Below, piece by piece: positions 1-64,000 of a stretch of 64,000 nucleotides of DNA. The translations under genes were made by a program, and so were the position numbers. Origin of the DNA: Bacteroidota bacterium (GTDB lineage Bacteria > Bacteroidota > Bacteroidia > Bacteroidales > F082). Location of the stretch: the NCBI GenBank assembly GCA_018816765.1, contig JAHIUX010000090.1:1-64000 (forward strand), given 5' to 3'. The notes below the pieces were generated by a model. It saw only the letters and a program-made list of their open reading frames with translations, made no database searches and had not been told where the DNA came from. The stretch's first letter is position 1. Every line of letters begins with the position of its first letter.

Positions 1-1
1 C

Positions 2-31
2 ATGATCGTGCTGCAGGGACGCGGCAAATAA
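2..31 (+). CDS. Possible C-terminal tail of a gene cut by the window edge
   Basis: The first bases contain a plus-strand frame that reads through from the window edge and ends at a TAA at 29-31, three bases before the end of the converging DUF4294 gene. Only about nine codons are visible, so neither the product nor the reality of the gene can be judged. The position fits the end of a convergent neighbour. Confidence 0.2.
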   Translation: MIVLQGRGK

Positions 32-33
32 AC

Positions 34-639
34 CTACAGTTGCCCGTTTTCAATCATTAACACAATCGATTCGATCAGTTCATCTTCACCCTTGGGATCA
101 TAATCTGTTTTCAGGTTATAGCCCCAAAGGCGGGCAAAGGTCTGATAGAAAAATGCTGTAAAGTTCCCCCTGAGTTCCTGCAACAGCGAATACGAGGTTT
201 CACCCGTTTCACGGTCGATGAGTTTGATCAGGATTTTACCCTGGGTGAAAGTCAGGTCGCGCAGGTCATCGCCAAACTGCTCATTGATTTCTTTCTCCGC
301 CTGCCTCATGATCTGCTTGCGTTCGCGGTCAGTTTTTGCGTTGGCAAGTACCTGCTCATATTCGCGCAGCTTGATGCCCGCCAGCTTGGCGTAAGGATAC
401 ACCTTCCTGATGTGGTAAATCAGCCGCTCAACCTTGCGTATATCGCGCCGCGAATCGAAGACACGCAGGTAGTACACTGACACTTCGGGAAGGTTCACCA
501 GCGGAATGGTATCGCCATGCTCGACCTTTGCAAAGACCACATAAAGGCTGTCGGGACGCATCGACTGTGCGGCCAGGGTCATTTTCAGGCCAATGATGCA
601 TATAAGAATGAGGAATATCTTTTTCACCGGATTGTTCAA
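34..639 (-). CDS. DUF4294 family secreted protein
   Basis: A 201-residue protein with an N-terminal hydrophobic signal segment (about residues 7-23, ending near LAAQS), so it is probably exported to the periplasm. The body matches my recollection of DUF4294, a Bacteroidota-specific family: a VEHGDTIP stretch, then the RRDIRKVERLIYHIRKVYPYA region, a charged helical middle and a C-terminal half rich in aromatics. No catalytic motif is recognisable and the function is unknown. It lies 119 nt downstream of clpX on the same strand; whether it shares that transcript is not clear. The family assignment is fairly secure, the role is not. Confidence 0.75.
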   Translation of the reverse strand: MNNPVKKIFLILICIIGLKMTLAAQSMRPDSLYVVFAKVEHGDTIPLVNLPEVSVYYLRVFDSRRDIRKVERLIYHIRKVYPYAKLAGIKLREYEQVLANAKTDRERKQIMRQAEKEINEQFGDDLRDLTFTQGKILIKLIDRETGETSYSLLQELRGNFTAFFYQTFARLWGYNLKTDYDPKGEDELIESIVLMIENGQL

Positions 640-758
640 TTAACGCCTGTTTAACCAACACCAAACAAAACTCTGCCAAAAGCAGCAACATGGCTGTGGT
701 TAAACAATATTGTCCATCCTATTTACAACAATTATGCCAGCAAAGGACTGGCCTGGTT

Positions 759-1985
759 TCAGGCAACCTTCAACTTGGCAATACCAGCCTTGCTGAATTT
801 CGACTCGGCCTTTTCAAGTGTGATGTGCAGGGTTTTAACGCCTTTTTTCGAAGGAAGCTCAAACATATCATCGGTGAGAATGGCTTCGAGGATTGCCCGC
901 AGCCCCCTTGCTCCCAGCTTAAATTCGACAGATTTATTTACTACAAAATCAAGCACTTCATCGTCAATCTCCAGCTTGATTCCGTCCATATCGAACAATT
1001 TGCTGAATTGTTTGATCAGGGCATTTTTGGGATCGGTGAGGATGCGTTTGAGGATTTCGTTTGTCAGCGGATGCAGGAACGACAGGATTGGCAATCGGCC
1101 TACAATTTCAGGAATCAGCCCGAACTTTTTTAAATCGGCAGGGGCGATATACTGCAGCAGGTTGTCTTTATCCACCTGCACTTTTTTATCCGATCCATAG
1201 CCAATCATGTTTGTGCGGGTACGGGTGGCAATGATGCGTTCGATGCCATCGAAGGCGCCACCGGCAATAAACAGGATGTTTCGTGTATCGACCTGAATCA
1301 TTTTCTGCTCAGGATGTTTGCGTCCGCCCTGTGGGGGCACGTTTACCATCGTTCCTTCGAGCAGCTTGAGCAGCGCCTGCTGCACCCCTTCGCCCGAAAC
1401 GTCGCGGGTGATGCTGGGATTGTCGCTTTTGCGCGCAATCTTGTCGATCTCGTCAATAAACACGATGCCTTTTTCGGCTGCTTTCACATCGTAATCAGCT
1501 GCCTGCAGCAAGCGCGACAAAATACTTTCGACATCTTCGCCCACATAGCCTGCTTCAGTGAGCACAGTGGCATCAGCAATGGCAAAGGGCACATGCAACA
1601 TGCGTGCGATAGTGCGGGCAAGCAGGGTTTTTCCGGTGCCTGTTTCGCCTACAAGGATGATATTCGATTTTTCGATTTCCACATCATCCTTGCCCGGAGG
1701 CTGATTGATGCGCTTGTAGTGGTTGTATACGGCAACGGCGAGCACACGCTTGGCTTCGTCCTGGCCGATCACATACTGGTCTAGAAACTCCTTGATCTGT
1801 ATGGGTTTCAACAGCTTGAAGTCGGGTGCGGTGTGATTGCTTTTTTGCAGCTGTTCCTCGTTCAGGATGAGCTGAGCCTGCTCGATACAGCTGTCGCAGA
1901 TATGTGCTTCGAGGCCGCTCACGAGCAGCCTTGTTTCAACCCTTGGTTTTCCGCAAAACGAACAATAATCTTGTTTTTTAGCCAT
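759..1985 (-). CDS. clpX: ATP-dependent Clp protease ATP-binding subunit ClpX
   Basis: AAA+ unfoldase that recognises, unfolds and threads substrates into ClpP in the cytoplasm. Visible features: an N-terminal zinc-binding domain with two Cys pairs (CSFC, CDSC) in residues 8-35, Walker A GETGTGKT near 115, the pore loop GYVGED, Walker B IVFIDEID, and the conserved PKNALIKQ segment in the C-terminal part. The 408-residue length is normal for the family. The ClpP-docking loop reads IGYG where E. coli has IGFG. It is the last gene of tig-clpP-clpX, 14 nt after clpP, so the unfoldase and its peptidase are co-produced. Confidence 0.97.
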
Positions 1986-1999
1986 CCTTAAAGCCTTGT

Positions 2000-2674
2000 T
2001 TAGGCATTGTTTTTAACCAGCACTTCGTCGATCATGCCATACTCTTTGGCTTCCTCAGCAGTCATCCAGTAATCGCGGTCCGAATCCTTCCAGATTTTCT
2101 TATACGGCTGTCCGCTGTGGTTGGCAATGATGTCGTAAAGTTCTTTTTTCAGTTTTTGAATTTCGCGGGCAGTGATTTCGATGTCGGAAGCCTGTCCTTC
2201 GGCGCCACCCATCGGCTGATGAATGAGTATGCGCGAATGCTTCAGGGCTGTGCGTTTGCCTTTGGCTCCGGCACACAGCAACACAGCACCCATTGAGGCT
2301 GCGATGCCGGTGCAGATGGTTGAAATGTCGGGAGCGATATACTGCATGGTATCGTAGATACCCAAACCGGCATAGACAGATCCGCCCGGGGTATTCAGGT
2401 AAATCTGGATATCGCGTTTCGAATCGACTGACTCGAGGAATAGCAGCTGTGCCTGGATGATGTTGGCCACATAGTCGTCGATGGGAACGCCAAGGAAGAT
2501 GATGCGGTCCATCATCAGACGTGAAAACACGTCCATGGTGGCGATATTCAGCTGACGCTCTTCGATGATCGTCGGCGAAATGTAGTTATTTACCTTTTTT
2601 GCGTACTGGTCGAGGCCAAGGCTGTTGATGCCCAGGTGCCTGCTTGCGTACTTTCTGAACTCGTTGTTTTCCAT
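2000..2674 (-). CDS. clpP: ATP-dependent Clp protease proteolytic subunit ClpP
   Basis: Serine peptidase that forms the tetradecameric chamber of ClpXP. Catalytic residues are visible: Ser in [10 protein letters not shown], His in ILIHQPMGG, and Asp in the [13 protein letters not shown] region. The [14 protein letters not shown] substrate-binding strand is present. The start was placed at the ATG at 2674 (protein begins MENNEF, 224 residues), one base after the trigger-factor stop; a longer frame up to 2719 would overlap tig and adds residues not typical of the family. The tight junctions on both sides indicate one operon with tig and clpX. Confidence 0.97.
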
Positions 2675-2675
2675 G

Positions 2676-4025
2676 TTAATCGGTTGCTTTATCGCTGATA
2701 AGTTTAACATATTCGTCATAGGTCATCACCTTCTCGGTTTTACTGATGTTAGCTTTCATAAAGGCAGCCAGTTTCTGTTCAGCAAGCTGATCGGCAATGC
2801 GGCGTTCTTCGTCTTTATTCTTCAGCACCATATCAACAATTCCTTCGAGGCGATTGTTCATTTCGTCACCGGCCTGATCGGAAGGGTTCAATCCGCCAAA
2901 GAAATAGGACTTCACAAAATTACGGATATCTGCTTCTTTTACAGCCAGGTTTTCGTTGGCTTCGACCAGTTTTCCTTCGATTAACTGCCAGCGGAAGGTG
3001 CGGGCATAACTGTCATACTGTGTTTCGAGCTGCTCCAGGCTGACCTTTCCTTCGCTGTTTTCAACGATCCAGTTTTTCATAAAGCTGTCGGGCAGTTCAA
3101 TATGGTGTGACTCGATGAGTGCTTCAACGGCCTTGTTGAGGAAATAACGGTCAGTTTCCTGCTCAAATTGTTTTTCGATGTCAGCAGCAACACGTTTTCT
3201 GAATGCAGTCACGTCGGCCAGCTCATCATCAGGGAAAACTGCTTTAAACAGCTCATCATTGATTTCTGCAGCTTCTTCGAGGTGAATTTCTTCCAATGTA
3301 AACAGCATGGTTTTTTCGGCTAAGGCTTTGTTGTCATCGCTGAGTTTAAGCAGTTCAATGGCTTTTTCAGCACTTCCGAAAGCCTTGGCGGCTTCAAAGC
3401 TTAATGTGTTGCCGGCAGCTTTGCCAATCAGTTCGGCTTTGACAGAGGCATCGGCAACATCAGAAACAGCGAATTCAATAGCAAGTCCATCGGTGATAGC
3501 TTCATCCGTCAGCTTGCCCGAAACATTGCACTGTTCAGTTACATTTTCAGGGTGAGTGTGCTTGCCATGGCGCTTTTGCAGGTCAGCAATGGCTTTGTCG
3601 ATCATATCATCGCCAGCCTGGATTTTCGGATAATCGATTGTGCCGGTTTTGGCGAGGTCGAGCTCGAAGGCAGGGGCATATCCAATGTCGAAGAAAAAGT
3701 TGAAATCGCCGGGCTGGTCAAAATCGATGGTGCCTGTTTTTTCCATATTGGCAACCGGGTGACCCAAAATGGCGATTTTGTTATCGATGATGTAATTGTT
3801 CAAGGCATCCGAAACCAATTTGTTCACCTTGTCGGCAAGCAGGGCTTTTCCATACATTTTTTTCACCATTCCAAAGGGAACCTTACCTGGTCTGAAGCCG
3901 GGCATGCTGGCTTTGCGTTGATAATCTTTCAATTCTTTTGTAACGGTTTCTTCATAATCAACTTGTTGAAGGGTCAGCTGCAGCGTTGCTGTCAGTTCAG
4001 AAGTCTGGTCTTTTGTAATGTTCAT
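2676..4025 (-). CDS. tig: Trigger factor (ribosome-associated chaperone)
   Basis: A 449-residue chaperone that docks at the ribosomal exit tunnel and shields nascent chains. The N-terminal ribosome-binding signature GFRPGKVP is present at about residues 43-50. The middle PPIase-like region is divergent, as is common in Bacteroidota, and the C-terminal half is a charged helical chaperone domain (for example LNKAVEALIESHHIELPDS). It is the first protein gene of tig-clpP-clpX, with the tRNA-Leu gene 80 nt upstream on the same strand. The match is by signature and context; the overall sequence is diverged from E. coli. Confidence 0.93.
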   Translation of the reverse strand: MNITKDQTSELTATLQLTLQQVDYEETVTKELKDYQRKASMPGFRPGKVPFGMVKKMYGKALLADKVNKLVSDALNNYIIDNKIAILGHPVANMEKTGTIDFDQPGDFNFFFDIGYAPAFELDLAKTGTIDYPKIQAGDDMIDKAIADLQKRHGKHTHPENVTEQCNVSGKLTDEAITDGLAIEFAVSDVADASVKAELIGKAAGNTLSFEAAKAFGSAEKAIELLKLSDDNKALAEKTMLFTLEEIHLEEAAEINDELFKAVFPDDELADVTAFRKRVAADIEKQFEQETDRYFLNKAVEALIESHHIELPDSFMKNWIVENSEGKVSLEQLETQYDSYARTFRWQLIEGKLVEANENLAVKEADIRNFVKSYFFGGLNPSDQAGDEMNNRLEGIVDMVLKNKDEERRIADQLAEQKLAAFMKANISKTEKVMTYDEYVKLISDKATD

Positions 4026-4105
4026 GGTTAAATCAGGATTAATCCTTGTGAGTTTAAATTAATGGAGCCGGAATGAAACTGATTCCTCCCGGCTGCTTTT
4101 TGTTG

Positions 4106-4187
4106 TGCGGATGAAGGGACTCGAACCCCCACGCCTCTCGGCACCAGATCCTAAGTCTGGCGCGGCTACCAATTACGCCACATCCGC
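4106..4187 (-). tRNA. tRNA-Leu (anticodon UAG)
   Basis: Read on the minus strand, the 82-nt sequence has a perfect 7-bp acceptor stem (GCGGATG / CATCCGC), a D arm containing AATTGGTAG, an anticodon stem CCAGA/TCTGG enclosing loop CTTAGGA (anticodon TAG), a long class II variable arm (about 4132-4144) and a T loop TTCGAGT. The discriminator base is A, as leucyl-tRNA synthetase expects. The 3' CCA is not encoded (the next bases are CAA), so it must be added by tRNA nucleotidyltransferase. It lies just upstream of tig. Confidence 0.97.
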
Positions 4188-4214
4188 AATGATGCCTCTT
4201 TTAATTTGAGGGTG

Positions 4215-4222
4215 CAAATATA
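4215..4222 (-). promoter_or_regulatory. Candidate -7 box for tRNA-Leu / tig operon
   Basis: On the minus strand these bases read TATATTTG, matching the Bacteroidota -7 consensus TAnnTTTG, 27 nt before the tRNA. No convincing -33 TTG lies at the usual 19-21 nt spacing, so this is only a candidate. Confidence 0.4.
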
Positions 4223-4391
4223 CAATTTATTTCACTAAGCCGAACAGCCAACATACCGCAAATCAACAAAAATGACGACGAACCTAAGATGATATCCTTT
4301 ATTGCATTGCTTTAGCAGAAAACAACTTTTGTTAACAGCCTTTTTGTTGATAGCTGACAAATAAAAAGCTAGGCAAATGCAATATAAATCC

Positions 4392-4399
4392 TAAATTTG
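4392..4399 (+). promoter_or_regulatory. Candidate -7 box for DUF5723 gene
   Basis: TAAATTTG fits TAnnTTTG and lies 16 nt before the proposed TTG start of the downstream gene. No -33 element is visible. If used, it implies a very short leader. Confidence 0.4.
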
Positions 4400-4415
4400 C
4401 GGTCATAGATTCAAA

Positions 4416-5966
4416 TTGCGCTACTTGTATTACATTACGTTAAGAGATACTTTTTACTGCCGGATAAAAATACTCGTTTTTACCCTTACTTTATTTATCG
4501 GTATAAGGTCAGCGGTGTCGCAGGAAATGCCGGGACTCACCAACAGTAATTTTGCAGGCTCAAACGCAGTGCTGATCAACCCGGCCAATATGGTCCTGTC
4601 GAAGATTTACTTCGATGTGCACCTGTTCACTGCCGGAGCTTTTGTGCAAAACAACCTGGTGTATATTCCGGCCAATGATTACAAAATCATGGACTTCCTG
4701 AATTCATCCAAGGATTTGCCAACATACCCGCCCAACAACAACAACTTCACCTACTACAAAAACGCGCTCGACAAATACGCCTTTAACAGCGAACGCATTA
4801 TCGGTCCATCGGCCATGATGTTATATGGCGACCATGCCTTTTCGTTTCAGACATCTGTCAGAACAGCCTTGTCGGCAACAAATATTCCTTACGAAATTGG
4901 TGTGTTCAGCATCGAGGGGCTGCGCTATCCGCCCTTTTACAACGTCAACTTCTGGAGCAAAAACGAACGCGTTGGTGCCATGGCCTGGGGCGAAGTCAGT
5001 TTCAGCTATGCCTATGCCTTTAAGAAAGAATTCCGCGACCATTGGTCAGCAGGCATCAGCGTGAAACGGCTCATGGGCTACAGTGCCGGATTTATGCGCG
5101 TGAAAGAGCTTAACTATGTGGTGCTGAACGATAGCACCCTCAACATCAGGAACCTGACTGCAGATGCCGGGTTTTCGCTGCCTGTCGATTTCGATAACAA
5201 CGATTTTCCCATACACGACCCTTTTTTCAAAGGAGGTGGTTTCGGTTTCGACCTTGGAGTAACGTTCACCCGCATGAAACAAGGCTTTCAGCGAAATAAC
5301 CCACGGTATATCTGCGAACAGCCATACAGTGATTACAAATACCGTGTTGGTGTCTCGCTGCTCGACATAGGAGCCATCAATTTCAAACACAATGCGCAGT
5401 TGCATCAGTTTGTCGATGGCAATGCCTTTTGGCAAAACTTCGATACCACCAATTACAGCAACATCAACCAGCTGGCGCGCCAGTTCAGCGAGGTGCTTTT
5501 GGGCGATCCTGATGCCTCGCTGAAGGGTTCAAAATTCCGGATGGGGCTGCCTTCGGCAATCAGCCTGCAGTTTGACTATCATTACAGGCAGAATATCTAC
5601 ATCAATGCTACCATCATCCAGCCATTGGTTATTTGGAAATATGGTGTGGTAAGGCCTGCACAACTTGCGGTAACACCCCGTTTTGAAACCGACTGGTTCG
5701 AATTCAGCCTTCCTTTCAGCCTGTATCAGTACCGTCTGCCGCGCCTCGGAGCAGCCGTGAGGCTGGGTGTTGTTAGCCTTGGCACTGATCGGCTGGGAAC
5801 ATTGCTTGGCATGACCGACCTCACCGGAGTGGATATTTATGCTTCGGTGAAGTTCAATCTGCGCAAAGGCAGGTGCCTGCGCTCGAAAGGTACGAGTTAT
5901 TGCGAAAACGAGGAATACGGCTTTACCAACAAGCTCCTCAGGGCCTTTAAGAATCGCGTCCGCTAG
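4416..5966 (+). CDS. DUF5723 family outer-membrane-type protein
   Basis: A protein of about 516 residues. After a short N-terminal stretch there is a hydrophobic export signal (IKILVFTLTLFIGI) with likely cleavage near AVSQE. The mature part opens with GLTNSNFAGSNAVLINPANM, the hallmark of DUF5723 and of FadL/PorV-like Bacteroidota barrels, followed by alternating amphipathic strands through to the C-terminus. It probably sits in the outer membrane; its substrate or partner is unknown. The start is uncertain: the chosen codon is TTG, because the first in-frame ATG would remove the signal peptide. The downstream gene dapD converges with a 30-nt gap and no clear terminator between. Confidence 0.75.
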   Translation: MRYLYYITLRDTFYCRIKILVFTLTLFIGIRSAVSQEMPGLTNSNFAGSNAVLINPANMVLSKIYFDVHLFTAGAFVQNNLVYIPANDYKIMDFLNSSKDLPTYPPNNNNFTYYKNALDKYAFNSERIIGPSAMMLYGDHAFSFQTSVRTALSATNIPYEIGVFSIEGLRYPPFYNVNFWSKNERVGAMAWGEVSFSYAYAFKKEFRDHWSAGISVKRLMGYSAGFMRVKELNYVVLNDSTLNIRNLTADAGFSLPVDFDNNDFPIHDPFFKGGGFGFDLGVTFTRMKQGFQRNNPRYICEQPYSDYKYRVGVSLLDIGAINFKHNAQLHQFVDGNAFWQNFDTTNYSNINQLARQFSEVLLGDPDASLKGSKFRMGLPSAISLQFDYHYRQNIYINATIIQPLVIWKYGVVRPAQLAVTPRFETDWFEFSLPFSLYQYRLPRLGAAVRLGVVSLGTDRLGTLLGMTDLTGVDIYASVKFNLRKGRCLRSKGTSYCENEEYGFTNKLLRAFKNRVR

Positions 5967-5996
5967 CAGGGAAAGTTCTGGACAATCATCCGCTTA

Positions 5997-6812
5997 TCAG
6001 GTTTGAACACCATATTCGCGCAAGGCTTCGTTGAGCGAAGTTTTGGTATCGGTCGACTGTTTGCGTTTTCCGATGATGAGGGCGCAGGCTACCTGGAACT
6101 CGCCTGCCGGAAACTGCTTGGGAAATGAACCCGGGATAACCACTGAACGCTCAGGCACAAAACCCCGGTATTCAATGGCCTCCGGACCGCTCACATCAAT
6201 AATCCGGGTGGATTGTGTCAACACCACATTGGCTCCCAACACGGCCTCGCGGGCAACGCGCACGCCTTCGACAACAATGCTTCTTGAGCCAATAAAACAG
6301 TCGTCCTCAATGATTACTGGTGCTGCCTGAACAGGCTCGAGCACCCCACCGATGCCGACACCTCCGCTCAGGTGCACATTTTCGCCAATTTGCGCACAGG
6401 AGCCTACCGTTGCCCAGGTGTCGACCATGGTGCCTTTACCCACCCATGCTCCAATATTGACATAGGATGGCATAAGGATTACGCCGGAAGACATGAAAGC
6501 GCCATATCGCGCAACTGCATGCGGAACGACCCTCACACCTAGCTCCTTATAGTTGTGCTTCAGCGGAATCTTGTCATGAAACTCCATGATTCCTGCCTCC
6601 AGGGTTTCCATCTGCCGCAAAGGGAAGTAGAGGATAACGGCCTTTTTTACCCATTCGTTCACTTTCCATTCGCCCTCGTGCGGCGATGCCACACGCAGTT
6701 GACCCTTGTCGAGCAGATCAACAACAGATTCGATGGCGATTTGGTAATGGATTGATTTTAAGAGTTCCCTGTTGTTCCAAACTGCTTCTATCGATTCCTT
6801 TAGCTTTTCCAT
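5997..6812 (-). CDS. dapD: 2,3,4,5-tetrahydropyridine-2,6-dicarboxylate N-succinyltransferase
   Basis: Transfers succinyl from succinyl-CoA to tetrahydrodipicolinate in the lysine/meso-diaminopimelate pathway, in the cytoplasm. The C-terminal half shows the hexapeptide-repeat left-handed beta-helix (MPSYVNIGAWVGKGTMVD, VGSCAQIGENVHLSGGVGIG, DDCFIGSRSIVVEGV). Starting at the ATG at 6812 (MEKLKE) gives 271 residues, the normal family size; a 9-residue longer frame exists upstream. It is monocistronic here, divergent from ruvX. Its presence indicates the succinylase branch of diaminopimelate synthesis. Confidence 0.95.
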   Translation of the reverse strand: MEKLKESIEAVWNNRELLKSIHYQIAIESVVDLLDKGQLRVASPHEGEWKVNEWVKKAVILYFPLRQMETLEAGIMEFHDKIPLKHNYKELGVRVVPHAVARYGAFMSSGVILMPSYVNIGAWVGKGTMVDTWATVGSCAQIGENVHLSGGVGIGGVLEPVQAAPVIIEDDCFIGSRSIVVEGVRVAREAVLGANVVLTQSTRIIDVSGPEAIEYRGFVPERSVVIPGSFPKQFPAGEFQVACALIIGKRKQSTDTKTSLNEALREYGVQT

Positions 6813-6891
6813 ATGCGCAAATTTCGGGCTAAGGTACAAAAGGCAGCTAAGTTGTGATTGGCGAAATCAGGCCGTATTGGAATTTTCTTCC

Positions 6892-6899
6892 TAATTTTG
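6892..6899 (+). promoter_or_regulatory. Candidate -7 box for ruvX-def operon
   Basis: TAATTTTG matches TAnnTTTG and lies 28 nt before the ruvX start codon. No TTG at the usual -33 spacing is visible. Confidence 0.42.
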
Positions 6900-6927
6900 C
6901 CTTCGTTAAACACACACACAACAACTT

Positions 6928-7344
6928 ATGGGTCGGATCATGGCCATCGATTACGGACAAAAGCGTAGCGGTATCGCGGTAACCGACCCCATGCAGCTGA
7001 TTGCCACAGGGCTTGAGACAGTTCCCAGCCATCAGTTACTGGCTTTCCTGTCTGCCTATTTTAATACGGAGCAGGTTGACCGTGTGGTTGTTGGCGAACC
7101 AAAGGATATGCAAAACAATGCTTCTGACGCTTCCCGATTCACAGAACCTTTTGTATTGAAACTGAAGGCCGCTTTTCCGGCAATGCGTATCGAAAGATAC
7201 GATGAACGCTTTACCTCTAAAATGGCCTTTCAAAGCATGATCGACGCCGGTTTAAGCCGCAAACGCAGGCAGGACAAGGCCCTGGTAGATACCATCAGCG
7301 CTACGCTCATCCTGCAATCCTATCTCGAGTTTATCAACCGTTAA
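6928..7344 (+). CDS. ruvX: Putative pre-16S rRNA nuclease / Holliday junction resolvase-like YqgF
   Basis: A 138-residue RNase H-fold nuclease of the YqgF/RuvX family, involved in 16S rRNA 5'-end maturation and sometimes called a Holliday junction resolvase. Key motifs are MAIDYGQKRSGIAVTD (first catalytic Asp), VVGEPKDM, the DERFTSKMA motif and the C-terminal DKALVDTISATLIL with the last acidic residue. Length is typical. It starts a plus-strand run with def (12 nt downstream) and a TPR lipoprotein, so it is probably co-transcribed with them. Confidence 0.93.
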   Translation: MGRIMAIDYGQKRSGIAVTDPMQLIATGLETVPSHQLLAFLSAYFNTEQVDRVVVGEPKDMQNNASDASRFTEPFVLKLKAAFPAMRIERYDERFTSKMAFQSMIDAGLSRKRRQDKALVDTISATLILQSYLEFINR

Positions 7345-7356
7345 CTAAACTTACCC

Positions 7357-7929
7357 ATGATACTGCCCATTGTCGCCTACGGACACCCTACACTAAAAAA
7401 AGTTGCTGCAGATATTACGCCTGATTATCCCAACCTTGACAAGCTTATCGCTGATATGTGGGAAACGATGTATCAGGCAAGTGGTGTTGGCCTGGCGGCA
7501 CCACAGGTGAATAAATCGATCAGGTTGTTTATCATCGATGCCACAGTTTATGCAGAAGATCATCCTGAAACAGCCAATTTCAAAAAGGTGTTCATCAATG
7601 CCCATATTACCGAAGAAACCGGCGAAGAAGTAGTGATGAGCGAAGGATGCCTGAGCCTGCCAGGGATGAATGAAGATGTGTCGCGCAAGCCAACGCTTGT
7701 GATGAATTACCTCGATGAGAATTTCGTAGCCCACACGGAGTCATACCAAGGCTTTGTGGCAAGGATCATTCAGCATGAATATGATCATATTGATGGGATT
7801 TTATACGTCGACAGGCTGAATAACCTCAGGCGGATGCTGTTAAAAGGGAAACTGAGAGATATTTCGACTGGAAAGGTAGAAGTGGATTACAGGATGATTT
7901 TTCCAAACCTAAAAAAACGAAGCCGTTAA
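7357..7929 (+). CDS. def: Peptide deformylase
   Basis: Fe/Zn metalloprotease that removes the N-formyl group from nascent proteins. The three family motifs are present: GVGLAAPQ (motif I), EGCLSLP with the metal-binding Cys (motif II), and QHEYDHIDG with the HExxH-type ligands (motif III). The 190-residue length is usual for Bacteroidota, with an insertion between motifs I and II. It lies 12 nt after ruvX and 17 nt before a TPR lipoprotein gene. Confidence 0.97.
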   Translation: MILPIVAYGHPTLKKVAADITPDYPNLDKLIADMWETMYQASGVGLAAPQVNKSIRLFIIDATVYAEDHPETANFKKVFINAHITEETGEEVVMSEGCLSLPGMNEDVSRKPTLVMNYLDENFVAHTESYQGFVARIIQHEYDHIDGILYVDRLNNLRRMLLKGKLRDISTGKVEVDYRMIFPNLKKRSR

Positions 7930-7946
7930 CATTAATCAAAACCAAA

Positions 7947-8471
7947 ATGAAACACATTGTTGTATTCTTAGCCCTGTTCAGCATCCTCATCATTGGTGGG
8001 TGCAGCCAAAAGAAGGAACAACCCAAAGGCCTTGCACAGCGCATCGAGCTGTTGCAGGATAGCTTGTATAACGCTGACGGGGTGTTATCGGCCGATAAGG
8101 CCAACGAACTCATCGGATGCTATGAAGCACTTGTCGACTCGATGCCTACTGACACCATGGCGCCACAATACCTGTTCATTGCAGCCGATTTATCCATCAA
8201 CCTTTCCAATGTTGATCGTACGGTGAGGCTGCTCGATAAAATCATCACCACCTATCCCCAATCGGACAAAACCGGACTCAGCCTTTTTCTAAAGGCGTTT
8301 GTTTATGAAGAGCAGTTGAACGATACTGCCACGGCAAAGAAGTATTACGAGCAGTTTATTACAGAATACCCGGAACATGATTTCATTGACGATGCACACA
8401 TCGCACTGCAAAATATGGGTAAATCGCCTGAAGAGCTGATCAGGTCGTTTGAAGAAATGAACGAAGAATAA
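7947..8471 (+). CDS. Tetratricopeptide-repeat lipoprotein
   Basis: A 174-residue protein with a lipoprotein signal (MKHIVVFLALFSILIIGGCS, lipobox IGGC), so it should be lipid-anchored in the envelope. The rest is helical with TPR-like pairs: AADLSINLSNVDRTVRLLDKI and FLKAFVYEEQLNDTATAKKYY, each followed by a YP turn. This resembles BamD/YbgF-like scaffold TPRs, but the protein is too short for BamD. It is the last gene of ruvX-def, followed by a bidirectional terminator. A scaffold role in the envelope is an inference. Confidence 0.75.
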   Translation: MKHIVVFLALFSILIIGGCSQKKEQPKGLAQRIELLQDSLYNADGVLSADKANELIGCYEALVDSMPTDTMAPQYLFIAADLSINLSNVDRTVRLLDKIITTYPQSDKTGLSLFLKAFVYEEQLNDTATAKKYYEQFITEYPEHDFIDDAHIALQNMGKSPEELIRSFEEMNEE

Positions 8472-8499
8472 TCGTCCAAACCAGGTGTCATTGCATATA

Positions 8500-8538
8500 A
8501 AAAAACCCGCCTCGTAAACAACGGGACGGGTTTTCTTT
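8500..8538. terminator. Bidirectional intrinsic terminator
   Basis: AAAACCCGCCTCGT pairs with ACGGGACGGGTTTT (one mismatch, one G-U) around a short A-rich loop, flanked by an A-run on the left and TTTTCTTTTG on the right. It can end both the plus-strand ruvX operon and the minus-strand beta-barrel gene. Confidence 0.8.
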
Positions 8539-8561
8539 TGTTAAGCGTATTTGCTGGCAAA

Positions 8562-9062
8562 TTAAAGTTTGTAGGTTACTCCGATCAGGGTGCCGGAAAC
8601 AACGTTTCCACCGCCGAACTGAAGGTTGATTGCCCAACGGTCGTTCCAATAGTAACGTCCGCCTATCTGCGCTTCAAGACCAAAGTCAGAACCAACACTA
8701 CCACCATAACCTGATGGGGCACTGACGATTACATAACCAAGACTTAAACCTGCATAAACATCCCAGGGTTGTGGAATATTGAGTATACGGTTGAAGTGAT
8801 AATTACCGTTTCCTATGATTCCGATGGCGGTAAAATTGTAGTCATTACCAGCCCATTCAGAACCATATGACCTGAGAGAGGCGTTAAATCCGACACTAAT
8901 ATCGGGGTGCACGCCAAAATCCATCCCAACATAGATAGGAATACCTGAAGAAGAAAATCCGGCTCCAAAGTTAATCTGTTTTTCGCCAACACCAACCGGG
9001 CTCTGGGCGAACAGGCCTGCACAGGCAAGCATCAGGACAATCAGGATTGAGGGTTTTTTCAT
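8562..9062 (-). CDS. Small outer-membrane beta-barrel protein
   Basis: A 166-residue protein with a clear Sec signal (MKKPSILIVLMLACAGLFAQ). The mature chain is a Gly/aromatic-rich pattern of alternating strands (INFGAGFSS, YVGMDFGVHPDISVGF, YNFTAIGIIGNGNYHF, DVYAGLSLGYVI, GLEAQIGGRYYWND) ending in ...GVTYKL, which suggests an OmpW/OmpA-like eight-stranded barrel. The substrate is unknown. It is a single gene with its own terminator downstream, 40 nt after the end of rny. Confidence 0.7.
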   Translation of the reverse strand: MKKPSILIVLMLACAGLFAQSPVGVGEKQINFGAGFSSSGIPIYVGMDFGVHPDISVGFNASLRSYGSEWAGNDYNFTAIGIIGNGNYHFNRILNIPQPWDVYAGLSLGYVIVSAPSGYGGSVGSDFGLEAQIGGRYYWNDRWAINLQFGGGNVVSGTLIGVTYKL

Positions 9063-9102
9063 AAATAAAATGATTAATTTGTTATAAAACGGTTAAAAAC
9101 AT

Positions 9103-10647
9103 CTATTTCGCATAGCTGATGGCCCGGGTTTCTCTGATCACGGTGATCTTTATCTGCCCGGGATAGGTCATTTCACTTTGGATCTTCCGCGAAAGATCAT
9201 AGGCCAGCTTATCGGCATCGTTGTCAGAAACCTTATCAGAGCCAACGATTACCCGCAGTTCACGTCCGGCCTGTATGGCGTAGGTTTTCACAACACCCGG
9301 ATAGGCCAGTGCCATTTCTTCGAGTTTTTTCAGTCGCTGGATGTAGGCTTCAACCACTTCGCGACGTGCACCGGGGCGCGCACCTGAGATGGCATCACAT
9401 ACCTGCACGATGGGAGCAATGAGTGTTTCCATCTCGATTTCATCGTGGTGGGCGCCAATGGCATTGCAGATATCCTGTTTTTCCTTGAACTTTTCAGCTA
9501 TCTTCATCCCAAGGATAGCGTGGGGCAATTCGGCTTCATTCTCAGCCACTTTGCCAATATCGTGCAACAGTCCGGCCCGTTTTGCCGCCTTGATGTTCAG
9601 CCCAAGCTCGGCAGCCATGGTGGCGCTCAGGTTGGCCACTTCGATGGAGTGCTGCAACAGGTTTTGTCCGTAAGAGGAGCGGTATTTCATGCGGCCGATC
9701 ATCTTGATCAGTTCGCCATGCAGGTTATGGATTCCCAGGTCGATCACCGTTCTTTTACCCGTTTCGAGGATTTCCTGTTCGATCTGTTTCTCGGTTTTCT
9801 TCACCACTTCCTCAATTCGGGCCGGGTGAATACGGCCATCGGTAACGAGCTTGTGCAGCGACAAGCGGGCTATTTCGCGGCGCACCGGGTCGAAGCCCGA
9901 CAAGAGGATGGCGTCGGGGCTGTCGTCGATGATAATTTCCACGCCTGTGAGGGCTTCGAGCGCCCTGATGTTGCGGCCTTCACGGCCAATGATCCGGCCT
10001 TTGATTTCGTCGCTTTCGATATTGAACACCGTGACGGTATTTTCGATGGCGTGCTCGGCAGCGGTTCGCTGAATTGTCTCGATCACAATTTTCTTTGCTT
10101 CGGTGTTGGCCGTAAGCTTGGCTTCGTCAACGATGTCTCTGATCAGGGTCATGGCTTCGGCAGTTGCTTCATCGCGCATCGACTCAATGAGTTGTTCCTT
10201 GGCTTCGCTGCCGGACATGCCCGAGATCAGCTCAAGTTGTTTCACATGTTCTTCATGCATTTTGTCCAGATCGGCCTGTCGCTTGTTCAGGTTTTCTAGT
10301 TGGCTATTCAGGCTTTGTGTCTGGTTTTGGAGTTCGCGTTGTTTGCGCTGGTATTCGTCCATTTTTTGTGCATACGACTGTTCCTTTTGCTGCATGCGGT
10401 TTTCAGCCTTTTGCAAAGCCGAGTTCTTCTCATTTACAACGCTTTCGTGTTCAGCCTTAAGTTGCAGGAATTTTTCCTTTGCCTGCAGAATTCTTTCTTT
10501 TTTCAGCACTTCTGCTTTTTCTCTGGCTTCTTCAAGCAAAACCTCGCCCTTTTTGAGCAATGATTTCCGCATGACTGTAGTGGCGAGCGCTACTCCGGCG
10601 CCGGCTCCAGCCAGGATAAATGCAACATAGATAATAATTTGTCCCAT
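9103..10647 (-). CDS. rny: Ribonuclease Y
   Basis: Membrane-anchored endoribonuclease that starts mRNA turnover. Order of parts in 514 residues: an N-terminal transmembrane helix (about 3-23), a long Lys/Glu/Gln-rich coiled coil (about 30-150), a KH RNA-binding domain ([21 protein letters not shown]) near 215-235, and an HD phosphohydrolase domain with LLHDIGKV near 360 and the partner residues in [10 protein letters not shown]. Length and layout are standard. It follows a candidate 6S RNA and zapA on the same strand. Confidence 0.96.
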
Positions 10648-10684
10648 GGTTTTATGTATTAATGAATAAAACCCGGGAGTAAGG

Positions 10685-10870
10685 AAAAAAAAGCCCGCAT
10701 TAACCCAAGGAGTTGGTAAACCCCTCTAAACACGCTTTGGGCTACCTGGCCCCGCGAACTTCCAATGTTATGCCAAAGCATATTCCCTGCAAGCAGGGTA
10801 AGGCCTGTTCTAATGACCAATGAGTGAACCCTTTATAATTGTAATGTTGAGTTTACAATCGTAATTGGGT
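10685..10870 (-). ncRNA. ssrS: Candidate 6S RNA (SsrS-like) between zapA and rny
   Basis: This 264-nt zapA-rny spacer holds a GC-richer structured stretch with no open frame. Read on the minus strand it has a hairpin CCCTG-CTTG-CAGGG (10785-10798), a second hairpin ATGC-TTTG-GCAT (about 10769-10780), an enclosing GGCC/GGCC pair (10802-10805 with 10748-10751), and a 3' stem AGCCC/GGGCT (10739-10743 with 10692-10696) followed by about eight T, like a Rho-independent end. Position next to zapA is the known location of 6S RNA in many bacteria. The assignment rests on synteny and rough structure; both ends are approximate. A leader of rny is the alternative. Confidence 0.55.
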
Positions 10871-10911
10871 TAAGCGGGCAATAATTCTTCAAAGAACTGC
10901 TTTCTTTGCAA

Positions 10912-11199
10912 CTATAACGTTTGGTTTGTCAAAATCGTGTCAATATCGACCAGTTTTTGTTCCAGGTGGTTATCCCTGAATTCGACCTCCGCCTCAAATT
11001 TCAATGCAGCCACTGTGTATTGCAGTGCTGCCATGGCCAACAAATCCTGCTTATCGTTGTAAGCATAGGTTTTGCTATATTCCCTGATCTTTTCATTAAG
11101 GATACTGGCCGCCTTACGCACCCGCTCTTCTTCGTCACGCGATACCGTGAGGCGAAACGGCCTGTCAGCAACCTGTATATTGATCGAAATATTTTCCAT
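10912..11199 (-). CDS. zapA: Cell division protein ZapA
   Basis: A 95-residue cytoplasmic protein that binds and bundles FtsZ protofilaments at midcell. The N-terminal beta-sheet part (ISINIQVADRPFRLTVSRDEEE) and the following helix RVRKAASILNEKI are typical of ZapA, and the C-terminal half is a long coiled coil used for tetramerisation. It lies 19 nt after a coiled-coil gene and before a candidate 6S RNA and rny. Confidence 0.9.
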   Translation of the reverse strand: MENISINIQVADRPFRLTVSRDEEERVRKAASILNEKIREYSKTYAYNDKQDLLAMAALQYTVAALKFEAEVEFRDNHLEQKLVDIDTILTNQTL

Positions 11200-11218
11200 C
11201 CGTTTTGCAATGCCTATT

Positions 11219-11509
11219 TTATTTATTCAACAGATCCAAACAAAAATCAATTTCATGCATCACCTGTCGAATTTTCTTTCTGCTTTCTTCAATAGATTCC
11301 TTCTCTCTCCCGAGTGATTGAATAATCGTGTTCGTGTTATTTTGGTTTGTTAATTGATTTATGGTTTCTTTTTGCTGTGCAATTGTTTGTTTCAAGCTGT
11401 TATTTTCATGCTCAAGTCCTTTAACTTTCTCATCCAGTAAGGCCTGACGCTCAACCAGTTTTCTGATTTTAAACTCAATTCCTGCTATCAGGGTGCTGGT
11501 ATCGGCCAT
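11219..11509 (-). CDS. Coiled-coil protein encoded with ZapA
   Basis: A 96-residue, almost entirely helical protein with heptad patterns (LVERQALLDEKVKGLEHENNSLKQ region), rich in Gln, Asn and Lys. The ATG at 11509 (MADTST) is preferred over one four codons upstream. Its place directly before zapA suggests a divisome-associated partner of ZapA, by analogy to the small coiled-coil proteins that accompany ZapA elsewhere, but sequence alone does not show this. No enzyme motif is present. Confidence 0.7.
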   Translation of the reverse strand: MADTSTLIAGIEFKIRKLVERQALLDEKVKGLEHENNSLKQTIAQQKETINQLTNQNNTNTIIQSLGREKESIEESRKKIRQVMHEIDFCLDLLNK

Positions 11510-11542
11510 GCGTAGGATCAAATCGTTTTACGGACAACTTCA

Positions 11543-11574
11543 CAAAAATAAGCAATTATATCACGCTAATGCAA
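11543..11574 (-). promoter_or_regulatory. Candidate promoter of the coiled-coil / zapA / rny run
   Basis: On the minus strand a TTG (11572-11574) is followed after 21 nt by TATTTTTG (11543-11550), matching the TTG-N19-21-TAnnTTTG pattern. The start codon lies 33 nt after the -7 box. Confidence 0.5.
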
Positions 11575-11728
11575 GCGCCATTTCAACAAATTCACAGCAC
11601 CGGGACACCGCATGAATATCTGCACAAATAAACAGCCAGACGAGATAAATATTTTTTTTCCTTTTCATGTTGTAGTGCAACTGTTTAACCTGATTTTTCT
11701 TATCTTGTGGCTGTAAATTCACCAGGTC

Positions 11729-13003
11729 ATGAAAGAGATTTTCCTCATCTATCTCTGGGAAAATAAATTGTTGAAAGGCCCATTTGCGACTACCAATGGC
11801 CAACAACTGGAAATACTCCACCCGGGATCAAGAAACACCAATGCGGGCCCCGACTTTCTGAACGCCCGCATCAGGCTCGACGACACGCTTTGGGCCGGCA
11901 ATGTCGAAATACACCTCAATGCATCAGATTTCTACAAACATAACCACCACACCGACAAGGCCTACGACAACCTGATACTGCATGTGGTTTACGCTGCTGA
12001 CCAGGAAGTTTACTCGGCAAGCCGTCAATCCATACCAACCCTTGAGGTCATGGGAAAATTTGATGAATCCATACTGCTGCGTTACCGTTCTTTTATCGAC
12101 AGCAAGCATGAAATTGCCTGTGCAGGAAGCCTGAACACCGTGCAGCCTTTCACCGTGCTGGCCTGGCTCGACAGGATGATGGCCGGGCGGCTGGAAAAGA
12201 AAACCATGCGCCTTCAGGCGATGCTGGAGCAAACCGGAAACGACTGGGAAGAGGTCGCATACAGGGTATTCATGTCAAATTTTGGCTTTAAGGTGAACGA
12301 GCTTCCCTGTGAGATGCTGTCAGCTTCGCTGCCCTTCAGGCTGCTGCTTAAGCACGCGGATCAGCTGGTGCAACTTGAAGCCTTGCTGCTTGGACAGGCA
12401 GGCCTGCTCGGCGGTCCTTTCACCGAAGCATATCCTTTAAAACTTCAGAAAGAATTTGTATTCCTGGCGGCAAAGTATCATCTGAAACCATTAAAACCCG
12501 AGTTATGGAAATTTCTCAGGATGCGGCCGGCAAACTTTCCTACCATCAGACTGGCACAAATGGCAGCCCTGATACATGCCAATGGCCAGGTCTTCTCAAA
12601 CATCCTTGCAGTCAGAAACAAGTCGGACCTAGAAGCCATGTTCAGTGTGAGTGCCTCATCCTACTGGGATACCCATTTCCGTTTTGAACACAGCAGTGGC
12701 AATACCAAAAAACGCCTTGGACAAGAAGCTATTAACCTGCTTATCATCAATAGTGTAGTACAATTACTGTTTGCTTATGGCCAGGTGAAAAGCGATGTTG
12801 CTTTCATCGACAAGGCCCTGCTGTTGCTTGAGGAAATGCCACCCGAATCGAACCATATTACGAAACTGTTTGGCCCGCTCGGGATTAAAGCCACGAACGC
12901 CTTGCAATCACAGGCTTTGCTCCATTTGAAAAACGAATATTGCAAACCAAAGCAATGCCTCGATTGTCATATCGGCCATGTATTAATCAAAAGCAAGGGC
13001 TGA
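11729..13003 (+). CDS. DUF2851 family protein
   Basis: A 424-residue cytoplasmic protein without signal peptide. The N-terminal region (FLIYLWENKLLKGPF, LEILHPGSRNTNAGPDFLNA, WAGNVEIHLNASDFYKH) is characteristic of DUF2851, a family common in Bacteroidota. The acidic and His residues in the GPDF...GNVEIH segment resemble a PD-(D/E)xK-like nuclease core, but I cannot confirm that. A Cys cluster CKPKQCLDCHIGH lies at the C-terminus and could bind a metal. It is divergent from the zapA run and stands alone. Confidence 0.75.
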   Translation: MKEIFLIYLWENKLLKGPFATTNGQQLEILHPGSRNTNAGPDFLNARIRLDDTLWAGNVEIHLNASDFYKHNHHTDKAYDNLILHVVYAADQEVYSASRQSIPTLEVMGKFDESILLRYRSFIDSKHEIACAGSLNTVQPFTVLAWLDRMMAGRLEKKTMRLQAMLEQTGNDWEEVAYRVFMSNFGFKVNELPCEMLSASLPFRLLLKHADQLVQLEALLLGQAGLLGGPFTEAYPLKLQKEFVFLAAKYHLKPLKPELWKFLRMRPANFPTIRLAQMAALIHANGQVFSNILAVRNKSDLEAMFSVSASSYWDTHFRFEHSSGNTKKRLGQEAINLLIINSVVQLLFAYGQVKSDVAFIDKALLLLEEMPPESNHITKLFGPLGIKATNALQSQALLHLKNEYCKPKQCLDCHIGHVLIKSKG

Positions 13004-13204
13004 ATCTGGCTTACCAGTGGATTTAATCAACACCATTTTGTTTGACTATCAACCAATTAACAAGGTGCATTCATAAGATGTGCAGATAAGTGTTGTGGCT
13101 CAGCCGGTTTTTTCCAATATTTGTATACAGGCTTTGGGGATGCTTCAACAGATCAGCGCAAAAGACCCAGCAGCCTCAACCATCATTTTTTCAATTTAAA
13201 ACGC

Positions 13205-14599
13205 ATGAACAACATCTTACAATTCATCGACCAATTAATTCAAGGCTACAATGACTATGTTGGCGGTTATCTGATTCTGGGTTTGCTTATCCCCACAGGA
13301 ATCTGGTTTTCATTCAGGCTTAATTTTCTCAATCTCACCAAGATAGGTCACGCCATCAATGTAGTGAGAGGAAAATACGACAGCAAGCATGCCGAGGGCG
13401 ATGTAAATCATTTTAAGGCACTAACGACGGCGCTTTCGGCCACTGTCGGAACCGGAAATATTGTAGGTGTTGCACTTGCCATTTACCTTGGTGGGCCTGG
13501 CGCCGTGTTTTGGATATGGATCACCGGCTTTCTGGGAATGACGCTGAAATACGGGGAATGCACACTGGCGCAGAAATACCGCCAGTTTAACAGTGATGGC
13601 ACTGTGTCGGGCGGCCCCATGTATTATATGGAGCTGGGCCTGAAAGAAAAGATCGGCCGTTGGGCCAAGGTGTTGGCGCTGGTCTTTGCCAGTGCAACCA
13701 TTTTGTGTTCGTTGGGAACCGGCAATATGGCGCAATCCAATTCAATGTCGGATGCGCTTTTCACGAGCTATCAGATTCCAACCTGGATTTCGGGAATTGT
13801 AGTTACCTCACTAACCTTACTCGTTGTGATCGGTGGCATCAAGCGAATCGCCGATGTCACATCGCGCCTTGTTCCGTTTATGGCCGCCATATACATCATC
13901 GCCACCCTGACCGTGCTGTTCTCCATGGCTGATCAGATACCGCACGCCTTCGCGCAAATCATCACAGGCGCTTTCACCGGAACAGCTGCTGCAGGCGGCT
14001 TTGTCGGATCAACCTTCATCATGACACTGATCTGGGGTGTACGCAGGGGATTGTTCAGCAACGAGGCTGGCCAGGGCTCTGCTCCTATCGCCCACGCGGC
14101 GGCAAAGACCATTTATCCGGCTCGCGAAGGGATTGTCGCCTTGCTCGAACCCATGATCGACACCATCGTGATTTGCACCATGACCGCCCTCATGATCATT
14201 GTAACAGATTCGTGGCAAACAGGTGCCAAGGGTGTTGGCATGACCGTCGACGCCATGAACATCGGCCTGCACCGTTTTGGTATCGACGGTATGGGCGGAC
14301 ACATCATTGCCATCAGTTTGTTACTGTTTGCCTTTTCAACCATCATCAGCTGGTCTTATTATGGCTCACGCGCTGCAATTTACCTGATTGGTGAAAAAGC
14401 GATCAAACCTTATTTATACATTTATGGCCTGTTTGTATTCTTTGGCTCGGTATGGGGTATCGACATTGTTTGGCATTTTGTTGATATGGTGATTACCTTT
14501 ATGACCATTCCCAACCTGATAGCCATGTTGTTGCTTTCATCGGTTATTGTAAAAGAAACCAGGGACTATTTTGATGCCATGAGTAAAATTAAAAAGTAA
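13205..14599 (+). CDS. Sodium:alanine/glycine symporter (AGCS family), copy 1
   Basis: Inner-membrane Na+-coupled amino-acid importer of about 464 residues and roughly eleven transmembrane helices. The family signature is clear: FKALTTALSATVGTGNIVGV, then AIYLGGPGAVFWIW, SGGPMYYMELGL, and the later SNEAGQGSAPIAHAAAKT motif. The start was set at the ATG at 13205 (MNNILQF); an in-frame extension upstream lacks family character. A second AGCS gene follows after three bases, so the two are co-transcribed paralogues. Substrate (Ala, Gly or another small amino acid) cannot be read from the sequence. Confidence 0.93.
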   Translation: MNNILQFIDQLIQGYNDYVGGYLILGLLIPTGIWFSFRLNFLNLTKIGHAINVVRGKYDSKHAEGDVNHFKALTTALSATVGTGNIVGVALAIYLGGPGAVFWIWITGFLGMTLKYGECTLAQKYRQFNSDGTVSGGPMYYMELGLKEKIGRWAKVLALVFASATILCSLGTGNMAQSNSMSDALFTSYQIPTWISGIVVTSLTLLVVIGGIKRIADVTSRLVPFMAAIYIIATLTVLFSMADQIPHAFAQIITGAFTGTAAAGGFVGSTFIMTLIWGVRRGLFSNEAGQGSAPIAHAAAKTIYPAREGIVALLEPMIDTIVICTMTALMIIVTDSWQTGAKGVGMTVDAMNIGLHRFGIDGMGGHIIAISLLLFAFSTIISWSYYGSRAAIYLIGEKAIKPYLYIYGLFVFFGSVWGIDIVWHFVDMVITFMTIPNLIAMLLLSSVIVKETRDYFDAMSKIKK

Positions 14600-14602
14600 G
14601 CC

Positions 14603-16219
14603 ATGAACCGTGTGTTGCTGACTTTGCTGCTTTTAATCGTAACGCTTAGTCTGGCTGTGGCACAGCCTGCTCAGCAAGCCGACACGGTAGCACAGCAGGA
14701 ACACACCATATCAGTGCGCATCAACCAGGTGTTTGAACCTTTTGTGGCGGCACTTAGTCAGGTGCTATTCTGGGATCCTTTTCATGCTGTAGGAATATAC
14801 GACCAACAGGTTTACGACACTGATGGCAAACCCGTTTTGGATGAAAACGACAAACCCGTAACTGCCCCACTCAAGCTCATTGTTGTTTGGCTAATTTCAG
14901 GCGGCTTGTTTTTTACCGTCTATTTGCGTTTCATCAATGTGCGTGCCTTCAGGCATGCCATCGGCCTGATCATGGGCAAGTACGACAAGCCTGGCACGAA
15001 AGGAGAAGTCAGCCATTTTCAAGCCCTTACAACAGCCTTATCTGCAACCGTTGGTTTGGGAAATATTGCCGGCGTTGCGGTAGCCATTTCCATCGGAGGT
15101 CCCGGTGCAACCTTATGGATGATTATGGCAGGTTTGCTGGGTATGTCGCTAAAATTCAGCGAGTGCAGTCTTGGGCTGAAATACAGGAAGATAGATGCGC
15201 AGGGACAGGTTTCAGGAGGAGCAATGTATTACCTGAAACACGGTCTGGCCAACAAAGGCCTGCGAAAAACGGGGATAGTGCTGGCGTTTCTGTTTTCGCT
15301 GATGGCCATTGGCGGGTCAGTAGGCGGTGGCAATATGCTGCAGGCCAATCAGGCTTTTGAGCAATTCGCCACGTTTTTTCCTGGCATCAGTGATTTCGGT
15401 TTCTGGTATGGCATCGCCATGGCCCTGCTTGTCGGGGCAGTGATCATTGGCGGAATAAAAAGCATCGCCAGGGTAACCTCGATGGTGGTTCCTTTCATGG
15501 CCCTGATTTATGTTGGCGCCTCCATGGTGATCATCATGATGCACATTAATGATACCGGCCATGTGCTGCAACTGATCTGGAACGGCGCTTTTTCTGCCGA
15601 AGCCATGCGTGGTGGCTTTATTGGTGTGTTGATCTTTGGTTTTCAGCGGGGTGCCTTTTCCAACGAAGCAGGTGTCGGCTCTGCTTCCATTGCACATGCC
15701 ACTGCCAAAACAAATGAGCCTGTAAGCGAAGGAATTGTGGCGCTACTCGAGCCTTTTATCGATACCGTCATCATTTGTACAATGACAGCACTTGTCATCA
15801 TCTACACCGGCGTGTATAAGCAATTTGAAGGCATTCAGGGCGTTCAGCTCACTTCGGCTGCTTACGGCTCGGTGATTTCCTGGTTTCCGTATGTGTTGCT
15901 GCTGGCAGTGAGCCTGTTTGCATTCAGCACCATGATTTCATGGTCGTATTATGGCATGAAAGGCTTTGATTTTCTGTTTGGAAAATGGGGCGAAAAGGTG
16001 TTTGGCTCGCGCAAGGTAACCAACAATATGTTCAATGTATTTTTTCTGGTATGCATTGTAATTGGTTCTTCAGCGGACTTGGGTCCAGTCATGGACTTCT
16101 CGGATATGATGGTGCTGTGCATGGCTTTTCCCAATTTGCTTGGTTTATTTTTGCTTGCTCCTGAAATCAAAAACGACCTTCGCCTGTATTGGCACAAACG
16201 ACAGCTTAAACAACTATAA
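14603..16219 (+). CDS. Sodium:alanine/glycine symporter (AGCS family), copy 2 with N-terminal extension
   Basis: A 538-residue paralogue of the preceding gene carrying the same core motifs (FQALTTALSATVGLGNIAGV, SIGGPGATLWMI, SGGAMYYLKHGL, SNEAGVGSASIAHATAKT). It is about 74 residues longer, mostly at the N-terminus: a signal-like hydrophobic segment (LLTLLLLIVTLSLAVAQ) followed by an 80-residue soluble stretch with YDTDGKPVLDENDKPV before the first core helix. The extension would lie in the periplasm. It follows copy 1 by 3 nt and is followed by a small secreted protein gene. Confidence 0.92.
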   Translation: MNRVLLTLLLLIVTLSLAVAQPAQQADTVAQQEHTISVRINQVFEPFVAALSQVLFWDPFHAVGIYDQQVYDTDGKPVLDENDKPVTAPLKLIVVWLISGGLFFTVYLRFINVRAFRHAIGLIMGKYDKPGTKGEVSHFQALTTALSATVGLGNIAGVAVAISIGGPGATLWMIMAGLLGMSLKFSECSLGLKYRKIDAQGQVSGGAMYYLKHGLANKGLRKTGIVLAFLFSLMAIGGSVGGGNMLQANQAFEQFATFFPGISDFGFWYGIAMALLVGAVIIGGIKSIARVTSMVVPFMALIYVGASMVIIMMHINDTGHVLQLIWNGAFSAEAMRGGFIGVLIFGFQRGAFSNEAGVGSASIAHATAKTNEPVSEGIVALLEPFIDTVIICTMTALVIIYTGVYKQFEGIQGVQLTSAAYGSVISWFPYVLLLAVSLFAFSTMISWSYYGMKGFDFLFGKWGEKVFGSRKVTNNMFNVFFLVCIVIGSSADLGPVMDFSDMMVLCMAFPNLLGLFLLAPEIKNDLRLYWHKRQLKQL

Positions 16220-16243
16220 ATGAACAATAATCATTTTATTATC

Positions 16244-16693
16244 ATGAAAACTTTCTGGTTGGTATTGTTGGTTTTCGTGTTGGGTATTCAGCCGGTATGG
16301 GCACAGTACAGTGCCTCACAGGTGAAAATGGTAAACGCCATGCGTACCTTTGATGAGCTCATGGCCGTAAGTTATCCCGAAGGTGATGCACGATGTCAGA
16401 TTACCAAAGATGGCGTTGTTGAACAGTGGGACAGTACATTTACGGTGCGGTTTGCTTTCGATTTGCGCGATATTGACTTTGAAAAAGCAGAAGTCGTTCA
16501 GGTTGAAAAGTCGGATTATTACGCCATTTTTCTGCCTTGCAGGTTCGATCAGAATTGCATTGAGCGGGCAACAACAGGAAAAAAAACAAAATATTTTCGT
16601 AGCACCAATGCCTTCGTAATGCCATCCATGAAGCAAAAACAACTGGGTTCGCTAATGGATGCCCTGATCAATATCCAGCGGTTGCTGCCCTGA
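16244..16693 (+). CDS. Small secreted protein of unknown function
   Basis: A 149-residue protein with a clean signal peptide (MKTFWLVLLVFVLGIQPVWAQ). The mature part contains Cys in ARCQITKDG, LPCRFDQNCIER and a mixed alpha/beta pattern. I do not recognise a family. The ATG at 16244 is preferred to one 24 nt upstream because the hydrophobic core then follows directly. It comes 24 nt after the second AGCS symporter and may be co-transcribed with it; a functional link is not shown. Confidence 0.65.
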   Translation: MKTFWLVLLVFVLGIQPVWAQYSASQVKMVNAMRTFDELMAVSYPEGDARCQITKDGVVEQWDSTFTVRFAFDLRDIDFEKAEVVQVEKSDYYAIFLPCRFDQNCIERATTGKKTKYFRSTNAFVMPSMKQKQLGSLMDALINIQRLLP

Positions 16694-16740
16694 TAAATGC
16701 TTCTTTCAACCAGCATTTACCACATTTGATGCGATTTAGC

Positions 16741-17268
16741 TCATTCCTTATCCGTAGCTTTATGGAACTCAAGGGCAGCCGAATTCACACAATACCGCAT
16801 TCCGGTGGGTTTTGGTCCATCGGGAAATACATGTCCGAGGTGTCCGCCGCAGGCAGCACACTTGATTTCGACCCTCACCATCCCGTAACTGGTATCGCGA
16901 GTTTCGGTAATCTTGCTTTTGTCGAGTGCTTCGAAAAAGCTGGGCCATCCTGAACCAGACTCATATTTGGCATTTGAAGTGAAAAGCGAGGCACCACAGC
17001 CAGCGCAGTGGTATGTGCCCTTTTCTTTGTGGTTGTAGTACTTGCCTGTAAATGGGGGTTCGGTACTGCATTGCCTGAGTACACGGTACTTTTCTTCGCC
17101 CAGTTCCGCCTTCCATTCAGCCTCTGTTTTTTCTATTTTAACAATCATTTGATCAGGTATTTGATATTGTTTAACGGAGCCTGTGTCCCTGGCCGCTTCC
17201 TGCGCACAGGCGGTCATACCGAGGGGATAGAACAGGATCAATATGGACAATTGTGCGATGTACTTCAT
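16741..17268 (-). CDS. msrB: Exported peptide-methionine (R)-S-oxide reductase MsrB
   Basis: Reduces methionine-R-sulfoxide in proteins. The family features are complete: the CSTEPPFTG motif, two zinc-binding pairs (CAGC, CAAC), the SGSGWPSF loop, GHVFPDGP and the catalytic Cys in RYCVNSAAL. The ATG at 17268 gives 175 residues with an N-terminal hydrophobic segment ([16 protein letters not shown]) ending in a plausible lipobox, so the enzyme is likely a periplasmic lipoprotein repairing oxidised envelope proteins. There is no MsrA domain or neighbour. An upstream in-frame extension to 17340 lacks signal character and was left out. Confidence 0.92.
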
Positions 17269-17365
17269 TGTTTCTTTTACAACATAACAAAACAGGGCTG
17301 TTTTTGTTGAATCCCGGGCCGACCGACTTTTGAAACGCATAAATGCATACCTTCGTTAAAAAAAG

Positions 17366-18178
17366 ATGTTTGCTCAAATCAACGAAGCGGTTCGCTTCAT
17401 ACAATCACAAGGCGTTACCGCACCACAAACCGGCATCATTTTAGGCACAGGCTTAGGCCGCATTGTGAAACAGGTACAGGTTGAACACACACTGGATTAC
17501 GCTGATATTCCACATTTTGTTGAACCAACGGTTGAGTCGCACCGTGGCAAGCTTGTATTTGGCAAGCTCGGCAACAGGCAGGTTGTGGTGATGAGCGGAC
17601 GTTTTCATTTCTATGAAGGTTATACGATGCAGCAAATCACCTTTCCTGTCCGCGTGATGAAGATGCTGGGCATAAGTGAATTGCTGGTTTCGAATGCCTG
17701 TGGTGCACTCAATCAGGCTTACAAAGCCGCATCGCTGATGTTGCTCGACGACCACATCAATTTTCTGCCTACAAATCCGCTTGTCGGCCCAAACATCAGC
17801 GAAATGGGTGTCAGGTTTCCGGACATGAGCAGTCCGTACGATAAAAATATCAACGGAAAGCTGAAAGCGATCGCCCAACGCGAAGGCATCACCTTGCACG
17901 AAGGCGTTTATGCTGCCTGGATTGGTCCCAGCCTAGAAACCCGGGCTGAATATCGCTTTCTGCGCATGGCGGGCGCCGATGTTGTTGGCATGTCGACAGT
18001 GCCTGAGGTTATCGTGGCCAACCACATGAAACTGCCGGTAGTAGCCATTTCTGTTGTCACCGACCTTTGCGATCCCGACAACCTTCATCCCATCACCCTC
18101 GATCAGCTGGTGGCCAACGCCAGCCTGGCTGAGAAAGACCTGACCCGACTCTTCACTGAATTGCTTAAGGATTTATGA
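17366..18178 (+). CDS. punA: Purine nucleoside phosphorylase (trimeric type, inosine/guanosine)
   Basis: Cleaves purine nucleosides with phosphate to base plus ribose-1-phosphate in purine salvage. Motifs of the low-molecular-mass trimeric class are present in 270 residues: GTGLG (phosphate loop), ESHRGKLVFG, MSGRFHFYEGY, VSNACGALN, the GPSLETRAEYR segment, and GMSTVPEVIVANHM with VVTDLCDPDN for base recognition. A -7-like TACCTTCG lies at 17348-17355, 11 nt before the ATG. The gene is divergent from msrB and convergent with the kinase cluster, with no terminator seen between. Confidence 0.95.
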   Translation: MFAQINEAVRFIQSQGVTAPQTGIILGTGLGRIVKQVQVEHTLDYADIPHFVEPTVESHRGKLVFGKLGNRQVVVMSGRFHFYEGYTMQQITFPVRVMKMLGISELLVSNACGALNQAYKAASLMLLDDHINFLPTNPLVGPNISEMGVRFPDMSSPYDKNINGKLKAIAQREGITLHEGVYAAWIGPSLETRAEYRFLRMAGADVVGMSTVPEVIVANHMKLPVVAISVVTDLCDPDNLHPITLDQLVANASLAEKDLTRLFTELLKDL

Positions 18179-18226
18179 AACGGACAGTTCAAGCTTGGTT
18201 GGTAATCTGCCCGCCGCTTATAATTC

Positions 18227-19993
18227 TTATGGCAGCACGATCGAAAAACAAGTTCCCTTGTTTACTTCACTGTTAACCAATAGCTGTCCGCCGTTTCGTT
18301 CAACAAACTCCTTGCAAAGTTTGAGGCCAAGGCCAGAGCTCGCCTCACCTTCGGTGCCTGGCCGGCCAATGGATTCATCAAACATAAACAGCTTGTCAAG
18401 CATCCCGGGAGGCATCCCAATTCCATTGTCACACACCCTGAAGACGATCTGACCTGCGTCTGACTGAAGATCAACAAAAACCAGACCTCCCTTTGGCGTG
18501 AACTTCAGTGCATTGGAAAGCAGGTTTCGGGCTATGGTAAACAGCATATTTTGATCGAAGCAGACTGAAAACCCTGCTGGTATCCGGTTTTCTGTCGTTA
18601 GCTCTTTTTCCTGTGCCATTTCACTCAGCAGCCGGAAGGCACGGTCAAAAACTTCTGCAAGTGCAACGTTCACTTTTATCACCTGCACTTCCTCTCTTTG
18701 CATTTTTGCCCATTCCAGCAAATTTTCGAGCAGGTTCTGCAGGGTTTTAGCCGATTGGTTCATGGTACTTGCGATCGATTTCATCTCTTCAGGCGTAACC
18801 TCGTAAGTGTCATCCATAAACATCTCGGTAAGCCCAATGAATGAACCGATTGGGCCCCGAAGGTCGTGGCCGATAATCGAAAAAAGCTTATCCTTTTCAG
18901 CGTTTAACAGCCGCAGTTTTTCTTCATTATGCCGCACCTTCTCCTGCAAGAGGTGCCTTTGGGTAATATCATGTATGATCAGCAAGTGCCCGACAACACC
19001 CTGTTTGTGGTCAAGAATTTCGGAAACTGAGGTGAGATAGCATTTTTCTTCCTGCCTTGAATGATCTATTACCTCAATATTATTTACCGTTGTTTCATCA
19101 AACAATGCAATCATCTGAGGAAAGTTCACCCAGACAGTATCGATGGATTCTCCAAAAGGCACATGCTCCCATCCAAACATTTTTAAGGCGATGGGGTTGC
19201 AATCGACGAGGCGGTGCTTTTTATCGAAAACAATCAACCCATCGCCCATGCTCTGAAAAATATGCTCGCGGGCAATCGGCATCAGGTCAAGCATGCGAAA
19301 GCGCAGTATGCTCACCGACATGGCCAGGCCGGATAATGCAAACGCAAATGGCGTTGGATCAAGGTTTTCAATGGGCATTAAACCCAGAAAATAAACTGTA
19401 AAAACGAGTGCCGGAATCAGCACGGCAAACAACAGGAAAAGCAGTTGTTTCCGAAATAATGAACGGTTATAAAAGATTTTACGAACCAACACAAACAGCG
19501 CATATATTATGATGCCGTATGCATAACACACATGAACATAATACCATGGGCCAAAATCAAGCACCAAGCGCGACATGTTTCCATCCGGTTGTACACCGAT
19601 TCCTGAGTAATAAAGGTGGTGATACTCATTGGTTAAAGAAAGTATCAAGGTAATTAATGGAATGATGAGCAGATACAATGAGCGCTTTTTGTCTGATACC
19701 TGATCAAGGGCTGCAAATTGTTGAATGACAAATAACATCAGTACTGAAACAAATGGGATTCCCAGATATTCAACCTTTAGCCAAAAAAGCATATCAGCCA
19801 TGTCAGTACTGGCCAGTTCCAGCCCATAGGCAGCTGACCAAATGGCAATGCTGAGCATCAATAAGGCAAAGTTTTTTCCGCGTGGAGCATACCTTGGTTT
19901 CAACGCTTCGATTACCAAAATCGTGGATAAGGTCGCAGGAAATATCAGCGACAGCGCCAATATGTTTGGCACAAGGCTATTCAATACATCCAT
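18227..19993 (-). CDS. Sensor histidine kinase with N-terminal 7TM domain and PAS
   Basis: A 588-residue membrane kinase. Seven hydrophobic helices span about residues 10-230 and resemble the HisKA_7TM input module. A PAS domain follows (FQSMGDGLIVFDKK, about 245-345), then a dimerisation/phosphoacceptor domain with FSIIGHDLRGPIGSF (His376), and an ATPase domain with NLLSNALKFT, DNGIGM and SSGLGL. There is no receiver domain, so phosphate must pass to a separate regulator, none of which is visible nearby. It is the last gene of the minus-strand signalling array, 125 nt after the preceding hybrid kinase, so it may have its own promoter. The HisKA core belongs to the same subclass as the 530- and 1119-residue kinases of the cluster. 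Confidence 0.93.
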   Translation of the reverse strand: MDVLNSLVPNILALSLIFPATLSTILVIEALKPRYAPRGKNFALLMLSIAIWSAAYGLELASTDMADMLFWLKVEYLGIPFVSVLMLFVIQQFAALDQVSDKKRSLYLLIIPLITLILSLTNEYHHLYYSGIGVQPDGNMSRLVLDFGPWYYVHVCYAYGIIIYALFVLVRKIFYNRSLFRKQLLFLLFAVLIPALVFTVYFLGLMPIENLDPTPFAFALSGLAMSVSILRFRMLDLMPIAREHIFQSMGDGLIVFDKKHRLVDCNPIALKMFGWEHVPFGESIDTVWVNFPQMIALFDETTVNNIEVIDHSRQEEKCYLTSVSEILDHKQGVVGHLLIIHDITQRHLLQEKVRHNEEKLRLLNAEKDKLFSIIGHDLRGPIGSFIGLTEMFMDDTYEVTPEEMKSIASTMNQSAKTLQNLLENLLEWAKMQREEVQVIKVNVALAEVFDRAFRLLSEMAQEKELTTENRIPAGFSVCFDQNMLFTIARNLLSNALKFTPKGGLVFVDLQSDAGQIVFRVCDNGIGMPPGMLDKLFMFDESIGRPGTEGEASSGLGLKLCKEFVERNGGQLLVNSEVNKGTCFSIVLP

Positions 19994-20118
19994 GAAGCGT
20001 GTCTAGTTGGTTTTTGTAAGCATAGTTCCGGCATCAACCAGGGTTAGGTTCATTTTTTTGCATTGGCGTTTACTGCATGCTGATCAAATTTTTGTCTATT
20101 TCCCTCCAGAGCTGACAA

Positions 20119-22221
20119 TTACTGTGTTGTCCAACCTAGCCATTTAATTGCACAATCGATCACTAACTTCGACTTGAAAGGTTTGGCGATATAATCATTG
20201 CAACCGGCATCGGAAGCCCTTTTTTCGTCGCCCGACATTCCAAATGCAGTCAATGCAATGATGGGCAAATCATCCCGTATAAATTTTATTTCACGGGTAG
20301 CCTGCAAACCATCCATCACTGGCATTTTAATGTCCATGAACACCAGTTGGATATCCTTTCTGTTGCGACAATGATACACAGCCTGCTCTCCGTTGATAGC
20401 ACGTATAACGGTGGCATTCAGTTTGCGTTTCAGAAGAACCTCCAACACCTGAAAGTTAGACTCTTCGTCTTCTGCCACCAGAATCACCGGGCTTATTGCG
20501 GGCAGTTCAGCAAAAGAAACAGCAGTTTCCTGAAGCAATAAAGGCTGCTTTTCGTCGAAGGGCATTGAAACATAAAATGTGGTTCCGCTGCCTTTTTCCG
20601 ATTCAAACCGAATGTTTCCGTTCAGCAAAACACAAATTTTCCTGCAAATGGCAAGTCCAAGCCCGCTGCCATCGAACTTGCGCATTTTGCTTGAGTCCTC
20701 CTGTATAAAAAATCCAAACACCTTATCCTGAATTGAGGGAGCAATACCGATACCGGTGTCACTTACAAAAAATTCGATTTTTCCGGATGTGATGTTATAA
20801 CCAAACAGGATCTTTCCTGTTTCGGTAAATTTTACAGCATTGTCGAGCAGGTGAACCAGCACTTTCTCAAGCAGGTTGTTGTCGGTGTGAATGCGTAAAC
20901 CATGATGCTCTGCCGGAAAATGCAGTTCAAACAACAGGTGTTTTTGCAAAGCCTCTTCCCTGAACTCGTCAACAAAAGTGGCAAGCAAGTTATCGAGTTC
21001 GATATCGGCCATTTCAACAGGCATATTGTCGGTGTTCAGCAACGAAATATCCATGTATTGCGTAATCGTGCGCAACAACCGCCTTGTGCTCTGGTTCATG
21101 ATCCAAATGAGCTCCTCCCTTCCTTCAGAAGGAATTACCGGATCAGAGAGCAAGGTTGACGCACCGAGAATGCCGTTCAGGGGTGTACGGACTTCATGAG
21201 AAATGTTATTGAGAAAATCGGATTTCAGCCGGTCGCTGGCCTTCACCAATTCCATGGCTTGCACAAGTTCATTTTTTTGCTTGACAAACTGTTCTATGAT
21301 GTTACCAATTCTTTCAAAATCGCGGCTGTTCTTTTTTAATTCAGGCATTTTCCGCATATCCTCTTGTTCGATGATTTCACTTACCATGCGCAGTGGGCGG
21401 CTTACAAGGCGCGATAATAAAAAAGTAATGATCAGTAGTATGCCGACTACACTGAATAAGTAGAGTATCAACATTTGTGTTGACAGCTTTTTGTATAAGG
21501 TCATAAAAGCCATCACCCTGTTGAACTTCACATAGCCCACTTCTTCATGGAGGTAATTATGGAAAGTATGCAATGCCGTAACTTCATCAGCCTGTTGATT
21601 GTGTTTCAATGAAGGCTTTCCGACGAAAACATTGATATCGCATCCGGTTATGGCCTCATAAGACTGCAACATTTCTTTGTCCCACCTTTCGGCCAGGAAG
21701 AAATAGCCCTGGGGCTCACTCAATTTTTTGGGGTCATTGGTTGGGTGTATGGTGGCTCCCTGAATAAAATACAAGACACTATCAATGGCAATAAAATAGC
21801 TGATTGCCCGGTCGCGGTGCAGGTCGTTCAGCATTCTCTCATTGAAGGATAACCTCGACAGGATGTTGTCGATTTCAATGAAATCACGATAGACCGGAAC
21901 CTTTTTGGCATTTAGCAGCCATACGCCGTGAAAATGGAAGGAAGCCAGAATACTGCTGAGGTTTTCCTTTCCCCATTGCGTGTCAGGATTCTGCGCATAT
22001 GCCACAATATCATCCCAATAGGTATAGTCGTATACAACCTGGTAAACCTTCGATTGCTGTGAACTGATCATGGCTTCCATGGATTGTATCAGCTGGGCCT
22101 GGTTATAATCAGTGATCAGGCGTTCCCGTTTCTGGTTTGACTTAAACGCAAAAACGCTCACAATAATCGCGATCAGCACTATTGCAAGGGCGAAAACCGA
22201 AATTTTACGTTGTGTTCCCAT
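20119..22221 (-). CDS. CHASE4-HAMP hybrid sensor histidine kinase
   Basis: A 700-residue inner-membrane hybrid kinase: TM1 (7-25), a periplasmic CHASE4-like sensor (about 45-230, with the YDYTYWDD signature), TM2 (about 247-270), HAMP (about 270-320), HisKA with FLNNISHEVRTPLNG (His342), HATPase (NAVKFT, DTGIGIAP, GSGLGLAI) and a C-terminal receiver (VAEDEESN, phosphoacceptor Asp630 in VFMDIKMPVMDG, TAFG, IAKPF). It starts one base after the stop of a putative porin gene and is likely translationally coupled to it. The core is strikingly similar to those of the 1223- and 1081-residue hybrids in the same cluster. The ligand is unknown. Confidence 0.93.
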   Translation of the reverse strand: MGTQRKISVFALAIVLIAIIVSVFAFKSNQKRERLITDYNQAQLIQSMEAMISSQQSKVYQVVYDYTYWDDIVAYAQNPDTQWGKENLSSILASFHFHGVWLLNAKKVPVYRDFIEIDNILSRLSFNERMLNDLHRDRAISYFIAIDSVLYFIQGATIHPTNDPKKLSEPQGYFFLAERWDKEMLQSYEAITGCDINVFVGKPSLKHNQQADEVTALHTFHNYLHEEVGYVKFNRVMAFMTLYKKLSTQMLILYLFSVVGILLIITFLLSRLVSRPLRMVSEIIEQEDMRKMPELKKNSRDFERIGNIIEQFVKQKNELVQAMELVKASDRLKSDFLNNISHEVRTPLNGILGASTLLSDPVIPSEGREELIWIMNQSTRRLLRTITQYMDISLLNTDNMPVEMADIELDNLLATFVDEFREEALQKHLLFELHFPAEHHGLRIHTDNNLLEKVLVHLLDNAVKFTETGKILFGYNITSGKIEFFVSDTGIGIAPSIQDKVFGFFIQEDSSKMRKFDGSGLGLAICRKICVLLNGNIRFESEKGSGTTFYVSMPFDEKQPLLLQETAVSFAELPAISPVILVAEDEESNFQVLEVLLKRKLNATVIRAINGEQAVYHCRNRKDIQLVFMDIKMPVMDGLQATREIKFIRDDLPIIALTAFGMSGDEKRASDAGCNDYIAKPFKSKLVIDCAIKWLGWTTQ

Positions 22222-22222
22222 A

Positions 22223-22942
22223 CTAATAGAGTCCTATAATAAGCACAAGGTGAGTCTGCCTGATCAAAGGCGAATATGTCAAGGAAAGTCTTAGCGGCAT
22301 TGTCAGCTCCTGGTTTATTGCATATTCCCTGTTCATGTTTATGCCCACATTGGTAAATCCTTTCCTGTCAGGATGATAATACCCTACCTGAGGAGTGTAT
22401 CCTGCCAACACTTCAACATTGGTTGCTCCGACAGCCGTCAGCCAGGCCAATTCAAAATAGGCTGAGTTATTTCTGTCGTTAAACAAATTAAGACCGGCAA
22501 GCAGCCTGAAAGGTATTTTTTCTGTTCCGGTGAATTCAATCACTCCTTCGATAACATGTGAAGACTGGTCTTTTTTGTAATTGAAATAATCGGCAATAAC
22601 GGTATCGGCATAATAGTAATAATCAAGCACCGTTAACTTAAAAGCGCTAAGTGTATAGGCAAGATAAAGGTCAACTTCTTTGCTGTCGTGAGCCTGAAAA
22701 GCAGCAGAGCCCCAGGCACCCACACTGAACTTATTTAAGGACATTTCTACGCCTGGCTGAATCGCAGGTCCATTGGACAATACCAAACCCCGCCACAAAT
22801 ACTGGGAGGTCAAATCAACGTTCATTGATAAATCTATTGAATTACTGCTTTCTACTTCCTGACCAACAGCACTACCTTTGTATAGCATAGGTACCAGAAA
22901 TAATGTCAGATGAACAACAAAGCCCAGGAATGGTTGTTTCAT
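22223..22942 (-). CDS. Putative outer-membrane porin (TorF/Gcw_chp-like) within a kinase operon
   Basis: A 239-residue protein with an N-terminal hydrophobic signal (about 5-27, cleavage near VGQE). The mature part opens with MNVDLTSQYLWRGLVLSN and continues with GPAIQPGVEMS, the start typical of TorF/Gcw_chp-like putative porins, followed by amphipathic strands up to the terminal aromatic ...LVLIIGLY. It is probably an outer-membrane barrel. It sits between two hybrid kinases, with 6 nt and 1 nt gaps, so production must be coupled to theirs. Family placement is by pattern only; it could also be an unclassified barrel. Confidence 0.65.
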   Translation of the reverse strand: MKQPFLGFVVHLTLFLVPMLYKGSAVGQEVESSNSIDLSMNVDLTSQYLWRGLVLSNGPAIQPGVEMSLNKFSVGAWGSAAFQAHDSKEVDLYLAYTLSAFKLTVLDYYYYADTVIADYFNYKKDQSSHVIEGVIEFTGTEKIPFRLLAGLNLFNDRNNSAYFELAWLTAVGATNVEVLAGYTPQVGYYHPDRKGFTNVGINMNREYAINQELTMPLRLSLTYSPLIRQTHLVLIIGLY

Positions 22943-22948
22943 TGGTAA

Positions 22949-25900
22949 TCAGGATTTTAATATGATAAACTTGTTGATCTTTCGCAGTACATCATTCAGT
23001 TTGAATGGTTTGGCAAGGTAGGCATCGCAGCCTGCATCAAGAATCAATTGTTCATCGCCATGGTTGCCATAGGCAGTCATTGCAATGACAGGGATATCAG
23101 GAAATAAGGATTTTATCAGCCGGGTTGCCTCAAAACCATCCATCAACGGCATCTTTATGTCCATAAATACCATTTTCAGTCCAGGATTTTCCTTACATTT
23201 TTCCACGGCATCATGGCCATCTCTGGCCCTGATAACCCTTGCGTTAATTTTGTTTTTTAACAACATTTCAATCACCTTGAAATTTGAATCTTCATCCTCA
23301 GCAACCAAAACCAGTGGGTTTTCAAGCTCACTAACGAATTGATCTCCACCATCCGACTCTTTTTCCCTGGCCTGTTTTGTTTGCGAAACAGGTAAAGTTA
23401 GAGTAAATTTTGAGCCTTTCTCCTTTTCTGACTCAAAAAATATATTTCCATTGAGTAACTGACATATTTTGTTGCATATCGACAATCCAAGTCCGTTGCC
23501 ATCGAACCTTCTGATGTGACTTTGGTCTTCCTGCATAAACACTTCAAATATTTTCGCGTGTGAGTCCTTGTCAATTCCAATACCGGTGTCTGATACCTCC
23601 ATTTGAAACAGTCCGTTTTGCAGGCTATATGAGAAAGTGATTTTTCCCCTATCAGTAAATTTTACGGCATTTTCGAGTAAATGTTCGAGCATTTTCACCA
23701 ACAGTCCGTGGTCGGTGCTTAAAACAAGTTTCGTGCATTCAGCAGGTATATGGACCTCAAATTCAAGGCCTTTCAAGTCACAGGCTTTAGCGGCTTCATC
23801 AATAACATATTGCATACCTCCTTCGCTGACGTATTGGTTGGTGATAATCAAGGGCATTGTTCCGGAGTTTAGCATCGAAATATCCATATACGCTGTAATG
23901 GTCCGGATTAGGCGCGCAGTGCTGCGTTCGATGATCGCCTCTACTTCTCGCTTGTTTTCGTTTGGTAATGTCGGGTCGGTAATCAGGTTGGTGGCGCCAA
24001 TGATGCCGTTCAATGGTGTCCGTAATTCATGTGAGATATTGCTCAAAAAGGCTGTTTTCAGTTTATCGCTTTCTTCGGCCATATCTTTTGCGCGCACCAA
24101 AGCTTCGTTCATGCTCTTGATTTTGTTATTCGACTCAAGCAATTCGAGGTTCAGGTCCATCAATTCTTCATTCTGAATCTGCAGCGCTTCTTCACTGTTT
24201 TTCAGTGCAATGTCAGCCAGTTTTCTTTCAGTGATGTCGTGAATGATCCCCATGACAATGGTATCCGGGAATGCAGCAAACGACACCGTACTGATTTCAA
24301 TATCCCTGATCTGCAGCGTTTTAGTTCTGATTTGCGTTTCAAAGCGTGGCGACGGCACCTCCCCTTTTACCAGGGCCTCAGCCCTTGCCCTGTCAACCTC
24401 AACACTGTATGAAGTATGGAGTCTTTCCTGATCAAAGTCCTCAGCCATGAGTTCCCCGGGCAGGAAGCCGCTCAGCTCAATGAAGGATTTATTCACATAA
24501 GTGTAGCGTTCATTTTCTTTAAGATAGATGGCATCAAAGGCGTTTTCGATCAGGTTCCTGAACTTTTCTTCGCTCAACCTGAGGGCTTCTTTAATCCTGT
24601 AGCGTTCAATCCAGCGTCCGAGGATGAGGGCGATCTGGTTAAGCAGTTGGATTTCTTCTTCCTGAATGAATGTTGTTGCTTTTATCACACGTATGAGCCC
24701 TACACTTTCACCCATGGCAATGATATCGACATGATACGCCTCCTTGTCAGGTTGTTGTTTTTGAATGCTCCGGCCTGAGTACAGCAGCAGCTCAACCTTC
24801 TGACTCTCATGTATTCCGCTCGATATAATGGCTGGCAGCTGGTCAATCATTAAGTCAATATCCGTTGCTACCTGCAATGCTTCATTCACCTGCTTAAGAC
24901 AGGTGAGGTCGTTGATTCTTTCACTTAGTTTAGCGGTTCGCTGCCACACAATCTGCTCAAGTACCAGCCACCTGTTTTTCAGCAACCACATGATGAATGT
25001 GATCATGATCGTGAGCACAAAACCAATAATACCCACGGTTACCGTGTTCAAAATTCTGAATTGTTCGAGGTTCGTGGTCTTTGAGTGTGCCATTAATGCA
25101 AAACTGCGCCCCCACATGAAAAACGGCAGAATCTTCTTGTAAGGGAATTTCCCGAGATGCTCGAGAAATGGTCCTTTTTCAATATGTATCAGATGTGACT
25201 GTGGGTAAGCAGCAATCAGTTCTTTGCTTGAGCCGGGCATCAGGTCAACAATTCCCAGTGTGGTGAGTTCACCAAGCCACTGCAATCGGCCAAGGGAAAT
25301 GTTAATGGTGTTTTGGATATTTATAAAGGCAACAATGAATCCCATGAATCCTTCCTGGTCATCGAGCGTTCTGATTTTTTTATGCTTCGTCTTGAATACA
25401 GGATAAAACACCAAAACCATAGGGGTTGGTGAGCCATTCACCATCAGGTAAACTAATCCTGTGCAGTTTGTCATTCCTTCTTTAAAGGCCGTCTCGATGT
25501 CTTTGTCAACTAAGTTAAACATCTCAGGCCGGAAATTTTTTGCTAACCCCGGATCGACATTGGATTCAAGGTATTTGAAAACGAGTGTTTGCTTACCCAG
25601 AGGTAACTCAACGGGTGAAGCCAATTCGCTTATCTGATTTTTCTCAGTCTTACTGGCTTGCTCTTCAGGCTTTAGCCAGGCTAGCGCCACAATCGAGGAA
25701 TTCCTGAGCACTTCCTCAGTATACAGTTTGAATTCCGTTTTATCAACCTCATTGCTGCTTATAAAGAAGTTTGATGTTGTGCGCAAGTTTTCGCGTATTT
25801 TATTGAACTCAAGCCGGATGGTCGCAGCCTGCTGCGCTGCCTGTAGGTCGAAATACTTCTGCCGTTCAACTCCATTGAGGTTTCTAACGATCAGGATGGC

Positions 25901-26620
25901 AACTAACGTAATTATGACACCCAGCAGACTTACTGTGATAGTTTCAAAATGCCGGTATTTTAGTGCTTTGTCAGGTGATAACCTGTCGCGGAGTGACACG
26001 CCCAGAAAAAAGCCCAGCACCAATACCAGGGCTATGGCTACAAACCAGACCGAGGCTTTCTTTTGTGAATTGAGGGCTATGATGTATTTCCCGGCCGGAA
26101 AGTCCATGCCAATTATATATTGTACTTTTCCTGTACGGGGATCATTTACCGGAAAAAATGCGGACATCATTTGCTTGCCTTCAACATTTACGGGGCCAAT
26201 CGTTACGGGGCTCTTCAAATGAACGAGTTTTTCTGTTTCACTTTCCGGATACAGAAAAGGTTTACCGGGCAAGGTTTCTTCCATTATCTTACTCGACATC
26301 CCATATACAAGCTTTCCATCCTTTGGCCGCAGGCTATACACCCTCGCATCAGGGAAATAATTTACAAATGCGATAAGCTGGCGGTTTATCCGCTGATAAA
26401 CCGGGTGAAACTGATCGGATGAGGTAAAGCTCAGGTTTGAGTGCAGGTCATGATCAATGGCATCAACAAAATCAATCAGTTCATCATGCATTTCTTGCCT
26501 GAGCCGAAGATCAAGGCTCTTCACCTTATAGTTGGAAACAATGACTGCAGCCCAAACAAACACTACCGCAACCAGTGCTGCCGGAAGGTATCTGAAAACC
26601 AGGTTTGTTTTCCTTTTCAT
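22949..26620 (-). CDS. Hybrid sensor histidine kinase with two periplasmic sensor modules, GAF-like and PAS domains
   Basis: A 1223-residue hybrid kinase. TM1 (11-30) and TM2 (190-209) bracket a Cache-like periplasmic domain; TM3 (228-247) and TM4 (527-547) bracket a second, CHASE-like domain (about 270-515, with VLRNSSIVALAWLKP). The cytoplasmic part has a GAF-like region (about 570-675), PAS (687-800, NLIENAFDAIYLKEN), a coiled coil (800-855), HisKA (FLSNISHELRTPLNG, His864), HATPase (NAVKFTD, DTGIGI, GNGLGL) and a receiver (VAEDEDSN, VFMDIKMPLMDG, LAKPF). The PAS resembles one in the 1119-residue kinase next door. It is first in a tight group with the porin and the CHASE4 kinase. Ligands are unknown. 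Confidence 0.92.
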   Translation of the reverse strand: MKRKTNLVFRYLPAALVAVVFVWAAVIVSNYKVKSLDLRLRQEMHDELIDFVDAIDHDLHSNLSFTSSDQFHPVYQRINRQLIAFVNYFPDARVYSLRPKDGKLVYGMSSKIMEETLPGKPFLYPESETEKLVHLKSPVTIGPVNVEGKQMMSAFFPVNDPRTGKVQYIIGMDFPAGKYIIALNSQKKASVWFVAIALVLVLGFFLGVSLRDRLSPDKALKYRHFETITVSLLGVIITLVAILIVRNLNGVERQKYFDLQAAQQAATIRLEFNKIRENLRTTSNFFISSNEVDKTEFKLYTEEVLRNSSIVALAWLKPEEQASKTEKNQISELASPVELPLGKQTLVFKYLESNVDPGLAKNFRPEMFNLVDKDIETAFKEGMTNCTGLVYLMVNGSPTPMVLVFYPVFKTKHKKIRTLDDQEGFMGFIVAFINIQNTINISLGRLQWLGELTTLGIVDLMPGSSKELIAAYPQSHLIHIEKGPFLEHLGKFPYKKILPFFMWGRSFALMAHSKTTNLEQFRILNTVTVGIIGFVLTIMITFIMWLLKNRWLVLEQIVWQRTAKLSERINDLTCLKQVNEALQVATDIDLMIDQLPAIISSGIHESQKVELLLYSGRSIQKQQPDKEAYHVDIIAMGESVGLIRVIKATTFIQEEEIQLLNQIALILGRWIERYRIKEALRLSEEKFRNLIENAFDAIYLKENERYTYVNKSFIELSGFLPGELMAEDFDQERLHTSYSVEVDRARAEALVKGEVPSPRFETQIRTKTLQIRDIEISTVSFAAFPDTIVMGIIHDITERKLADIALKNSEEALQIQNEELMDLNLELLESNNKIKSMNEALVRAKDMAEESDKLKTAFLSNISHELRTPLNGIIGATNLITDPTLPNENKREVEAIIERSTARLIRTITAYMDISMLNSGTMPLIITNQYVSEGGMQYVIDEAAKACDLKGLEFEVHIPAECTKLVLSTDHGLLVKMLEHLLENAVKFTDRGKITFSYSLQNGLFQMEVSDTGIGIDKDSHAKIFEVFMQEDQSHIRRFDGNGLGLSICNKICQLLNGNIFFESEKEKGSKFTLTLPVSQTKQAREKESDGGDQFVSELENPLVLVAEDEDSNFKVIEMLLKNKINARVIRARDGHDAVEKCKENPGLKMVFMDIKMPLMDGFEATRLIKSLFPDIPVIAMTAYGNHGDEQLILDAGCDAYLAKPFKLNDVLRKINKFIILKS

Positions 26621-26673
26621 CTACTGAAATTAACTTCAAATCGATTCATGATTAGTCCTAATTAACCGCATTA

Positions 26674-28266
26674 CTACGGCAGTTCAACAAAGAAAGTGCT
26701 CCCACGGCCCAGCTCGCTTTCGGCCCAGATGCGACCTTTAAGGGTTTCAACTAATTGCCTGCAGATCATTATACCCAGGCCTGATGATTTTTCACCCTCG
26801 GTTCCACTTTTACCTTTTGCACCATCCTTTGAAAACAGCATGTTCAAAGTGGTTTCCGACATACCCATGCCAAAATCATGAATGCTAATCAACACTTTTG
26901 ATCCCTTAGAAACTTCTATTCTCAGGATTACCTTGCTGTTTCGGAATGAAAATTTAATGGCATTGGTCAACAAATTTCTGATCAGGGAGGTGATCATTTT
27001 CCGATCAGAATGCACCAATAGGCTTTCCGGAATAAACTGAACGATTTCAATATTTTTTGAACTACAGAGTCCGGCAAGACTAGAAATCACCTCATTGCCA
27101 ATTTCAACAGCATGCAGTAGCCTGATTTCAGGCTTAAACAGACCCCGTTGTATCCGTGTCCATTCCAGCAGATTTTCTAGTAGGTCGTAAGTATTTAATG
27201 CACTCTTATATAAACTACGCGATAGCTCGCGCATGCGTTCGATACCCAGGTTGGTGTCGCTGTCGGCCATCACTTCTGCCAAACCCAGGAATGAAGAAAA
27301 TGGGCTTCGCAGGTCATGTGCAACGATGCTGAAAAGCTGATCTTTTACCATGTTCAGTCTATTCAGCTCTTCATTCTTATTTCTGATGTCAGCCTCGGCA
27401 TTCTTCCTGGCACTGATGTCCCTGTAGATCGACTGATAAGTACCATCAGGCATCATTTTGGTGCGCATTTCCACTGTTAATTCACTTTGGTCAGGCAGCA
27501 GCAGCGTCCTCTCGCTCACCACCACCAGTCCCTGTTGTAGCAAATCGAAGCGCAGCGGCGCTTCCTTCAGGCTTTTCTCGGTAAAAGTGAGCGATGTGAT
27601 GTGTTTTCCAATCAGATCGTTGCGTTTGATGCCGGTCATCTCACAGAAACAACTGTTGGCATCGATGATGTACCCTTCGTGCGATCCAATCAGAATGCCA
27701 TCGACAGCGAGCTCGATCAGGTTCTGAAACCAATTGGTACTCTCGCTTAGGCTCTGTTCCAGGTTTTTGCGAGCTGTGATATCCTTCATTGCTACAATAT
27801 GGCAGGGAATGTAGTTTATCATGACCGGATACACGGCTGCATCTACCCAAAAAGATGCTTTTCCTATCGCCTTCAGGTGCCATTCAAACAAACTGTTATT
27901 CAAGCTATTGCCCTTATCATCTTCGCGTTCCTCCACTGAAATCCAGTCGTGCTGTTTATTAAAAAAGGCCAGCCAATTATGTTCCAATAGCTCACCATGC
28001 GTTAAACCAAAAAGCCGGCAGGCAGCTTCATTCACAAAATGTGGTTTATCTTGCCCGAAGGCAATAATCACGATAGCGATTTGATCATTTACAGGCAGGT
28101 ATATGCCTGATTCGTTCTCAATCTCACTTTGGGCCAGGCCTAAAGTCAATGGAAACAATTCTGCAATACACCCATTTTCATCTGTCATGCACCTGTAGTT
28201 GGGCAGCTGGAGCCATGGTACAAATTTGACATCCAGATCGTGTTTTTCCTTGTTTGGGTTGGTCAT
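26674..28266 (-). CDS. Cytoplasmic PAS-PAS sensor histidine kinase
   Basis: A 530-residue kinase without transmembrane segments. After a short N-terminal region there are two PAS domains (about 60-165, with PHFVNEAACRLFGL, and 180-288, with ILIGSHEGYIIDANSCFCEMTG), each ending in a DI(T/S)ARKN linker, then HisKA (LFSIVAHDLRSPFSSF, His317) and HATPase (NLLTNAIKFS, HDFGMGM, SSGLGI). It lacks a receiver. It lies 90 nt after the 1119-residue kinase and 53 nt before the 1223-residue hybrid. The HATPase G1 motif reads DFGMGM instead of DxGxGI, a small deviation. The signal is presumably intracellular. Confidence 0.92.
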   Translation of the reverse strand: MTNPNKEKHDLDVKFVPWLQLPNYRCMTDENGCIAELFPLTLGLAQSEIENESGIYLPVNDQIAIVIIAFGQDKPHFVNEAACRLFGLTHGELLEHNWLAFFNKQHDWISVEEREDDKGNSLNNSLFEWHLKAIGKASFWVDAAVYPVMINYIPCHIVAMKDITARKNLEQSLSESTNWFQNLIELAVDGILIGSHEGYIIDANSCFCEMTGIKRNDLIGKHITSLTFTEKSLKEAPLRFDLLQQGLVVVSERTLLLPDQSELTVEMRTKMMPDGTYQSIYRDISARKNAEADIRNKNEELNRLNMVKDQLFSIVAHDLRSPFSSFLGLAEVMADSDTNLGIERMRELSRSLYKSALNTYDLLENLLEWTRIQRGLFKPEIRLLHAVEIGNEVISSLAGLCSSKNIEIVQFIPESLLVHSDRKMITSLIRNLLTNAIKFSFRNSKVILRIEVSKGSKVLISIHDFGMGMSETTLNMLFSKDGAKGKSGTEGEKSSGLGIMICRQLVETLKGRIWAESELGRGSTFFVELP

Positions 28267-28356
28267 TGTAATTTTAAATGGCGCTTAAGTGATTGCATTC
28301 TGTCAAAGTGTTGCCAAACACACACTGACTTGGTATTTATGTCTTTATCACACTTT

Positions 28357-31300
28357 TCATTCAGTTGCCGGAAGCGTGACATAAAAAGCAGTTCCTGCAT
28401 TTTCCTTGCTTTCAACACGAATGGTCCCATTGTTGATTTCGACAAACTCTTTCACCAGGATGAGTCCCAAACCTGAGCTGGGCTCTCCATCCGTTCCTTT
28501 GCGACCTTTAATTTCGACACTAAAGAGTTTTAGCAGAATATCGTCGGGTATCCCAATGCCCGAATCACGAATGACTATTGTCACTGTATCCATCTCAGTT
28601 TCTTTTGCATCGAGGGTTATTTTTCCGCCATGCGGAGTGAATTTGACCGCATTGGAAATGAGGTTTCTCAACACTGAACTCAGCATACTCGCATCAGCCA
28701 CAATACCGATTGTATCGTCGATTTGGTTATCAATGTTGATTTTCTTGTTAATGATCTGGGTGTTAAAGTAATCCAGGTTATTTTGCATAATTTGTTTAAC
28801 CGGAATTAGCTTGGGTTCAACCACAGCGAGTCCACGCTGAATACGCGACCAACTGAGCAGGTTTTCGAGCAGGTCCGACAAGCTGGCTGCAGATTTGTGC
28901 AGGGTTGCTGTCAGTCGTTTCATTTCATCGAGGCTGATATTAAAGCTCTCGTCGACGAACATCTCTGTGAGCATCATAAACGAATTGAACGGGCTCCTCA
29001 GGTCATGTGCAATAACTGAAAACAGCTTGTCTTTTTCTGCATTTGTCTTCCGCAGGTGCTGTTCGCTATCGCGCAGCAGTTCTTCCATATGTTTCAGCTC
29101 AGTGATATCGCGCGACACCCCGGCAAGGCCATAAATGTTCCCCGACTTATCATACAACGGTACCTTGGTTGCCGTAAACCACCGCCATCCCCGGGAAGTT
29201 AAGATATGTTCATGCTGGTTTATTACGGCGTCACCTGTCCTAATCATTTCCTGTTCCTCGCTCGTCGCCTGATCAGCATGTTCCTTGTTAAAAAAGTCAT
29301 GGTCCGATTTACCAACCGCATCCTCAGGCTTTTTAACGCCAAGCACTTGTGCCTGTGAAAAATTCACCCTGATGAAACGGCTTTCTTTGTCCTTAAAATA
29401 GATGGTATCGGGAATGTTGTCCATAAGGGCCTGCATCAGTTCGTGTTCTTCTGTAAGGGCTTCTTCGGTCTTTTTCCGTTCAGTAATATCCTCAATGTAA
29501 CCCTCCAGAAAAATAAGCCTGCCATTCCGGTCGTATACACCACGTCCCCTTTCCCACACCCACCTGATGTTTCCATCAGCGTCGAATATTTCGTACTGCT
29601 CTTCAAACGCTTCACCTGTCTTGATTGTTTTTTCCCATTTTTTCCAAATGGGGTCACGGTATTCGGGCAGTATAATGTCGTTAAAGGCAAGCGGATTTTC
29701 TTTTCTGGTGAATTGCTCTGCCGAGTAGCCGGTAACCTTAAGTGAACCTTCGCTCACAAACAACATGGTATAATCCCGGTCGAGCAGGCATCGATAGACC
29801 ATACCAGGAAGGTTGCCTATGAGATTCGACAACTGTGTTTCACTTTCCTTCAGGGCGTTTTCTGCGCGTTTTCGCTTCGAAATATCCTGATATACCGCAA
29901 AGATATACAGCTCACCATCAGGCCTGTGCAAAGGCCTTGCAGTGATTGCCACATCAATTTTCTGCTGGTCTTTTCGCTGGCGCAAAGTTTCAAAATAGAC
30001 CCTCTCACCATTTGCCACCTTTTTCCTGTAATCAACTCCTTCATCAACGAATTCAGGAGGAAAAATGATGCCGATATTTCCTTTGCCCAGCACTTCAGCC
30101 TTTGTAAACTGAAACAAGTTCACAAAACCATCATTGCAGTCGATCACTTCACCGTCTTCGCGCAACAGCACAATTCCAAAAGGAATACTCTCGAAAAGAT
30201 TCTGGAAGTATATTTTTTCACCCTCAATCGCTTTGCGTATCAGCAGCCTTTCAGAAATATCCTGGTAAATTCCAAAAACCAGCTTACGCCCATCGGTTGT
30301 CTGTATTGGTTTTCCGATTAGCGAAACATCGACCATTGTACCATCGGAGCGCTGCCGCCTTGTTTCAATGACAAACTGTTTGCCATCAGCTACTTTATTT
30401 GTCAGGTCAGCGCCCTCATGTTTCAGGTCCTTAGGAACAATGAGGTCGTTGATCAGTTTGTTGGTAACCTGGCCCCGTTCAAAACCAAACATATCGAGAA
30501 ATGCATGGTTGCTGTCCTGGACCTTATCGAATTCATCGAGCAATACGATCCCAAAGGGAACTGATTCAAACAATTGCCTGAAATAGGATTTTTCGTTTTC
30601 GAGCGCCTGTTTGGTTGCCAGCTGATCAGTGATGTCGCGCATAATGCCCATCACAACCACTTCATCCTCTTTCAGTGCTACGGTGGTGATTTCAACATCT
30701 GTTATTTTACCTGACTTTGATTGCAGCTGGAAGGTATACCGCGAAGGCAGGTCCTCACCACGTTGGCGGGCTTTGAACCGTTCATCCACAATGTGCCGGC
30801 TCTTTTCAGTCAGGGTGACCGAAAAGTCAAAACCGGGCTGGGTAACTTCCTCTGCACTAAAGCCGGTGATGTCGGAAAACCGTTTATTAACGTATTCGAA
30901 GTGACGGCCACGGGTGATATAAATAGCATCGAAAGCATTCTCGATGAGACTTTTGTATTTTTCCTCGCTTTTCCGCAGGGCAAATTCTGCTTCCTTATGC
31001 AATTGTTCGAGGTGTTTTTCATTGGTTACATCCCTGATGGTAAGCACAACGCCATTCAGGTGATTTCCTTTCCTAACCGGGCGGAAATTAAATTCCAGAA
31101 TTAATTTGCGCTGCCTGATCGAAAAGGTTCCCACCTCATTCATTTCATTACCCAGCAAAGCCGATTCAAACAGTGCTTCCAGGGAAAAGGATGAATTTCC
31201 GAAGGTAAAATCCTTATAATGCATTCCGTTCATCAATTCCCTGCCTGAAATGATCAGGCTTATTCGTTGGGCAACTTTGTTAAGATATTCAAGGTGTCCG

Positions 31301-31716
31301 GTGACATTGAAAAACATCCAGGCAGTATTGCTGTATTCAAAGAAGGTATCATGCAGGTCTTGCTGCAGGCTTTTCGATGTCTTCTTTTGAAGTGTGATAA
31401 AGTAAGCGGTTTTATCGACGCTAAGCTGTCCGCTGCATTTAACCTGAAATGGTTTGCCCCAATGATTCTTCATTTCAAGGACCATTTCTGCAGACTCATC
31501 AACCTCATTGACATCATCTGCATTCATTGTTTTCAGCAGTCCGGCAGGCGGCTCAACAAAAATGTCCTGAAGATGTATGCCTTTGTCTTTCCATTCAGGC
31601 TCAATGAGGGCAACTGCTGCACTGTTTGCATGCAAGAGCTTTCCGTCAACACCAGCAATGATGACTGGTTCGTGACATATGGCTGCAAGATTAATCCACT
31701 CTTTGTTAGGGTTCAT
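28357..31716 (-). CDS. Multi-PAS (seven) sensor histidine kinase
   Basis: A 1119-residue cytoplasmic kinase with about seven PAS units: 12-110 (degenerate), 122-232, 254-365, 378-490, 503-614, 628-747 and 760-874. Then follow HisKA (LFSVIAHDLRSPFNSF, His904) and HATPase (NLISNAVKFT, DSGIGI, SSGLGL) ending at the C-terminus. There is no receiver. Units four and five are clear tandem copies (F..LFES(V/I)PFGIVLL, then ET(R/L)RQR). The HisKA class matches those of the 588- and 530-residue kinases. It starts 13 nt after the upstream REC-PAS-kinase-REC gene, so co-transcription is likely. One or more PAS domains may bind a cofactor, but none can be assigned by eye. Confidence 0.93.
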   Translation of the reverse strand: MNPNKEWINLAAICHEPVIIAGVDGKLLHANSAAVALIEPEWKDKGIHLQDIFVEPPAGLLKTMNADDVNEVDESAEMVLEMKNHWGKPFQVKCSGQLSVDKTAYFITLQKKTSKSLQQDLHDTFFEYSNTAWMFFNVTGHLEYLNKVAQRISLIISGRELMNGMHYKDFTFGNSSFSLEALFESALLGNEMNEVGTFSIRQRKLILEFNFRPVRKGNHLNGVVLTIRDVTNEKHLEQLHKEAEFALRKSEEKYKSLIENAFDAIYITRGRHFEYVNKRFSDITGFSAEEVTQPGFDFSVTLTEKSRHIVDERFKARQRGEDLPSRYTFQLQSKSGKITDVEITTVALKEDEVVVMGIMRDITDQLATKQALENEKSYFRQLFESVPFGIVLLDEFDKVQDSNHAFLDMFGFERGQVTNKLINDLIVPKDLKHEGADLTNKVADGKQFVIETRRQRSDGTMVDVSLIGKPIQTTDGRKLVFGIYQDISERLLIRKAIEGEKIYFQNLFESIPFGIVLLREDGEVIDCNDGFVNLFQFTKAEVLGKGNIGIIFPPEFVDEGVDYRKKVANGERVYFETLRQRKDQQKIDVAITARPLHRPDGELYIFAVYQDISKRKRAENALKESETQLSNLIGNLPGMVYRCLLDRDYTMLFVSEGSLKVTGYSAEQFTRKENPLAFNDIILPEYRDPIWKKWEKTIKTGEAFEEQYEIFDADGNIRWVWERGRGVYDRNGRLIFLEGYIEDITERKKTEEALTEEHELMQALMDNIPDTIYFKDKESRFIRVNFSQAQVLGVKKPEDAVGKSDHDFFNKEHADQATSEEQEMIRTGDAVINQHEHILTSRGWRWFTATKVPLYDKSGNIYGLAGVSRDITELKHMEELLRDSEQHLRKTNAEKDKLFSVIAHDLRSPFNSFMMLTEMFVDESFNISLDEMKRLTATLHKSAASLSDLLENLLSWSRIQRGLAVVEPKLIPVKQIMQNNLDYFNTQIINKKINIDNQIDDTIGIVADASMLSSVLRNLISNAVKFTPHGGKITLDAKETEMDTVTIVIRDSGIGIPDDILLKLFSVEIKGRKGTDGEPSSGLGLILVKEFVEINNGTIRVESKENAGTAFYVTLPATE
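29875..30585 (-). repeat. Tandem PAS-domain duplication inside the 1119-residue kinase
   Basis: Residues 378-490 and 503-614 of the multi-PAS kinase align over their whole length: LFESVPFGIVLL/LFESIPFGIVLL at the start, VADGKQFVIETRRQR/VANGERVYFETLRQR in the middle and VYQDIS-type ends. This is an intragenic duplication at protein level; the DNA copies have diverged. Confidence 0.75.
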
Positions 31717-31729
31717 GTCTGGTCCATAT

Positions 31730-34700
31730 TTATTGCTGAGCCTGTTTCATTTCAATGCCATACATTTCAATTTTCGCCTTGAGTGTCTTAAGTGCGACAG
31801 GTTTTGCGATATAATCGTCGCATCCGGCAGCAAGCGCCCGGTGCTCATCGCCGCTCATGGCATAAGCGGTTATTGCAACAACTTTCAAATCAGGCATTTT
31901 CTCCTTGATTCGCCGCGTTGCTTCAAGACCGTCCATCACCGGCATCTTGATATCCATTAACACCAGGCCAATGTCTTGATTTGAAGTGCACATCTCAACA
32001 GCTTCCATTCCATTCGATGCCCTGATAACAACTGCGTTTGTCGTTTGCCTGATCAGCAGATCGAGCACATAGAAGTTCGAATCATCGTCTTCAGCAACAA
32101 GGATTACATTTTTTCTATGCGCGACCCTCGCCTTTGGTTCGGTCTCGTTTTGCCCATGCATAAATTCGATATTAATTTTTTCAGCGGGGAGTTCGACATA
32201 AAACTTTGATCCCTTATTCTTTACAGATTCAACCCTGGCATTTCCTCCAAGCAGTTCAGCTACTCCTTTCACGATGGCAAGTCCGAGACCGCTGCCTTCA
32301 AACCGGCGCGAACTACTCGAATCCTCCTGTGCAAAGGCTGTGAAAATATTTTCCACAGCGCTTTCATGAATTCCGATTCCAGAGTCTTCGACGAAAATTC
32401 TAATGGCACTATTTTGAATAGTAAAACCAATTTCAACAAATCCTGATTTCGTAAACTTGATGGCATTGTCGATGAGGTGTATCAAAGCCTTGCCCAGAAG
32501 TTCCTCATCTGATTTAAGCTTGAAGTTATGCAGGTGTTTTGGTATCGCCTTACGGAATTCAATTTGTTTGCTTTCGGCTATGGATTGAAATTTTTCTTTC
32601 AAATTTTCTATCAAACCATCGAGTGAAAATTCGTTCTCATGCAACTCCATATTTCCTGAGGTAATCAGCGAAATATCCATATAATCGGTAATCGTTCGCA
32701 ATAACCTGTCGGTACTCAGGTTGATGATCTCGGTCATTTCACCGATTTCTTCCCGACTAATATCAGGATCGTTGAGCAGGGTGGTGGCACCGAGGATCCC
32801 ATTTAATGGGGTGCGTACCTCATGTGAAATATTGTTCAGAAATGCTGTTTTCAGTCTGTCATTGGCTTCTGCTATGGCCTTTGCCTTTTGCAGGGTTTCC
32901 TGTGCAACAAGCTTATCGGTTACATTGTACACCATGACCATACGGTGACTTCTGCCCGTTTGTGATGGCACAGCATGGGAAACAATTTCCACATCAATGA
33001 TGCTGCCATCTTTTTTCTTATGTCGCCAGTTTTTCGATTCTTGCACTTCCTCCTGATGTAGTTTCACATCAGCTAACAACATGGGAATATCCTCTTCCGG
33101 CCTGATGTCGAGCAATGTCATCTGCAGGAATTCTTCCTTGCTGTAACCATATTCACGGGTTGCGGCCTCATTCACTTCAATAAAACCGAAGCTTTCCACA
33201 TCATAGATCCACATGGGCAGCGGGTTTCCACTGAAAATATTGCGATATAATTTTTCATTTTCGATCAGGTCGTGCTTCAACATTTTCCACTCGGTGATAT
33301 CCTCCTTTATCGCAATGAAATGCGTCATTTCACCATCTTCATTGATCACCGGCGAAATGGAAGCTGATTCCCAGTAAAGCTCGCCATTTTTCTTTTTGTC
33401 GTGAAACTCACCGTGCCAGGTATCGCCGGAAGAGATCGTTTTATACAGGTTCTGGTAATCAATTTCAGAAGTTTCGCCCGACTTGAGGATTCTTGGATTC
33501 CGTCCAATCAACTCACCCGGAAAGTAGCCCGTTGTTTCGACCACCTTTGGGTTTACATAAACGATATTTCCATCAAGATCAGTTATTACAATAGAAACAG
33601 GTGACTGTTCCACAGCCCTTGTCAGTTTGGCTAATTCCTGTTCATATTGTTTGCGCTCGGTAATATCAAGCAAGGTTGAAAGCAGGTATTTCTTTCCTGA
33701 CATTTCATACACCTCAATCGACATCATGATGATGCGCACTTCCCTGTTGCGCATAATCAAGGGCAATTCGGCCTGCTTAATATAACCATGTTTTTGCAGT
33801 TCATCAATCAGTTTTTCCCTTAGGTCAGTCGTTATAATTCCCATTGAAATCACACTGTTTCCAATGAGTTGGTCGCGGGTGTAACCAGTGAGCCGGCAAA
33901 ATGCATTGTTCACATCGACCATCTCACCACTTTCGAAGTAAGTCAGTGAAATGGCAACCGGACTTGAATAAAATGATTTACTGAACCGTTCTTCGAGTTC
34001 ACGCCTTTGTGCTTCAAAGCGTGTTTGCTCCGTGATATCCTCGACTATCCCAACACCACCACTAACGCGGCAATTTTCATCAAAAATGGGTGAAAACTGC
34101 AGCCTGACCTCAGTTTGCTTATCAGCCGTATAAGATTTGTAAGGTCCTTGATAGATTGACTTTTCTCCCCTGAGGCATTGATCAAGTGCCGAGGTAATAT
34201 TCTTATCAGGCAATTTGGTCATATCAAGTCCAACAAGTTTTTCATGCGAGGAACCAATGATTGAAACAAATTGGTTGTTGCAGGCTTTAATAATTCCATC
34301 TTCTCCAAAGCTCAGTACGCCAACAGGCGAATTCTCGAACACAAGCCGAAACCGCTCTTCACTGTTTTTGAGAATTTCCTGAGTGTGCATCTTCTCCTTC
34401 ATCTCCTGTTGCAGGTCTTCCATCAGGTTGAGGGCGGCTTGCTTGCTTTTTTCGAGGTTTGAAACTGCAATCTGAAGTTCTGATTCAGTTTTCTTCCTTA
34501 CCTCAAGCTCCTTCTCAAGCTGGGCAGTACGTTCATTGACAATTTCCTCCAGCCTTTCTTTTTCGTTAAGCTTTATAATATCGGCCTCTCTGATACGCAG
34601 CATGGCTGTAATCTGTGCCTTAAACTCCGTTTCATCAACCGGTTTGCTTAAAAATGCATCAGCACCACATTCAAGCGCTCGGGTGCGTGACTCCACATCG

Positions 34701-34975
34701 GTTTTTGCTGCAGTGATCATGACCACAAGTACATGCCTCAATGCTTTATTTTGCTTTATAGCAGAACATATTTCATATCCATCCATTTCCGGCATCACGA
34801 TATCCAGCAGCACCACATCAGGCATTTCCTTTGCGCAAATTTCGAGTCCTCTCTTACCGGTTGGTGAGCTAAAGAATCTGGCCTCTGGAAAAAACTCATT
34901 CATTAAGGCTTTTAATACCAATATGTTATCGGGAGAATCGTCGATAGCAAGAAATTTTATTTGACTACGTTCCAT
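31730..34975 (-). CDS. REC-PAS(4)-histidine kinase-REC hybrid
   Basis: A 1081-residue soluble hybrid. An N-terminal receiver (FLAIDDSPDN, Asp58 in LLDIVMPEMDG, LSKPVD) occupies about 5-125, then a coiled coil (125-195), PAS domains near 205-320, 330-440, 450-565 and 575-690, HisKA (FLNNISHEVRTPLNG, His718), HATPase (NAIKFTK, DSGIGI, GSGLGL) and a C-terminal receiver (VAEDDDSN, LMDIKMPVMDG, IAKPV). A receiver at both ends suggests it can accept phosphate from another kinase and relay it on. Its start overlaps the end of the upstream GAF hybrid by 11 nt, which implies translational coupling. Confidence 0.93.
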   Translation of the reverse strand: MERSQIKFLAIDDSPDNILVLKALMNEFFPEARFFSSPTGKRGLEICAKEMPDVVLLDIVMPEMDGYEICSAIKQNKALRHVLVVMITAAKTDVESRTRALECGADAFLSKPVDETEFKAQITAMLRIREADIIKLNEKERLEEIVNERTAQLEKELEVRKKTESELQIAVSNLEKSKQAALNLMEDLQQEMKEKMHTQEILKNSEERFRLVFENSPVGVLSFGEDGIIKACNNQFVSIIGSSHEKLVGLDMTKLPDKNITSALDQCLRGEKSIYQGPYKSYTADKQTEVRLQFSPIFDENCRVSGGVGIVEDITEQTRFEAQRRELEERFSKSFYSSPVAISLTYFESGEMVDVNNAFCRLTGYTRDQLIGNSVISMGIITTDLREKLIDELQKHGYIKQAELPLIMRNREVRIIMMSIEVYEMSGKKYLLSTLLDITERKQYEQELAKLTRAVEQSPVSIVITDLDGNIVYVNPKVVETTGYFPGELIGRNPRILKSGETSEIDYQNLYKTISSGDTWHGEFHDKKKNGELYWESASISPVINEDGEMTHFIAIKEDITEWKMLKHDLIENEKLYRNIFSGNPLPMWIYDVESFGFIEVNEAATREYGYSKEEFLQMTLLDIRPEEDIPMLLADVKLHQEEVQESKNWRHKKKDGSIIDVEIVSHAVPSQTGRSHRMVMVYNVTDKLVAQETLQKAKAIAEANDRLKTAFLNNISHEVRTPLNGILGATTLLNDPDISREEIGEMTEIINLSTDRLLRTITDYMDISLITSGNMELHENEFSLDGLIENLKEKFQSIAESKQIEFRKAIPKHLHNFKLKSDEELLGKALIHLIDNAIKFTKSGFVEIGFTIQNSAIRIFVEDSGIGIHESAVENIFTAFAQEDSSSSRRFEGSGLGLAIVKGVAELLGGNARVESVKNKGSKFYVELPAEKINIEFMHGQNETEPKARVAHRKNVILVAEDDDSNFYVLDLLIRQTTNAVVIRASNGMEAVEMCTSNQDIGLVLMDIKMPVMDGLEATRRIKEKMPDLKVVAITAYAMSGDEHRALAAGCDDYIAKPVALKTLKAKIEMYGIEMKQAQQ

Positions 34976-37310
34976 ACAATAATTGGTTGATGGTTGATTC
35001 TAATAATTCGTTTTCAACTGGTTTTGGTATATACGCATCAAAGCCAGCCTGAAGCAAGGCTTCTTTGTCGCCTTTCATGGCCCTTGCTGTAACGGCAACT
35101 ACAGGAGTGTGTCTGATTTGTTCTGTTTCCCTGATGCCCTTCAACACCTCAAAACCATCTAGCCCGGGTAAGGTGATGTCAAGCAGGATCAGAGCTGGTT
35201 TGAAATTCCTGGCTTTCTCAAGTCCTGAGATGCCATCATCGGCACTAAGCAAAAAGTACTTATCTCCGAGCAAAGCGATAATCGTCAATGCGTTGTCGGG
35301 ATTATCCTCAATAAGTAAAATTGTTGGATCACCAGCTTTCATGGCTTTTTGTGCTTTGCCAACAGCTTTGGTCGCCAGTTGCTTATTCATAAATACACCT
35401 TTAACCAGGTCCAGCAATTCGTTTCGGTTTAATGCGCCTTTCTGAACAAGCTGGCTGATATTATTTCCCTTCAAAAGGCTTAGCTCTTCACTTGTTACGT
35501 GCTTTGCTGTAAGCACAATTACCGGAAATATGGTTTCTATCTCAGACCTGATCTCATAAAGTAATTCGAAACCATCCATTCCGGGCATCATCAGGTCCAG
35601 GATCATGGCATCGGGCAATTGTTGCCTAACCATTTCTAAAGCCGAAATACCATTTCTGGCAGTGATCACATTGAATCCTTCAGGTTCGAGCACATCTTTA
35701 AGCTGAATCAGCTGTGATTCCATATCTTCTACAATGAGGATTGTTTTTCCCCTTGCATCAACTTCAGCGTTTTGTATTCCGCCGGCCAGTTGCTTAGGTA
35801 ACTCACTTATTGTCACATGCGTATCGGTCAGCTGTAATTCTGAGGGCAGAAACAATGTAAATACAGAACCTTTGCCAGGCTCAGTTTGCACCTCGATCCG
35901 GCCTTCGAGCAATTCGCAGTATTTTTTGGCAATGGAGAGTCCCAGGCCAGAACCACCATACATACGCGAGGTTTTCTCATCGGCTTGTCTGAACTCATCA
36001 AAGATCACATCCAGCATCTCGGGGAGAATACCAATCCCTGTGTCTCTAATCGCGATAACAAATTGGCTATCGATGAATGACAATTCCGCTTCAACACTCC
36101 CCGTTTCGGTGAATTTCACCGCATTGGCCAGCAGGTTTTGCAGGATATGCCTGACTTTGGCATAATCAGATGTTAGCATTGGGAGGTTTTCTCCAGGCAA
36201 ATGGGTCAGGGTGATGCCTTTTTCATCAGCCGTTGGCTTAAGCACCTGTATGAGATCAGCAACAAGTTCATTCAGTGAGAAATGATTGAAAATTAAGTCT
36301 GCTTTACCTGATTCGATGCGCGACAGATCCAATATTTCATTGATCAATGTTAACAAAGATTTGCCGTTCTTAGCGATGACGCCGAGGTAATTATATTCGT
36401 CCGGATCGATTTTGCCTTTTAGTTTACGGCTCAACACACCTGCAAGGGCAATGACTGAATTAAGGGGTGTACGCAGTTCATGGCTCATATTCGACAAGAA
36501 TGCACTTTTAAGCCGGTTCGTTTCATCCAGCTGTTTCTTTTGAATTTCAAGTTCAATGTTGTATTCCTTCAATTCATCCGCCTGCAGGCTCAGTTCGCCC
36601 GATTGCTGTTCCAGTTCACGGTTTTGTCCGTCGAGCTGATCAACCATTTCCACTATTCTGCCGTAGGCTGCAACAGCGCTCAGTCTGGCTGCAACTACAT
36701 GGTGGATTTCGTTAAGTAACTTAATGTGATGTTCTTCAACAGGTTTTGCAAATGCCAGTGCAATGGCTCCAATAGGCTGCTCAAGTTCAAAAAGTGGTAT
36801 TGTGACAATTGAAGCCGGAATAATTGATCCTGCAAATGTCTTATATAAAAAAGCCGACTCGCCCGAAGGTTCAAGTACACAGATTTTTTTCAAAGTGAAG
36901 GCCCTCCCAAATTCCCCTTCGGCCGAATCAAGGGAAAATGATTTCATGCTTTCGGTATCCATTCCAACCGACTGGTAGGGAGTTAAAGCCGAGGTTCCTT
37001 CCTTTACAAGGTACAAGGCAGCCAACTGGGCTTTCGTTTGTGCAATCAGATCAGAAAGCAAAACCCTTGCGAGGCTATCCATCTCATTTACAAGTGAAAG
37101 GTCAGCTGAAATTAAAGTTGAGTATTCTTTTAAGGTAATTTCTTTCTCAATGGTTTCGGCCAGGGCATTGAATGCAAGCGCCAGCTGACCGATTTCATCG
37201 GAATCAGTATTTTGGCTTCGTATAGCGTAATTTCCCTCACTGAACCGCTCGGAGTCACCAATCAGGTCATAGATTGGTTTTCTAATGCTTCGGGTCAAAA
37301 AAATGCACAA
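34965..37310 (-). pseudogene. HAMP-GAF-histidine kinase-REC-REC: 3' part of a frameshifted hybrid kinase
   Basis: A 781-codon open frame whose only start near the 5' end is a TTG directly after an in-frame TAA. It opens inside a HAMP domain (FLTRSIRKPIYDLIGD, DEIGQLALAFN), followed by GAF (about 75-215), a coiled coil, HisKA (FLSNMSHELRTPLNS, His277), HATPase (NAVKFTE, DTGIGI, GSGLGL) and two receivers (VEDMESQ...LDLMMPGMDG; IEDNPDN...LDITLPGLDG). The missing membrane sensor lies in the preceding frame, which overlaps by 29 nt. Dropping one T from a seven-T run (37296-37302) fuses the two perfectly. It is either a real frameshift mutation, an assembly error or a site of slippage; all downstream domains look intact. 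Confidence 0.85.
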
Positions 37311-37926
37311 TTATAGCAACCAGGAGAGTCAGCACACAAACCATAATCATAAGATAATACCTGATTTGCATCCTGCTATTGCTTGCATTGGTGTAAAACG
37401 TTGATGCCATATTGTTAGCAAAGTCAAGTAATAAGTCCAAATTACTCAACATGGCTTCGGTGGTGGTGCTGTTTCTTAATTTTAGTAAGTCACTTCTACT
37501 GGCCGAAACATATCCAGCCTTTATGTTGGCTTCAAGATGCCGCTCAGCCAGATCGAGCCATTTATGATAGGCAATGTAAGCGCTGTCCACATCATTTTTT
37601 GATCCCAGAAACTGTTCGTAAATGATCTTGAAGTTGTCCTCAATTGCAATCCGGTTTCTATCATAAACTATTTTGTCAGCTTTTAACTCAGCTTCTCCTT
37701 CAGTGATCATCATATCCCTTACCAATCGCTGCATTTCAATAACATTGGCTTTAATTGTCGTAGCAGCCTTGGTAACCCTAAATGGATGCTCATACATATT
37801 GCTGGTCTGGTCCCACATCCGGTCAACAAACATGATTGAAAAAAAACCCAGGACAAAAACTAGAAATAGCAGCATGCCTGAGATGATGATTAAACGTGTT
37901 CGGATATTGATGTTTGTTAATTTCAT
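37282..37926 (-). pseudogene. 4HB-MCP-like membrane sensor: 5' part of the frameshifted hybrid kinase
   Basis: A 214-residue frame with TM1 (about 11-32), a periplasmic four-helix-bundle domain like that of chemoreceptors (PFRVTKAATTIKANVIEMQRL region, about 40-185), and TM2 (about 190-209, YYLMIMVCVLTLLVAIIVHFF). It then stops after DPKH, exactly where a HAMP domain should begin. The HAMP start is present one frame over. Joined, the two frames give a sensor-TM-HAMP-GAF-kinase-REC-REC protein of roughly 985 residues. The gene starts 45 nt after the cheR stop. Confidence 0.85.
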
Positions 37927-37971
37927 GGTTTTGTAATGCTGGTTCTGTTAGGTGAGTTTTGCATTAAGCGA

Positions 37972-38799
37972 TTAATTTGTTTTCACAAAGATGGGATGAT
38001 AGGCATTGATTTGTCTCAACCCCCTTGTTCCTGAGGTGATTCCGATCTCAGCTTCACTGCAGATAAAGTAACCTCCTTTGACCAATGATTTTAATAGTTT
38101 CTTAATTATATATTGCCTTAAATCAGCCTTGTAATAAATCAGCACATTACTGCACATGATCAGGTCAAACTCACCAAAAAGGCTGTTGGGTGGTGCCTGT
38201 AAGTTTTCATTAAGCAAATCAAACTGTGAAAAATTGATTATTTTACGCAAGTGACCTGAGATTTGCCAATAATCACCTGACCGCCTAAAGTACTGATCCA
38301 GAAATGAAACACGCAGATTCTTCAATTGAGTTATGGGATATTTGCCTAGCAAAGCCTTGGCGATATTGTTTTCCTGAATGTCAGTGGCAAATATCCGGGT
38401 AACCTTTTTATTCGGTTGGAGCTTTAAATACTGGTCAACAAGCATGGCCAGCGAATAGGCTTCCTGTCCCCTGGCACAGCCAGCTGACCAAATCCTTAGC
38501 TCGTGTTTACTATCAGTTCTATTGTAAATGATGGGCAATATGACTGATTCGACCATGGCGAATATGAGCAGGTTGCGAAAAAACTCACTGTGCGAATTCA
38601 GTAGTTTTTGGATAAGTGATTCTATAAATTTTTCATCTTTCAGCAAATGCTCCACATACGCACTTTCCGACTCACAAGCACACAATTGCATTTGCTGGTT
38701 AAGCACCTTTTGGACGAAGTCTTCGTCGAAACGATGCAGGAGCAGTTTTTTTCTGTCTGCTAAAAGACCGGCAATGATGTCAAGTGCGTTGTTTTCCAT
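37972..38799 (-). CDS. CheR-type protein-glutamate methyltransferase
   Basis: A 275-residue SAM-dependent methyltransferase of the CheR family, which in chemotaxis methylates glutamates of receptors. Seen: the N-terminal helical domain with HSEFFRN (equivalent to TxFFR), the SAM-binding IWSAGCARGQEAYSLAM, FATDIQENNIAKALLGKYP, FSQFDLL and FDLIMCSNVLIYY. The start at the ATG at 38799 (MENNAL) fits better than a frame reaching into the upstream gene. No CheB, CheA, CheW or complete chemoreceptor is encoded in the window; the nearest candidate target is the 4HB-type sensor kinase just downstream. A role in modifying that kinase is inference. Confidence 0.88.
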   Translation of the reverse strand: MENNALDIIAGLLADRKKLLLHRFDEDFVQKVLNQQMQLCACESESAYVEHLLKDEKFIESLIQKLLNSHSEFFRNLLIFAMVESVILPIIYNRTDSKHELRIWSAGCARGQEAYSLAMLVDQYLKLQPNKKVTRIFATDIQENNIAKALLGKYPITQLKNLRVSFLDQYFRRSGDYWQISGHLRKIINFSQFDLLNENLQAPPNSLFGEFDLIMCSNVLIYYKADLRQYIIKKLLKSLVKGGYFICSEAEIGITSGTRGLRQINAYHPIFVKTN

Positions 38800-38831
38800 G
38801 ATATTTATTCCATATAGCTTAATCCTCAACC

Positions 38832-41663
38832 TCAATTATCAACTATCCTGTAGCGTTCGTTCTGGCCCATCATTTTTAACAATTCATTAATCTCAGATTT
38901 CAATGCGATCATTTTCAACTCCCTGCCCACAGTCAGGTTATTGAATCTTTCCAGTTCTTCCATCTTGCGCTTCAGTTCTGCTTCAGCCAATTTTGTTTGT
39001 GTAATGTTGCGGTGTGTTCCTACAATGCGTGTTGGGTTGCCATGCTCATCCCAGTCAACAGCACTTCCCTGGGTGTCAATCCATACAATTTCACCTTGTA
39101 GGGTAGTTTGCCGGTATTCGAAGCGGAAATTGGACCCTTTCGTTGAAAGAAACTGTGCGAAATACGCTTGAATTGCCCTACTGTCATCAGGATGAATGTT
39201 TTGCAGCCACTGAATATTTTGTGCCTGGTATTCGGGCAGTTCATAGCCAAGAATATGTGCGTACTGCTCGTTGACCAACACAACACCTGATTTGATATCG
39301 AGGTCAAACAGCCCAAGCTGAGAGGCCTCCATGGCCAGCCGAAGCCTGAGTTCGCTCTCTTTCAAGGCATCGGCTGCCTCCTTGTCTTTGGTAATATCGT
39401 GGCCATATATAGCAACACTGATTACCTCGTTTTCCCTGAACACCGGATAAATATAATTCATCATCCACCTGCCTGACCGGCAATCCTCGAACTGAACCGG
39501 CTTTTTTCGGTTGATGGCCTCTTTCATCCTGGCCCTCCGGTTTGGCACAACCTCCGGAGGTAAATAATCGAACACATCCTTTCCAATGGCTTCATCGAGT
39601 GTGGTATTCAGCCTTTTTGCAAATACATTGTTTGCGTCGAGTAATTTTCCCGTTGTATCCAGCATAAGCACCGATTCCTGTGAAGCGTTGAGAATGGCCC
39701 TGAGCTTTGCTTCGCTGTCGATGAGTTCCTTTTCTGCAATTAAGCGATCTGTTACATCCTGGTCTGATCCACGATAACCCACCAATTGCCCTTTTTCATC
39801 CAGAATTGGAGCCGCGTTGGTGGTTACCCAGATTTTTTCACCGCCTTTTTTTACGATTTGGTTGACGAAATTCGTGAAATATCGCTGATAAAGGAAGTCA
39901 TTGAAAATTTCTTCACAATACTCCTCTTTTAATTCGGGTGGAAACAAATCAAAGAAATATTTTTTACCAACCAGTTCCTCAGGTGCATAGCCGTATACTT
40001 CCGTTGCAATCGGACTAACAAAGGTATACAGTCCCTCTTTGTCAATTTCCCAAACGACCGCCTGAATCTGCTCGATCACCTGCCTGAAACGTGCTTCGTT
40101 CTTTTTCAGCGCTTTCTCAAGTTCATTCCGGTCAGTGATATCTCTCGTAACACCAATGATTCCGGTTGCTTCCAACTTTTCATTTCGCAGAAACCTCACC
40201 GATGACTCAACGTAAATCAATGAGCCGTTTTTATGATATTCTTCAAATTCAACATGTGCAACACGGTCAGGATCTGCTTCTCCGGTTTGCTCCATGGCCA
40301 GTTGCTCAGCGAGAATACCTTTTATCAGTTTCACCGATTCCGGGGGCATAACCTGGAACAGATGCTGGTTCATGCTCTCTTCAACACTGTATCCGTTAAG
40401 TCTTTCGATGGCTGGACTGATATAGGTGTAATAAAGATTCATGTCAAGGGTAAACAGCACATCAGTACTTTTTTCGGCCATGATGCGGTACTTCTCTTCA
40501 CTAAGCCTAAGTTCATTTTCAATCCGCTTTTTCTCCGTAATGTCAGTCACGATTGTTGCAAACTGACCTGACTGTGGACTATACGCCATCACGTCAAAAT
40601 ACTTGTCAAACTCGACCGAATAATTTTCTAAATGCATTGGTTTGCCTGACAAAGCCACTTTACCATAGTTCTCGATCCAATATTTTTCGGTTCGGGGCAA
40701 CACCTCAAGCACGGTTTTTCCGATACAGTCCTTCCGTTGCAGGCCGGTAATTTGCTCAAAGCTGTTGTTCATGTCCAAAAAGCGATAATCAACCACCTCA
40801 CCTTGTTTGTTCTGAATGATTTCGTGTAGACACAAACCTTGTAACATGCCAGATATCAACTTTTTATATTTCATTTCGCTGTTTGCAAGCACCTGTATTG
40901 CATCCTTTTTTTCAGAAATATCGCTGATAAAACACATAAAACGATCTCCCGGAAGCTTTACACCCTTAAAAGCCCACCACCTCAATTGCTTGTCTTTGCG
41001 CCTGATTTGCATCTCAACAAACACCTCGCCTGTTTCGGTAAGTATGTTAAAATGCTGCTTTCCAATATCTTTAGATCCGGATGGAAGCAATAAATCATAA
41101 TGTTGATTCAGCAATTCATTGGTTTCATACCCACTCATCAAAACGGCGGCATCATTTGCTTCTAAGAAAACTCCCTGTTCATCCAGAATAATTATACCTT
41201 CCGGTGCATGATTGATGTAGGACCGGAATTTTGATTCGCTTCGCCTGAGTTCTTCGATGGCATTTGCTTTTTCTTTGGCAACCACATTTTTAGCGATGCT
41301 CTCACGCACTGCAAATGGCAATCGTTTCATATTTTCTTTTAAAATATAGTCGTCAGCACCCGAACGGATACAGTTAACCGCAATTTCTTCGTTACGCGAT
41401 CCGGTCGTAATAATAACAGGCAGTAAGGGATCAAATTTCTTTGCAATCTGAAGGGCTGCCAGCCCATTGAATGTGGGCATAAAGTAGTCGGCAATCACCA
41501 CATTGGGGCGAAAATCGATGAGGCAAGTCCGAAACGAGGCTTCATCTTCAACAATTATTGCTTCAACATGAAGTCCTTCAGCCAATAAAATTTTGACAGC
41601 CAATTCGTAATCGACTTTAGTATCCTCAACAAAAACAAGGCGTAGTTTTTCCATTTTTGTCAT
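38832..41663 (-). CDS. REC-(PAS)6 protein without a recognised output domain
   Basis: A 943-residue soluble protein. The N-terminal receiver (VFVEDTKVDYE, Asp in VVIADYFMPTFNG, YILKEN) covers about 5-125. Six PAS domains follow, starting near 147 (INHAPEGIIILDE), 267, 392 (MAEKSTDVLFTLD), 520 (IEQIQAVVWEIDK), 648 and 772 (AMEASQLGLFDLD), each linked by DITE/DVTD-type ends. The protein then ends with a helix, LTVGRELKMIALKSEINELL, that in other multi-PAS proteins precedes or replaces an output domain. There is no HisKA, HATPase, GGDEF or HTH. It is first in the signalling array, 33 nt before cheR, and may act as a phosphorylation-dependent sensory scaffold. Confidence 0.88.
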   Translation of the reverse strand: MTKMEKLRLVFVEDTKVDYELAVKILLAEGLHVEAIIVEDEASFRTCLIDFRPNVVIADYFMPTFNGLAALQIAKKFDPLLPVIITTGSRNEEIAVNCIRSGADDYILKENMKRLPFAVRESIAKNVVAKEKANAIEELRRSESKFRSYINHAPEGIIILDEQGVFLEANDAAVLMSGYETNELLNQHYDLLLPSGSKDIGKQHFNILTETGEVFVEMQIRRKDKQLRWWAFKGVKLPGDRFMCFISDISEKKDAIQVLANSEMKYKKLISGMLQGLCLHEIIQNKQGEVVDYRFLDMNNSFEQITGLQRKDCIGKTVLEVLPRTEKYWIENYGKVALSGKPMHLENYSVEFDKYFDVMAYSPQSGQFATIVTDITEKKRIENELRLSEEKYRIMAEKSTDVLFTLDMNLYYTYISPAIERLNGYSVEESMNQHLFQVMPPESVKLIKGILAEQLAMEQTGEADPDRVAHVEFEEYHKNGSLIYVESSVRFLRNEKLEATGIIGVTRDITDRNELEKALKKNEARFRQVIEQIQAVVWEIDKEGLYTFVSPIATEVYGYAPEELVGKKYFFDLFPPELKEEYCEEIFNDFLYQRYFTNFVNQIVKKGGEKIWVTTNAAPILDEKGQLVGYRGSDQDVTDRLIAEKELIDSEAKLRAILNASQESVLMLDTTGKLLDANNVFAKRLNTTLDEAIGKDVFDYLPPEVVPNRRARMKEAINRKKPVQFEDCRSGRWMMNYIYPVFRENEVISVAIYGHDITKDKEAADALKESELRLRLAMEASQLGLFDLDIKSGVVLVNEQYAHILGYELPEYQAQNIQWLQNIHPDDSRAIQAYFAQFLSTKGSNFRFEYRQTTLQGEIVWIDTQGSAVDWDEHGNPTRIVGTHRNITQTKLAEAELKRKMEELERFNNLTVGRELKMIALKSEINELLKMMGQNERYRIVDN

Positions 41664-42236
41664 AATTTGGTTAGATCAGTAAGAATCCCTGGCAGCAACG
41701 CAAACTTTGCAACTGTATAAGCTGAGAGATAAGAATAATAATGTGAAAAACTTCCGGAATTTAACACAAGGCACCTATTGGGTATCGAGCCCAAAAATAC
41801 ACCTGAAACACCGGTTATATTCTTGATTTCTTGCATGAATGAACCCTCAATTAAAACCAATGCAGGTCAGTTCATCTTGCAGACCGGCAATGTCAAATTT
41901 TGTGTGCTAATGTAATTCAATTCACTAACATAAGCAAAAGTAATCACAGATCAATGGATATACTCAAATTTTACTGAAACCCGGTTACATTTTAACGGGC
42001 AGTTCACTTTCACAATGATTGCAACTATGCTAACTCAAGGCAAGCAAGCAGGTGTTCTTTTATAAATTTTCAGGAGCCCAAACCCGCATGTATCCAACTG
42101 AACGATGAAGGCTAAATCAACAAAAGGAAATGTGCATTTTATTGGTTCATTAATGAAATAAAGTATATATCACAGCAATTAACAGGTTATGAATAAGATA
42201 ACGCACCTGACAATTTGGGTAATGAGCACGAAATTC
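41664..42236. other. 573-nt non-coding stretch upstream of the signalling array
   Basis: An AT-rich gap between the LysM glucosaminidase gene and the REC-PAS gene, both on the minus strand. No credible coding frame, tRNA, repeat array or strong terminator was seen. It is the longest gap in the window and the natural place for the control region of the signalling array. Confidence 0.6.
41935..41968 (-). promoter_or_regulatory. Candidate promoter of the signalling array
   Basis: On the minus strand TTTG (41965-41968) is followed after 22 nt by TACTTTTG (41935-41942), close to the Bacteroidota promoter pattern though the spacer is one base long. It would leave a leader of roughly 260 nt before the REC-PAS start codon. 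Confidence 0.35.
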
Positions 42237-43205
42237 TTACCGGAGTTTAATTGATTTTCCCGTAACTAGCTGGTTTTCATTCTCCAGCCCATTTCTCCGC
42301 AGTAAGGCTTTTAGCCTGATTCCATATAGCTGTGAAATCCCATACAGGGTTTCGCCCTCCTTCAGGGTATGCGTCTTCTGTTCCACAGATTTGTTGCGCT
42401 TTTTCTGAAGGTAAATCACCTGTCCGGCGCGAAGGCTATCGCTTTTGCTGAGTTCGTTGTATTTTGCAATCTGCCAGCTGTAGATGGCAAATTCGTGGGC
42501 CAGTGAGGCGATGTCGTCACCCTGAACTGCAAAAACAAGCTTCTTACCGTTTGTTACATATACTCTCCGGCCCGATGCTGCCTTTTCGGCAAACTTAAAC
42601 TGGGTGGTATCCACGGGCACAAACACATGACTGGGCACAGCCGCCTGTTTCACTGGTTCATGCCTTGTTTTTTTGTGTAGCTGATGATCATACTGTTCTA
42701 ATCCATATTTCTCGATGATGCGGATAAGCAATTCCGGATAAAGCGGGTTTGTGGCGTATCCGGCTTTGCTTAACCCATGGGCCCAAGCCTTGTAATCCTT
42801 AATGTTCAAATCGAAAAGAAAGGCATAACGGGGTCTTTGTGTCAGAAACTCAGCATGGTCTTCATACGATTCCTCGGGCGTTTTATATGCCCTGAAGCAC
42901 TCGTTTTTTTCATCATCATCCATATAAAAAGATCGTCCCTTCCACCCCACGTGGCATTTTATGCCAAAATGGTTATTGGCATGGCGGGCCAAATTACTGT
43001 TGCCGCTTCCCGACTCAAGGATGCCCTGCGCCAGGGTGATGGAGGCCGGAATTTTGTATTTGTGCATTTCCTGAACAGCAAGGTCTTTATACTGTTCAAT
43101 ATATTCCTCCGTGCTGTATTTTTTTGCCTGAGCAAATAATCCGTTCAAACCGACAAGCAGGCACAGGGCAGGCATGATCGCAAAACGGATTATAAAATGC
43201 GTCAT
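42237..43205 (-). CDS. Secreted glucosaminidase with LysM domains
   Basis: A 322-residue exported peptidoglycan hydrolase. An N-terminal signal (about 8-25, ending GLFAQ) is followed by a GH73-like N-acetylglucosaminidase domain (about 32-180), with the probable catalytic Glu in ITLAQGILESGSGNS and the motifs NNHFGIKC and RAYKTPEESYEDHAEFL. Two LysM-type carbohydrate-binding segments follow: a degenerate one (about 220-270) and a good one at the C-terminus (HTLKEGETLYGISQLYGI). It would cut glycan strands during growth or division. It is divergent from rsmG and probably a single gene. Confidence 0.9.
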   Translation of the reverse strand: MTHFIIRFAIMPALCLLVGLNGLFAQAKKYSTEEYIEQYKDLAVQEMHKYKIPASITLAQGILESGSGNSNLARHANNHFGIKCHVGWKGRSFYMDDDEKNECFRAYKTPEESYEDHAEFLTQRPRYAFLFDLNIKDYKAWAHGLSKAGYATNPLYPELLIRIIEKYGLEQYDHQLHKKTRHEPVKQAAVPSHVFVPVDTTQFKFAEKAASGRRVYVTNGKKLVFAVQGDDIASLAHEFAIYSWQIAKYNELSKSDSLRAGQVIYLQKKRNKSVEQKTHTLKEGETLYGISQLYGIRLKALLRRNGLENENQLVTGKSIKLR

Positions 43206-43225
43206 AAGGCTAGAGCGTTGAATTG

Positions 43226-43233
43226 CAAAAATA
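43226..43233 (-). promoter_or_regulatory. Candidate -7 box of the glucosaminidase gene
   Basis: The minus strand reads TATTTTTG (TAnnTTTG), 20 nt before the start codon. No -33 TTG is seen at the usual distance. Confidence 0.35.
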
Positions 43234-43335
43234 ACGCTTAGTATAGGCCGCTTATGTTATTTCGGGCCGACTTATTCACATGACCATGTTATTAGCCATG
43301 ATTTTCAGGTTAAATCAAACCGAAGTGCTTTTCGC

Positions 43336-43343
43336 TACCTTTG
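43336..43343 (+). promoter_or_regulatory. Candidate -7 box of rsmG
   Basis: TACCTTTG is an exact match to TAnnTTTG and identical to the rpmH box, 23 nt before the chosen ATG at 43367. This supports that start over in-frame ATGs upstream. No good -33 element is visible. Confidence 0.5.
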
Positions 43344-43366
43344 CCATTGTATCAAGTCGGGCAACT

Positions 43367-43990
43367 ATGGATCGCATCAAACATTATTTTCCCACACTGA
43401 GCACAAAACAGCTCGGACAACTGGAAGCACTTTACCCATTTTATCTGGAATGGAACAGCAAAATCAATGTGATTTCGCGTAAAGACATGGACCACTTTTA
43501 TGAGCACCATGTGCTTCACAGCCTGGCCATTGCAAAATACATTTCGTTTGTGAAGGGCACAAGCCTGCTTGATGTGGGCACTGGTGGTGGGTTTCCGGGC
43601 ATCCCGCTGGCTATCCTATTTCCTGATTCAGATTTCTTTCTTGTCGACAGCATCGGAAAGAAAATCATGGTCGTTAATCAGGCCACTGAAGCGCTCGGTT
43701 TGAACAATGTGAAGGCCCGGCACGCAAGGGCCGAATCGGTCAACCAGCAATTCGATTATGTGATCAGCCGGGCAGTGGCTGCTTTGCCTGATTTCGTGGC
43801 TTATGCCGACCGGAAATTTCACACCCGCAACAAAAACGCCCGCCCGAATGGAATCCTTTATCTGAAAGGCGGCGACCTCAGTAGAGAACTCGATCAGCTG
43901 AATAAGCGATGGGTGAAGCAGGTGCAACCCGTTTCACAGTGGTTTAGCGAGGCATATTTCGAGACAAAATACCTTGTCCACATGTATTAA
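43367..43990 (+). CDS. rsmG: 16S rRNA (guanine-N7)-methyltransferase RsmG
   Basis: Methylates G527 of 16S rRNA with SAM; also known as GidB, and loss gives low-level streptomycin resistance in other bacteria. The ATG at 43367 (MDRIKHYF) gives 207 residues, the normal size. Motifs: WNSKINVISRKDMDHFYEHHVLHSL, the SAM loop LLDVGTGGGFPGIPLAI, and VISRAVAALPDF. Frames extending upstream to 43280 were rejected because they contain the likely promoter box. Confidence 0.95.
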   Translation: MDRIKHYFPTLSTKQLGQLEALYPFYLEWNSKINVISRKDMDHFYEHHVLHSLAIAKYISFVKGTSLLDVGTGGGFPGIPLAILFPDSDFFLVDSIGKKIMVVNQATEALGLNNVKARHARAESVNQQFDYVISRAVAALPDFVAYADRKFHTRNKNARPNGILYLKGGDLSRELDQLNKRWVKQVQPVSQWFSEAYFETKYLVHMY

Positions 43991-44118
43991 AAAACAGTTT
44001 CATATCGGGTGTGATTCAACATGCTGATTTGAAAGTTTTGTATCAAATTTTTATTCTGTCAAACTTGCAATTAATAATTAATTTAGCCGCTAATTAAACT
44101 CAAACACATTTAAATTTT

Positions 44119-45513
44119 ATGGAAAAGATTAGAGCTTCATTAAGAGAATCTGCAACCGCAAGATGGATTGCATTGGGATTGATTTCGTTGACCATGTTTT
44201 TCGCTTATTTCTTCGTGGATGTTGCTGCTCCTTTGCAAAGTTTACTTGAAAGAAATCATGGATGGTCACCAGAAACTTTTGGCATGCTTGGTGGCTCTGA
44301 GTTCTTTTTAAATGTTTTTGCTTTTTTCCTTATCTTGTCTGGTATTATCCTGGATAAGATGGGAATACGTTTCACGATCATCACCGCTGGTTTAGCTATG
44401 GTGATTGGTGGTGTTATAAAGTATTATGCTTTGACAGAAGCGTTCGCCCATACTGGTCTTTCAACATGGCTCGACACATTCTGGGTTGCTGTTCCAGCCT
44501 CTGCCAAATTGGCATTTTTCGGATTTGCGATATTTGGTGTCGGAGTAGAAATGGCAGGTATTACTGTATCAAAAACCATAGTGAAGTGGTTTAAAGGCAA
44601 AGAATTGGCTTTGGCCATGGGCCTCGAAATGGCAACTGCACGCTTGGGCGTCTTTGCAGTTTTTCGTCTGTCGCCAATTTTTGCCGAAAACGGCGGAGCT
44701 GTGAATGCTATATTCTGGGGGGTAGCGTTTCTTTGTGTTGGTTTCCTTACTTTCTTTATCTACACCTTCATGGATTCCCGACTTGACAAAGAAGTTGGTG
44801 CTGATGGAAACAGTGCACCCGAAGAAGAGTTTCGCCTTAGCGACATCTGGTTGATTCTTAAAAATCCTGGATTCATTGCTATTGCTGGCTTGTGTGTGTT
44901 ATTTTATTCAGCAATTTTTCCATTTCAAAAGTTCGCGACAGATATGCTTTCATCAAAATTGGATATTAGCATTAAAGACGCAGCGGCCATGTTCTCATTT
45001 TTCCCTATCGGTGCGATGATTCTAACTCCCTTTATCGGAGCCTTCTTGGATAAAAAGGGACTCGGCGCTTCAATGATGCTGTATGGCGCAATCCTGCTTA
45101 CAGTCTCTCACCTGGTTTTTGCTCTCGTACCGGCTGAATTGTTCACCCCGGTTGTTGCTTATGCAACAATTGTAATACTCGGATTGGCATTTTCATTGGT
45201 TCCAGCATCCATGTGGCCCTCAATCCCTAAAATTGTTGAAGAACGCTTTCTTGGATCTGCCTATGGGCTTACCTTTTGGATTCAAAACATTGGCCTGCTT
45301 GCCGTTCCAATTCTCATCGGCTGGTCATTGATTGCGGCTAATCCTGGGGTTGCAGAAGCAATTAAGGGTGGTGATCTTACTGCTAAATATAATTACACAG
45401 TACCCGAACTTATTTTTGCCGGTTTTGGCGTTGCAGCAATGGCGCTTTCAATCATCCTAAAAAGAGTTGATAAGCGTCAGGGATATGGCCTTGACCTTCC
45501 AAATAAGAAGTAA
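44119..45513 (+). CDS. MFS transporter, MFSD1-like
   Basis: A 464-residue inner-membrane carrier with about twelve transmembrane helices. The central segment (FGVGVEMAGITVSKTIVKWFKGKELALAMGLEMATARLG) resembles the eukaryotic lysosomal dipeptide transporter MFSD1 (WFKGKEL...ARIG), as does the later GSAYGLTFWIQNIGLL segment. Related carriers are common in Bacteroidota and largely uncharacterised. A hydrophilic loop at about 220-245 separates the two halves. The gene stands alone, followed by a strong bidirectional terminator. Dipeptide transport is inference from family resemblance and from the dipeptidase gene 1.6 kb away. Confidence 0.85.
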   Translation: MEKIRASLRESATARWIALGLISLTMFFAYFFVDVAAPLQSLLERNHGWSPETFGMLGGSEFFLNVFAFFLILSGIILDKMGIRFTIITAGLAMVIGGVIKYYALTEAFAHTGLSTWLDTFWVAVPASAKLAFFGFAIFGVGVEMAGITVSKTIVKWFKGKELALAMGLEMATARLGVFAVFRLSPIFAENGGAVNAIFWGVAFLCVGFLTFFIYTFMDSRLDKEVGADGNSAPEEEFRLSDIWLILKNPGFIAIAGLCVLFYSAIFPFQKFATDMLSSKLDISIKDAAAMFSFFPIGAMILTPFIGAFLDKKGLGASMMLYGAILLTVSHLVFALVPAELFTPVVAYATIVILGLAFSLVPASMWPSIPKIVEERFLGSAYGLTFWIQNIGLLAVPILIGWSLIAANPGVAEAIKGGDLTAKYNYTVPELIFAGFGVAAMALSIILKRVDKRQGYGLDLPNKK

Positions 45514-45535
45514 ATTCGCACATCGAACGTATCTT

Positions 45536-45573
45536 AAAAAGATGGCCATTCAGTTCATGGCCATCTTTTTTTT
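45536..45573. terminator. Bidirectional intrinsic terminator
   Basis: A perfect 9-bp inverted repeat GATGGCCAT / ATGGCCATC (45541-45565) with a 7-nt loop, flanked by AAAAA on the left and nine T on the right. It serves the MFS gene on the plus strand and probably the converging aminotransferase gene on the minus strand, whose stop codon abuts it. Confidence 0.88.
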
Positions 45574-46874
45574 TACAATGCATTAAACCATGCTACCAGC
45601 ATCCTGACGCCATTGGCTACTTTAGGGCATTCCTGATCATAGAATTCACTATTCAGTTTCATCTCTTTGTACTTCCCCTCGAGCGCATCAAGGGCATTTC
45701 TGCCATCAAAGTCAACGTAAGCCATACGGGCAACAAGTTCTTCGGGTTGGTGCCCGAAATCGACCCCGGGAAGCATCGCCACGCCCGTGTCGTTCAGCAA
45801 GTGTTCGCACATTTCAACGGAAGTAAGTATGCCTTTGGCCGCCAGCTTCTCTCTGAAATACCCGAAGTCAGGGAAAAGGTAAAACCCGCCTTGAGGCAAT
45901 GGCACTGTGATGTGGTTGGTTTCAAGCATGCCACGAATGGTTTTCGATAAAAACCGCAATATTCTTCTTGATTTTTCAAGGTAATCATCAATAAAAGCTC
46001 CTCCTTCGAAAGCAGTAACTGCCGCATATTGTATTGGTGCTGAAGTCGAAGTGAATGTTTCACTGGCCACTATGGCCATTGCATCGCGCAGCCAATGCAG
46101 CTCCGAAGGAAAGCTGAAAGTCCCCAGCCGCCAGCCCCCAGCTCCGCACCATTTGCTCAAACCGCTGCTGATGATGGTTCCCTCAGGATAGTAACGGGCG
46201 ACGGATACATGCTGGCCCTGGTGATGGATCATGCCATAAATCTCATCACTCACAAGCACAATGTGGTATTTTCGGGCAACGGTTGCCAGCTGCTTAAGTT
46301 TTTCGACAGGATAGGTACAGCCGGTCGGGTTGGATGGATAGTTTAGGATCACGACCCGTGGGCGGTTGGGATCAGCCCTGCAGATGAGGTCAAGCTTCTC
46401 GGGACTTAGGCGGTAATTATTCTCTGCCGTTGTTGCCACCCAATGCACATGTCTGCCTGCGATGCGCGCCTGCGGGAAATATGAAACCCACGACGGGATC
46501 GGAATGATCAGGTCGCCATAATACACCAGCTGTAAAATAAAGATAAGCTCTTTCGAGCCCGGCCCGATCAGGATGTTATCCGGATTGTCCATGCACCGTT
46601 GGGTCCTGAAATTGAAGCCTGCAATGGCTTCCCTGAGCTGTTTAAGTCCTTTCACCGGCAGGTAGTCCTTTTCATGGGCATGCAACCTGAGAGATTCAAC
46701 AACAGGTTCCGGCACAGGAAAAGGTGACTGTCCAAGGCCAAAGCGATAAATCTGCCTGCCCTGGCTGATGAGCTGCTGGCTCCGTTCGTTGATGGCCAGT
46801 GTGGATGATTGTGTCAGCCCGCGGACGTTTAAATTCAGGTTGACCGGTAAGGTGTTTCGCGCAATTTTACCCAT
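45573..46874 (-). CDS. PLP-dependent class I/II aminotransferase
   Basis: A 433-residue fold-type I aminotransferase. Seen: the substrate-side GQSPFPVPEPV region, Tyr/Gly-rich YLPVKGLKQLREAIAGF, the NYPSNPTG motif, SDEIYGMIHHQ, the Schiff-base Lys in SSGLSKWCGAGGWRLG, and the C-terminal Arg region VARMAYVDFDG. It resembles aspartate/aromatic aminotransferases; the substrate cannot be fixed. The start at the ATG at 46874 (MGKIAR) removes a 15-residue extension. It is convergent with the MFS transporter and divergent from pepD. Confidence 0.87.
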   Translation of the reverse strand: MGKIARNTLPVNLNLNVRGLTQSSTLAINERSQQLISQGRQIYRFGLGQSPFPVPEPVVESLRLHAHEKDYLPVKGLKQLREAIAGFNFRTQRCMDNPDNILIGPGSKELIFILQLVYYGDLIIPIPSWVSYFPQARIAGRHVHWVATTAENNYRLSPEKLDLICRADPNRPRVVILNYPSNPTGCTYPVEKLKQLATVARKYHIVLVSDEIYGMIHHQGQHVSVARYYPEGTIISSGLSKWCGAGGWRLGTFSFPSELHWLRDAMAIVASETFTSTSAPIQYAAVTAFEGGAFIDDYLEKSRRILRFLSKTIRGMLETNHITVPLPQGGFYLFPDFGYFREKLAAKGILTSVEMCEHLLNDTGVAMLPGVDFGHQPEELVARMAYVDFDGRNALDALEGKYKEMKLNSEFYDQECPKVANGVRMLVAWFNAL

Positions 46875-47056
46875 AATATCAAGTTTTGCCAGTAAATATA
46901 GGCATTTTTGTGCTAACAATTGCTTTTTTCCACGATTGGCACCAGGGCGATTTAACGAATATTAACCCTTGTCAACATGATTTTAAACAGCTGAATCATC
47001 CTTTTTGTGTACTTTTACAGTCGCAGAAATTTATCTATATACTTACACGATATTTT

Positions 47057-47063
47057 AAGGAGG
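47057..47063 (+). promoter_or_regulatory. Shine-Dalgarno sequence of pepD
   Basis: AAGGAGG lies seven bases before the ATG at 47070. Strong anti-16S matches are uncommon in Bacteroidota, so this one helps fix the start and is worth noting. Confidence 0.6.
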
Positions 47064-47069
47064 AAAATC

Positions 47070-48536
47070 ATGAGTAAATCAATTCTTGATCTTGAACCAA
47101 AAGCCATCTGGGCCAATTTTCATAGCCTGACACAAATTCCCAGGCCTTCGAAAAAGGAAGAAAAGGTCATTGCATTTGTGAAGGAATTTGGCGAAAAGCT
47201 TGGCCTTGAGACCATCGTTGATCAGGTTGGCAATGTCATCATCCGCAAACCCGCAACAGCAGGTCTTGAAGACCGCATGGGCGTTGTCCTGCAATCGCAT
47301 CTCGACATGGTTCCCCAGAAAAACGATGGAACTGATCATGACTTTGAAAATGACCCAATCCAAACCTACGTTGAAGATGGTTGGGTAAAGGCAAAAGGAA
47401 CTACACTTGGTTCCGACAATGGCATTGGTGCTGCAGCAGCATTATCGGTTCTGGAATCGACAAGCATCGAGCATGGTCCGGTTGAAGCCTTGTTTACCAT
47501 CGATGAAGAAACAGGAATGACCGGCGCTTTCGAGCTCAAAGCCGGTTTGCTTAATGGCGACATTTTGCTCAACATGGATTCTGAAGACGAAGGAGAACTA
47601 TACATCGGATGTGCCGGTGGCGTTGATACAACCGGTGTGTTTACCTTCACCCCTGAAGATACAACAACAGCACAAATAGCCTATAAGATCACCGTAAAGG
47701 GCTTAAAGGGCGGACATTCGGGCCTTGATATCAACCTGGGCCGCGGAAATGCCAATAAAATCATCAATGCGCTAATGAGCCTTGCTTCAGAAAAATACGG
47801 CATGCGACTAGCCACCATCAATGGCGGAAGTCTGCGCAATGCCATTCCCCGTGAGGCCTTTGCTACAGTGGCTATTCCAGCTGAACACAAAGCCAGTTTC
47901 GAACAATATGTACAGGAATTCGCTCAGATCGCCATCGCTCAGTTTAAGGATGCTGATGGAGGACTATCGGTGACCGCCAGCCCGGCTGAACTCCCGGCTA
48001 CAGTAGTCGACCACAAAACACAGTCAGGATTATTTCAGGCCATGGCCAAATGCCCGAATGGTGTCATTGCGATGAGCAAGGACATGGAAGGCGTTGTGGA
48101 AACCTCGAGCAATATGGCCATCGTAGTTTCTAAAGGTAACACCATCACCATCGCCAGCCTGCAGCGCAGTTCTGTTGACGCCAGCAAGGAAGTGCTTGCC
48201 AAAAACATCAGAAAGGTGTTTACTGAAGCAGGTGCCACAGCCGAATCAACAGGCGATTATCCAGGTTGGAAACCAAATGTTAACTCACCTGTCCTGCAAA
48301 CCATGAAAGATGTGTACAACGCCAAATATGGCCGTGTGCCCGAAGTAAAGGTTATTCACGCCGGTTTGGAATGCGGCATCCTTGGAGCCAACTACCCCAA
48401 CTGGGACATGATTTCTTTCGGTCCCACCATCAGACACCCTCACTCACCCGATGAGAAAGTGAATGTTGAAACCGTTGGCATGTTCTGGGATTATCTGGTG
48501 GAAACACTTAAGCATATTCCGGTTAAACAAGCCTGA
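47070..48536 (+). CDS. pepD: Aminoacyl-histidine dipeptidase (M20 peptidase PepD)
   Basis: A cytosolic zinc dipeptidase of 488 residues that hydrolyses Xaa-His and other dipeptides. Motifs of the M20C class: FHSLTQIPRPSKKE, VLQSHLDMVPQKND (metal His/Asp), GTTLGSDNGIGAAAAL (bridging Asp), IDEETGMTGAF (catalytic Glu), NMDSEDEGELYIGCAGG, GGHSGLDINLGRGNANK in the lid domain, and the C-terminal metal His in IRHPHSPDEKV. The start is fixed by the AAGGAGG seven bases upstream. It ends at a good terminator. Confidence 0.96.
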   Translation: MSKSILDLEPKAIWANFHSLTQIPRPSKKEEKVIAFVKEFGEKLGLETIVDQVGNVIIRKPATAGLEDRMGVVLQSHLDMVPQKNDGTDHDFENDPIQTYVEDGWVKAKGTTLGSDNGIGAAAALSVLESTSIEHGPVEALFTIDEETGMTGAFELKAGLLNGDILLNMDSEDEGELYIGCAGGVDTTGVFTFTPEDTTTAQIAYKITVKGLKGGHSGLDINLGRGNANKIINALMSLASEKYGMRLATINGGSLRNAIPREAFATVAIPAEHKASFEQYVQEFAQIAIAQFKDADGGLSVTASPAELPATVVDHKTQSGLFQAMAKCPNGVIAMSKDMEGVVETSSNMAIVVSKGNTITIASLQRSSVDASKEVLAKNIRKVFTEAGATAESTGDYPGWKPNVNSPVLQTMKDVYNAKYGRVPEVKVIHAGLECGILGANYPNWDMISFGPTIRHPHSPDEKVNVETVGMFWDYLVETLKHIPVKQA

Positions 48537-48544
48537 TAAATAAT

Positions 48545-48584
48545 GGGCTGTGGATAAAAAATCACGCAGCCCTTACTTTTTTTT
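48545..48584 (+). terminator. Intrinsic terminator of pepD
   Basis: GGGCTG / CAGCCC stem (48545-48572) followed by TTAC and a run of eight T. Confidence 0.75.
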
Positions 48585-48603
48585 CAAAATTTGAGTCAAA
48601 TGG

Positions 48604-48634
48604 TTTGGAAATATAGAATAATCCCATACCTTTG
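48604..48634 (+). promoter_or_regulatory. Promoter of rpmH
   Basis: TTTG (48604-48607), a 19-nt spacer, then TACCTTTG (48627-48634): an exact match to the Bacteroidota sigma-factor consensus TTTG-N19-TAnnTTTG. It lies 23 nt upstream of the rpmH ATG. Confidence 0.8.
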
Positions 48635-48657
48635 CACTCCCAAAAATAAGTCAAGAA

Positions 48658-48804
48658 ATGAAGCGTACATATCAACCATCGAACAGGAAACGCAAAAACA
48701 AACACGGTTTCAGGGAAAGAATGGCCTCTGCCAATGGCCGTAAGATTTTGAAGGCCAGAAGAGCCAGAGGTAGAAAAAAATTAACTGTTTCGGACGAGTA
48801 TTAA
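48658..48804 (+). CDS. rpmH: 50S ribosomal protein L34
   Basis: A 48-residue, very basic protein: [19 protein letters not shown], then [19 protein letters not shown], the near-invariant L34 sequence, with a short C-terminal KKLTVSDEY. It has its own perfect promoter and its own terminator. The usual partner genes of the rpmH locus (rnpA, dnaA) are not adjacent here, as in many Bacteroidota. Confidence 0.97.
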
Positions 48805-48840
48805 GCCGGCGAATAGCTGTTAACATATTTTTTTTTACAC

Positions 48841-48883
48841 AAACAGAAGATAAAGCAAACTTTGTCTTCTGTTTGCTTTTTTA
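48841..48883 (+). terminator. Intrinsic terminator of rpmH
   Basis: A 15-bp stem (AAACAGAAGATAAAG with CTTTGTCTTCTGTTT, one T-G pair) with loop CAAA, followed by GC and a six-T run. Confidence 0.88.
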
Positions 48884-49146
48884 GTTACCTGGGGAGTTCA
48901 GGCAATTGAAATGAATTCCACCGTCTATCTGCAACACCTCCTAAAATGTAACTTTCACGGTTCATCCATCGAACCTTGGCATTTTTCAGTCTGCAAAATG
49001 ATTCATCCCGGCATGAAAGATAACTTATCATACAGAATCAAGCAATTTGCCCTAACATCACATTCAAAACGCTGATAAATGGCATGAAGGTTTGGGATTT
49101 TATGTAATTTCGCAGCAGATCACAAATCAAAAATCCGGTTGATTTC

Positions 49147-49416
49147 ATGGAATCATTTTTGCTCTTCGTTTTCTGGGTACTGGTTGCGTTTTACGCCTTC
49201 CGACTGGCTTTCCGCTACCTGATGCCCTGGTTATTGAAACGGTTTTTCACTAAACTCCAGCAAAATATGTCGAACGCACAACAACAGGCCAGGCCCCGGA
49301 AAGAAGGTGAAGTCAATGTAAATTATACGCCTGTTGATTCTCCGCGCATTGATCCCAACCTTGGCGAATATGTCGATTTTGAAGATATCCAAGATAAAAA
49401 CCAAAGCAACAAATAG
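49147..49416 (+). CDS. DUF4834 family small membrane protein
   Basis: An 89-residue protein: an N-terminal transmembrane helix (about 4-30, LLFVFWVLVAFYAFRLAFRYL), then a basic region and an acidic C-terminal tail with GEYVDFEDI. This layout matches DUF4834, which in Bacteroidota usually precedes a YfhO gene, as here (one base between the stop and the YfhO start). Function unknown. A -7-like TAATTTCG lies at 49105-49112. Confidence 0.8.
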   Translation: MESFLLFVFWVLVAFYAFRLAFRYLMPWLLKRFFTKLQQNMSNAQQQARPRKEGEVNVNYTPVDSPRIDPNLGEYVDFEDIQDKNQSNK

Positions 49417-49417
49417 C

Positions 49418-51925
49418 ATGTTAAGCAAGCTGAACTGGAAAGACATGATGCCCTATTTGACGGCCATCATTGTGTTTATTGCCATCACTTTCGCCTATTT
49501 TAGCCCTATGCTCGAGGGCAAAAGGCTGAATATGCACGACATCAATATGTATAAAGGCATGTCGAAGGAGCTGGCCGATTACCGTGAGCACACAGGACAG
49601 GAAGCCTTGTGGACAAACTCGATGTTTGGCGGGATGCCAGCCTGGCAGATTTCAGTTGTGTATGGCGGCAACCTCATGCGTTATGTAAAACAAATTGTAA
49701 CTCTTGGCATGCCCTTCCCGGCCAATGCTGTTTTCATGTATTTTCTCGGGTTTTACATCATGCTGTTGGTTATGCGAGTTGATCCGTGGTTAAGTATGGC
49801 CGGTGCTCTTGCATTTGGGTTTTCTTCGTATTTCTTTATCCTTATCGGTGCCGGGCACACCTCGAAAGCCTATGCCATTGGCTATATGGCACCTGTTATT
49901 GCAGGAATCATCCTTACCTATCGGGGCGACTACCTGAAAGGAGGACTGCTAACCGCCATTGCTCTTGCCCTCGAAATTGAAGCCAGCCATTTGCAAATTA
50001 CCTATTACCTTTTGCTTTTTGTTCTTGTACTTGGCTTGTTTCAGCTCATCGATGCCATCAGGTTCAACAAGTTGGCACATTTCGGGAAAGCCACAGCCAT
50101 CCTTGTTGTTGCAGCACTGATGGCCGTATTCACCCATAGTACGAACCTTTACGCAACCTGGGAGTATGGAAAGGAATCGATGCGCGGAAAACCCATTATC
50201 GAGAAAAATGCAGAAGATCAGACCGGTGGACTCGACAGAAGTTATGTTACAAACTGGAGCTATGGCGTTGGTGAAACATGGTCCTTGCTGATTCCAAATG
50301 CAAAAGGCGGAGCAACAGCCATGCTTGGCAAAAACAATCCTGCCCTTGAACATGCCGAAAAACCATATCGCGACTTCATCTCGCAGCAAAACGCCTATTG
50401 GGGCGACCAGCCCGGAACCTCGGGGCCTGTGTATGCAGGGGCTATCATGGTTTTCCTGTTCATTTTGGGTTTGTTTGTGGTCAAAGGAAAGTACAAATGG
50501 ATCATCCTCATCACAGCCATTTTTTCCATTTTATTGAGCTGGGGAAAGAACTATATGGCATTCACCAACCTCTTCCTCGACTATTTTCCGGGCTATGACA
50601 AATTCAGGGCTGTATCGATGATCCTTGTCATTGCCGAGTTGTGTATACCGCTCCTCGCCGTGCTTGCGGTGAACAACTGGGTCAATAACCAGGCGCAGTT
50701 CAACAATAACAGGAAGTTCCTCTTCATTGCCTATGGACTCAGTGGCGGCATTGCGCTGATCATGTACCTGGCTCCCGGCACATTTTTCAGCTTTTTCAGC
50801 CAATATGAGTTGCAGCAATTCAGCCAGATGAAATTGCAAAACAATGCCGATGCTTCTCAGATTGATTTGTTTCTAAATCAACTGGAGCTGGTGCGCAGGG
50901 GTATTTTTAAGGCTGATGCCCTGCGCAGTTTCTTTTTCATTACCCTGGCGGCCGGGCTGCTTTATGCCTCTGGTTTGAATAAAATCAAGGCACAATGGCT
51001 CACCGCTGCGTTAACGGTACTTGTCCTTATTGACATGGTTCCCGTTGCCAACAGGTACCTGAACGACAGTAACTTCACCCAGAAACGCAAGGTTGAAGTA
51101 CCCTTTCAGCCTACAGCTGCAAACATGGAAATCCAAAAGGACAGCGATCCTTCGTTCAGGGTGCTCGATCTGTCGACAAGTACCTTCAATGATGCAACTG
51201 CCTCTTATTTCCACCAGTCGCTGGGTGGCTATCATGGTGCCAAGCTGCAGCGGTATCAGGATATTATCACAGCCTATCTGCAGCCTGAAATAGGTGAGTT
51301 GATCAGCGTTATGCGCGAACAACCCACCCTGAGCGCCATCAATGATAATCTTAGCAAACTTGAGGTTATCAATATGTTGAATACCAGGTATATCATCTTT
51401 AACCCAAATTCTCCGCCCATCCACAATTTCTATAGTTTCGGAAATGCCTGGTTCGTAGATAAAATCCTTTGGGTTGATACACCAAATGAAGAAATCGATG
51501 CCTTGGGCAACAGCGACCTGATGACGACAGCTGTTGTAAACAAAGAGTTTACAAAGCTTTTGCAGGATTTCACACCGGTGATGGACACCATGGCCTCCAT
51601 TGAACTGGTCACGTATGATCCCAACCATTTGGTGTATGAAACCAGGGCCAGGGCAGCCAACCTTGCCGTGTTCAGTGAAATTTGGTATTCAAAAGGCTGG
51701 AAAGCCTATGTTGACGGTGTTGAGCAGCCACTGATCAGGGTCAACTATCTGTTGAGGGCATTGGTAATTCCTGCCGGCAACCACAGCGTCGAAATGAAGT
51801 TTGAACCAAAGGTATGGTCTACCGGAGAGAAAGTTTCACTGGCCAGTTCGCTACTGCTCATCTTACTTGTTATCGGAATGGGGGTGCAGTATTTTCTTCG
51901 CCTGAAAGCCGGAAAAGAAGCATGA
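49418..51925 (+). CDS. YfhO family membrane protein (GT-C-like)
   Basis: An 835-residue inner-membrane protein with about a dozen or more transmembrane helices in the first 550 residues and a large extracytoplasmic C-terminal region before one final helix (about 805-825). The first loop holds DINMYKGMSKELADYREHTG, followed by MFGGMPAWQISV, typical of Bacteroidota YfhO proteins; members are thought to be GT-C glycosyltransferases that modify lipid-linked or teichoic glycans. The ATG at 49418 follows the DUF4834 stop by one base. The 3' end overlaps the next glycosyltransferase by ATGA, indicating translational coupling. Confidence 0.9.
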   Translation: MLSKLNWKDMMPYLTAIIVFIAITFAYFSPMLEGKRLNMHDINMYKGMSKELADYREHTGQEALWTNSMFGGMPAWQISVVYGGNLMRYVKQIVTLGMPFPANAVFMYFLGFYIMLLVMRVDPWLSMAGALAFGFSSYFFILIGAGHTSKAYAIGYMAPVIAGIILTYRGDYLKGGLLTAIALALEIEASHLQITYYLLLFVLVLGLFQLIDAIRFNKLAHFGKATAILVVAALMAVFTHSTNLYATWEYGKESMRGKPIIEKNAEDQTGGLDRSYVTNWSYGVGETWSLLIPNAKGGATAMLGKNNPALEHAEKPYRDFISQQNAYWGDQPGTSGPVYAGAIMVFLFILGLFVVKGKYKWIILITAIFSILLSWGKNYMAFTNLFLDYFPGYDKFRAVSMILVIAELCIPLLAVLAVNNWVNNQAQFNNNRKFLFIAYGLSGGIALIMYLAPGTFFSFFSQYELQQFSQMKLQNNADASQIDLFLNQLELVRRGIFKADALRSFFFITLAAGLLYASGLNKIKAQWLTAALTVLVLIDMVPVANRYLNDSNFTQKRKVEVPFQPTAANMEIQKDSDPSFRVLDLSTSTFNDATASYFHQSLGGYHGAKLQRYQDIITAYLQPEIGELISVMREQPTLSAINDNLSKLEVINMLNTRYIIFNPNSPPIHNFYSFGNAWFVDKILWVDTPNEEIDALGNSDLMTTAVVNKEFTKLLQDFTPVMDTMASIELVTYDPNHLVYETRARAANLAVFSEIWYSKGWKAYVDGVEQPLIRVNYLLRALVIPAGNHSVEMKFEPKVWSTGEKVSLASSLLLILLVIGMGVQYFLRLKAGKEA

Positions 51926-53226
51926 AAAAAGTGTTGATTATCACCTATTACTGGCCGCCTTCGGGAGGTGCAGGGGTGCAACGCTGGCTGAAATTCGTAA
52001 AATACCTGCGTGAATTCAACTGGGAGCCGGTTGTTTACACACCCCTGAACCCTGAAACGCCTGCAACCGATAATTCGTTGAGCAATGAAATTCCTGCAGG
52101 ATTAACGGTACTTCAAACAAAGGTATGGGAGCCATTTACCTTGTACAAGGCATTTACCGGACGTAAAAAGTCAGAAAAAATACAGACTGCTTTTCTGAGT
52201 GAAGACAAAAAACCCGGCCTGACAGAAAAAATCAGCATATGGATCAGGGGGAACTTTTTCATCCCCGATGCACGTAAATTCTGGATAAAGCCATCAGTAA
52301 GCTATCTGAGTGCATGGGTAAAAGATCACCCTGTCGACCTGATCATTTCGACCGGACCACCGCACAGCATGCACATGATCGCACTTGGTCTTAAGCATAA
52401 AACCGGTCTTCCCTGGCTGGCTGATTTCCGAGATCCATGGACAGAGATCGACTTTTACCATGAGTTGCAACTGACAGCCCTTGCCGATAAGAAGCACCAT
52501 GCATTGGAGAAAATGGTCCTTTCCACTGCTGACAGGGTAAGTGTTATCAGCCAGGGCATGGCAAAGCAATTTAACCTGATTCATCCTGCCAGTTACGCGG
52601 TTATCACCAATGGTTTCGATGAAAGTGATTATCATGCTGCCACTCCTGTCAGGCAATCTTCATTTGCGCTCGCCCATATTGGTTCGCTGGTGAAAACACG
52701 TAATCCGCAGGTCCTTTGGAAAGCCTTGTCTTTACTTTGTGACGAAGTGGACGGTTTTTCGGCCGACCTTGAAATTAGGCTTATTGGCAAAACCGATCAG
52801 TTTGTTGTTGAAGCCATTGAAACAGCTGGATTGTTGGCAAATATGAATAAGATTGACTATCTCACGCATGACCTAGTGGGTCAGGAACAGCAGCAGGCCA
52901 ACGTGTTGTTGTTGCTGATCAACAACACACCCAATGCAAAACTGATCCTTACCGGTAAATTGTTTGAATATATGCAAAGTGGCCGTCCGATACTTTGCAT
53001 AGGCCCTGTAGACGGAGATGCGGCCAGTGTGCTTGAGGAAACAGGTACCGGAAAATGCATTGATTTTGAAGATGTTCTTTCTGCAAAAGCCTATATTTTG
53101 TCCGCATATAAACAGTTCAAGGCAGGCATAATTGATGGAAACAAAGCGGATATCAGTAAATACACAAGGCGTTCACTCACAGGTCAGCTGGCATCTCTGC
53201 TCAATGAACTGCTTACTGAGCAATAA
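51922..53226 (+). CDS. GT4-type glycosyltransferase
   Basis: A 434-residue GT-B fold enzyme. The N-terminal Rossmann part has ITYYWPPSGGAGVQRWLKF and DLIISTGPPHSMHMIAL; the C-terminal part has VITNGFDESDY, AHIGSLVKTRNP and KLFEYMQSGRPILCIGP, the nucleotide-sugar binding end. The ATG at 51922 overlaps the YfhO stop by four bases. Its 3' end overlaps the converging gpsA by 14 bases. Donor and acceptor are unknown; a role in surface glycan assembly is likely. Confidence 0.9.
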   Translation: MKKVLIITYYWPPSGGAGVQRWLKFVKYLREFNWEPVVYTPLNPETPATDNSLSNEIPAGLTVLQTKVWEPFTLYKAFTGRKKSEKIQTAFLSEDKKPGLTEKISIWIRGNFFIPDARKFWIKPSVSYLSAWVKDHPVDLIISTGPPHSMHMIALGLKHKTGLPWLADFRDPWTEIDFYHELQLTALADKKHHALEKMVLSTADRVSVISQGMAKQFNLIHPASYAVITNGFDESDYHAATPVRQSSFALAHIGSLVKTRNPQVLWKALSLLCDEVDGFSADLEIRLIGKTDQFVVEAIETAGLLANMNKIDYLTHDLVGQEQQQANVLLLLINNTPNAKLILTGKLFEYMQSGRPILCIGPVDGDAASVLEETGTGKCIDFEDVLSAKAYILSAYKQFKAGIIDGNKADISKYTRRSLTGQLASLLNELLTEQ

Positions 53227-54208
53227 TCCGGTTAACGAAGTTTTTAATGTCGTATTCTTCATTAAAAACCTTGTACAGTTCGGTCATCAAAGGAAAGGCT
53301 TGCCCCTTGTCGTCTCTGGTAAACAATTGATTACAAAGCACATTTACCGCAATGCGCCCTTCAAGCACAACCTTGTCGGAAATATTGCTGGTAAAAAAAC
53401 CTTTGCCGATCAACAGTCCAAGTGTCCTGTTCCGGCTTAGGTCATTAAGTGCAGTAAGTGTAAAATCGCCAAAACCACAATAATTGAATATGGTATGCTC
53501 CTGGCCACCGAAAAGGCTGATCAGGGCGCGCATCTCGTTGATGGCCTTGGTGAGCACCAATGAACGGAGGTTAGGCGAGTCGTACTGGGCGTCGACAATG
53601 CCAATCACGATGGCATAAATGTTTTTCAGTATGCTGGCATATTCAACCCCAACAACATCGGTTGTGAAATCAAGGTGGATGGTTGTGTTATCAAACAATT
53701 CAGCAAACACTTCGAAAATTGATTCGTCTGTTGATGCCAACGTAAAGGCTGTAGGCTGCCGGTGAATGATCTCACGGGCAAACGAAGGGCCTTTTAATGT
53801 TGCCAGTGCGTTGTGCATAAACTGTCCGAGACAGAAGGGAATGGTATCTTGCTCGTTACCAAATCCTTTTGCAAGATTCACCAAGATGGCTCCTGCATTA
53901 ACCAGTTCCTTGTTTTCCTTCAGATAACTGACAATGGTAACCGAAGGTATGGCCAGAAACACGACATCTGCTTCTGACAGTACCTTTTTGTTATCGGTAG
54001 CCACCAGCAAAGGGCTTAATGAATAGTTGGGGAAGTATTTCCGGTTAATATGTTCTTCGTTGATGGAACTAACCACATCTTCCTCGATAGACAACAAGGT
54101 CACCAGGTAGTCTTCGTCAGAGGCCAGAATATTTCCCAAAGCAGTGGCAATTGCACCGCTTCCGATAAAGACGATATTGAATTTGTTTTTTCCGTTCATC
54201 CTGTTCAA
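53213..54208 (-). CDS. gpsA: NAD(P)H-dependent glycerol-3-phosphate dehydrogenase
   Basis: Makes sn-glycerol-3-phosphate from dihydroxyacetone phosphate for phospholipids. In 331 residues: N-terminal dinucleotide fold (VFIGSGAIATALGNIL), VNLAKGFG, LKGPSFAREI, GVEYASILKNIYAI with the catalytic Lys, and CGFGDFTLTALNDLSRNRTLGLLIGKG. The sequence is diverged (GSGAIA rather than GAGSWG, NLAKGF rather than ATKG), so a paralogue with altered substrate is possible. An alternative start lies three codons in. Confidence 0.87.
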   Translation of the reverse strand: MNRMNGKNKFNIVFIGSGAIATALGNILASDEDYLVTLLSIEEDVVSSINEEHINRKYFPNYSLSPLLVATDNKKVLSEADVVFLAIPSVTIVSYLKENKELVNAGAILVNLAKGFGNEQDTIPFCLGQFMHNALATLKGPSFAREIIHRQPTAFTLASTDESIFEVFAELFDNTTIHLDFTTDVVGVEYASILKNIYAIVIGIVDAQYDSPNLRSLVLTKAINEMRALISLFGGQEHTIFNYCGFGDFTLTALNDLSRNRTLGLLIGKGFFTSNISDKVVLEGRIAVNVLCNQLFTRDDKGQAFPLMTELYKVFNEEYDIKNFVNRIIAQ

Positions 54209-54407
54209 ATAGCGCTGCTAAATTAACCATTTTTCATTGGACCATATAGGCATGGATATCACAGCTGTTTTTCATTCAGGTCACAGGCAAAAATTTAGTC
54301 TGTTATCTTCACAAAGCAAAGGCTGGTTTTTCCTGCAAGGAAACTGGCTTGAGCTACACCACCACTACTGATTTCCCACAACAATAGGCAAATCATTGCA
54401 GTTTCCT

Positions 54408-54415
54408 TACTTTTG
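54408..54415 (+). promoter_or_regulatory. Candidate -7 box of the flippase gene
   Basis: TACTTTTG fits TAnnTTTG. It overlaps the most upstream in-frame start codon (54413), which argues for the TTG start at 54434. Confidence 0.5.
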
Positions 54416-54433
54416 CATGCTAAACACATTTCC

Positions 54434-55918
54434 TTGGGCATCATTCAAAAACAATCCGTCACTGGTTCAGTCATCTCCTACTTAGGAGTGCTGATCGGAT
54501 TTCTGACGACAGGATTGCTGTTGCCCAATTTATTGTCGCTTTCCGAAAACGGCATCATCAAGTTGCTTGTAGCCAATGCCGCCTTATTTGGCCAGCTGGG
54601 CACCCTGGGATTTACAGGTGTAACGACCAGGATGTTCACCTACTTTCGCGACAAACAGCAAAGCCATCACGGCTTCATGCGCATCGGTGTGCTTGTTTCA
54701 CTTGCCGGTTTTGCCCTGTCAGTGATTATTTTTTACCTGATCAGAAACTGGGTACTACTTGGCAAAGACGAAGCTGAAGCGGTCATGATCGCACAGTATA
54801 TTGACTTTGTGATCCCCATGATTCTGGCCAATATTTTCTTCAACCTCTTCGACAACTTCTACAAGGTGTTGTTCGATGCGGTGAAGGGAGCACTTTACAG
54901 GGAAGTGTATCAACGCATATTTACCCTTGCGGCCATCCTTTGGTACTATTATGGCAATATTAGCTTCAACTGGTTCATCTGGCTCTATGTGGCCGGATAT
55001 GCCTTACCCTCGCTGATGCTGATGTTTTCGCTGATTAAGGACAACGAATTCAGTTTAAAGGCAGATCCCGGATTCCTGACCCCCGGCCTTCGGAAATCAT
55101 TGGTAAGTGTTGGTTTTTTCAGCATTGTGGTAGGTTTTAGCAATATTGCCATCCTGAATATTGACAGCTTAATGGTAAACAATTATGTTGGCCTCAGTGA
55201 AACAGGCATTTATGGCATCACCTTTTTCTTTGGCACCCTCGTCATTGTTCCTTCACGGATCATCCAGAAAATTTCATCTGCCTTTCTGGCCGACTCCTGG
55301 AAGGAAGGAAACACCAAACAAATTCGTGATATATACTATAAAACAAGCATTAACCAGTTTATCCTTGGCGCCTTGATTGTGATCGGCATTTGGGGAAACA
55401 TCGACAATATTTTCAAGATCCTTCCGGCTGAGTATGAAGCGGGTAAATATGTGATCCTGCTGATCTCACTCACAAACTTACTGGAGATGGCCGGTGGTGC
55501 CAGCGCTGTGATCATTTCTGTTTCGCCGAAATACATTGCGCTGAGCATCATGATGGTCGTGTTGTTGATTCTTATCGTAGTCTCGAACATGATTTTTATT
55601 CCACTTTGGGGCATCAGCGGTGCGGCTTTTGCCTCACTGATCTCATACTTTGTTTATGTGCTGATGCGTTTCTGGTATCTTTATTACCACTACCGATTGC
55701 AGCCTTTTCACATCAATCATCTGAAGGTCATCGTTATAGCCATCTCTAGCTGGTTGTTACAGTTACTCATCCCGGCCTTCAATAATTTCATCATCGACAT
55801 CCTTATCAGAAGCACTGCCATGGCCATTGTTTATACCGGATTGTCAGTAGCCTTGCGAGTTTCTGAGGAAGTAGAAGCAAACAGTAAACTCATAATCAGA
55901 TATTTGTTTAAGCGATGA
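54434..55918 (+). CDS. Polysaccharide flippase (Wzx/MATE-like)
   Basis: An inner-membrane protein of about 494 residues and 12-14 transmembrane helices, of the oligosaccharidyl-lipid flippase family. It begins GIIQKQSVTGSVISYLGVLIGF, the usual N-terminus of Bacteroidota Wzx-like proteins, and contains the positively charged cytoplasmic loop RIIQKISSAFLADSWKEGN. The start is a TTG at 54434; there is no in-frame ATG that keeps the first helix, and a further upstream TTG (54413) lies inside the candidate promoter. The 3' end overlaps the next glycosyltransferase by ATGA. Confidence 0.85.
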   Translation: MGIIQKQSVTGSVISYLGVLIGFLTTGLLLPNLLSLSENGIIKLLVANAALFGQLGTLGFTGVTTRMFTYFRDKQQSHHGFMRIGVLVSLAGFALSVIIFYLIRNWVLLGKDEAEAVMIAQYIDFVIPMILANIFFNLFDNFYKVLFDAVKGALYREVYQRIFTLAAILWYYYGNISFNWFIWLYVAGYALPSLMLMFSLIKDNEFSLKADPGFLTPGLRKSLVSVGFFSIVVGFSNIAILNIDSLMVNNYVGLSETGIYGITFFFGTLVIVPSRIIQKISSAFLADSWKEGNTKQIRDIYYKTSINQFILGALIVIGIWGNIDNIFKILPAEYEAGKYVILLISLTNLLEMAGGASAVIISVSPKYIALSIMMVVLLILIVVSNMIFIPLWGISGAAFASLISYFVYVLMRFWYLYYHYRLQPFHINHLKVIVIAISSWLLQLLIPAFNNFIIDILIRSTAMAIVYTGLSVALRVSEEVEANSKLIIRYLFKR

Positions 55919-56994
55919 GTCGGAAATCAATTTGGTTAGTTCATCCGGGCCTGTCCACCTTTGTTCAGGCCGATATCGACATGCTGAAGGCCCATTTCCA
56001 TGTCAGCACCTATCATTATATCGCATCAAAAAACCCTCTCCGCTTTGCTTTTGAGTTGATCAGCTTGAAGGTGGTTGCTCTTTTAACACTCTGGCGCCAT
56101 GAGGTGGTCTATATCTGGTTCGCCGATTATCACGCAGTCATTCCGGCTATTTTCGGTCGCCTTTTCAGGAAGAAAGTAATCGTTGCTGTGGGTGGTTTCG
56201 ATGCGGTGGCCATTCCTGACATCAAATATGGCGTCTTTTTCAAAGACAATTTCAGGGCTTGGTGCGCCCGTAAAACTTATCAGATGGCCCATTTGATTCT
56301 TCCTGTTGACCAGAGCCTGATCAAAGGCCACAATGTTTATGCTGATCCCTGTGGCAAAGGTTATCCTGTCGGCATCAAACATTTCGTCCCAAAGTTGAAA
56401 GCGCGGATTGAAGTGCTTCCAACAGGCTATGATACCTCCGTTTGGCAGCGCAACACCGACATCGAACAGCAACCATCCGTGCTGACAATTGCTGGGGCTG
56501 CCAAAATGCAAACATTTATCCTGAAGGGACTCGATCTGCTTATCGAAACAGCCCGTCTCCTGCCTGAAACTTCCTTTACCATCGTGGGATTACATCACGA
56601 GATGTCAGTGTATGCCTCAGGAATCATTCCGGAAAATGTTGTTCTTGCGGGCTATATTCCCAACGCCAAACTCCCCGATGTGCTCAGCGCCCATAAGGTT
56701 TTTGTGCAGTTTTCGCTTAGCGAAGGATTACCAAACACCTTGTGTGAAGCCATGTTGTGCGAATGTATCCCGGTAGGAAGCAACGTCAACGGCATACCGC
56801 GCTGTATTGGCAGCAATGGATTCATCCTGCAATCGAAAAATGCTGCTCAGGCTGCGGCGCTGATTACAAAGGCGCTGGCGACGGACAAGGAAGCCGGCTT
56901 ACGTGCCAGGGATCATATTGCCAGGAATTTCAGTAAAAAACAACGGGCCGAAAAACTCCTCCGCCTGATCAGCCAGCTGACAAGCATGTCTTAA
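55915..56994 (+). CDS. GT4-type glycosyltransferase
   Basis: A 359-residue GT-B glycosyltransferase translationally coupled to the flippase gene (4-nt overlap). Seen: an N-terminal fold with WLVHPGLSTFVQADIDML, VVYIWFADYHAVIPAIFGR, VAVGGFDAVAIPDIKYG, then VLPTGYDTSVW and the C-terminal VFVQFSLSEGLPNTLCEAMLCECIPVGSNVNGIP donor-binding motif with the EGLPNTLCEAM glutamates. It probably adds a sugar to the flippase substrate. It ends 4 nt from the converging yihY-type gene, without visible terminator. Confidence 0.9.
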   Translation: MSRKSIWLVHPGLSTFVQADIDMLKAHFHVSTYHYIASKNPLRFAFELISLKVVALLTLWRHEVVYIWFADYHAVIPAIFGRLFRKKVIVAVGGFDAVAIPDIKYGVFFKDNFRAWCARKTYQMAHLILPVDQSLIKGHNVYADPCGKGYPVGIKHFVPKLKARIEVLPTGYDTSVWQRNTDIEQQPSVLTIAGAAKMQTFILKGLDLLIETARLLPETSFTIVGLHHEMSVYASGIIPENVVLAGYIPNAKLPDVLSAHKVFVQFSLSEGLPNTLCEAMLCECIPVGSNVNGIPRCIGSNGFILQSKNAAQAAALITKALATDKEAGLRARDHIARNFSKKQRAEKLLRLISQLTSMS

Positions 56995-56998
56995 TATA

Positions 56999-57964
56999 TT
57001 AATGTGTATGTCCGTGGTGCCCATGGCTAGGGGCATCGGTCACAGAAACATCGCTGGCCTGTTTAATGCTGGCGTTGAGTTCGAAGCCAATGAGCAGGAT
57101 CAAGGCATTAAAATAAAGCCAAAGCAAAAAGATAATCAGCGTGCCAATAGAACCATACAAGGCATTGTAGCGTGAGAAATTTGCGATGTAATAATTGAAG
57201 GAAAGCGTTCCGAGGATCAGTAATATGGTTGCCAACATTGATCCGGGACTAAAGAAACTGTATTTTCTTCGCTGAGCCGGTGCGTAATAATACAAGAAAG
57301 ACACACTGAGAAAGGTTAACGAAACAGTGATCAGCCATTGCATTATCCTGAGCAGGGTATAGGTGTAACCCGATGTTACCCATTCGTTCATTTGCAGCCA
57401 CTCAATCGCAATTCCACCGAGGGTAAGGAATGCAATGCTCAAAATAACCAAAACCGACAGGATGACCATCAGGAAAACTGCAATCAGTCGCTGCTGTACC
57501 CAATTTTTGGTTTCAATATCGTGCCAGGTGCTGTTGAATCCCTCAATGATTGCATTGATCCCATTGGTGCTGAACACGAAGGTCAGGATAAAACTCAACG
57601 AAAGCAACCCTGAATTCTGGCGCATGACGATGTCAAAAATGGTCGTTTCAACCGCTTCAAAGGTATTTTGTGGGATAATTTCTTTGAATAGACCAAGCAA
57701 AGCAGTTTGGAAATTTTCGATCGGGATATAAGGAATCAACGTGAAAATAAATAAAATAAAGGGGAATATCGCAAGAAAAAAGTTGAATGCGACAGCCGCT
57801 GCCCTATTCGATAACGCTCCTTTGAACAAGCCTTTGATAAAAAACACCATCACATCGTACAATGGAACCTTCCCAAATCCCGGCAATATGATCAGCCGCA
57901 GCATACCGATGAGTTTATCGCGGTAATTGATATAGCTTCGGAAATATTTTGGGGGTATAGTCAT
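56999..57964 (-). CDS. YihY/BrkB family membrane protein
   Basis: A 321-residue inner-membrane protein with six predicted helices. Seen: the family opening FFIKGLFKGALSNRAAAVAFNFFLAIFPF, FIIEGFNSTW-like INAIIEGFNSTW, and the C-terminal YNALYGSIGTLIIFLLWLYFNALILLIGFELNA. Once mislabelled RNase BN; the real function is unsettled. It carries an unusual His-rich C-terminal tail (SHGHHGHTH) that could bind metal. Third gene of DUF4783-nadC-yihY, 15 nt after nadC. Confidence 0.92.
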   Translation of the reverse strand: MTIPPKYFRSYINYRDKLIGMLRLIILPGFGKVPLYDVMVFFIKGLFKGALSNRAAAVAFNFFLAIFPFILFIFTLIPYIPIENFQTALLGLFKEIIPQNTFEAVETTIFDIVMRQNSGLLSLSFILTFVFSTNGINAIIEGFNSTWHDIETKNWVQQRLIAVFLMVILSVLVILSIAFLTLGGIAIEWLQMNEWVTSGYTYTLLRIMQWLITVSLTFLSVSFLYYYAPAQRRKYSFFSPGSMLATILLILGTLSFNYYIANFSRYNALYGSIGTLIIFLLWLYFNALILLIGFELNASIKQASDVSVTDAPSHGHHGHTH

Positions 57965-57979
57965 TGATTGTGTTTCTTC

Positions 57980-58831
57980 TTAGGTCACCGCCCTCAGGCT
58001 CATGTCGAGGCTCCTGATATGGTGTGTCAATGCCCCGATCGAAATAAAGTCAACCCCTGTTTCGGCATAAGCCCGCAAGGTGGCTTCAGTGATGCCTCCG
58101 GAGGCTTCGGTCTCGAAGCGGTTGCCAATCAGCGAAACTGCCCGACGCATTTCGTCAGGAGAAAAGTTATCCAACATAATGCGCTGAATGCCACCGATGC
58201 GCATCACCTCACTGAGTTCATCAAGGTTGCGGACCTCCACTTCAATACCCAGCCTGCGTCCTGTTTTCTTCAGGTAGTTTTGTGCCTGCACGACCGCATT
58301 GCTGACACTTCCGGCAAAATCGACATGGTTGTTCTTGATCAGAATCATGTCGAACAAACCAAAACGGTGGTTGTAGCCACCGCCAATCCTGACGGCCATT
58401 TTCTCGAACAAACGCATATTGGGCGTGGTTTTCCGGGTATCGAGCAAGCTCACCGGCAAATCGCTGACCAAACTGACCAGGCGGTTTGTTTGAGTTGCAA
58501 TGCCACTCATGCGTTGCATGAAATTGAGCACCAATCGCTCCGCTGTCAACATCGACTTTACATCACCCCTGACCTCAAAGGCAATATCGCCCGGCATTAC
58601 CTTCGTCCCATCTTCCATAAAAGCAGTAAAAGCGATGTCAGGGTTTATCCGTTTGAACACCAAACGGGCTACTTCCATACCGGCCAACACACCTGCTTCC
58701 TTGATCAGCAGCTTTGTTTTGCCTTGAATATTGTCAGGTATGGTTGCCAGTGAGGTATGGTCGCCATCGCCAATGTCTTCGCGTATGGCCAGGTCTATCA
58801 GTTCTTCTGCCAGGGGGATACTAAAGGTCAT
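57980..58831 (-). CDS. nadC: Nicotinate-nucleotide pyrophosphorylase (carboxylating)
   Basis: Converts quinolinate and PRPP to nicotinate mononucleotide in de novo NAD synthesis. In 283 residues: AIREDIGDGDHTS, ERLVLNFMQRMSGIAT, LDTRKTTPNMRLFEKMAVRIGGG, HRFGLFDMILIKNNH, EVEVRNLDE, IMLDNFSPDEMR and ASGGIT...DFISIGALTH, covering the active-site Arg, Lys, His and Glu residues. The start overlaps the end of the DUF4783 gene by 11 nt. No nadA or nadB is in the window. Confidence 0.96.
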   Translation of the reverse strand: MTFSIPLAEELIDLAIREDIGDGDHTSLATIPDNIQGKTKLLIKEAGVLAGMEVARLVFKRINPDIAFTAFMEDGTKVMPGDIAFEVRGDVKSMLTAERLVLNFMQRMSGIATQTNRLVSLVSDLPVSLLDTRKTTPNMRLFEKMAVRIGGGYNHRFGLFDMILIKNNHVDFAGSVSNAVVQAQNYLKKTGRRLGIEVEVRNLDELSEVMRIGGIQRIMLDNFSPDEMRRAVSLIGNRFETEASGGITEATLRAYAETGVDFISIGALTHHIRSLDMSLRAVT

Positions 58832-59243
58832 GCTTTGAAATGCTCAAAAAGTGAATATTCATTTCGCCTGCTGTCTCGTTTAACAGCATATATATGCGAT
58901 AACTACCGGTGTCACAGTACAAAAAGCCAATGATATAAAACGAGCTACTGGTTTTGCCTTCTTGTTTAAGCTCATAGGAGGCGGGTTTGTTCAAGGCAAA
59001 CCAATCCTTGAGGATCATCTGCGCCTGACTTTTGCTGAATTTGCCCTTGCTCCGGTCGATGTCCAGTTCAAGTGTACTCAACAACATGTTTCCCAACAAA
59101 TTATAGTCGCTGTTTAAAAAGGCCTGTCCAATATCAGTGGTGATTTTTTCAGGTAACTGGGCTTTCGCTGTACCTGGCGTCAGAAGTACAGCAAACAAAA
59201 AAAACACAATCCAGGAATGCCTGTAGTACTTTTTTAAATTCAT
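58821..59243 (-). CDS. DUF4783 family secreted protein
   Basis: A 140-residue protein (start ATG at 59243, MNLKKYY; an ATG three codons upstream is possible). It has a signal peptide (IVFFLFAVLLTPGTAKAQ), and the mature part has a small alpha+beta pattern with SKGKFSKSQAQMILKDWF and SSSFYIIGFLYCDTGSYRIYMLL, like the NTF2-like DUF4783 family. DUF4783 commonly lies beside nadC in Bacteroidota, as here with an 11-nt overlap. Function unknown. Confidence 0.8.
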   Translation of the reverse strand: MNLKKYYRHSWIVFFLFAVLLTPGTAKAQLPEKITTDIGQAFLNSDYNLLGNMLLSTLELDIDRSKGKFSKSQAQMILKDWFALNKPASYELKQEGKTSSSFYIIGFLYCDTGSYRIYMLLNETAGEMNIHFLSISKHDL

Positions 59244-59269
59244 TTCAATCACCCACTAATTTTGTGTGC

Positions 59270-59277
59270 CAAAAATA
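59270..59277 (-). promoter_or_regulatory. Candidate -7 box of the DUF4783-nadC-yihY operon
   Basis: The minus strand reads TATTTTTG (TAnnTTTG), 26 nt before the start codon, a distance like that of the other candidates in this window. No clear -33 TTG. Confidence 0.38.
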
Positions 59278-59402
59278 CATCAATTATTTTTTTTGTACTT
59301 GTCCGATCAGGATTGAACCTCACGTTGATCATTCAAACAGCATTTACCACAAAAACTATTCCGTAAAATATCAGGATCTGTTTATTAATTCTGTACTTCA
59401 AA

Positions 59403-59427
59403 ACACCAAAGTCTGGCACTTTGGTGT
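59403..59427. promoter_or_regulatory. Perfect 10-bp palindromic hairpin in the DUF4783 / lipoprotein intergenic region
   Basis: ACACCAAAGT (59403-59412) and ACTTTGGTGT (59418-59427) form a perfect inverted repeat around CTGGC. No T-run follows on either strand, so it is not a standard terminator. It overlaps a -7-like TAACTTCG (59427-59434) by one base, the position of an operator or a leader hairpin for the gene starting at 59483. Confidence 0.5.
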
Positions 59428-59482
59428 AACTTCGCAAGTGAAAAAGCAGCAGTTTTTGTTTAATGAAGTAATTTGGCTGAAC

Positions 59483-60232
59483 ATGGGAACTGATAAGAGC
59501 AAATGGTGGTCATCGGTTAAGATGGTATGGATAGTTTTTCTGATTTTCGGTTGGCAGTCGTGTCAGCAACCTCCTGAGACCACTGAAACGGACAAGTTTG
59601 AAAAGGAACTGAAAAACTTTAATCAATCGATGAGTCAGGTCGGGCAGACGATGGATATGGTTGACGCCATGCAGGAAGAAGTAGATATGGTTGAACAGCA
59701 GCGTGCAAGTGGCGAAATTACTGATGAGCAGGCCAATAAACTCCTCAGCGAGATCAAACAAACCTATGGCAGGGCCATCGCCAGGCGATCGAATGTGAAT
59801 CCGGCAAGTGGGCTGCCTGCCTGGGCGCGGACGCTGGGTCTCATCGAGCCACAGGGACTTGCGCTTGACGCCGATTATTCGCAAATGACTTCGGCCGAAA
59901 ATCCTGATGAGGGGTTTAATTCCATATTACTTGTTTACAACGGACCCTACCAGCAATCGATGGCCGAAGCCGAACGCATTGCCAGGGCAGCAAAGATTCC
60001 GGTGAGCAAAGATTATCAGGAAGCCATCGAACTGGCGAAAACATACAGCAGTTCACCCATGAAAGGAATCGCTTATATGAATTTCGATCCTTTTGTTAAA
60101 GACAATGACTATAATATTTCCATAACCGTAGACGAAAACGGGGTGTTGACGCTCAGTGCTGTGGATGCGCTTCAACTAAAAAGGCAATTCGAGACAACAC
60201 CTGAAACTTCTGAAGATATTCCAACAGAATAA
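59483..60232 (+). CDS. Putative lipoprotein of unknown function
   Basis: A 249-residue protein. After KSKWWSSVKM comes a hydrophobic stretch VWIVFLIFGWQSC, with Cys in a loose lipobox, suggesting a lipid-anchored protein. Then a Gln/Glu/Met-rich helical region (about 35-95) and a globular C-terminal part with GFNSILLVYNGPYQQSMAEAERIA and the final ISITVDENGVLTLSAVDAL. I do not recognise a family. The ATG at 59483 was chosen because upstream in-frame sequence runs through the palindrome and the promoter-like box. The SDR gene follows after 9 nt. Confidence 0.65.
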   Translation: MGTDKSKWWSSVKMVWIVFLIFGWQSCQQPPETTETDKFEKELKNFNQSMSQVGQTMDMVDAMQEEVDMVEQQRASGEITDEQANKLLSEIKQTYGRAIARRSNVNPASGLPAWARTLGLIEPQGLALDADYSQMTSAENPDEGFNSILLVYNGPYQQSMAEAERIARAAKIPVSKDYQEAIELAKTYSSSPMKGIAYMNFDPFVKDNDYNISITVDENGVLTLSAVDALQLKRQFETTPETSEDIPTE

Positions 60233-60241
60233 GTTATTAAT

Positions 60242-60922
60242 ATGGACATCATCATCACCGGTGCAGGAAAAGGGATAGGATTTGAGTTGGTTAAGTTGTT
60301 TCTGCAACAGAAAAATGACCGCATCATCGGAATATCGCGCGATATCAGGTCGCTCGAAAAGCTACAAGCCGCACAGCTTTACTCCCTCCAGGCGGACCTG
60401 CATGAGCCAAAGGCTTTCACCACATTGCTGGATATAATGCGGTTAATGAATTTCACGCCTGGTTTGCTGGTAAATAACGCCGGATCACTCGTCAACAAAC
60501 CTATTGATACGCTCAGTGATGGGGATTTTGACCTGATGTTTGGCACCAACGTCAAGGCTGTTTTCAGGATGGTCAAAGCCTTGCTACCCCATTTTGCCCC
60601 TGGTGCCCACATCCTTAACATCGGCAGCATGGGTGGCTTTCAGGGCAGCGCCAAGTTTGCAGGCTTATCGCTCTACAGCGCCAGCAAAGCTGCTTTGGCC
60701 GTTATGACAGAATGCATGGCCGAAGAATTCAAAGATCGGGGCGTTAAGGCAAACTGCCTTGCCCTGGGCGCCGCACAAACCGAGATGCTCTCCCTGGCCT
60801 TTCCAGGTTATAAGGCCCCGCTTTCAGCTGCTGAGATGGCTGGTTTCATCGCTGATTTTGCACGCAATGGGCACCATTACTTCAATGGTAAAATTCTTCC
60901 GGTGTCAGTTTCAACACCTTAA
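60242..60922 (+). CDS. SDR family oxidoreductase
   Basis: A 226-residue short-chain dehydrogenase/reductase. NAD(P)-binding TGAGKGIGFELVKLF, LLVNNAGSLVNKP, catalytic Ser in ILNIGSMGGFQGS, and the YSASKAA (YxxxK) motif are all present. It is at the short end for the family. The substrate is unknown. It is likely co-transcribed with the preceding lipoprotein gene (9-nt gap). Confidence 0.88.
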   Translation: MDIIITGAGKGIGFELVKLFLQQKNDRIIGISRDIRSLEKLQAAQLYSLQADLHEPKAFTTLLDIMRLMNFTPGLLVNNAGSLVNKPIDTLSDGDFDLMFGTNVKAVFRMVKALLPHFAPGAHILNIGSMGGFQGSAKFAGLSLYSASKAALAVMTECMAEEFKDRGVKANCLALGAAQTEMLSLAFPGYKAPLSAAEMAGFIADFARNGHHYFNGKILPVSVSTP

Positions 60923-60943
60923 CATTTGCTTAACGCTTGTTGC

Positions 60944-60975
60944 TTGACGGGATAATCCGCGAATACGTACCTTTG
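60944..60975 (+). promoter_or_regulatory. Promoter of the RseC-family gene
   Basis: TTG (60944-60946), 21-nt spacer, TACCTTTG (60968-60975), in good agreement with the Bacteroidota consensus. It lies 12 nt before the first possible ATG at 60988, implying a very short leader, and rules out the in-frame start upstream. Confidence 0.6.
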
Positions 60976-60987
60976 TCGGGCAAAGAT

Positions 60988-61443
60988 ATGATCATGACAA
61001 CTCAGGCCGATTTGATTTCACATCCGGGTGTTATTCACAGCATTGATGAACAAAAACTGAAAGTTCTTGTTATTTCTGTCTCTGCTTGTGGGACTTGCAA
61101 AGTAAAAGGCTCCTGCAGCATGGCTGAGATGGAAGAAAAAATTGTTGATGCACAAGCCGACAGTGACGAAAGCTTTCAGGTTGGCGATCAGGTAACTGTT
61201 TCTATGCGGCAATTGCACGGAAACCTGGCCGTTTTTCTGGGCTATGGCTTGCCTTTTATTTTGCTGCTGGTCACGCTTGTTTGTTGTGTTGCCGCCGGTC
61301 TGGGACAGGGCCAGTCAGGTCTGGCTTCGCTCTCTATCCTTATCCCCTATTACCTGTTACTTTATTTTTTCAGAAATAACCTTACGAAAACATTTAGGTT
61401 TTATGTCAGGCATTCCGAGCCTTCAATTGCACACAATAATTAA
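60988..61443 (+). CDS. SoxR-reducing system / RseC family protein
   Basis: A 151-residue inner-membrane protein. The N-terminal cytoplasmic part has the family Cys motif SACGTCKVKGSCS, probably an iron-sulfur ligand set, and GDQVTVSM; two transmembrane helices follow (about 85-107 and 113-133). RseC proteins usually accompany Rnf electron-transfer genes, in Bacteroidota normally directly upstream of rnfB; here the next gene is a T9SS protein. The start may be at 60988 or 60994. Electron delivery to or from Rnf is the family expectation, not shown here. Confidence 0.87.
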   Translation: MIMTTQADLISHPGVIHSIDEQKLKVLVISVSACGTCKVKGSCSMAEMEEKIVDAQADSDESFQVGDQVTVSMRQLHGNLAVFLGYGLPFILLLVTLVCCVAAGLGQGQSGLASLSILIPYYLLLYFFRNNLTKTFRFYVRHSEPSIAHNN

Positions 61444-61461
61444 TTAAATAACAAACACTCC

Positions 61462-63837
61462 ATGAAAAATGTATTGCTGTTCATTGTTTTCTTTTCCTTG
61501 CTGTCATTTGTCAAAGGGCAGGAGCAACAGCCCCAGACACAAATCGGCGTCGAAAAAGTTATTAAGGCCACCTATTTTGATAAAACCAAGCCCCTGCGCG
61601 ACACCCCTCCTATTCCGCCTGGGCAGAGAAAACGTAGCTGGAAAAATGATTTAATAGGCAATGAGTCTGTCGAAAACCCGCCCATTAACATGAACACACC
61701 CGAAAACGAGGCAGCTATTGACCCGGTCGTACAGGACCGGCATGTGGCTTCGAACGAAGATTACTGGCCATTATACAATTTCATGGGATTGGGCAATGTG
61801 AACGGCGTTTTTCCTCCTGACACTGAAGGCGATGTTGGCCCTAATCATTACTTCCTGATGATTAACTCCTCATTTGCCATATACGACAAAAGTGGCATAC
61901 AGCTCTATGGAGCCGCTGACAACAGCACCATCTGGGATGGATTTATTGGCTCATGGACCGGCACCAACGACGGTGACCCGATTGTACTCTATGATGAAAT
62001 GGCTGACAGGTGGTTTGTAAGCCAGTTTGCCGTGAGCACTTCTGATGGCACTTTTTGGGAACTGGTAGCCATTTCTGAAACCGGTGATCCCCTTGGGGCA
62101 TATTACCGCTACGCCTTCGAATTCCCGTATTTCAACGATTATCCAAAATTCGGTGTGTGGCCTTCAGGCTACCTGGGCACCTTTAATTACTTCAATGGAG
62201 GTAGTATGACATACCGCGGTGCAGGTGCTGTGGTGCTTGAAAGAGAAGCCATGCTGGCCGGAAGTGCTGATGCCCAGATGATCATGTTTGGCAGCAATTC
62301 TTCCAAATACACCATTCAGCCTGCCGACGTTGACGGCACTCCTCCCCCTGACGGTGAACCGGCATATTTTGCCCACATGAATACGACAGGCAACAAACAG
62401 TTTGAAATATGGAAAGCCATCATTAACTGGGACACCCCTGCCAGCTCATCTTATACCCTGGCCAACAGCCTTGCTGTTGAAACCTTTAACCCTAGTCTGA
62501 GTACAATTCCTCAACCCAATACTACCCAAAAATTATCGGCAATCCCTGGCGTATTAATGTTCAGGTTGCAATACCGGAATTTTGGCACTTACCAGACCCT
62601 TGTGGCCAACCATACAGTAAATGTGAGCTCAAGGGCTGCCATCCGTTGGTATGAAATGCGCAAAACAGGAACCAACTGGTCGGTTTATCAGCAAGGAACC
62701 TATTCTCCCGACAACGACTTCCGCTGGATGGGCAGCATCGCCATGAATGCCAATGGCAATATTGCACTTGGGTACTCTGTTTCCAGTGCAACGACTTATC
62801 CCAGCATCCGCTACACTGGCCGCACAGCCAATGCTCCGTTGGGAACCATGAACATACCCGAAACCGTTATTGTTGATGGTCAGTATGCCCAAACCAATGT
62901 TGACCGATGGGGTGACTACAGCTTTCTGGGAGTTGATCCGGCAGATGATTCAACATTCTGGTACACAACCATGTACAGACTTAGCAGTAACTGGCGTACC
63001 CGTATAGCATCCTTTAACCTTGCGCCAGGTGCAGCCCCAACAGTTGATGCCGGACCTGATGCTTATATGTGCATCAATACCAACACATACAACCTGAAGG
63101 GAAGTGGTACAGGACTTGAAACAGTGCTCTGGACAACAGCCGGTGACGGCATTATCCTGAATAACGACAGGTTGCAGACCCTATACGCCCCGGGCGCAAC
63201 CGACAGAACTTCAGGTCAGGTAACGCTTACGCTTACCGGCACGGGTTGGAACGGACAGAATGTGTCGGATACATTTACACTGTTTGTTAACGGCCTGCCA
63301 CAGGCAATGGCCGGCAATGATACACTTGTTTGCAGGGATGAGTCGATTGAATTGGCAGGTCATGCCACCTATGCCGACTCCACCATCTGGCACACAAGCG
63401 GTGACGGAGTTTTTGATGATCCTAACCTGCTCAATGCGGTTTATACTCCGGGATTGCAGGATATCGCAAGCGGAACAGCCACCCTGACCCTGGATGTTTT
63501 CGCCAACGATGTGTGCTCTGGTAGTGCCAGCGATGCACTTGTGCTGACAGTGGACGATTGTACTTCTGTTTCTGAAAATCCGGAATCAATTCACGCCAGC
63601 ATCATTCCTAATCCATCAAATGGTTATTTCAACCTGAAAGTAGCGAACAAAGGAGCCAACAAACTGAGTTGGCAATTGCTCAACCTCGATGGAAAAACGG
63701 TAAAAAGGGGAAGCCTGAAAAGCAGTAACGCATGGTTCGAAGGTCAATTTAACATCGAAAACCTGCCAAAAGGGACCTATTACCTGCAAATGACCATCGG
63801 AAAAAACAACCTGACGGAAAGCATTATCTTGCAATAG
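61462..63837 (+). CDS. Large secreted protein with tandem Ig-like repeats and T9SS type A sorting domain
   Basis: A 791-residue protein with signal peptide (MKNVLLFIVFFSLLSFVKGQ). The N-terminal 540 residues form a propeller-like extracellular domain rich in Trp, Tyr, Asp and Gly (VFPPDTEGDVGPNHYFLMINSS region, WFVSQFAVSTSDG, DYPKFGVWPSGY, RWMGSIAMN, DRWGDYSFLGVDP). Two related Ig-like repeats follow (about 543-625, VDAGPDAYMC, and 626-700, AGNDTLVC; both contain (S/A)GDG and (L/V)YxPG). The last 75 residues are a T9SS type A sorting domain (SIIPNPSNGYFNL, LPKGTYYLQM). It should cross the outer membrane and be anchored or released. Function unknown. Confidence 0.88.
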   Translation: MKNVLLFIVFFSLLSFVKGQEQQPQTQIGVEKVIKATYFDKTKPLRDTPPIPPGQRKRSWKNDLIGNESVENPPINMNTPENEAAIDPVVQDRHVASNEDYWPLYNFMGLGNVNGVFPPDTEGDVGPNHYFLMINSSFAIYDKSGIQLYGAADNSTIWDGFIGSWTGTNDGDPIVLYDEMADRWFVSQFAVSTSDGTFWELVAISETGDPLGAYYRYAFEFPYFNDYPKFGVWPSGYLGTFNYFNGGSMTYRGAGAVVLEREAMLAGSADAQMIMFGSNSSKYTIQPADVDGTPPPDGEPAYFAHMNTTGNKQFEIWKAIINWDTPASSSYTLANSLAVETFNPSLSTIPQPNTTQKLSAIPGVLMFRLQYRNFGTYQTLVANHTVNVSSRAAIRWYEMRKTGTNWSVYQQGTYSPDNDFRWMGSIAMNANGNIALGYSVSSATTYPSIRYTGRTANAPLGTMNIPETVIVDGQYAQTNVDRWGDYSFLGVDPADDSTFWYTTMYRLSSNWRTRIASFNLAPGAAPTVDAGPDAYMCINTNTYNLKGSGTGLETVLWTTAGDGIILNNDRLQTLYAPGATDRTSGQVTLTLTGTGWNGQNVSDTFTLFVNGLPQAMAGNDTLVCRDESIELAGHATYADSTIWHTSGDGVFDDPNLLNAVYTPGLQDIASGTATLTLDVFANDVCSGSASDALVLTVDDCTSVSENPESIHASIIPNPSNGYFNLKVANKGANKLSWQLLNLDGKTVKRGSLKSSNAWFEGQFNIENLPKGTYYLQMTIGKNNLTESIILQ

Positions 63838-63917
63838 GCGCACGATCAATGCACTAAGGCGCTCTTTATAGTTTTTCTAAATTGCTGATTTTTAGCTAAT
63901 TTAGAACATTTCTAAAG

Positions 63918-63976
63918 AAATCCGGAACACTATTGAAAGTCAATATGTTCCGGATTTTACATTTTTTACTTTTTTA
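63918..63976 (+). terminator. Strong intrinsic terminator after the T9SS gene
   Basis: AAATCCGGAACA pairs perfectly with TGTTCCGGATTT, and TATTGA with TCAATA inside (one unpaired C between), with loop AAG (63918-63957). T-rich sequence follows (TTTTTTACTTTTTT). Confidence 0.88.
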
Positions 63977-64000
63977 ATAAATTCACTTTTATCACACTGT

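Follow-up and report, generated by a model that had tools for sequence, protein, structure and literature searches.

HPts are the usual acceptors of phosphate from the receivers of hybrid histidine kinases. In the GacS-type network of Pseudomonas, related hybrid kinases with different inputs are thought to converge on one relay and one regulator (PMC8175716, PMC5992135), and related hybrid kinases stay within one network (PMC8175716). In the Che3 system of Rhodospirillum centenum a CheR is found near hybrid kinases, and a hybrid kinase can receive phosphate on its receiver from a different kinase; Che3 does not control motility (PMC3868531). A survey has placed the Bacteroidetes among the phyla in which HPt domains are not more often fused than alone (PMC4558063).

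We analyzed a window of 64,000 nucleotides from a Bacteroidota genome assembly (3.57 Mb, 91 contigs), in which an initial annotation, made from the sequence, had marked an array of kinase genes at positions 18227-41663 as the best candidate for an undescribed system. The block is real and conserved and represents a variation on a known type of system. No title or abstract describing this cluster was found in the literature searched.

Gene and Domain Content of the Cluster

The block consists of 11 open reading frames, all on the minus strand as first annotated, or ten genes if a split kinase is counted once (Table 1). The genes are separated by gaps of 1-126 nt or overlap slightly. Its upstream neighbor is a LysM glucosaminidase gene across a 574-nt gap; downstream the block meets a convergent gene for a protein of the PNP/UDP phosphorylase family. 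Past the downstream end, two tandem sodium:alanine symporter genes are located on the plus strand (13121-16219 of the window). A match to a Bacteroidota-type promoter was seen upstream of the block (41935-41968), but such matches were at chance level (3 found vs 2.9 expected), as were those of a generic promoter scan.

Table 1. Features of the kinase cluster (window positions).
Position	Strand	Feature	Basis
38832..41663	-	REC-PAS protein, 943 aa: N-terminal receiver, about six PAS, no kinase core, C-terminal VGRE tail	Pfam; tail alignment
37972..38835	-	CheR methyltransferase	Pfam CheR, 139 bits; orthologues in relatives
37282..37926	-	4HB sensor half of split kinase	Pfam 4HB_MCP_1; out of frame with next ORF
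37297..37303	-	T7 tract, probable frameshift site, in 29-nt overlap of the halves	Sequence; G001 orthologue a single 1007-aa ORF
34965..37310	-	HAMP-GAF-HisKA-HATPase-REC-REC, kinase half of split gene	Pfam
31730..34975	-	REC-PAS-HisKA-HATPase-REC hybrid kinase, type B core	Pfam; tree
28357..31716	-	Multi-PAS histidine kinase without receiver, type A core	Pfam; tree
26674..28266	-	Two-PAS histidine kinase without receiver, type A core	Pfam; tree
22949..26620	-	CHASE-PAS-HisKA-HATPase-REC hybrid kinase, type B core	Pfam (CHASE marginal); tree
22223..22942	-	Gcw_chp/TorF-type outer-membrane beta-barrel	Pfam; NCBIfam TIGR02001 below cutoff; predicted barrel
20119..22221	-	CHASE4-HisKA-HATPase-REC hybrid kinase, type B core	Pfam; tree
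18227..19993	-	7TM-PAS histidine kinase without receiver, type A core	Pfam HisKA_7TM, 211 bits; tree

Pfam searches yielded seven pairs of HisKA and HATPase domains and about 20 PAS domains, in agreement with the initial annotation, as well as one CheR, one Gcw_chp, and 4HB_MCP, HAMP, GAF, HisKA_7TM and CHASE4 domains. The receivers number seven rather than the six counted before: two each in the REC-PAS kinase and the HAMP-GAF kinase, and one each in the CHASE4 kinase, the CHASE kinase and the REC-PAS protein. The mixed inputs that had been read from the sequence were matched for 7TM, CHASE4, 4HB, GAF and PAS and marginally for CHASE (25.4 bits vs a cutoff of 25.0), while the block gave no Pfam match to Cache. 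A search of the block proteins with Pfam profiles for a hidden HPt or output domain returned none, as had been claimed: the HPt, HTH, LytTR, GGDEF, EAL and PP2C families gave no match at E<=0.01, and no DNA-binding or second-messenger domain was found within the block. Reading the alignments by eye, the DHp histidines, the receiver aspartates and lysines and the ATP-binding boxes look canonical.

The two halves of the split kinase lie in different frames, and the sequence in which they overlap contains a run of seven T. The counterpart in G001, a genome of the same genus, is one intact reading frame. The broken kinase is thus probably due to a frameshift at the T7 tract in this assembly, either genuine or an assembly error.

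Conservation of the Cluster in Related Genomes

The gene order proved to be conserved. One contig of G001 carries, in order, the LysM gene, the REC-PAS protein, CheR, the intact HAMP-GAF kinase, the REC-PAS-HK-REC kinase and a PAS kinase, and a second contig carries the CHASE kinase, Gcw, the CHASE4 kinase and the 7TM kinase. Protein identities between the two genomes are 38-63%. G014, from another genus, keeps the upstream half with the REC-PAS protein, CheR, the HAMP-GAF kinase, a type B kinase and a type A kinase; further relatives of the cluster proteins are absent from the next 17 kb. In G006 the Gcw barrel and the CHASE4 kinase are found on one contig and CheR and the HAMP-GAF kinase on another. 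In G273, which belongs to a different family of the same phylum, the order is a receiver, a REC-VGRE protein, CheR, a HAMP-GAF-HK-REC-REC kinase and a REC-GAF-PAS-HK-REC kinase. The public sequences most related to the REC-PAS kinase come from Bacteroidales and other Bacteroidota MAGs. As the upstream module (REC-PAS protein, CheR and 4HB-HAMP-GAF-HK-REC-REC kinase) is more widespread than the rest, it is probably also older.

The frameshifted kinase could suggest that kinase genes accumulated here by chance or that the block is in decay. About 60 kinases are dispersed over the 3.57 Mb genome and the order is kept in the congener, which makes chance accumulation unlikely. The reading frames are also open there, the same kinase is intact, and the catalytic residues look intact. 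Chance clustering is largely ruled out by this synteny, and we consider accumulation by chance or decay highly improbable.

Two Sets of Paralogous Kinases

A FastTree phylogeny was built from kinase cores of the source genome and its relatives, covering most, not all, of the kinases of the source genome. The cores of the CHASE4, CHASE and REC-PAS kinases (type B) form a clade with their counterparts in G001, G006 and G014 (support 0.999), and among the kinases covered no other one of the source genome falls inside it. The three receiver-less cores (type A) group with a support of 0.881, or 0.988 when a kinase from a cluster on contig C2 is added, so that monophyly of type A is moderately supported. 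The C2 cluster (L170, C2:19501-39500) is one of two further multi-kinase clusters in the source genome, the other being L169 (C84:30001-50000); it encodes type A-like kinases along with one more VGRE-tailed PAS protein.

Judging from the cores, the three hybrid and the three receiver-less kinases arose by local duplication, and each set shares its core while differing in its sensors. Together with the distribution in relatives, the sequences describe the block as a pair of modules that grew as kinase cores were duplicated, rather than as one ancient unit.

Identity between the type B kinases is 0.67-0.86 in the first DHp helix vs 0.45-0.50 across the full core, a value for the helix that is inflated in part by general conservation of the H-box. 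Motifs common to all three are NGI(L/I)GA(T/S).L(L/I).DP, which follows the H-box, and RL(L/I)RTIT.YMDIS, located in the second DHp helix; RTIT.YMDIS was absent from every other kinase core in the alignment. Their C-terminal receivers are closely similar and share motifs as well. These DHp regions set the partner specificity of histidine kinases, and the shared motifs therefore make it likely that the type B kinases have a common partner.

Alternatively, the block could consist of independent two-component pathways that came to lie side by side by tandem duplication and use separate unlinked partners, the clustering reflecting common descent only. The type A, type B and HAMP-GAF cores do represent three distinct lineages with different DHp helices, the modules are found apart in G006 and G014, and the source genome has multi-kinase clusters elsewhere. 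However, the partner-contact helices of type B are near-identical across genera, which is not expected with separate partners, and the succession of a type B by a type A gene occurs twice in the window and again in G014 and at a public locus (L005). We regard independent pathways as possible but rather unlikely.

The CheR Module and the Gcw Barrel

The TTG start listed for CheR overlaps the upstream gene by 4 nt, and an alternative internal ATG is found about 12 codons in. The seven closest CheRs, including that of the window, all adjoin a HAMP-GAF-HK-REC-REC kinase. In the source genome and the relatives sharing the module there is no CheB near the CheR of this module, CheB sites being on other contigs or far away. 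The block gave no Pfam match to CheA, CheW or an MCP signaling domain and is in this respect not a Che system. A Glu/Gln-rich coiled coil directly precedes HisKA in all nine kinases inspected. It is a possible target of methylation, through which CheR may adjust the 4HB kinase.

PAS or REC proteins in corresponding positions carry the same VGRE tail as the REC-PAS protein. Another family of the phylum has fused kinases in which the VGRE motif lies between the PAS or other N-terminal region and HisKA (L218 985-3117, L230 1-2217). This position suggests that the REC-PAS protein is a detached sensor working in trans; it also rules out the tail as a mark specific to the cluster. A more speculative reading, possible but rather unlikely, is that a CheB-less CheR adapts a non-Che histidine kinase through methylation of the coiled coil while the VGRE-tailed REC-PAS protein docks as a detachable sensor, forming a hybrid-kinase adaptation module kept in several Bacteroidota families. 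CheR, the REC-PAS-VGRE protein and the 4HB hybrid kinase recur together in the absence of CheB; this trio hints at possible methylation control of an ordinary histidine kinase and is the part of the block most worth testing.

The barrel protein passed the Gcw_chp cutoff of Pfam (46.0 vs 24) and missed the curated cutoff of TIGR02001 (TorF porin; 40.4 bits vs 47.15). An outer-membrane barrel fold was predicted from a structural model and PDB matches, with modest TM-scores of 0.3-0.5 by query length. Gcw paralogues in the source genome, G001 and G006 adjoin an ammonium transporter and a kinase/response-regulator pair (L135 411-5024, L244 4625-9319, L245 2986-7621), the regulator being confirmed as LuxR-type by Pfam in the source genome. 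In G024 the Gcw gene adjoins PII and Amt (L139 446-3173), and in G006 a periplasmic binding protein adjoins the cluster-type Gcw. A nitrogen-related input to the Gcw-CHASE4 unit is at most a plausible lead.

Candidate HPt Partners Outside the Cluster

An HPt profile run across the whole genome found three sites, none of them on the contig of the block. Only two are non-CheA HPts, both stand-alone and both with the conserved histidine, so that the genome combines hybrid receivers with stand-alone HPts, as a phosphorelay with an unlinked HPt would require. On contig C38 the HPt is preceded by a single receiver together with a FeoB gene. The one on contig C91 directly follows an NtrC-type REC-Sigma54_activat-Fis response regulator (Fis match just below cutoff), which is 84-88% identical across genera. 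Both neighborhoods recur in G001, G002, G006 and G014, except that the single receiver beside the C38-type HPt is absent in G006 and G014. The short contig C73 (L132, 4159 bases) carries two MCP-like genes as well as a CheA-like HPt fragment and a hydrogenase-like one, and is possibly an assembly contaminant.

The HPt genes are conserved in every relative that keeps the CheR module. Within family f1, the C38-type HPt is present in 7/7 genomes with the CheR orthologue, and CheR in 0/7 genomes without that HPt (Fisher p ~0.016, calculated by hand and ignoring kinship). Exclusive partnership with the block is ruled out, as G002, of the same genus, has both HPts and neither the Gcw barrel nor a close CheR orthologue; the other hybrid kinases of the genome must use the same two HPts.

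The earlier proposal that the signal leaves the cluster through an unlinked HPt or regulator thus has candidates to name, although the three receiver-less kinases do not need such an exit. As to an undescribed system, the clustered mixed-input kinases and their conserved order stand, but stand-alone HPts are ordinary in Bacteroidota and the missing local output alone is therefore no evidence.

We propose that local duplication made the block a hybrid-kinase network with multiple inputs that feeds unlinked HPts, a reading to which we give about an even chance. In such a network the older module, with its VGRE-tailed REC-PAS protein, CheR and 4HB-HAMP-GAF-HK-REC-REC kinase, would have been joined to an expanded set of type B and type A kinases. 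Because the type B kinases share a near-identical DHp contact helix and closely similar C-terminal receivers, we infer that phosphate most likely goes from all three to the same stand-alone HPt, encoded away from the block, which would in turn hand it to an equally unlinked regulator. For this HPt the one on C91, behind the NtrC-type sigma-54 response regulator, would be the best candidate. The type A kinases would probably either act as modulators of type B or phosphorylate a receiver within the cluster; the REC at the N terminus of the REC-PAS kinase would be one example.

With seven receivers and zero HPts in the block, the receivers could instead be phosphate sinks or allosteric switches, the output arising from protein-protein contacts of the REC-PAS protein or single-domain receivers, without an HPt or transcription factor. 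A receiver acting as a regulator is known in Che3 (PMC3868531), and the VGRE tail both ends separate PAS proteins and occurs inside fused kinases. We consider this improbable in view of the conservation of the HPt genes in all relatives with the CheR module and the usual role of HPts as acceptors for hybrid receivers.

Comparison With Known Systems

The cluster barrel is of the same family as the TorF/Gcw_chp outer-membrane proteins (TIGR02001, PF09694). Unlike its paralogues, it has no adjoining transporter and sits between two hybrid kinases. The C84 cluster of the source genome (L169) resembles the block in having CheR beside 4HB/HAMP/GAF-like multi-receiver hybrid kinases with a Glu-rich coiled coil, but there CheB is adjacent, which is absent from the window cluster. 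The block is similar to Che3 in the proximity of CheR to hybrid kinases and, for the transfer proposed here, in kinase-to-hybrid-receiver phosphorylation (PMC3868531); it differs in having none of the CheA, CheW, MCP and CheB found in Che3.

The block also resembles the GacS-type network. As the exclusive clade and the common DHp and receiver motifs indicate, the type B hybrid kinases are of one descent and share transmitter/receiver specificity. In contrast to the Pseudomonas network (PMC8175716, PMC5992135), the kinases lie in one block together with receiver-less partners, CheR and a barrel, and the downstream partner is a candidate, for which two HPts are now named. The block thereby offers a natural case in which sensory input appears to have been widened by copying kinase cores in place and swapping their sensors, with partner specificity seemingly kept.
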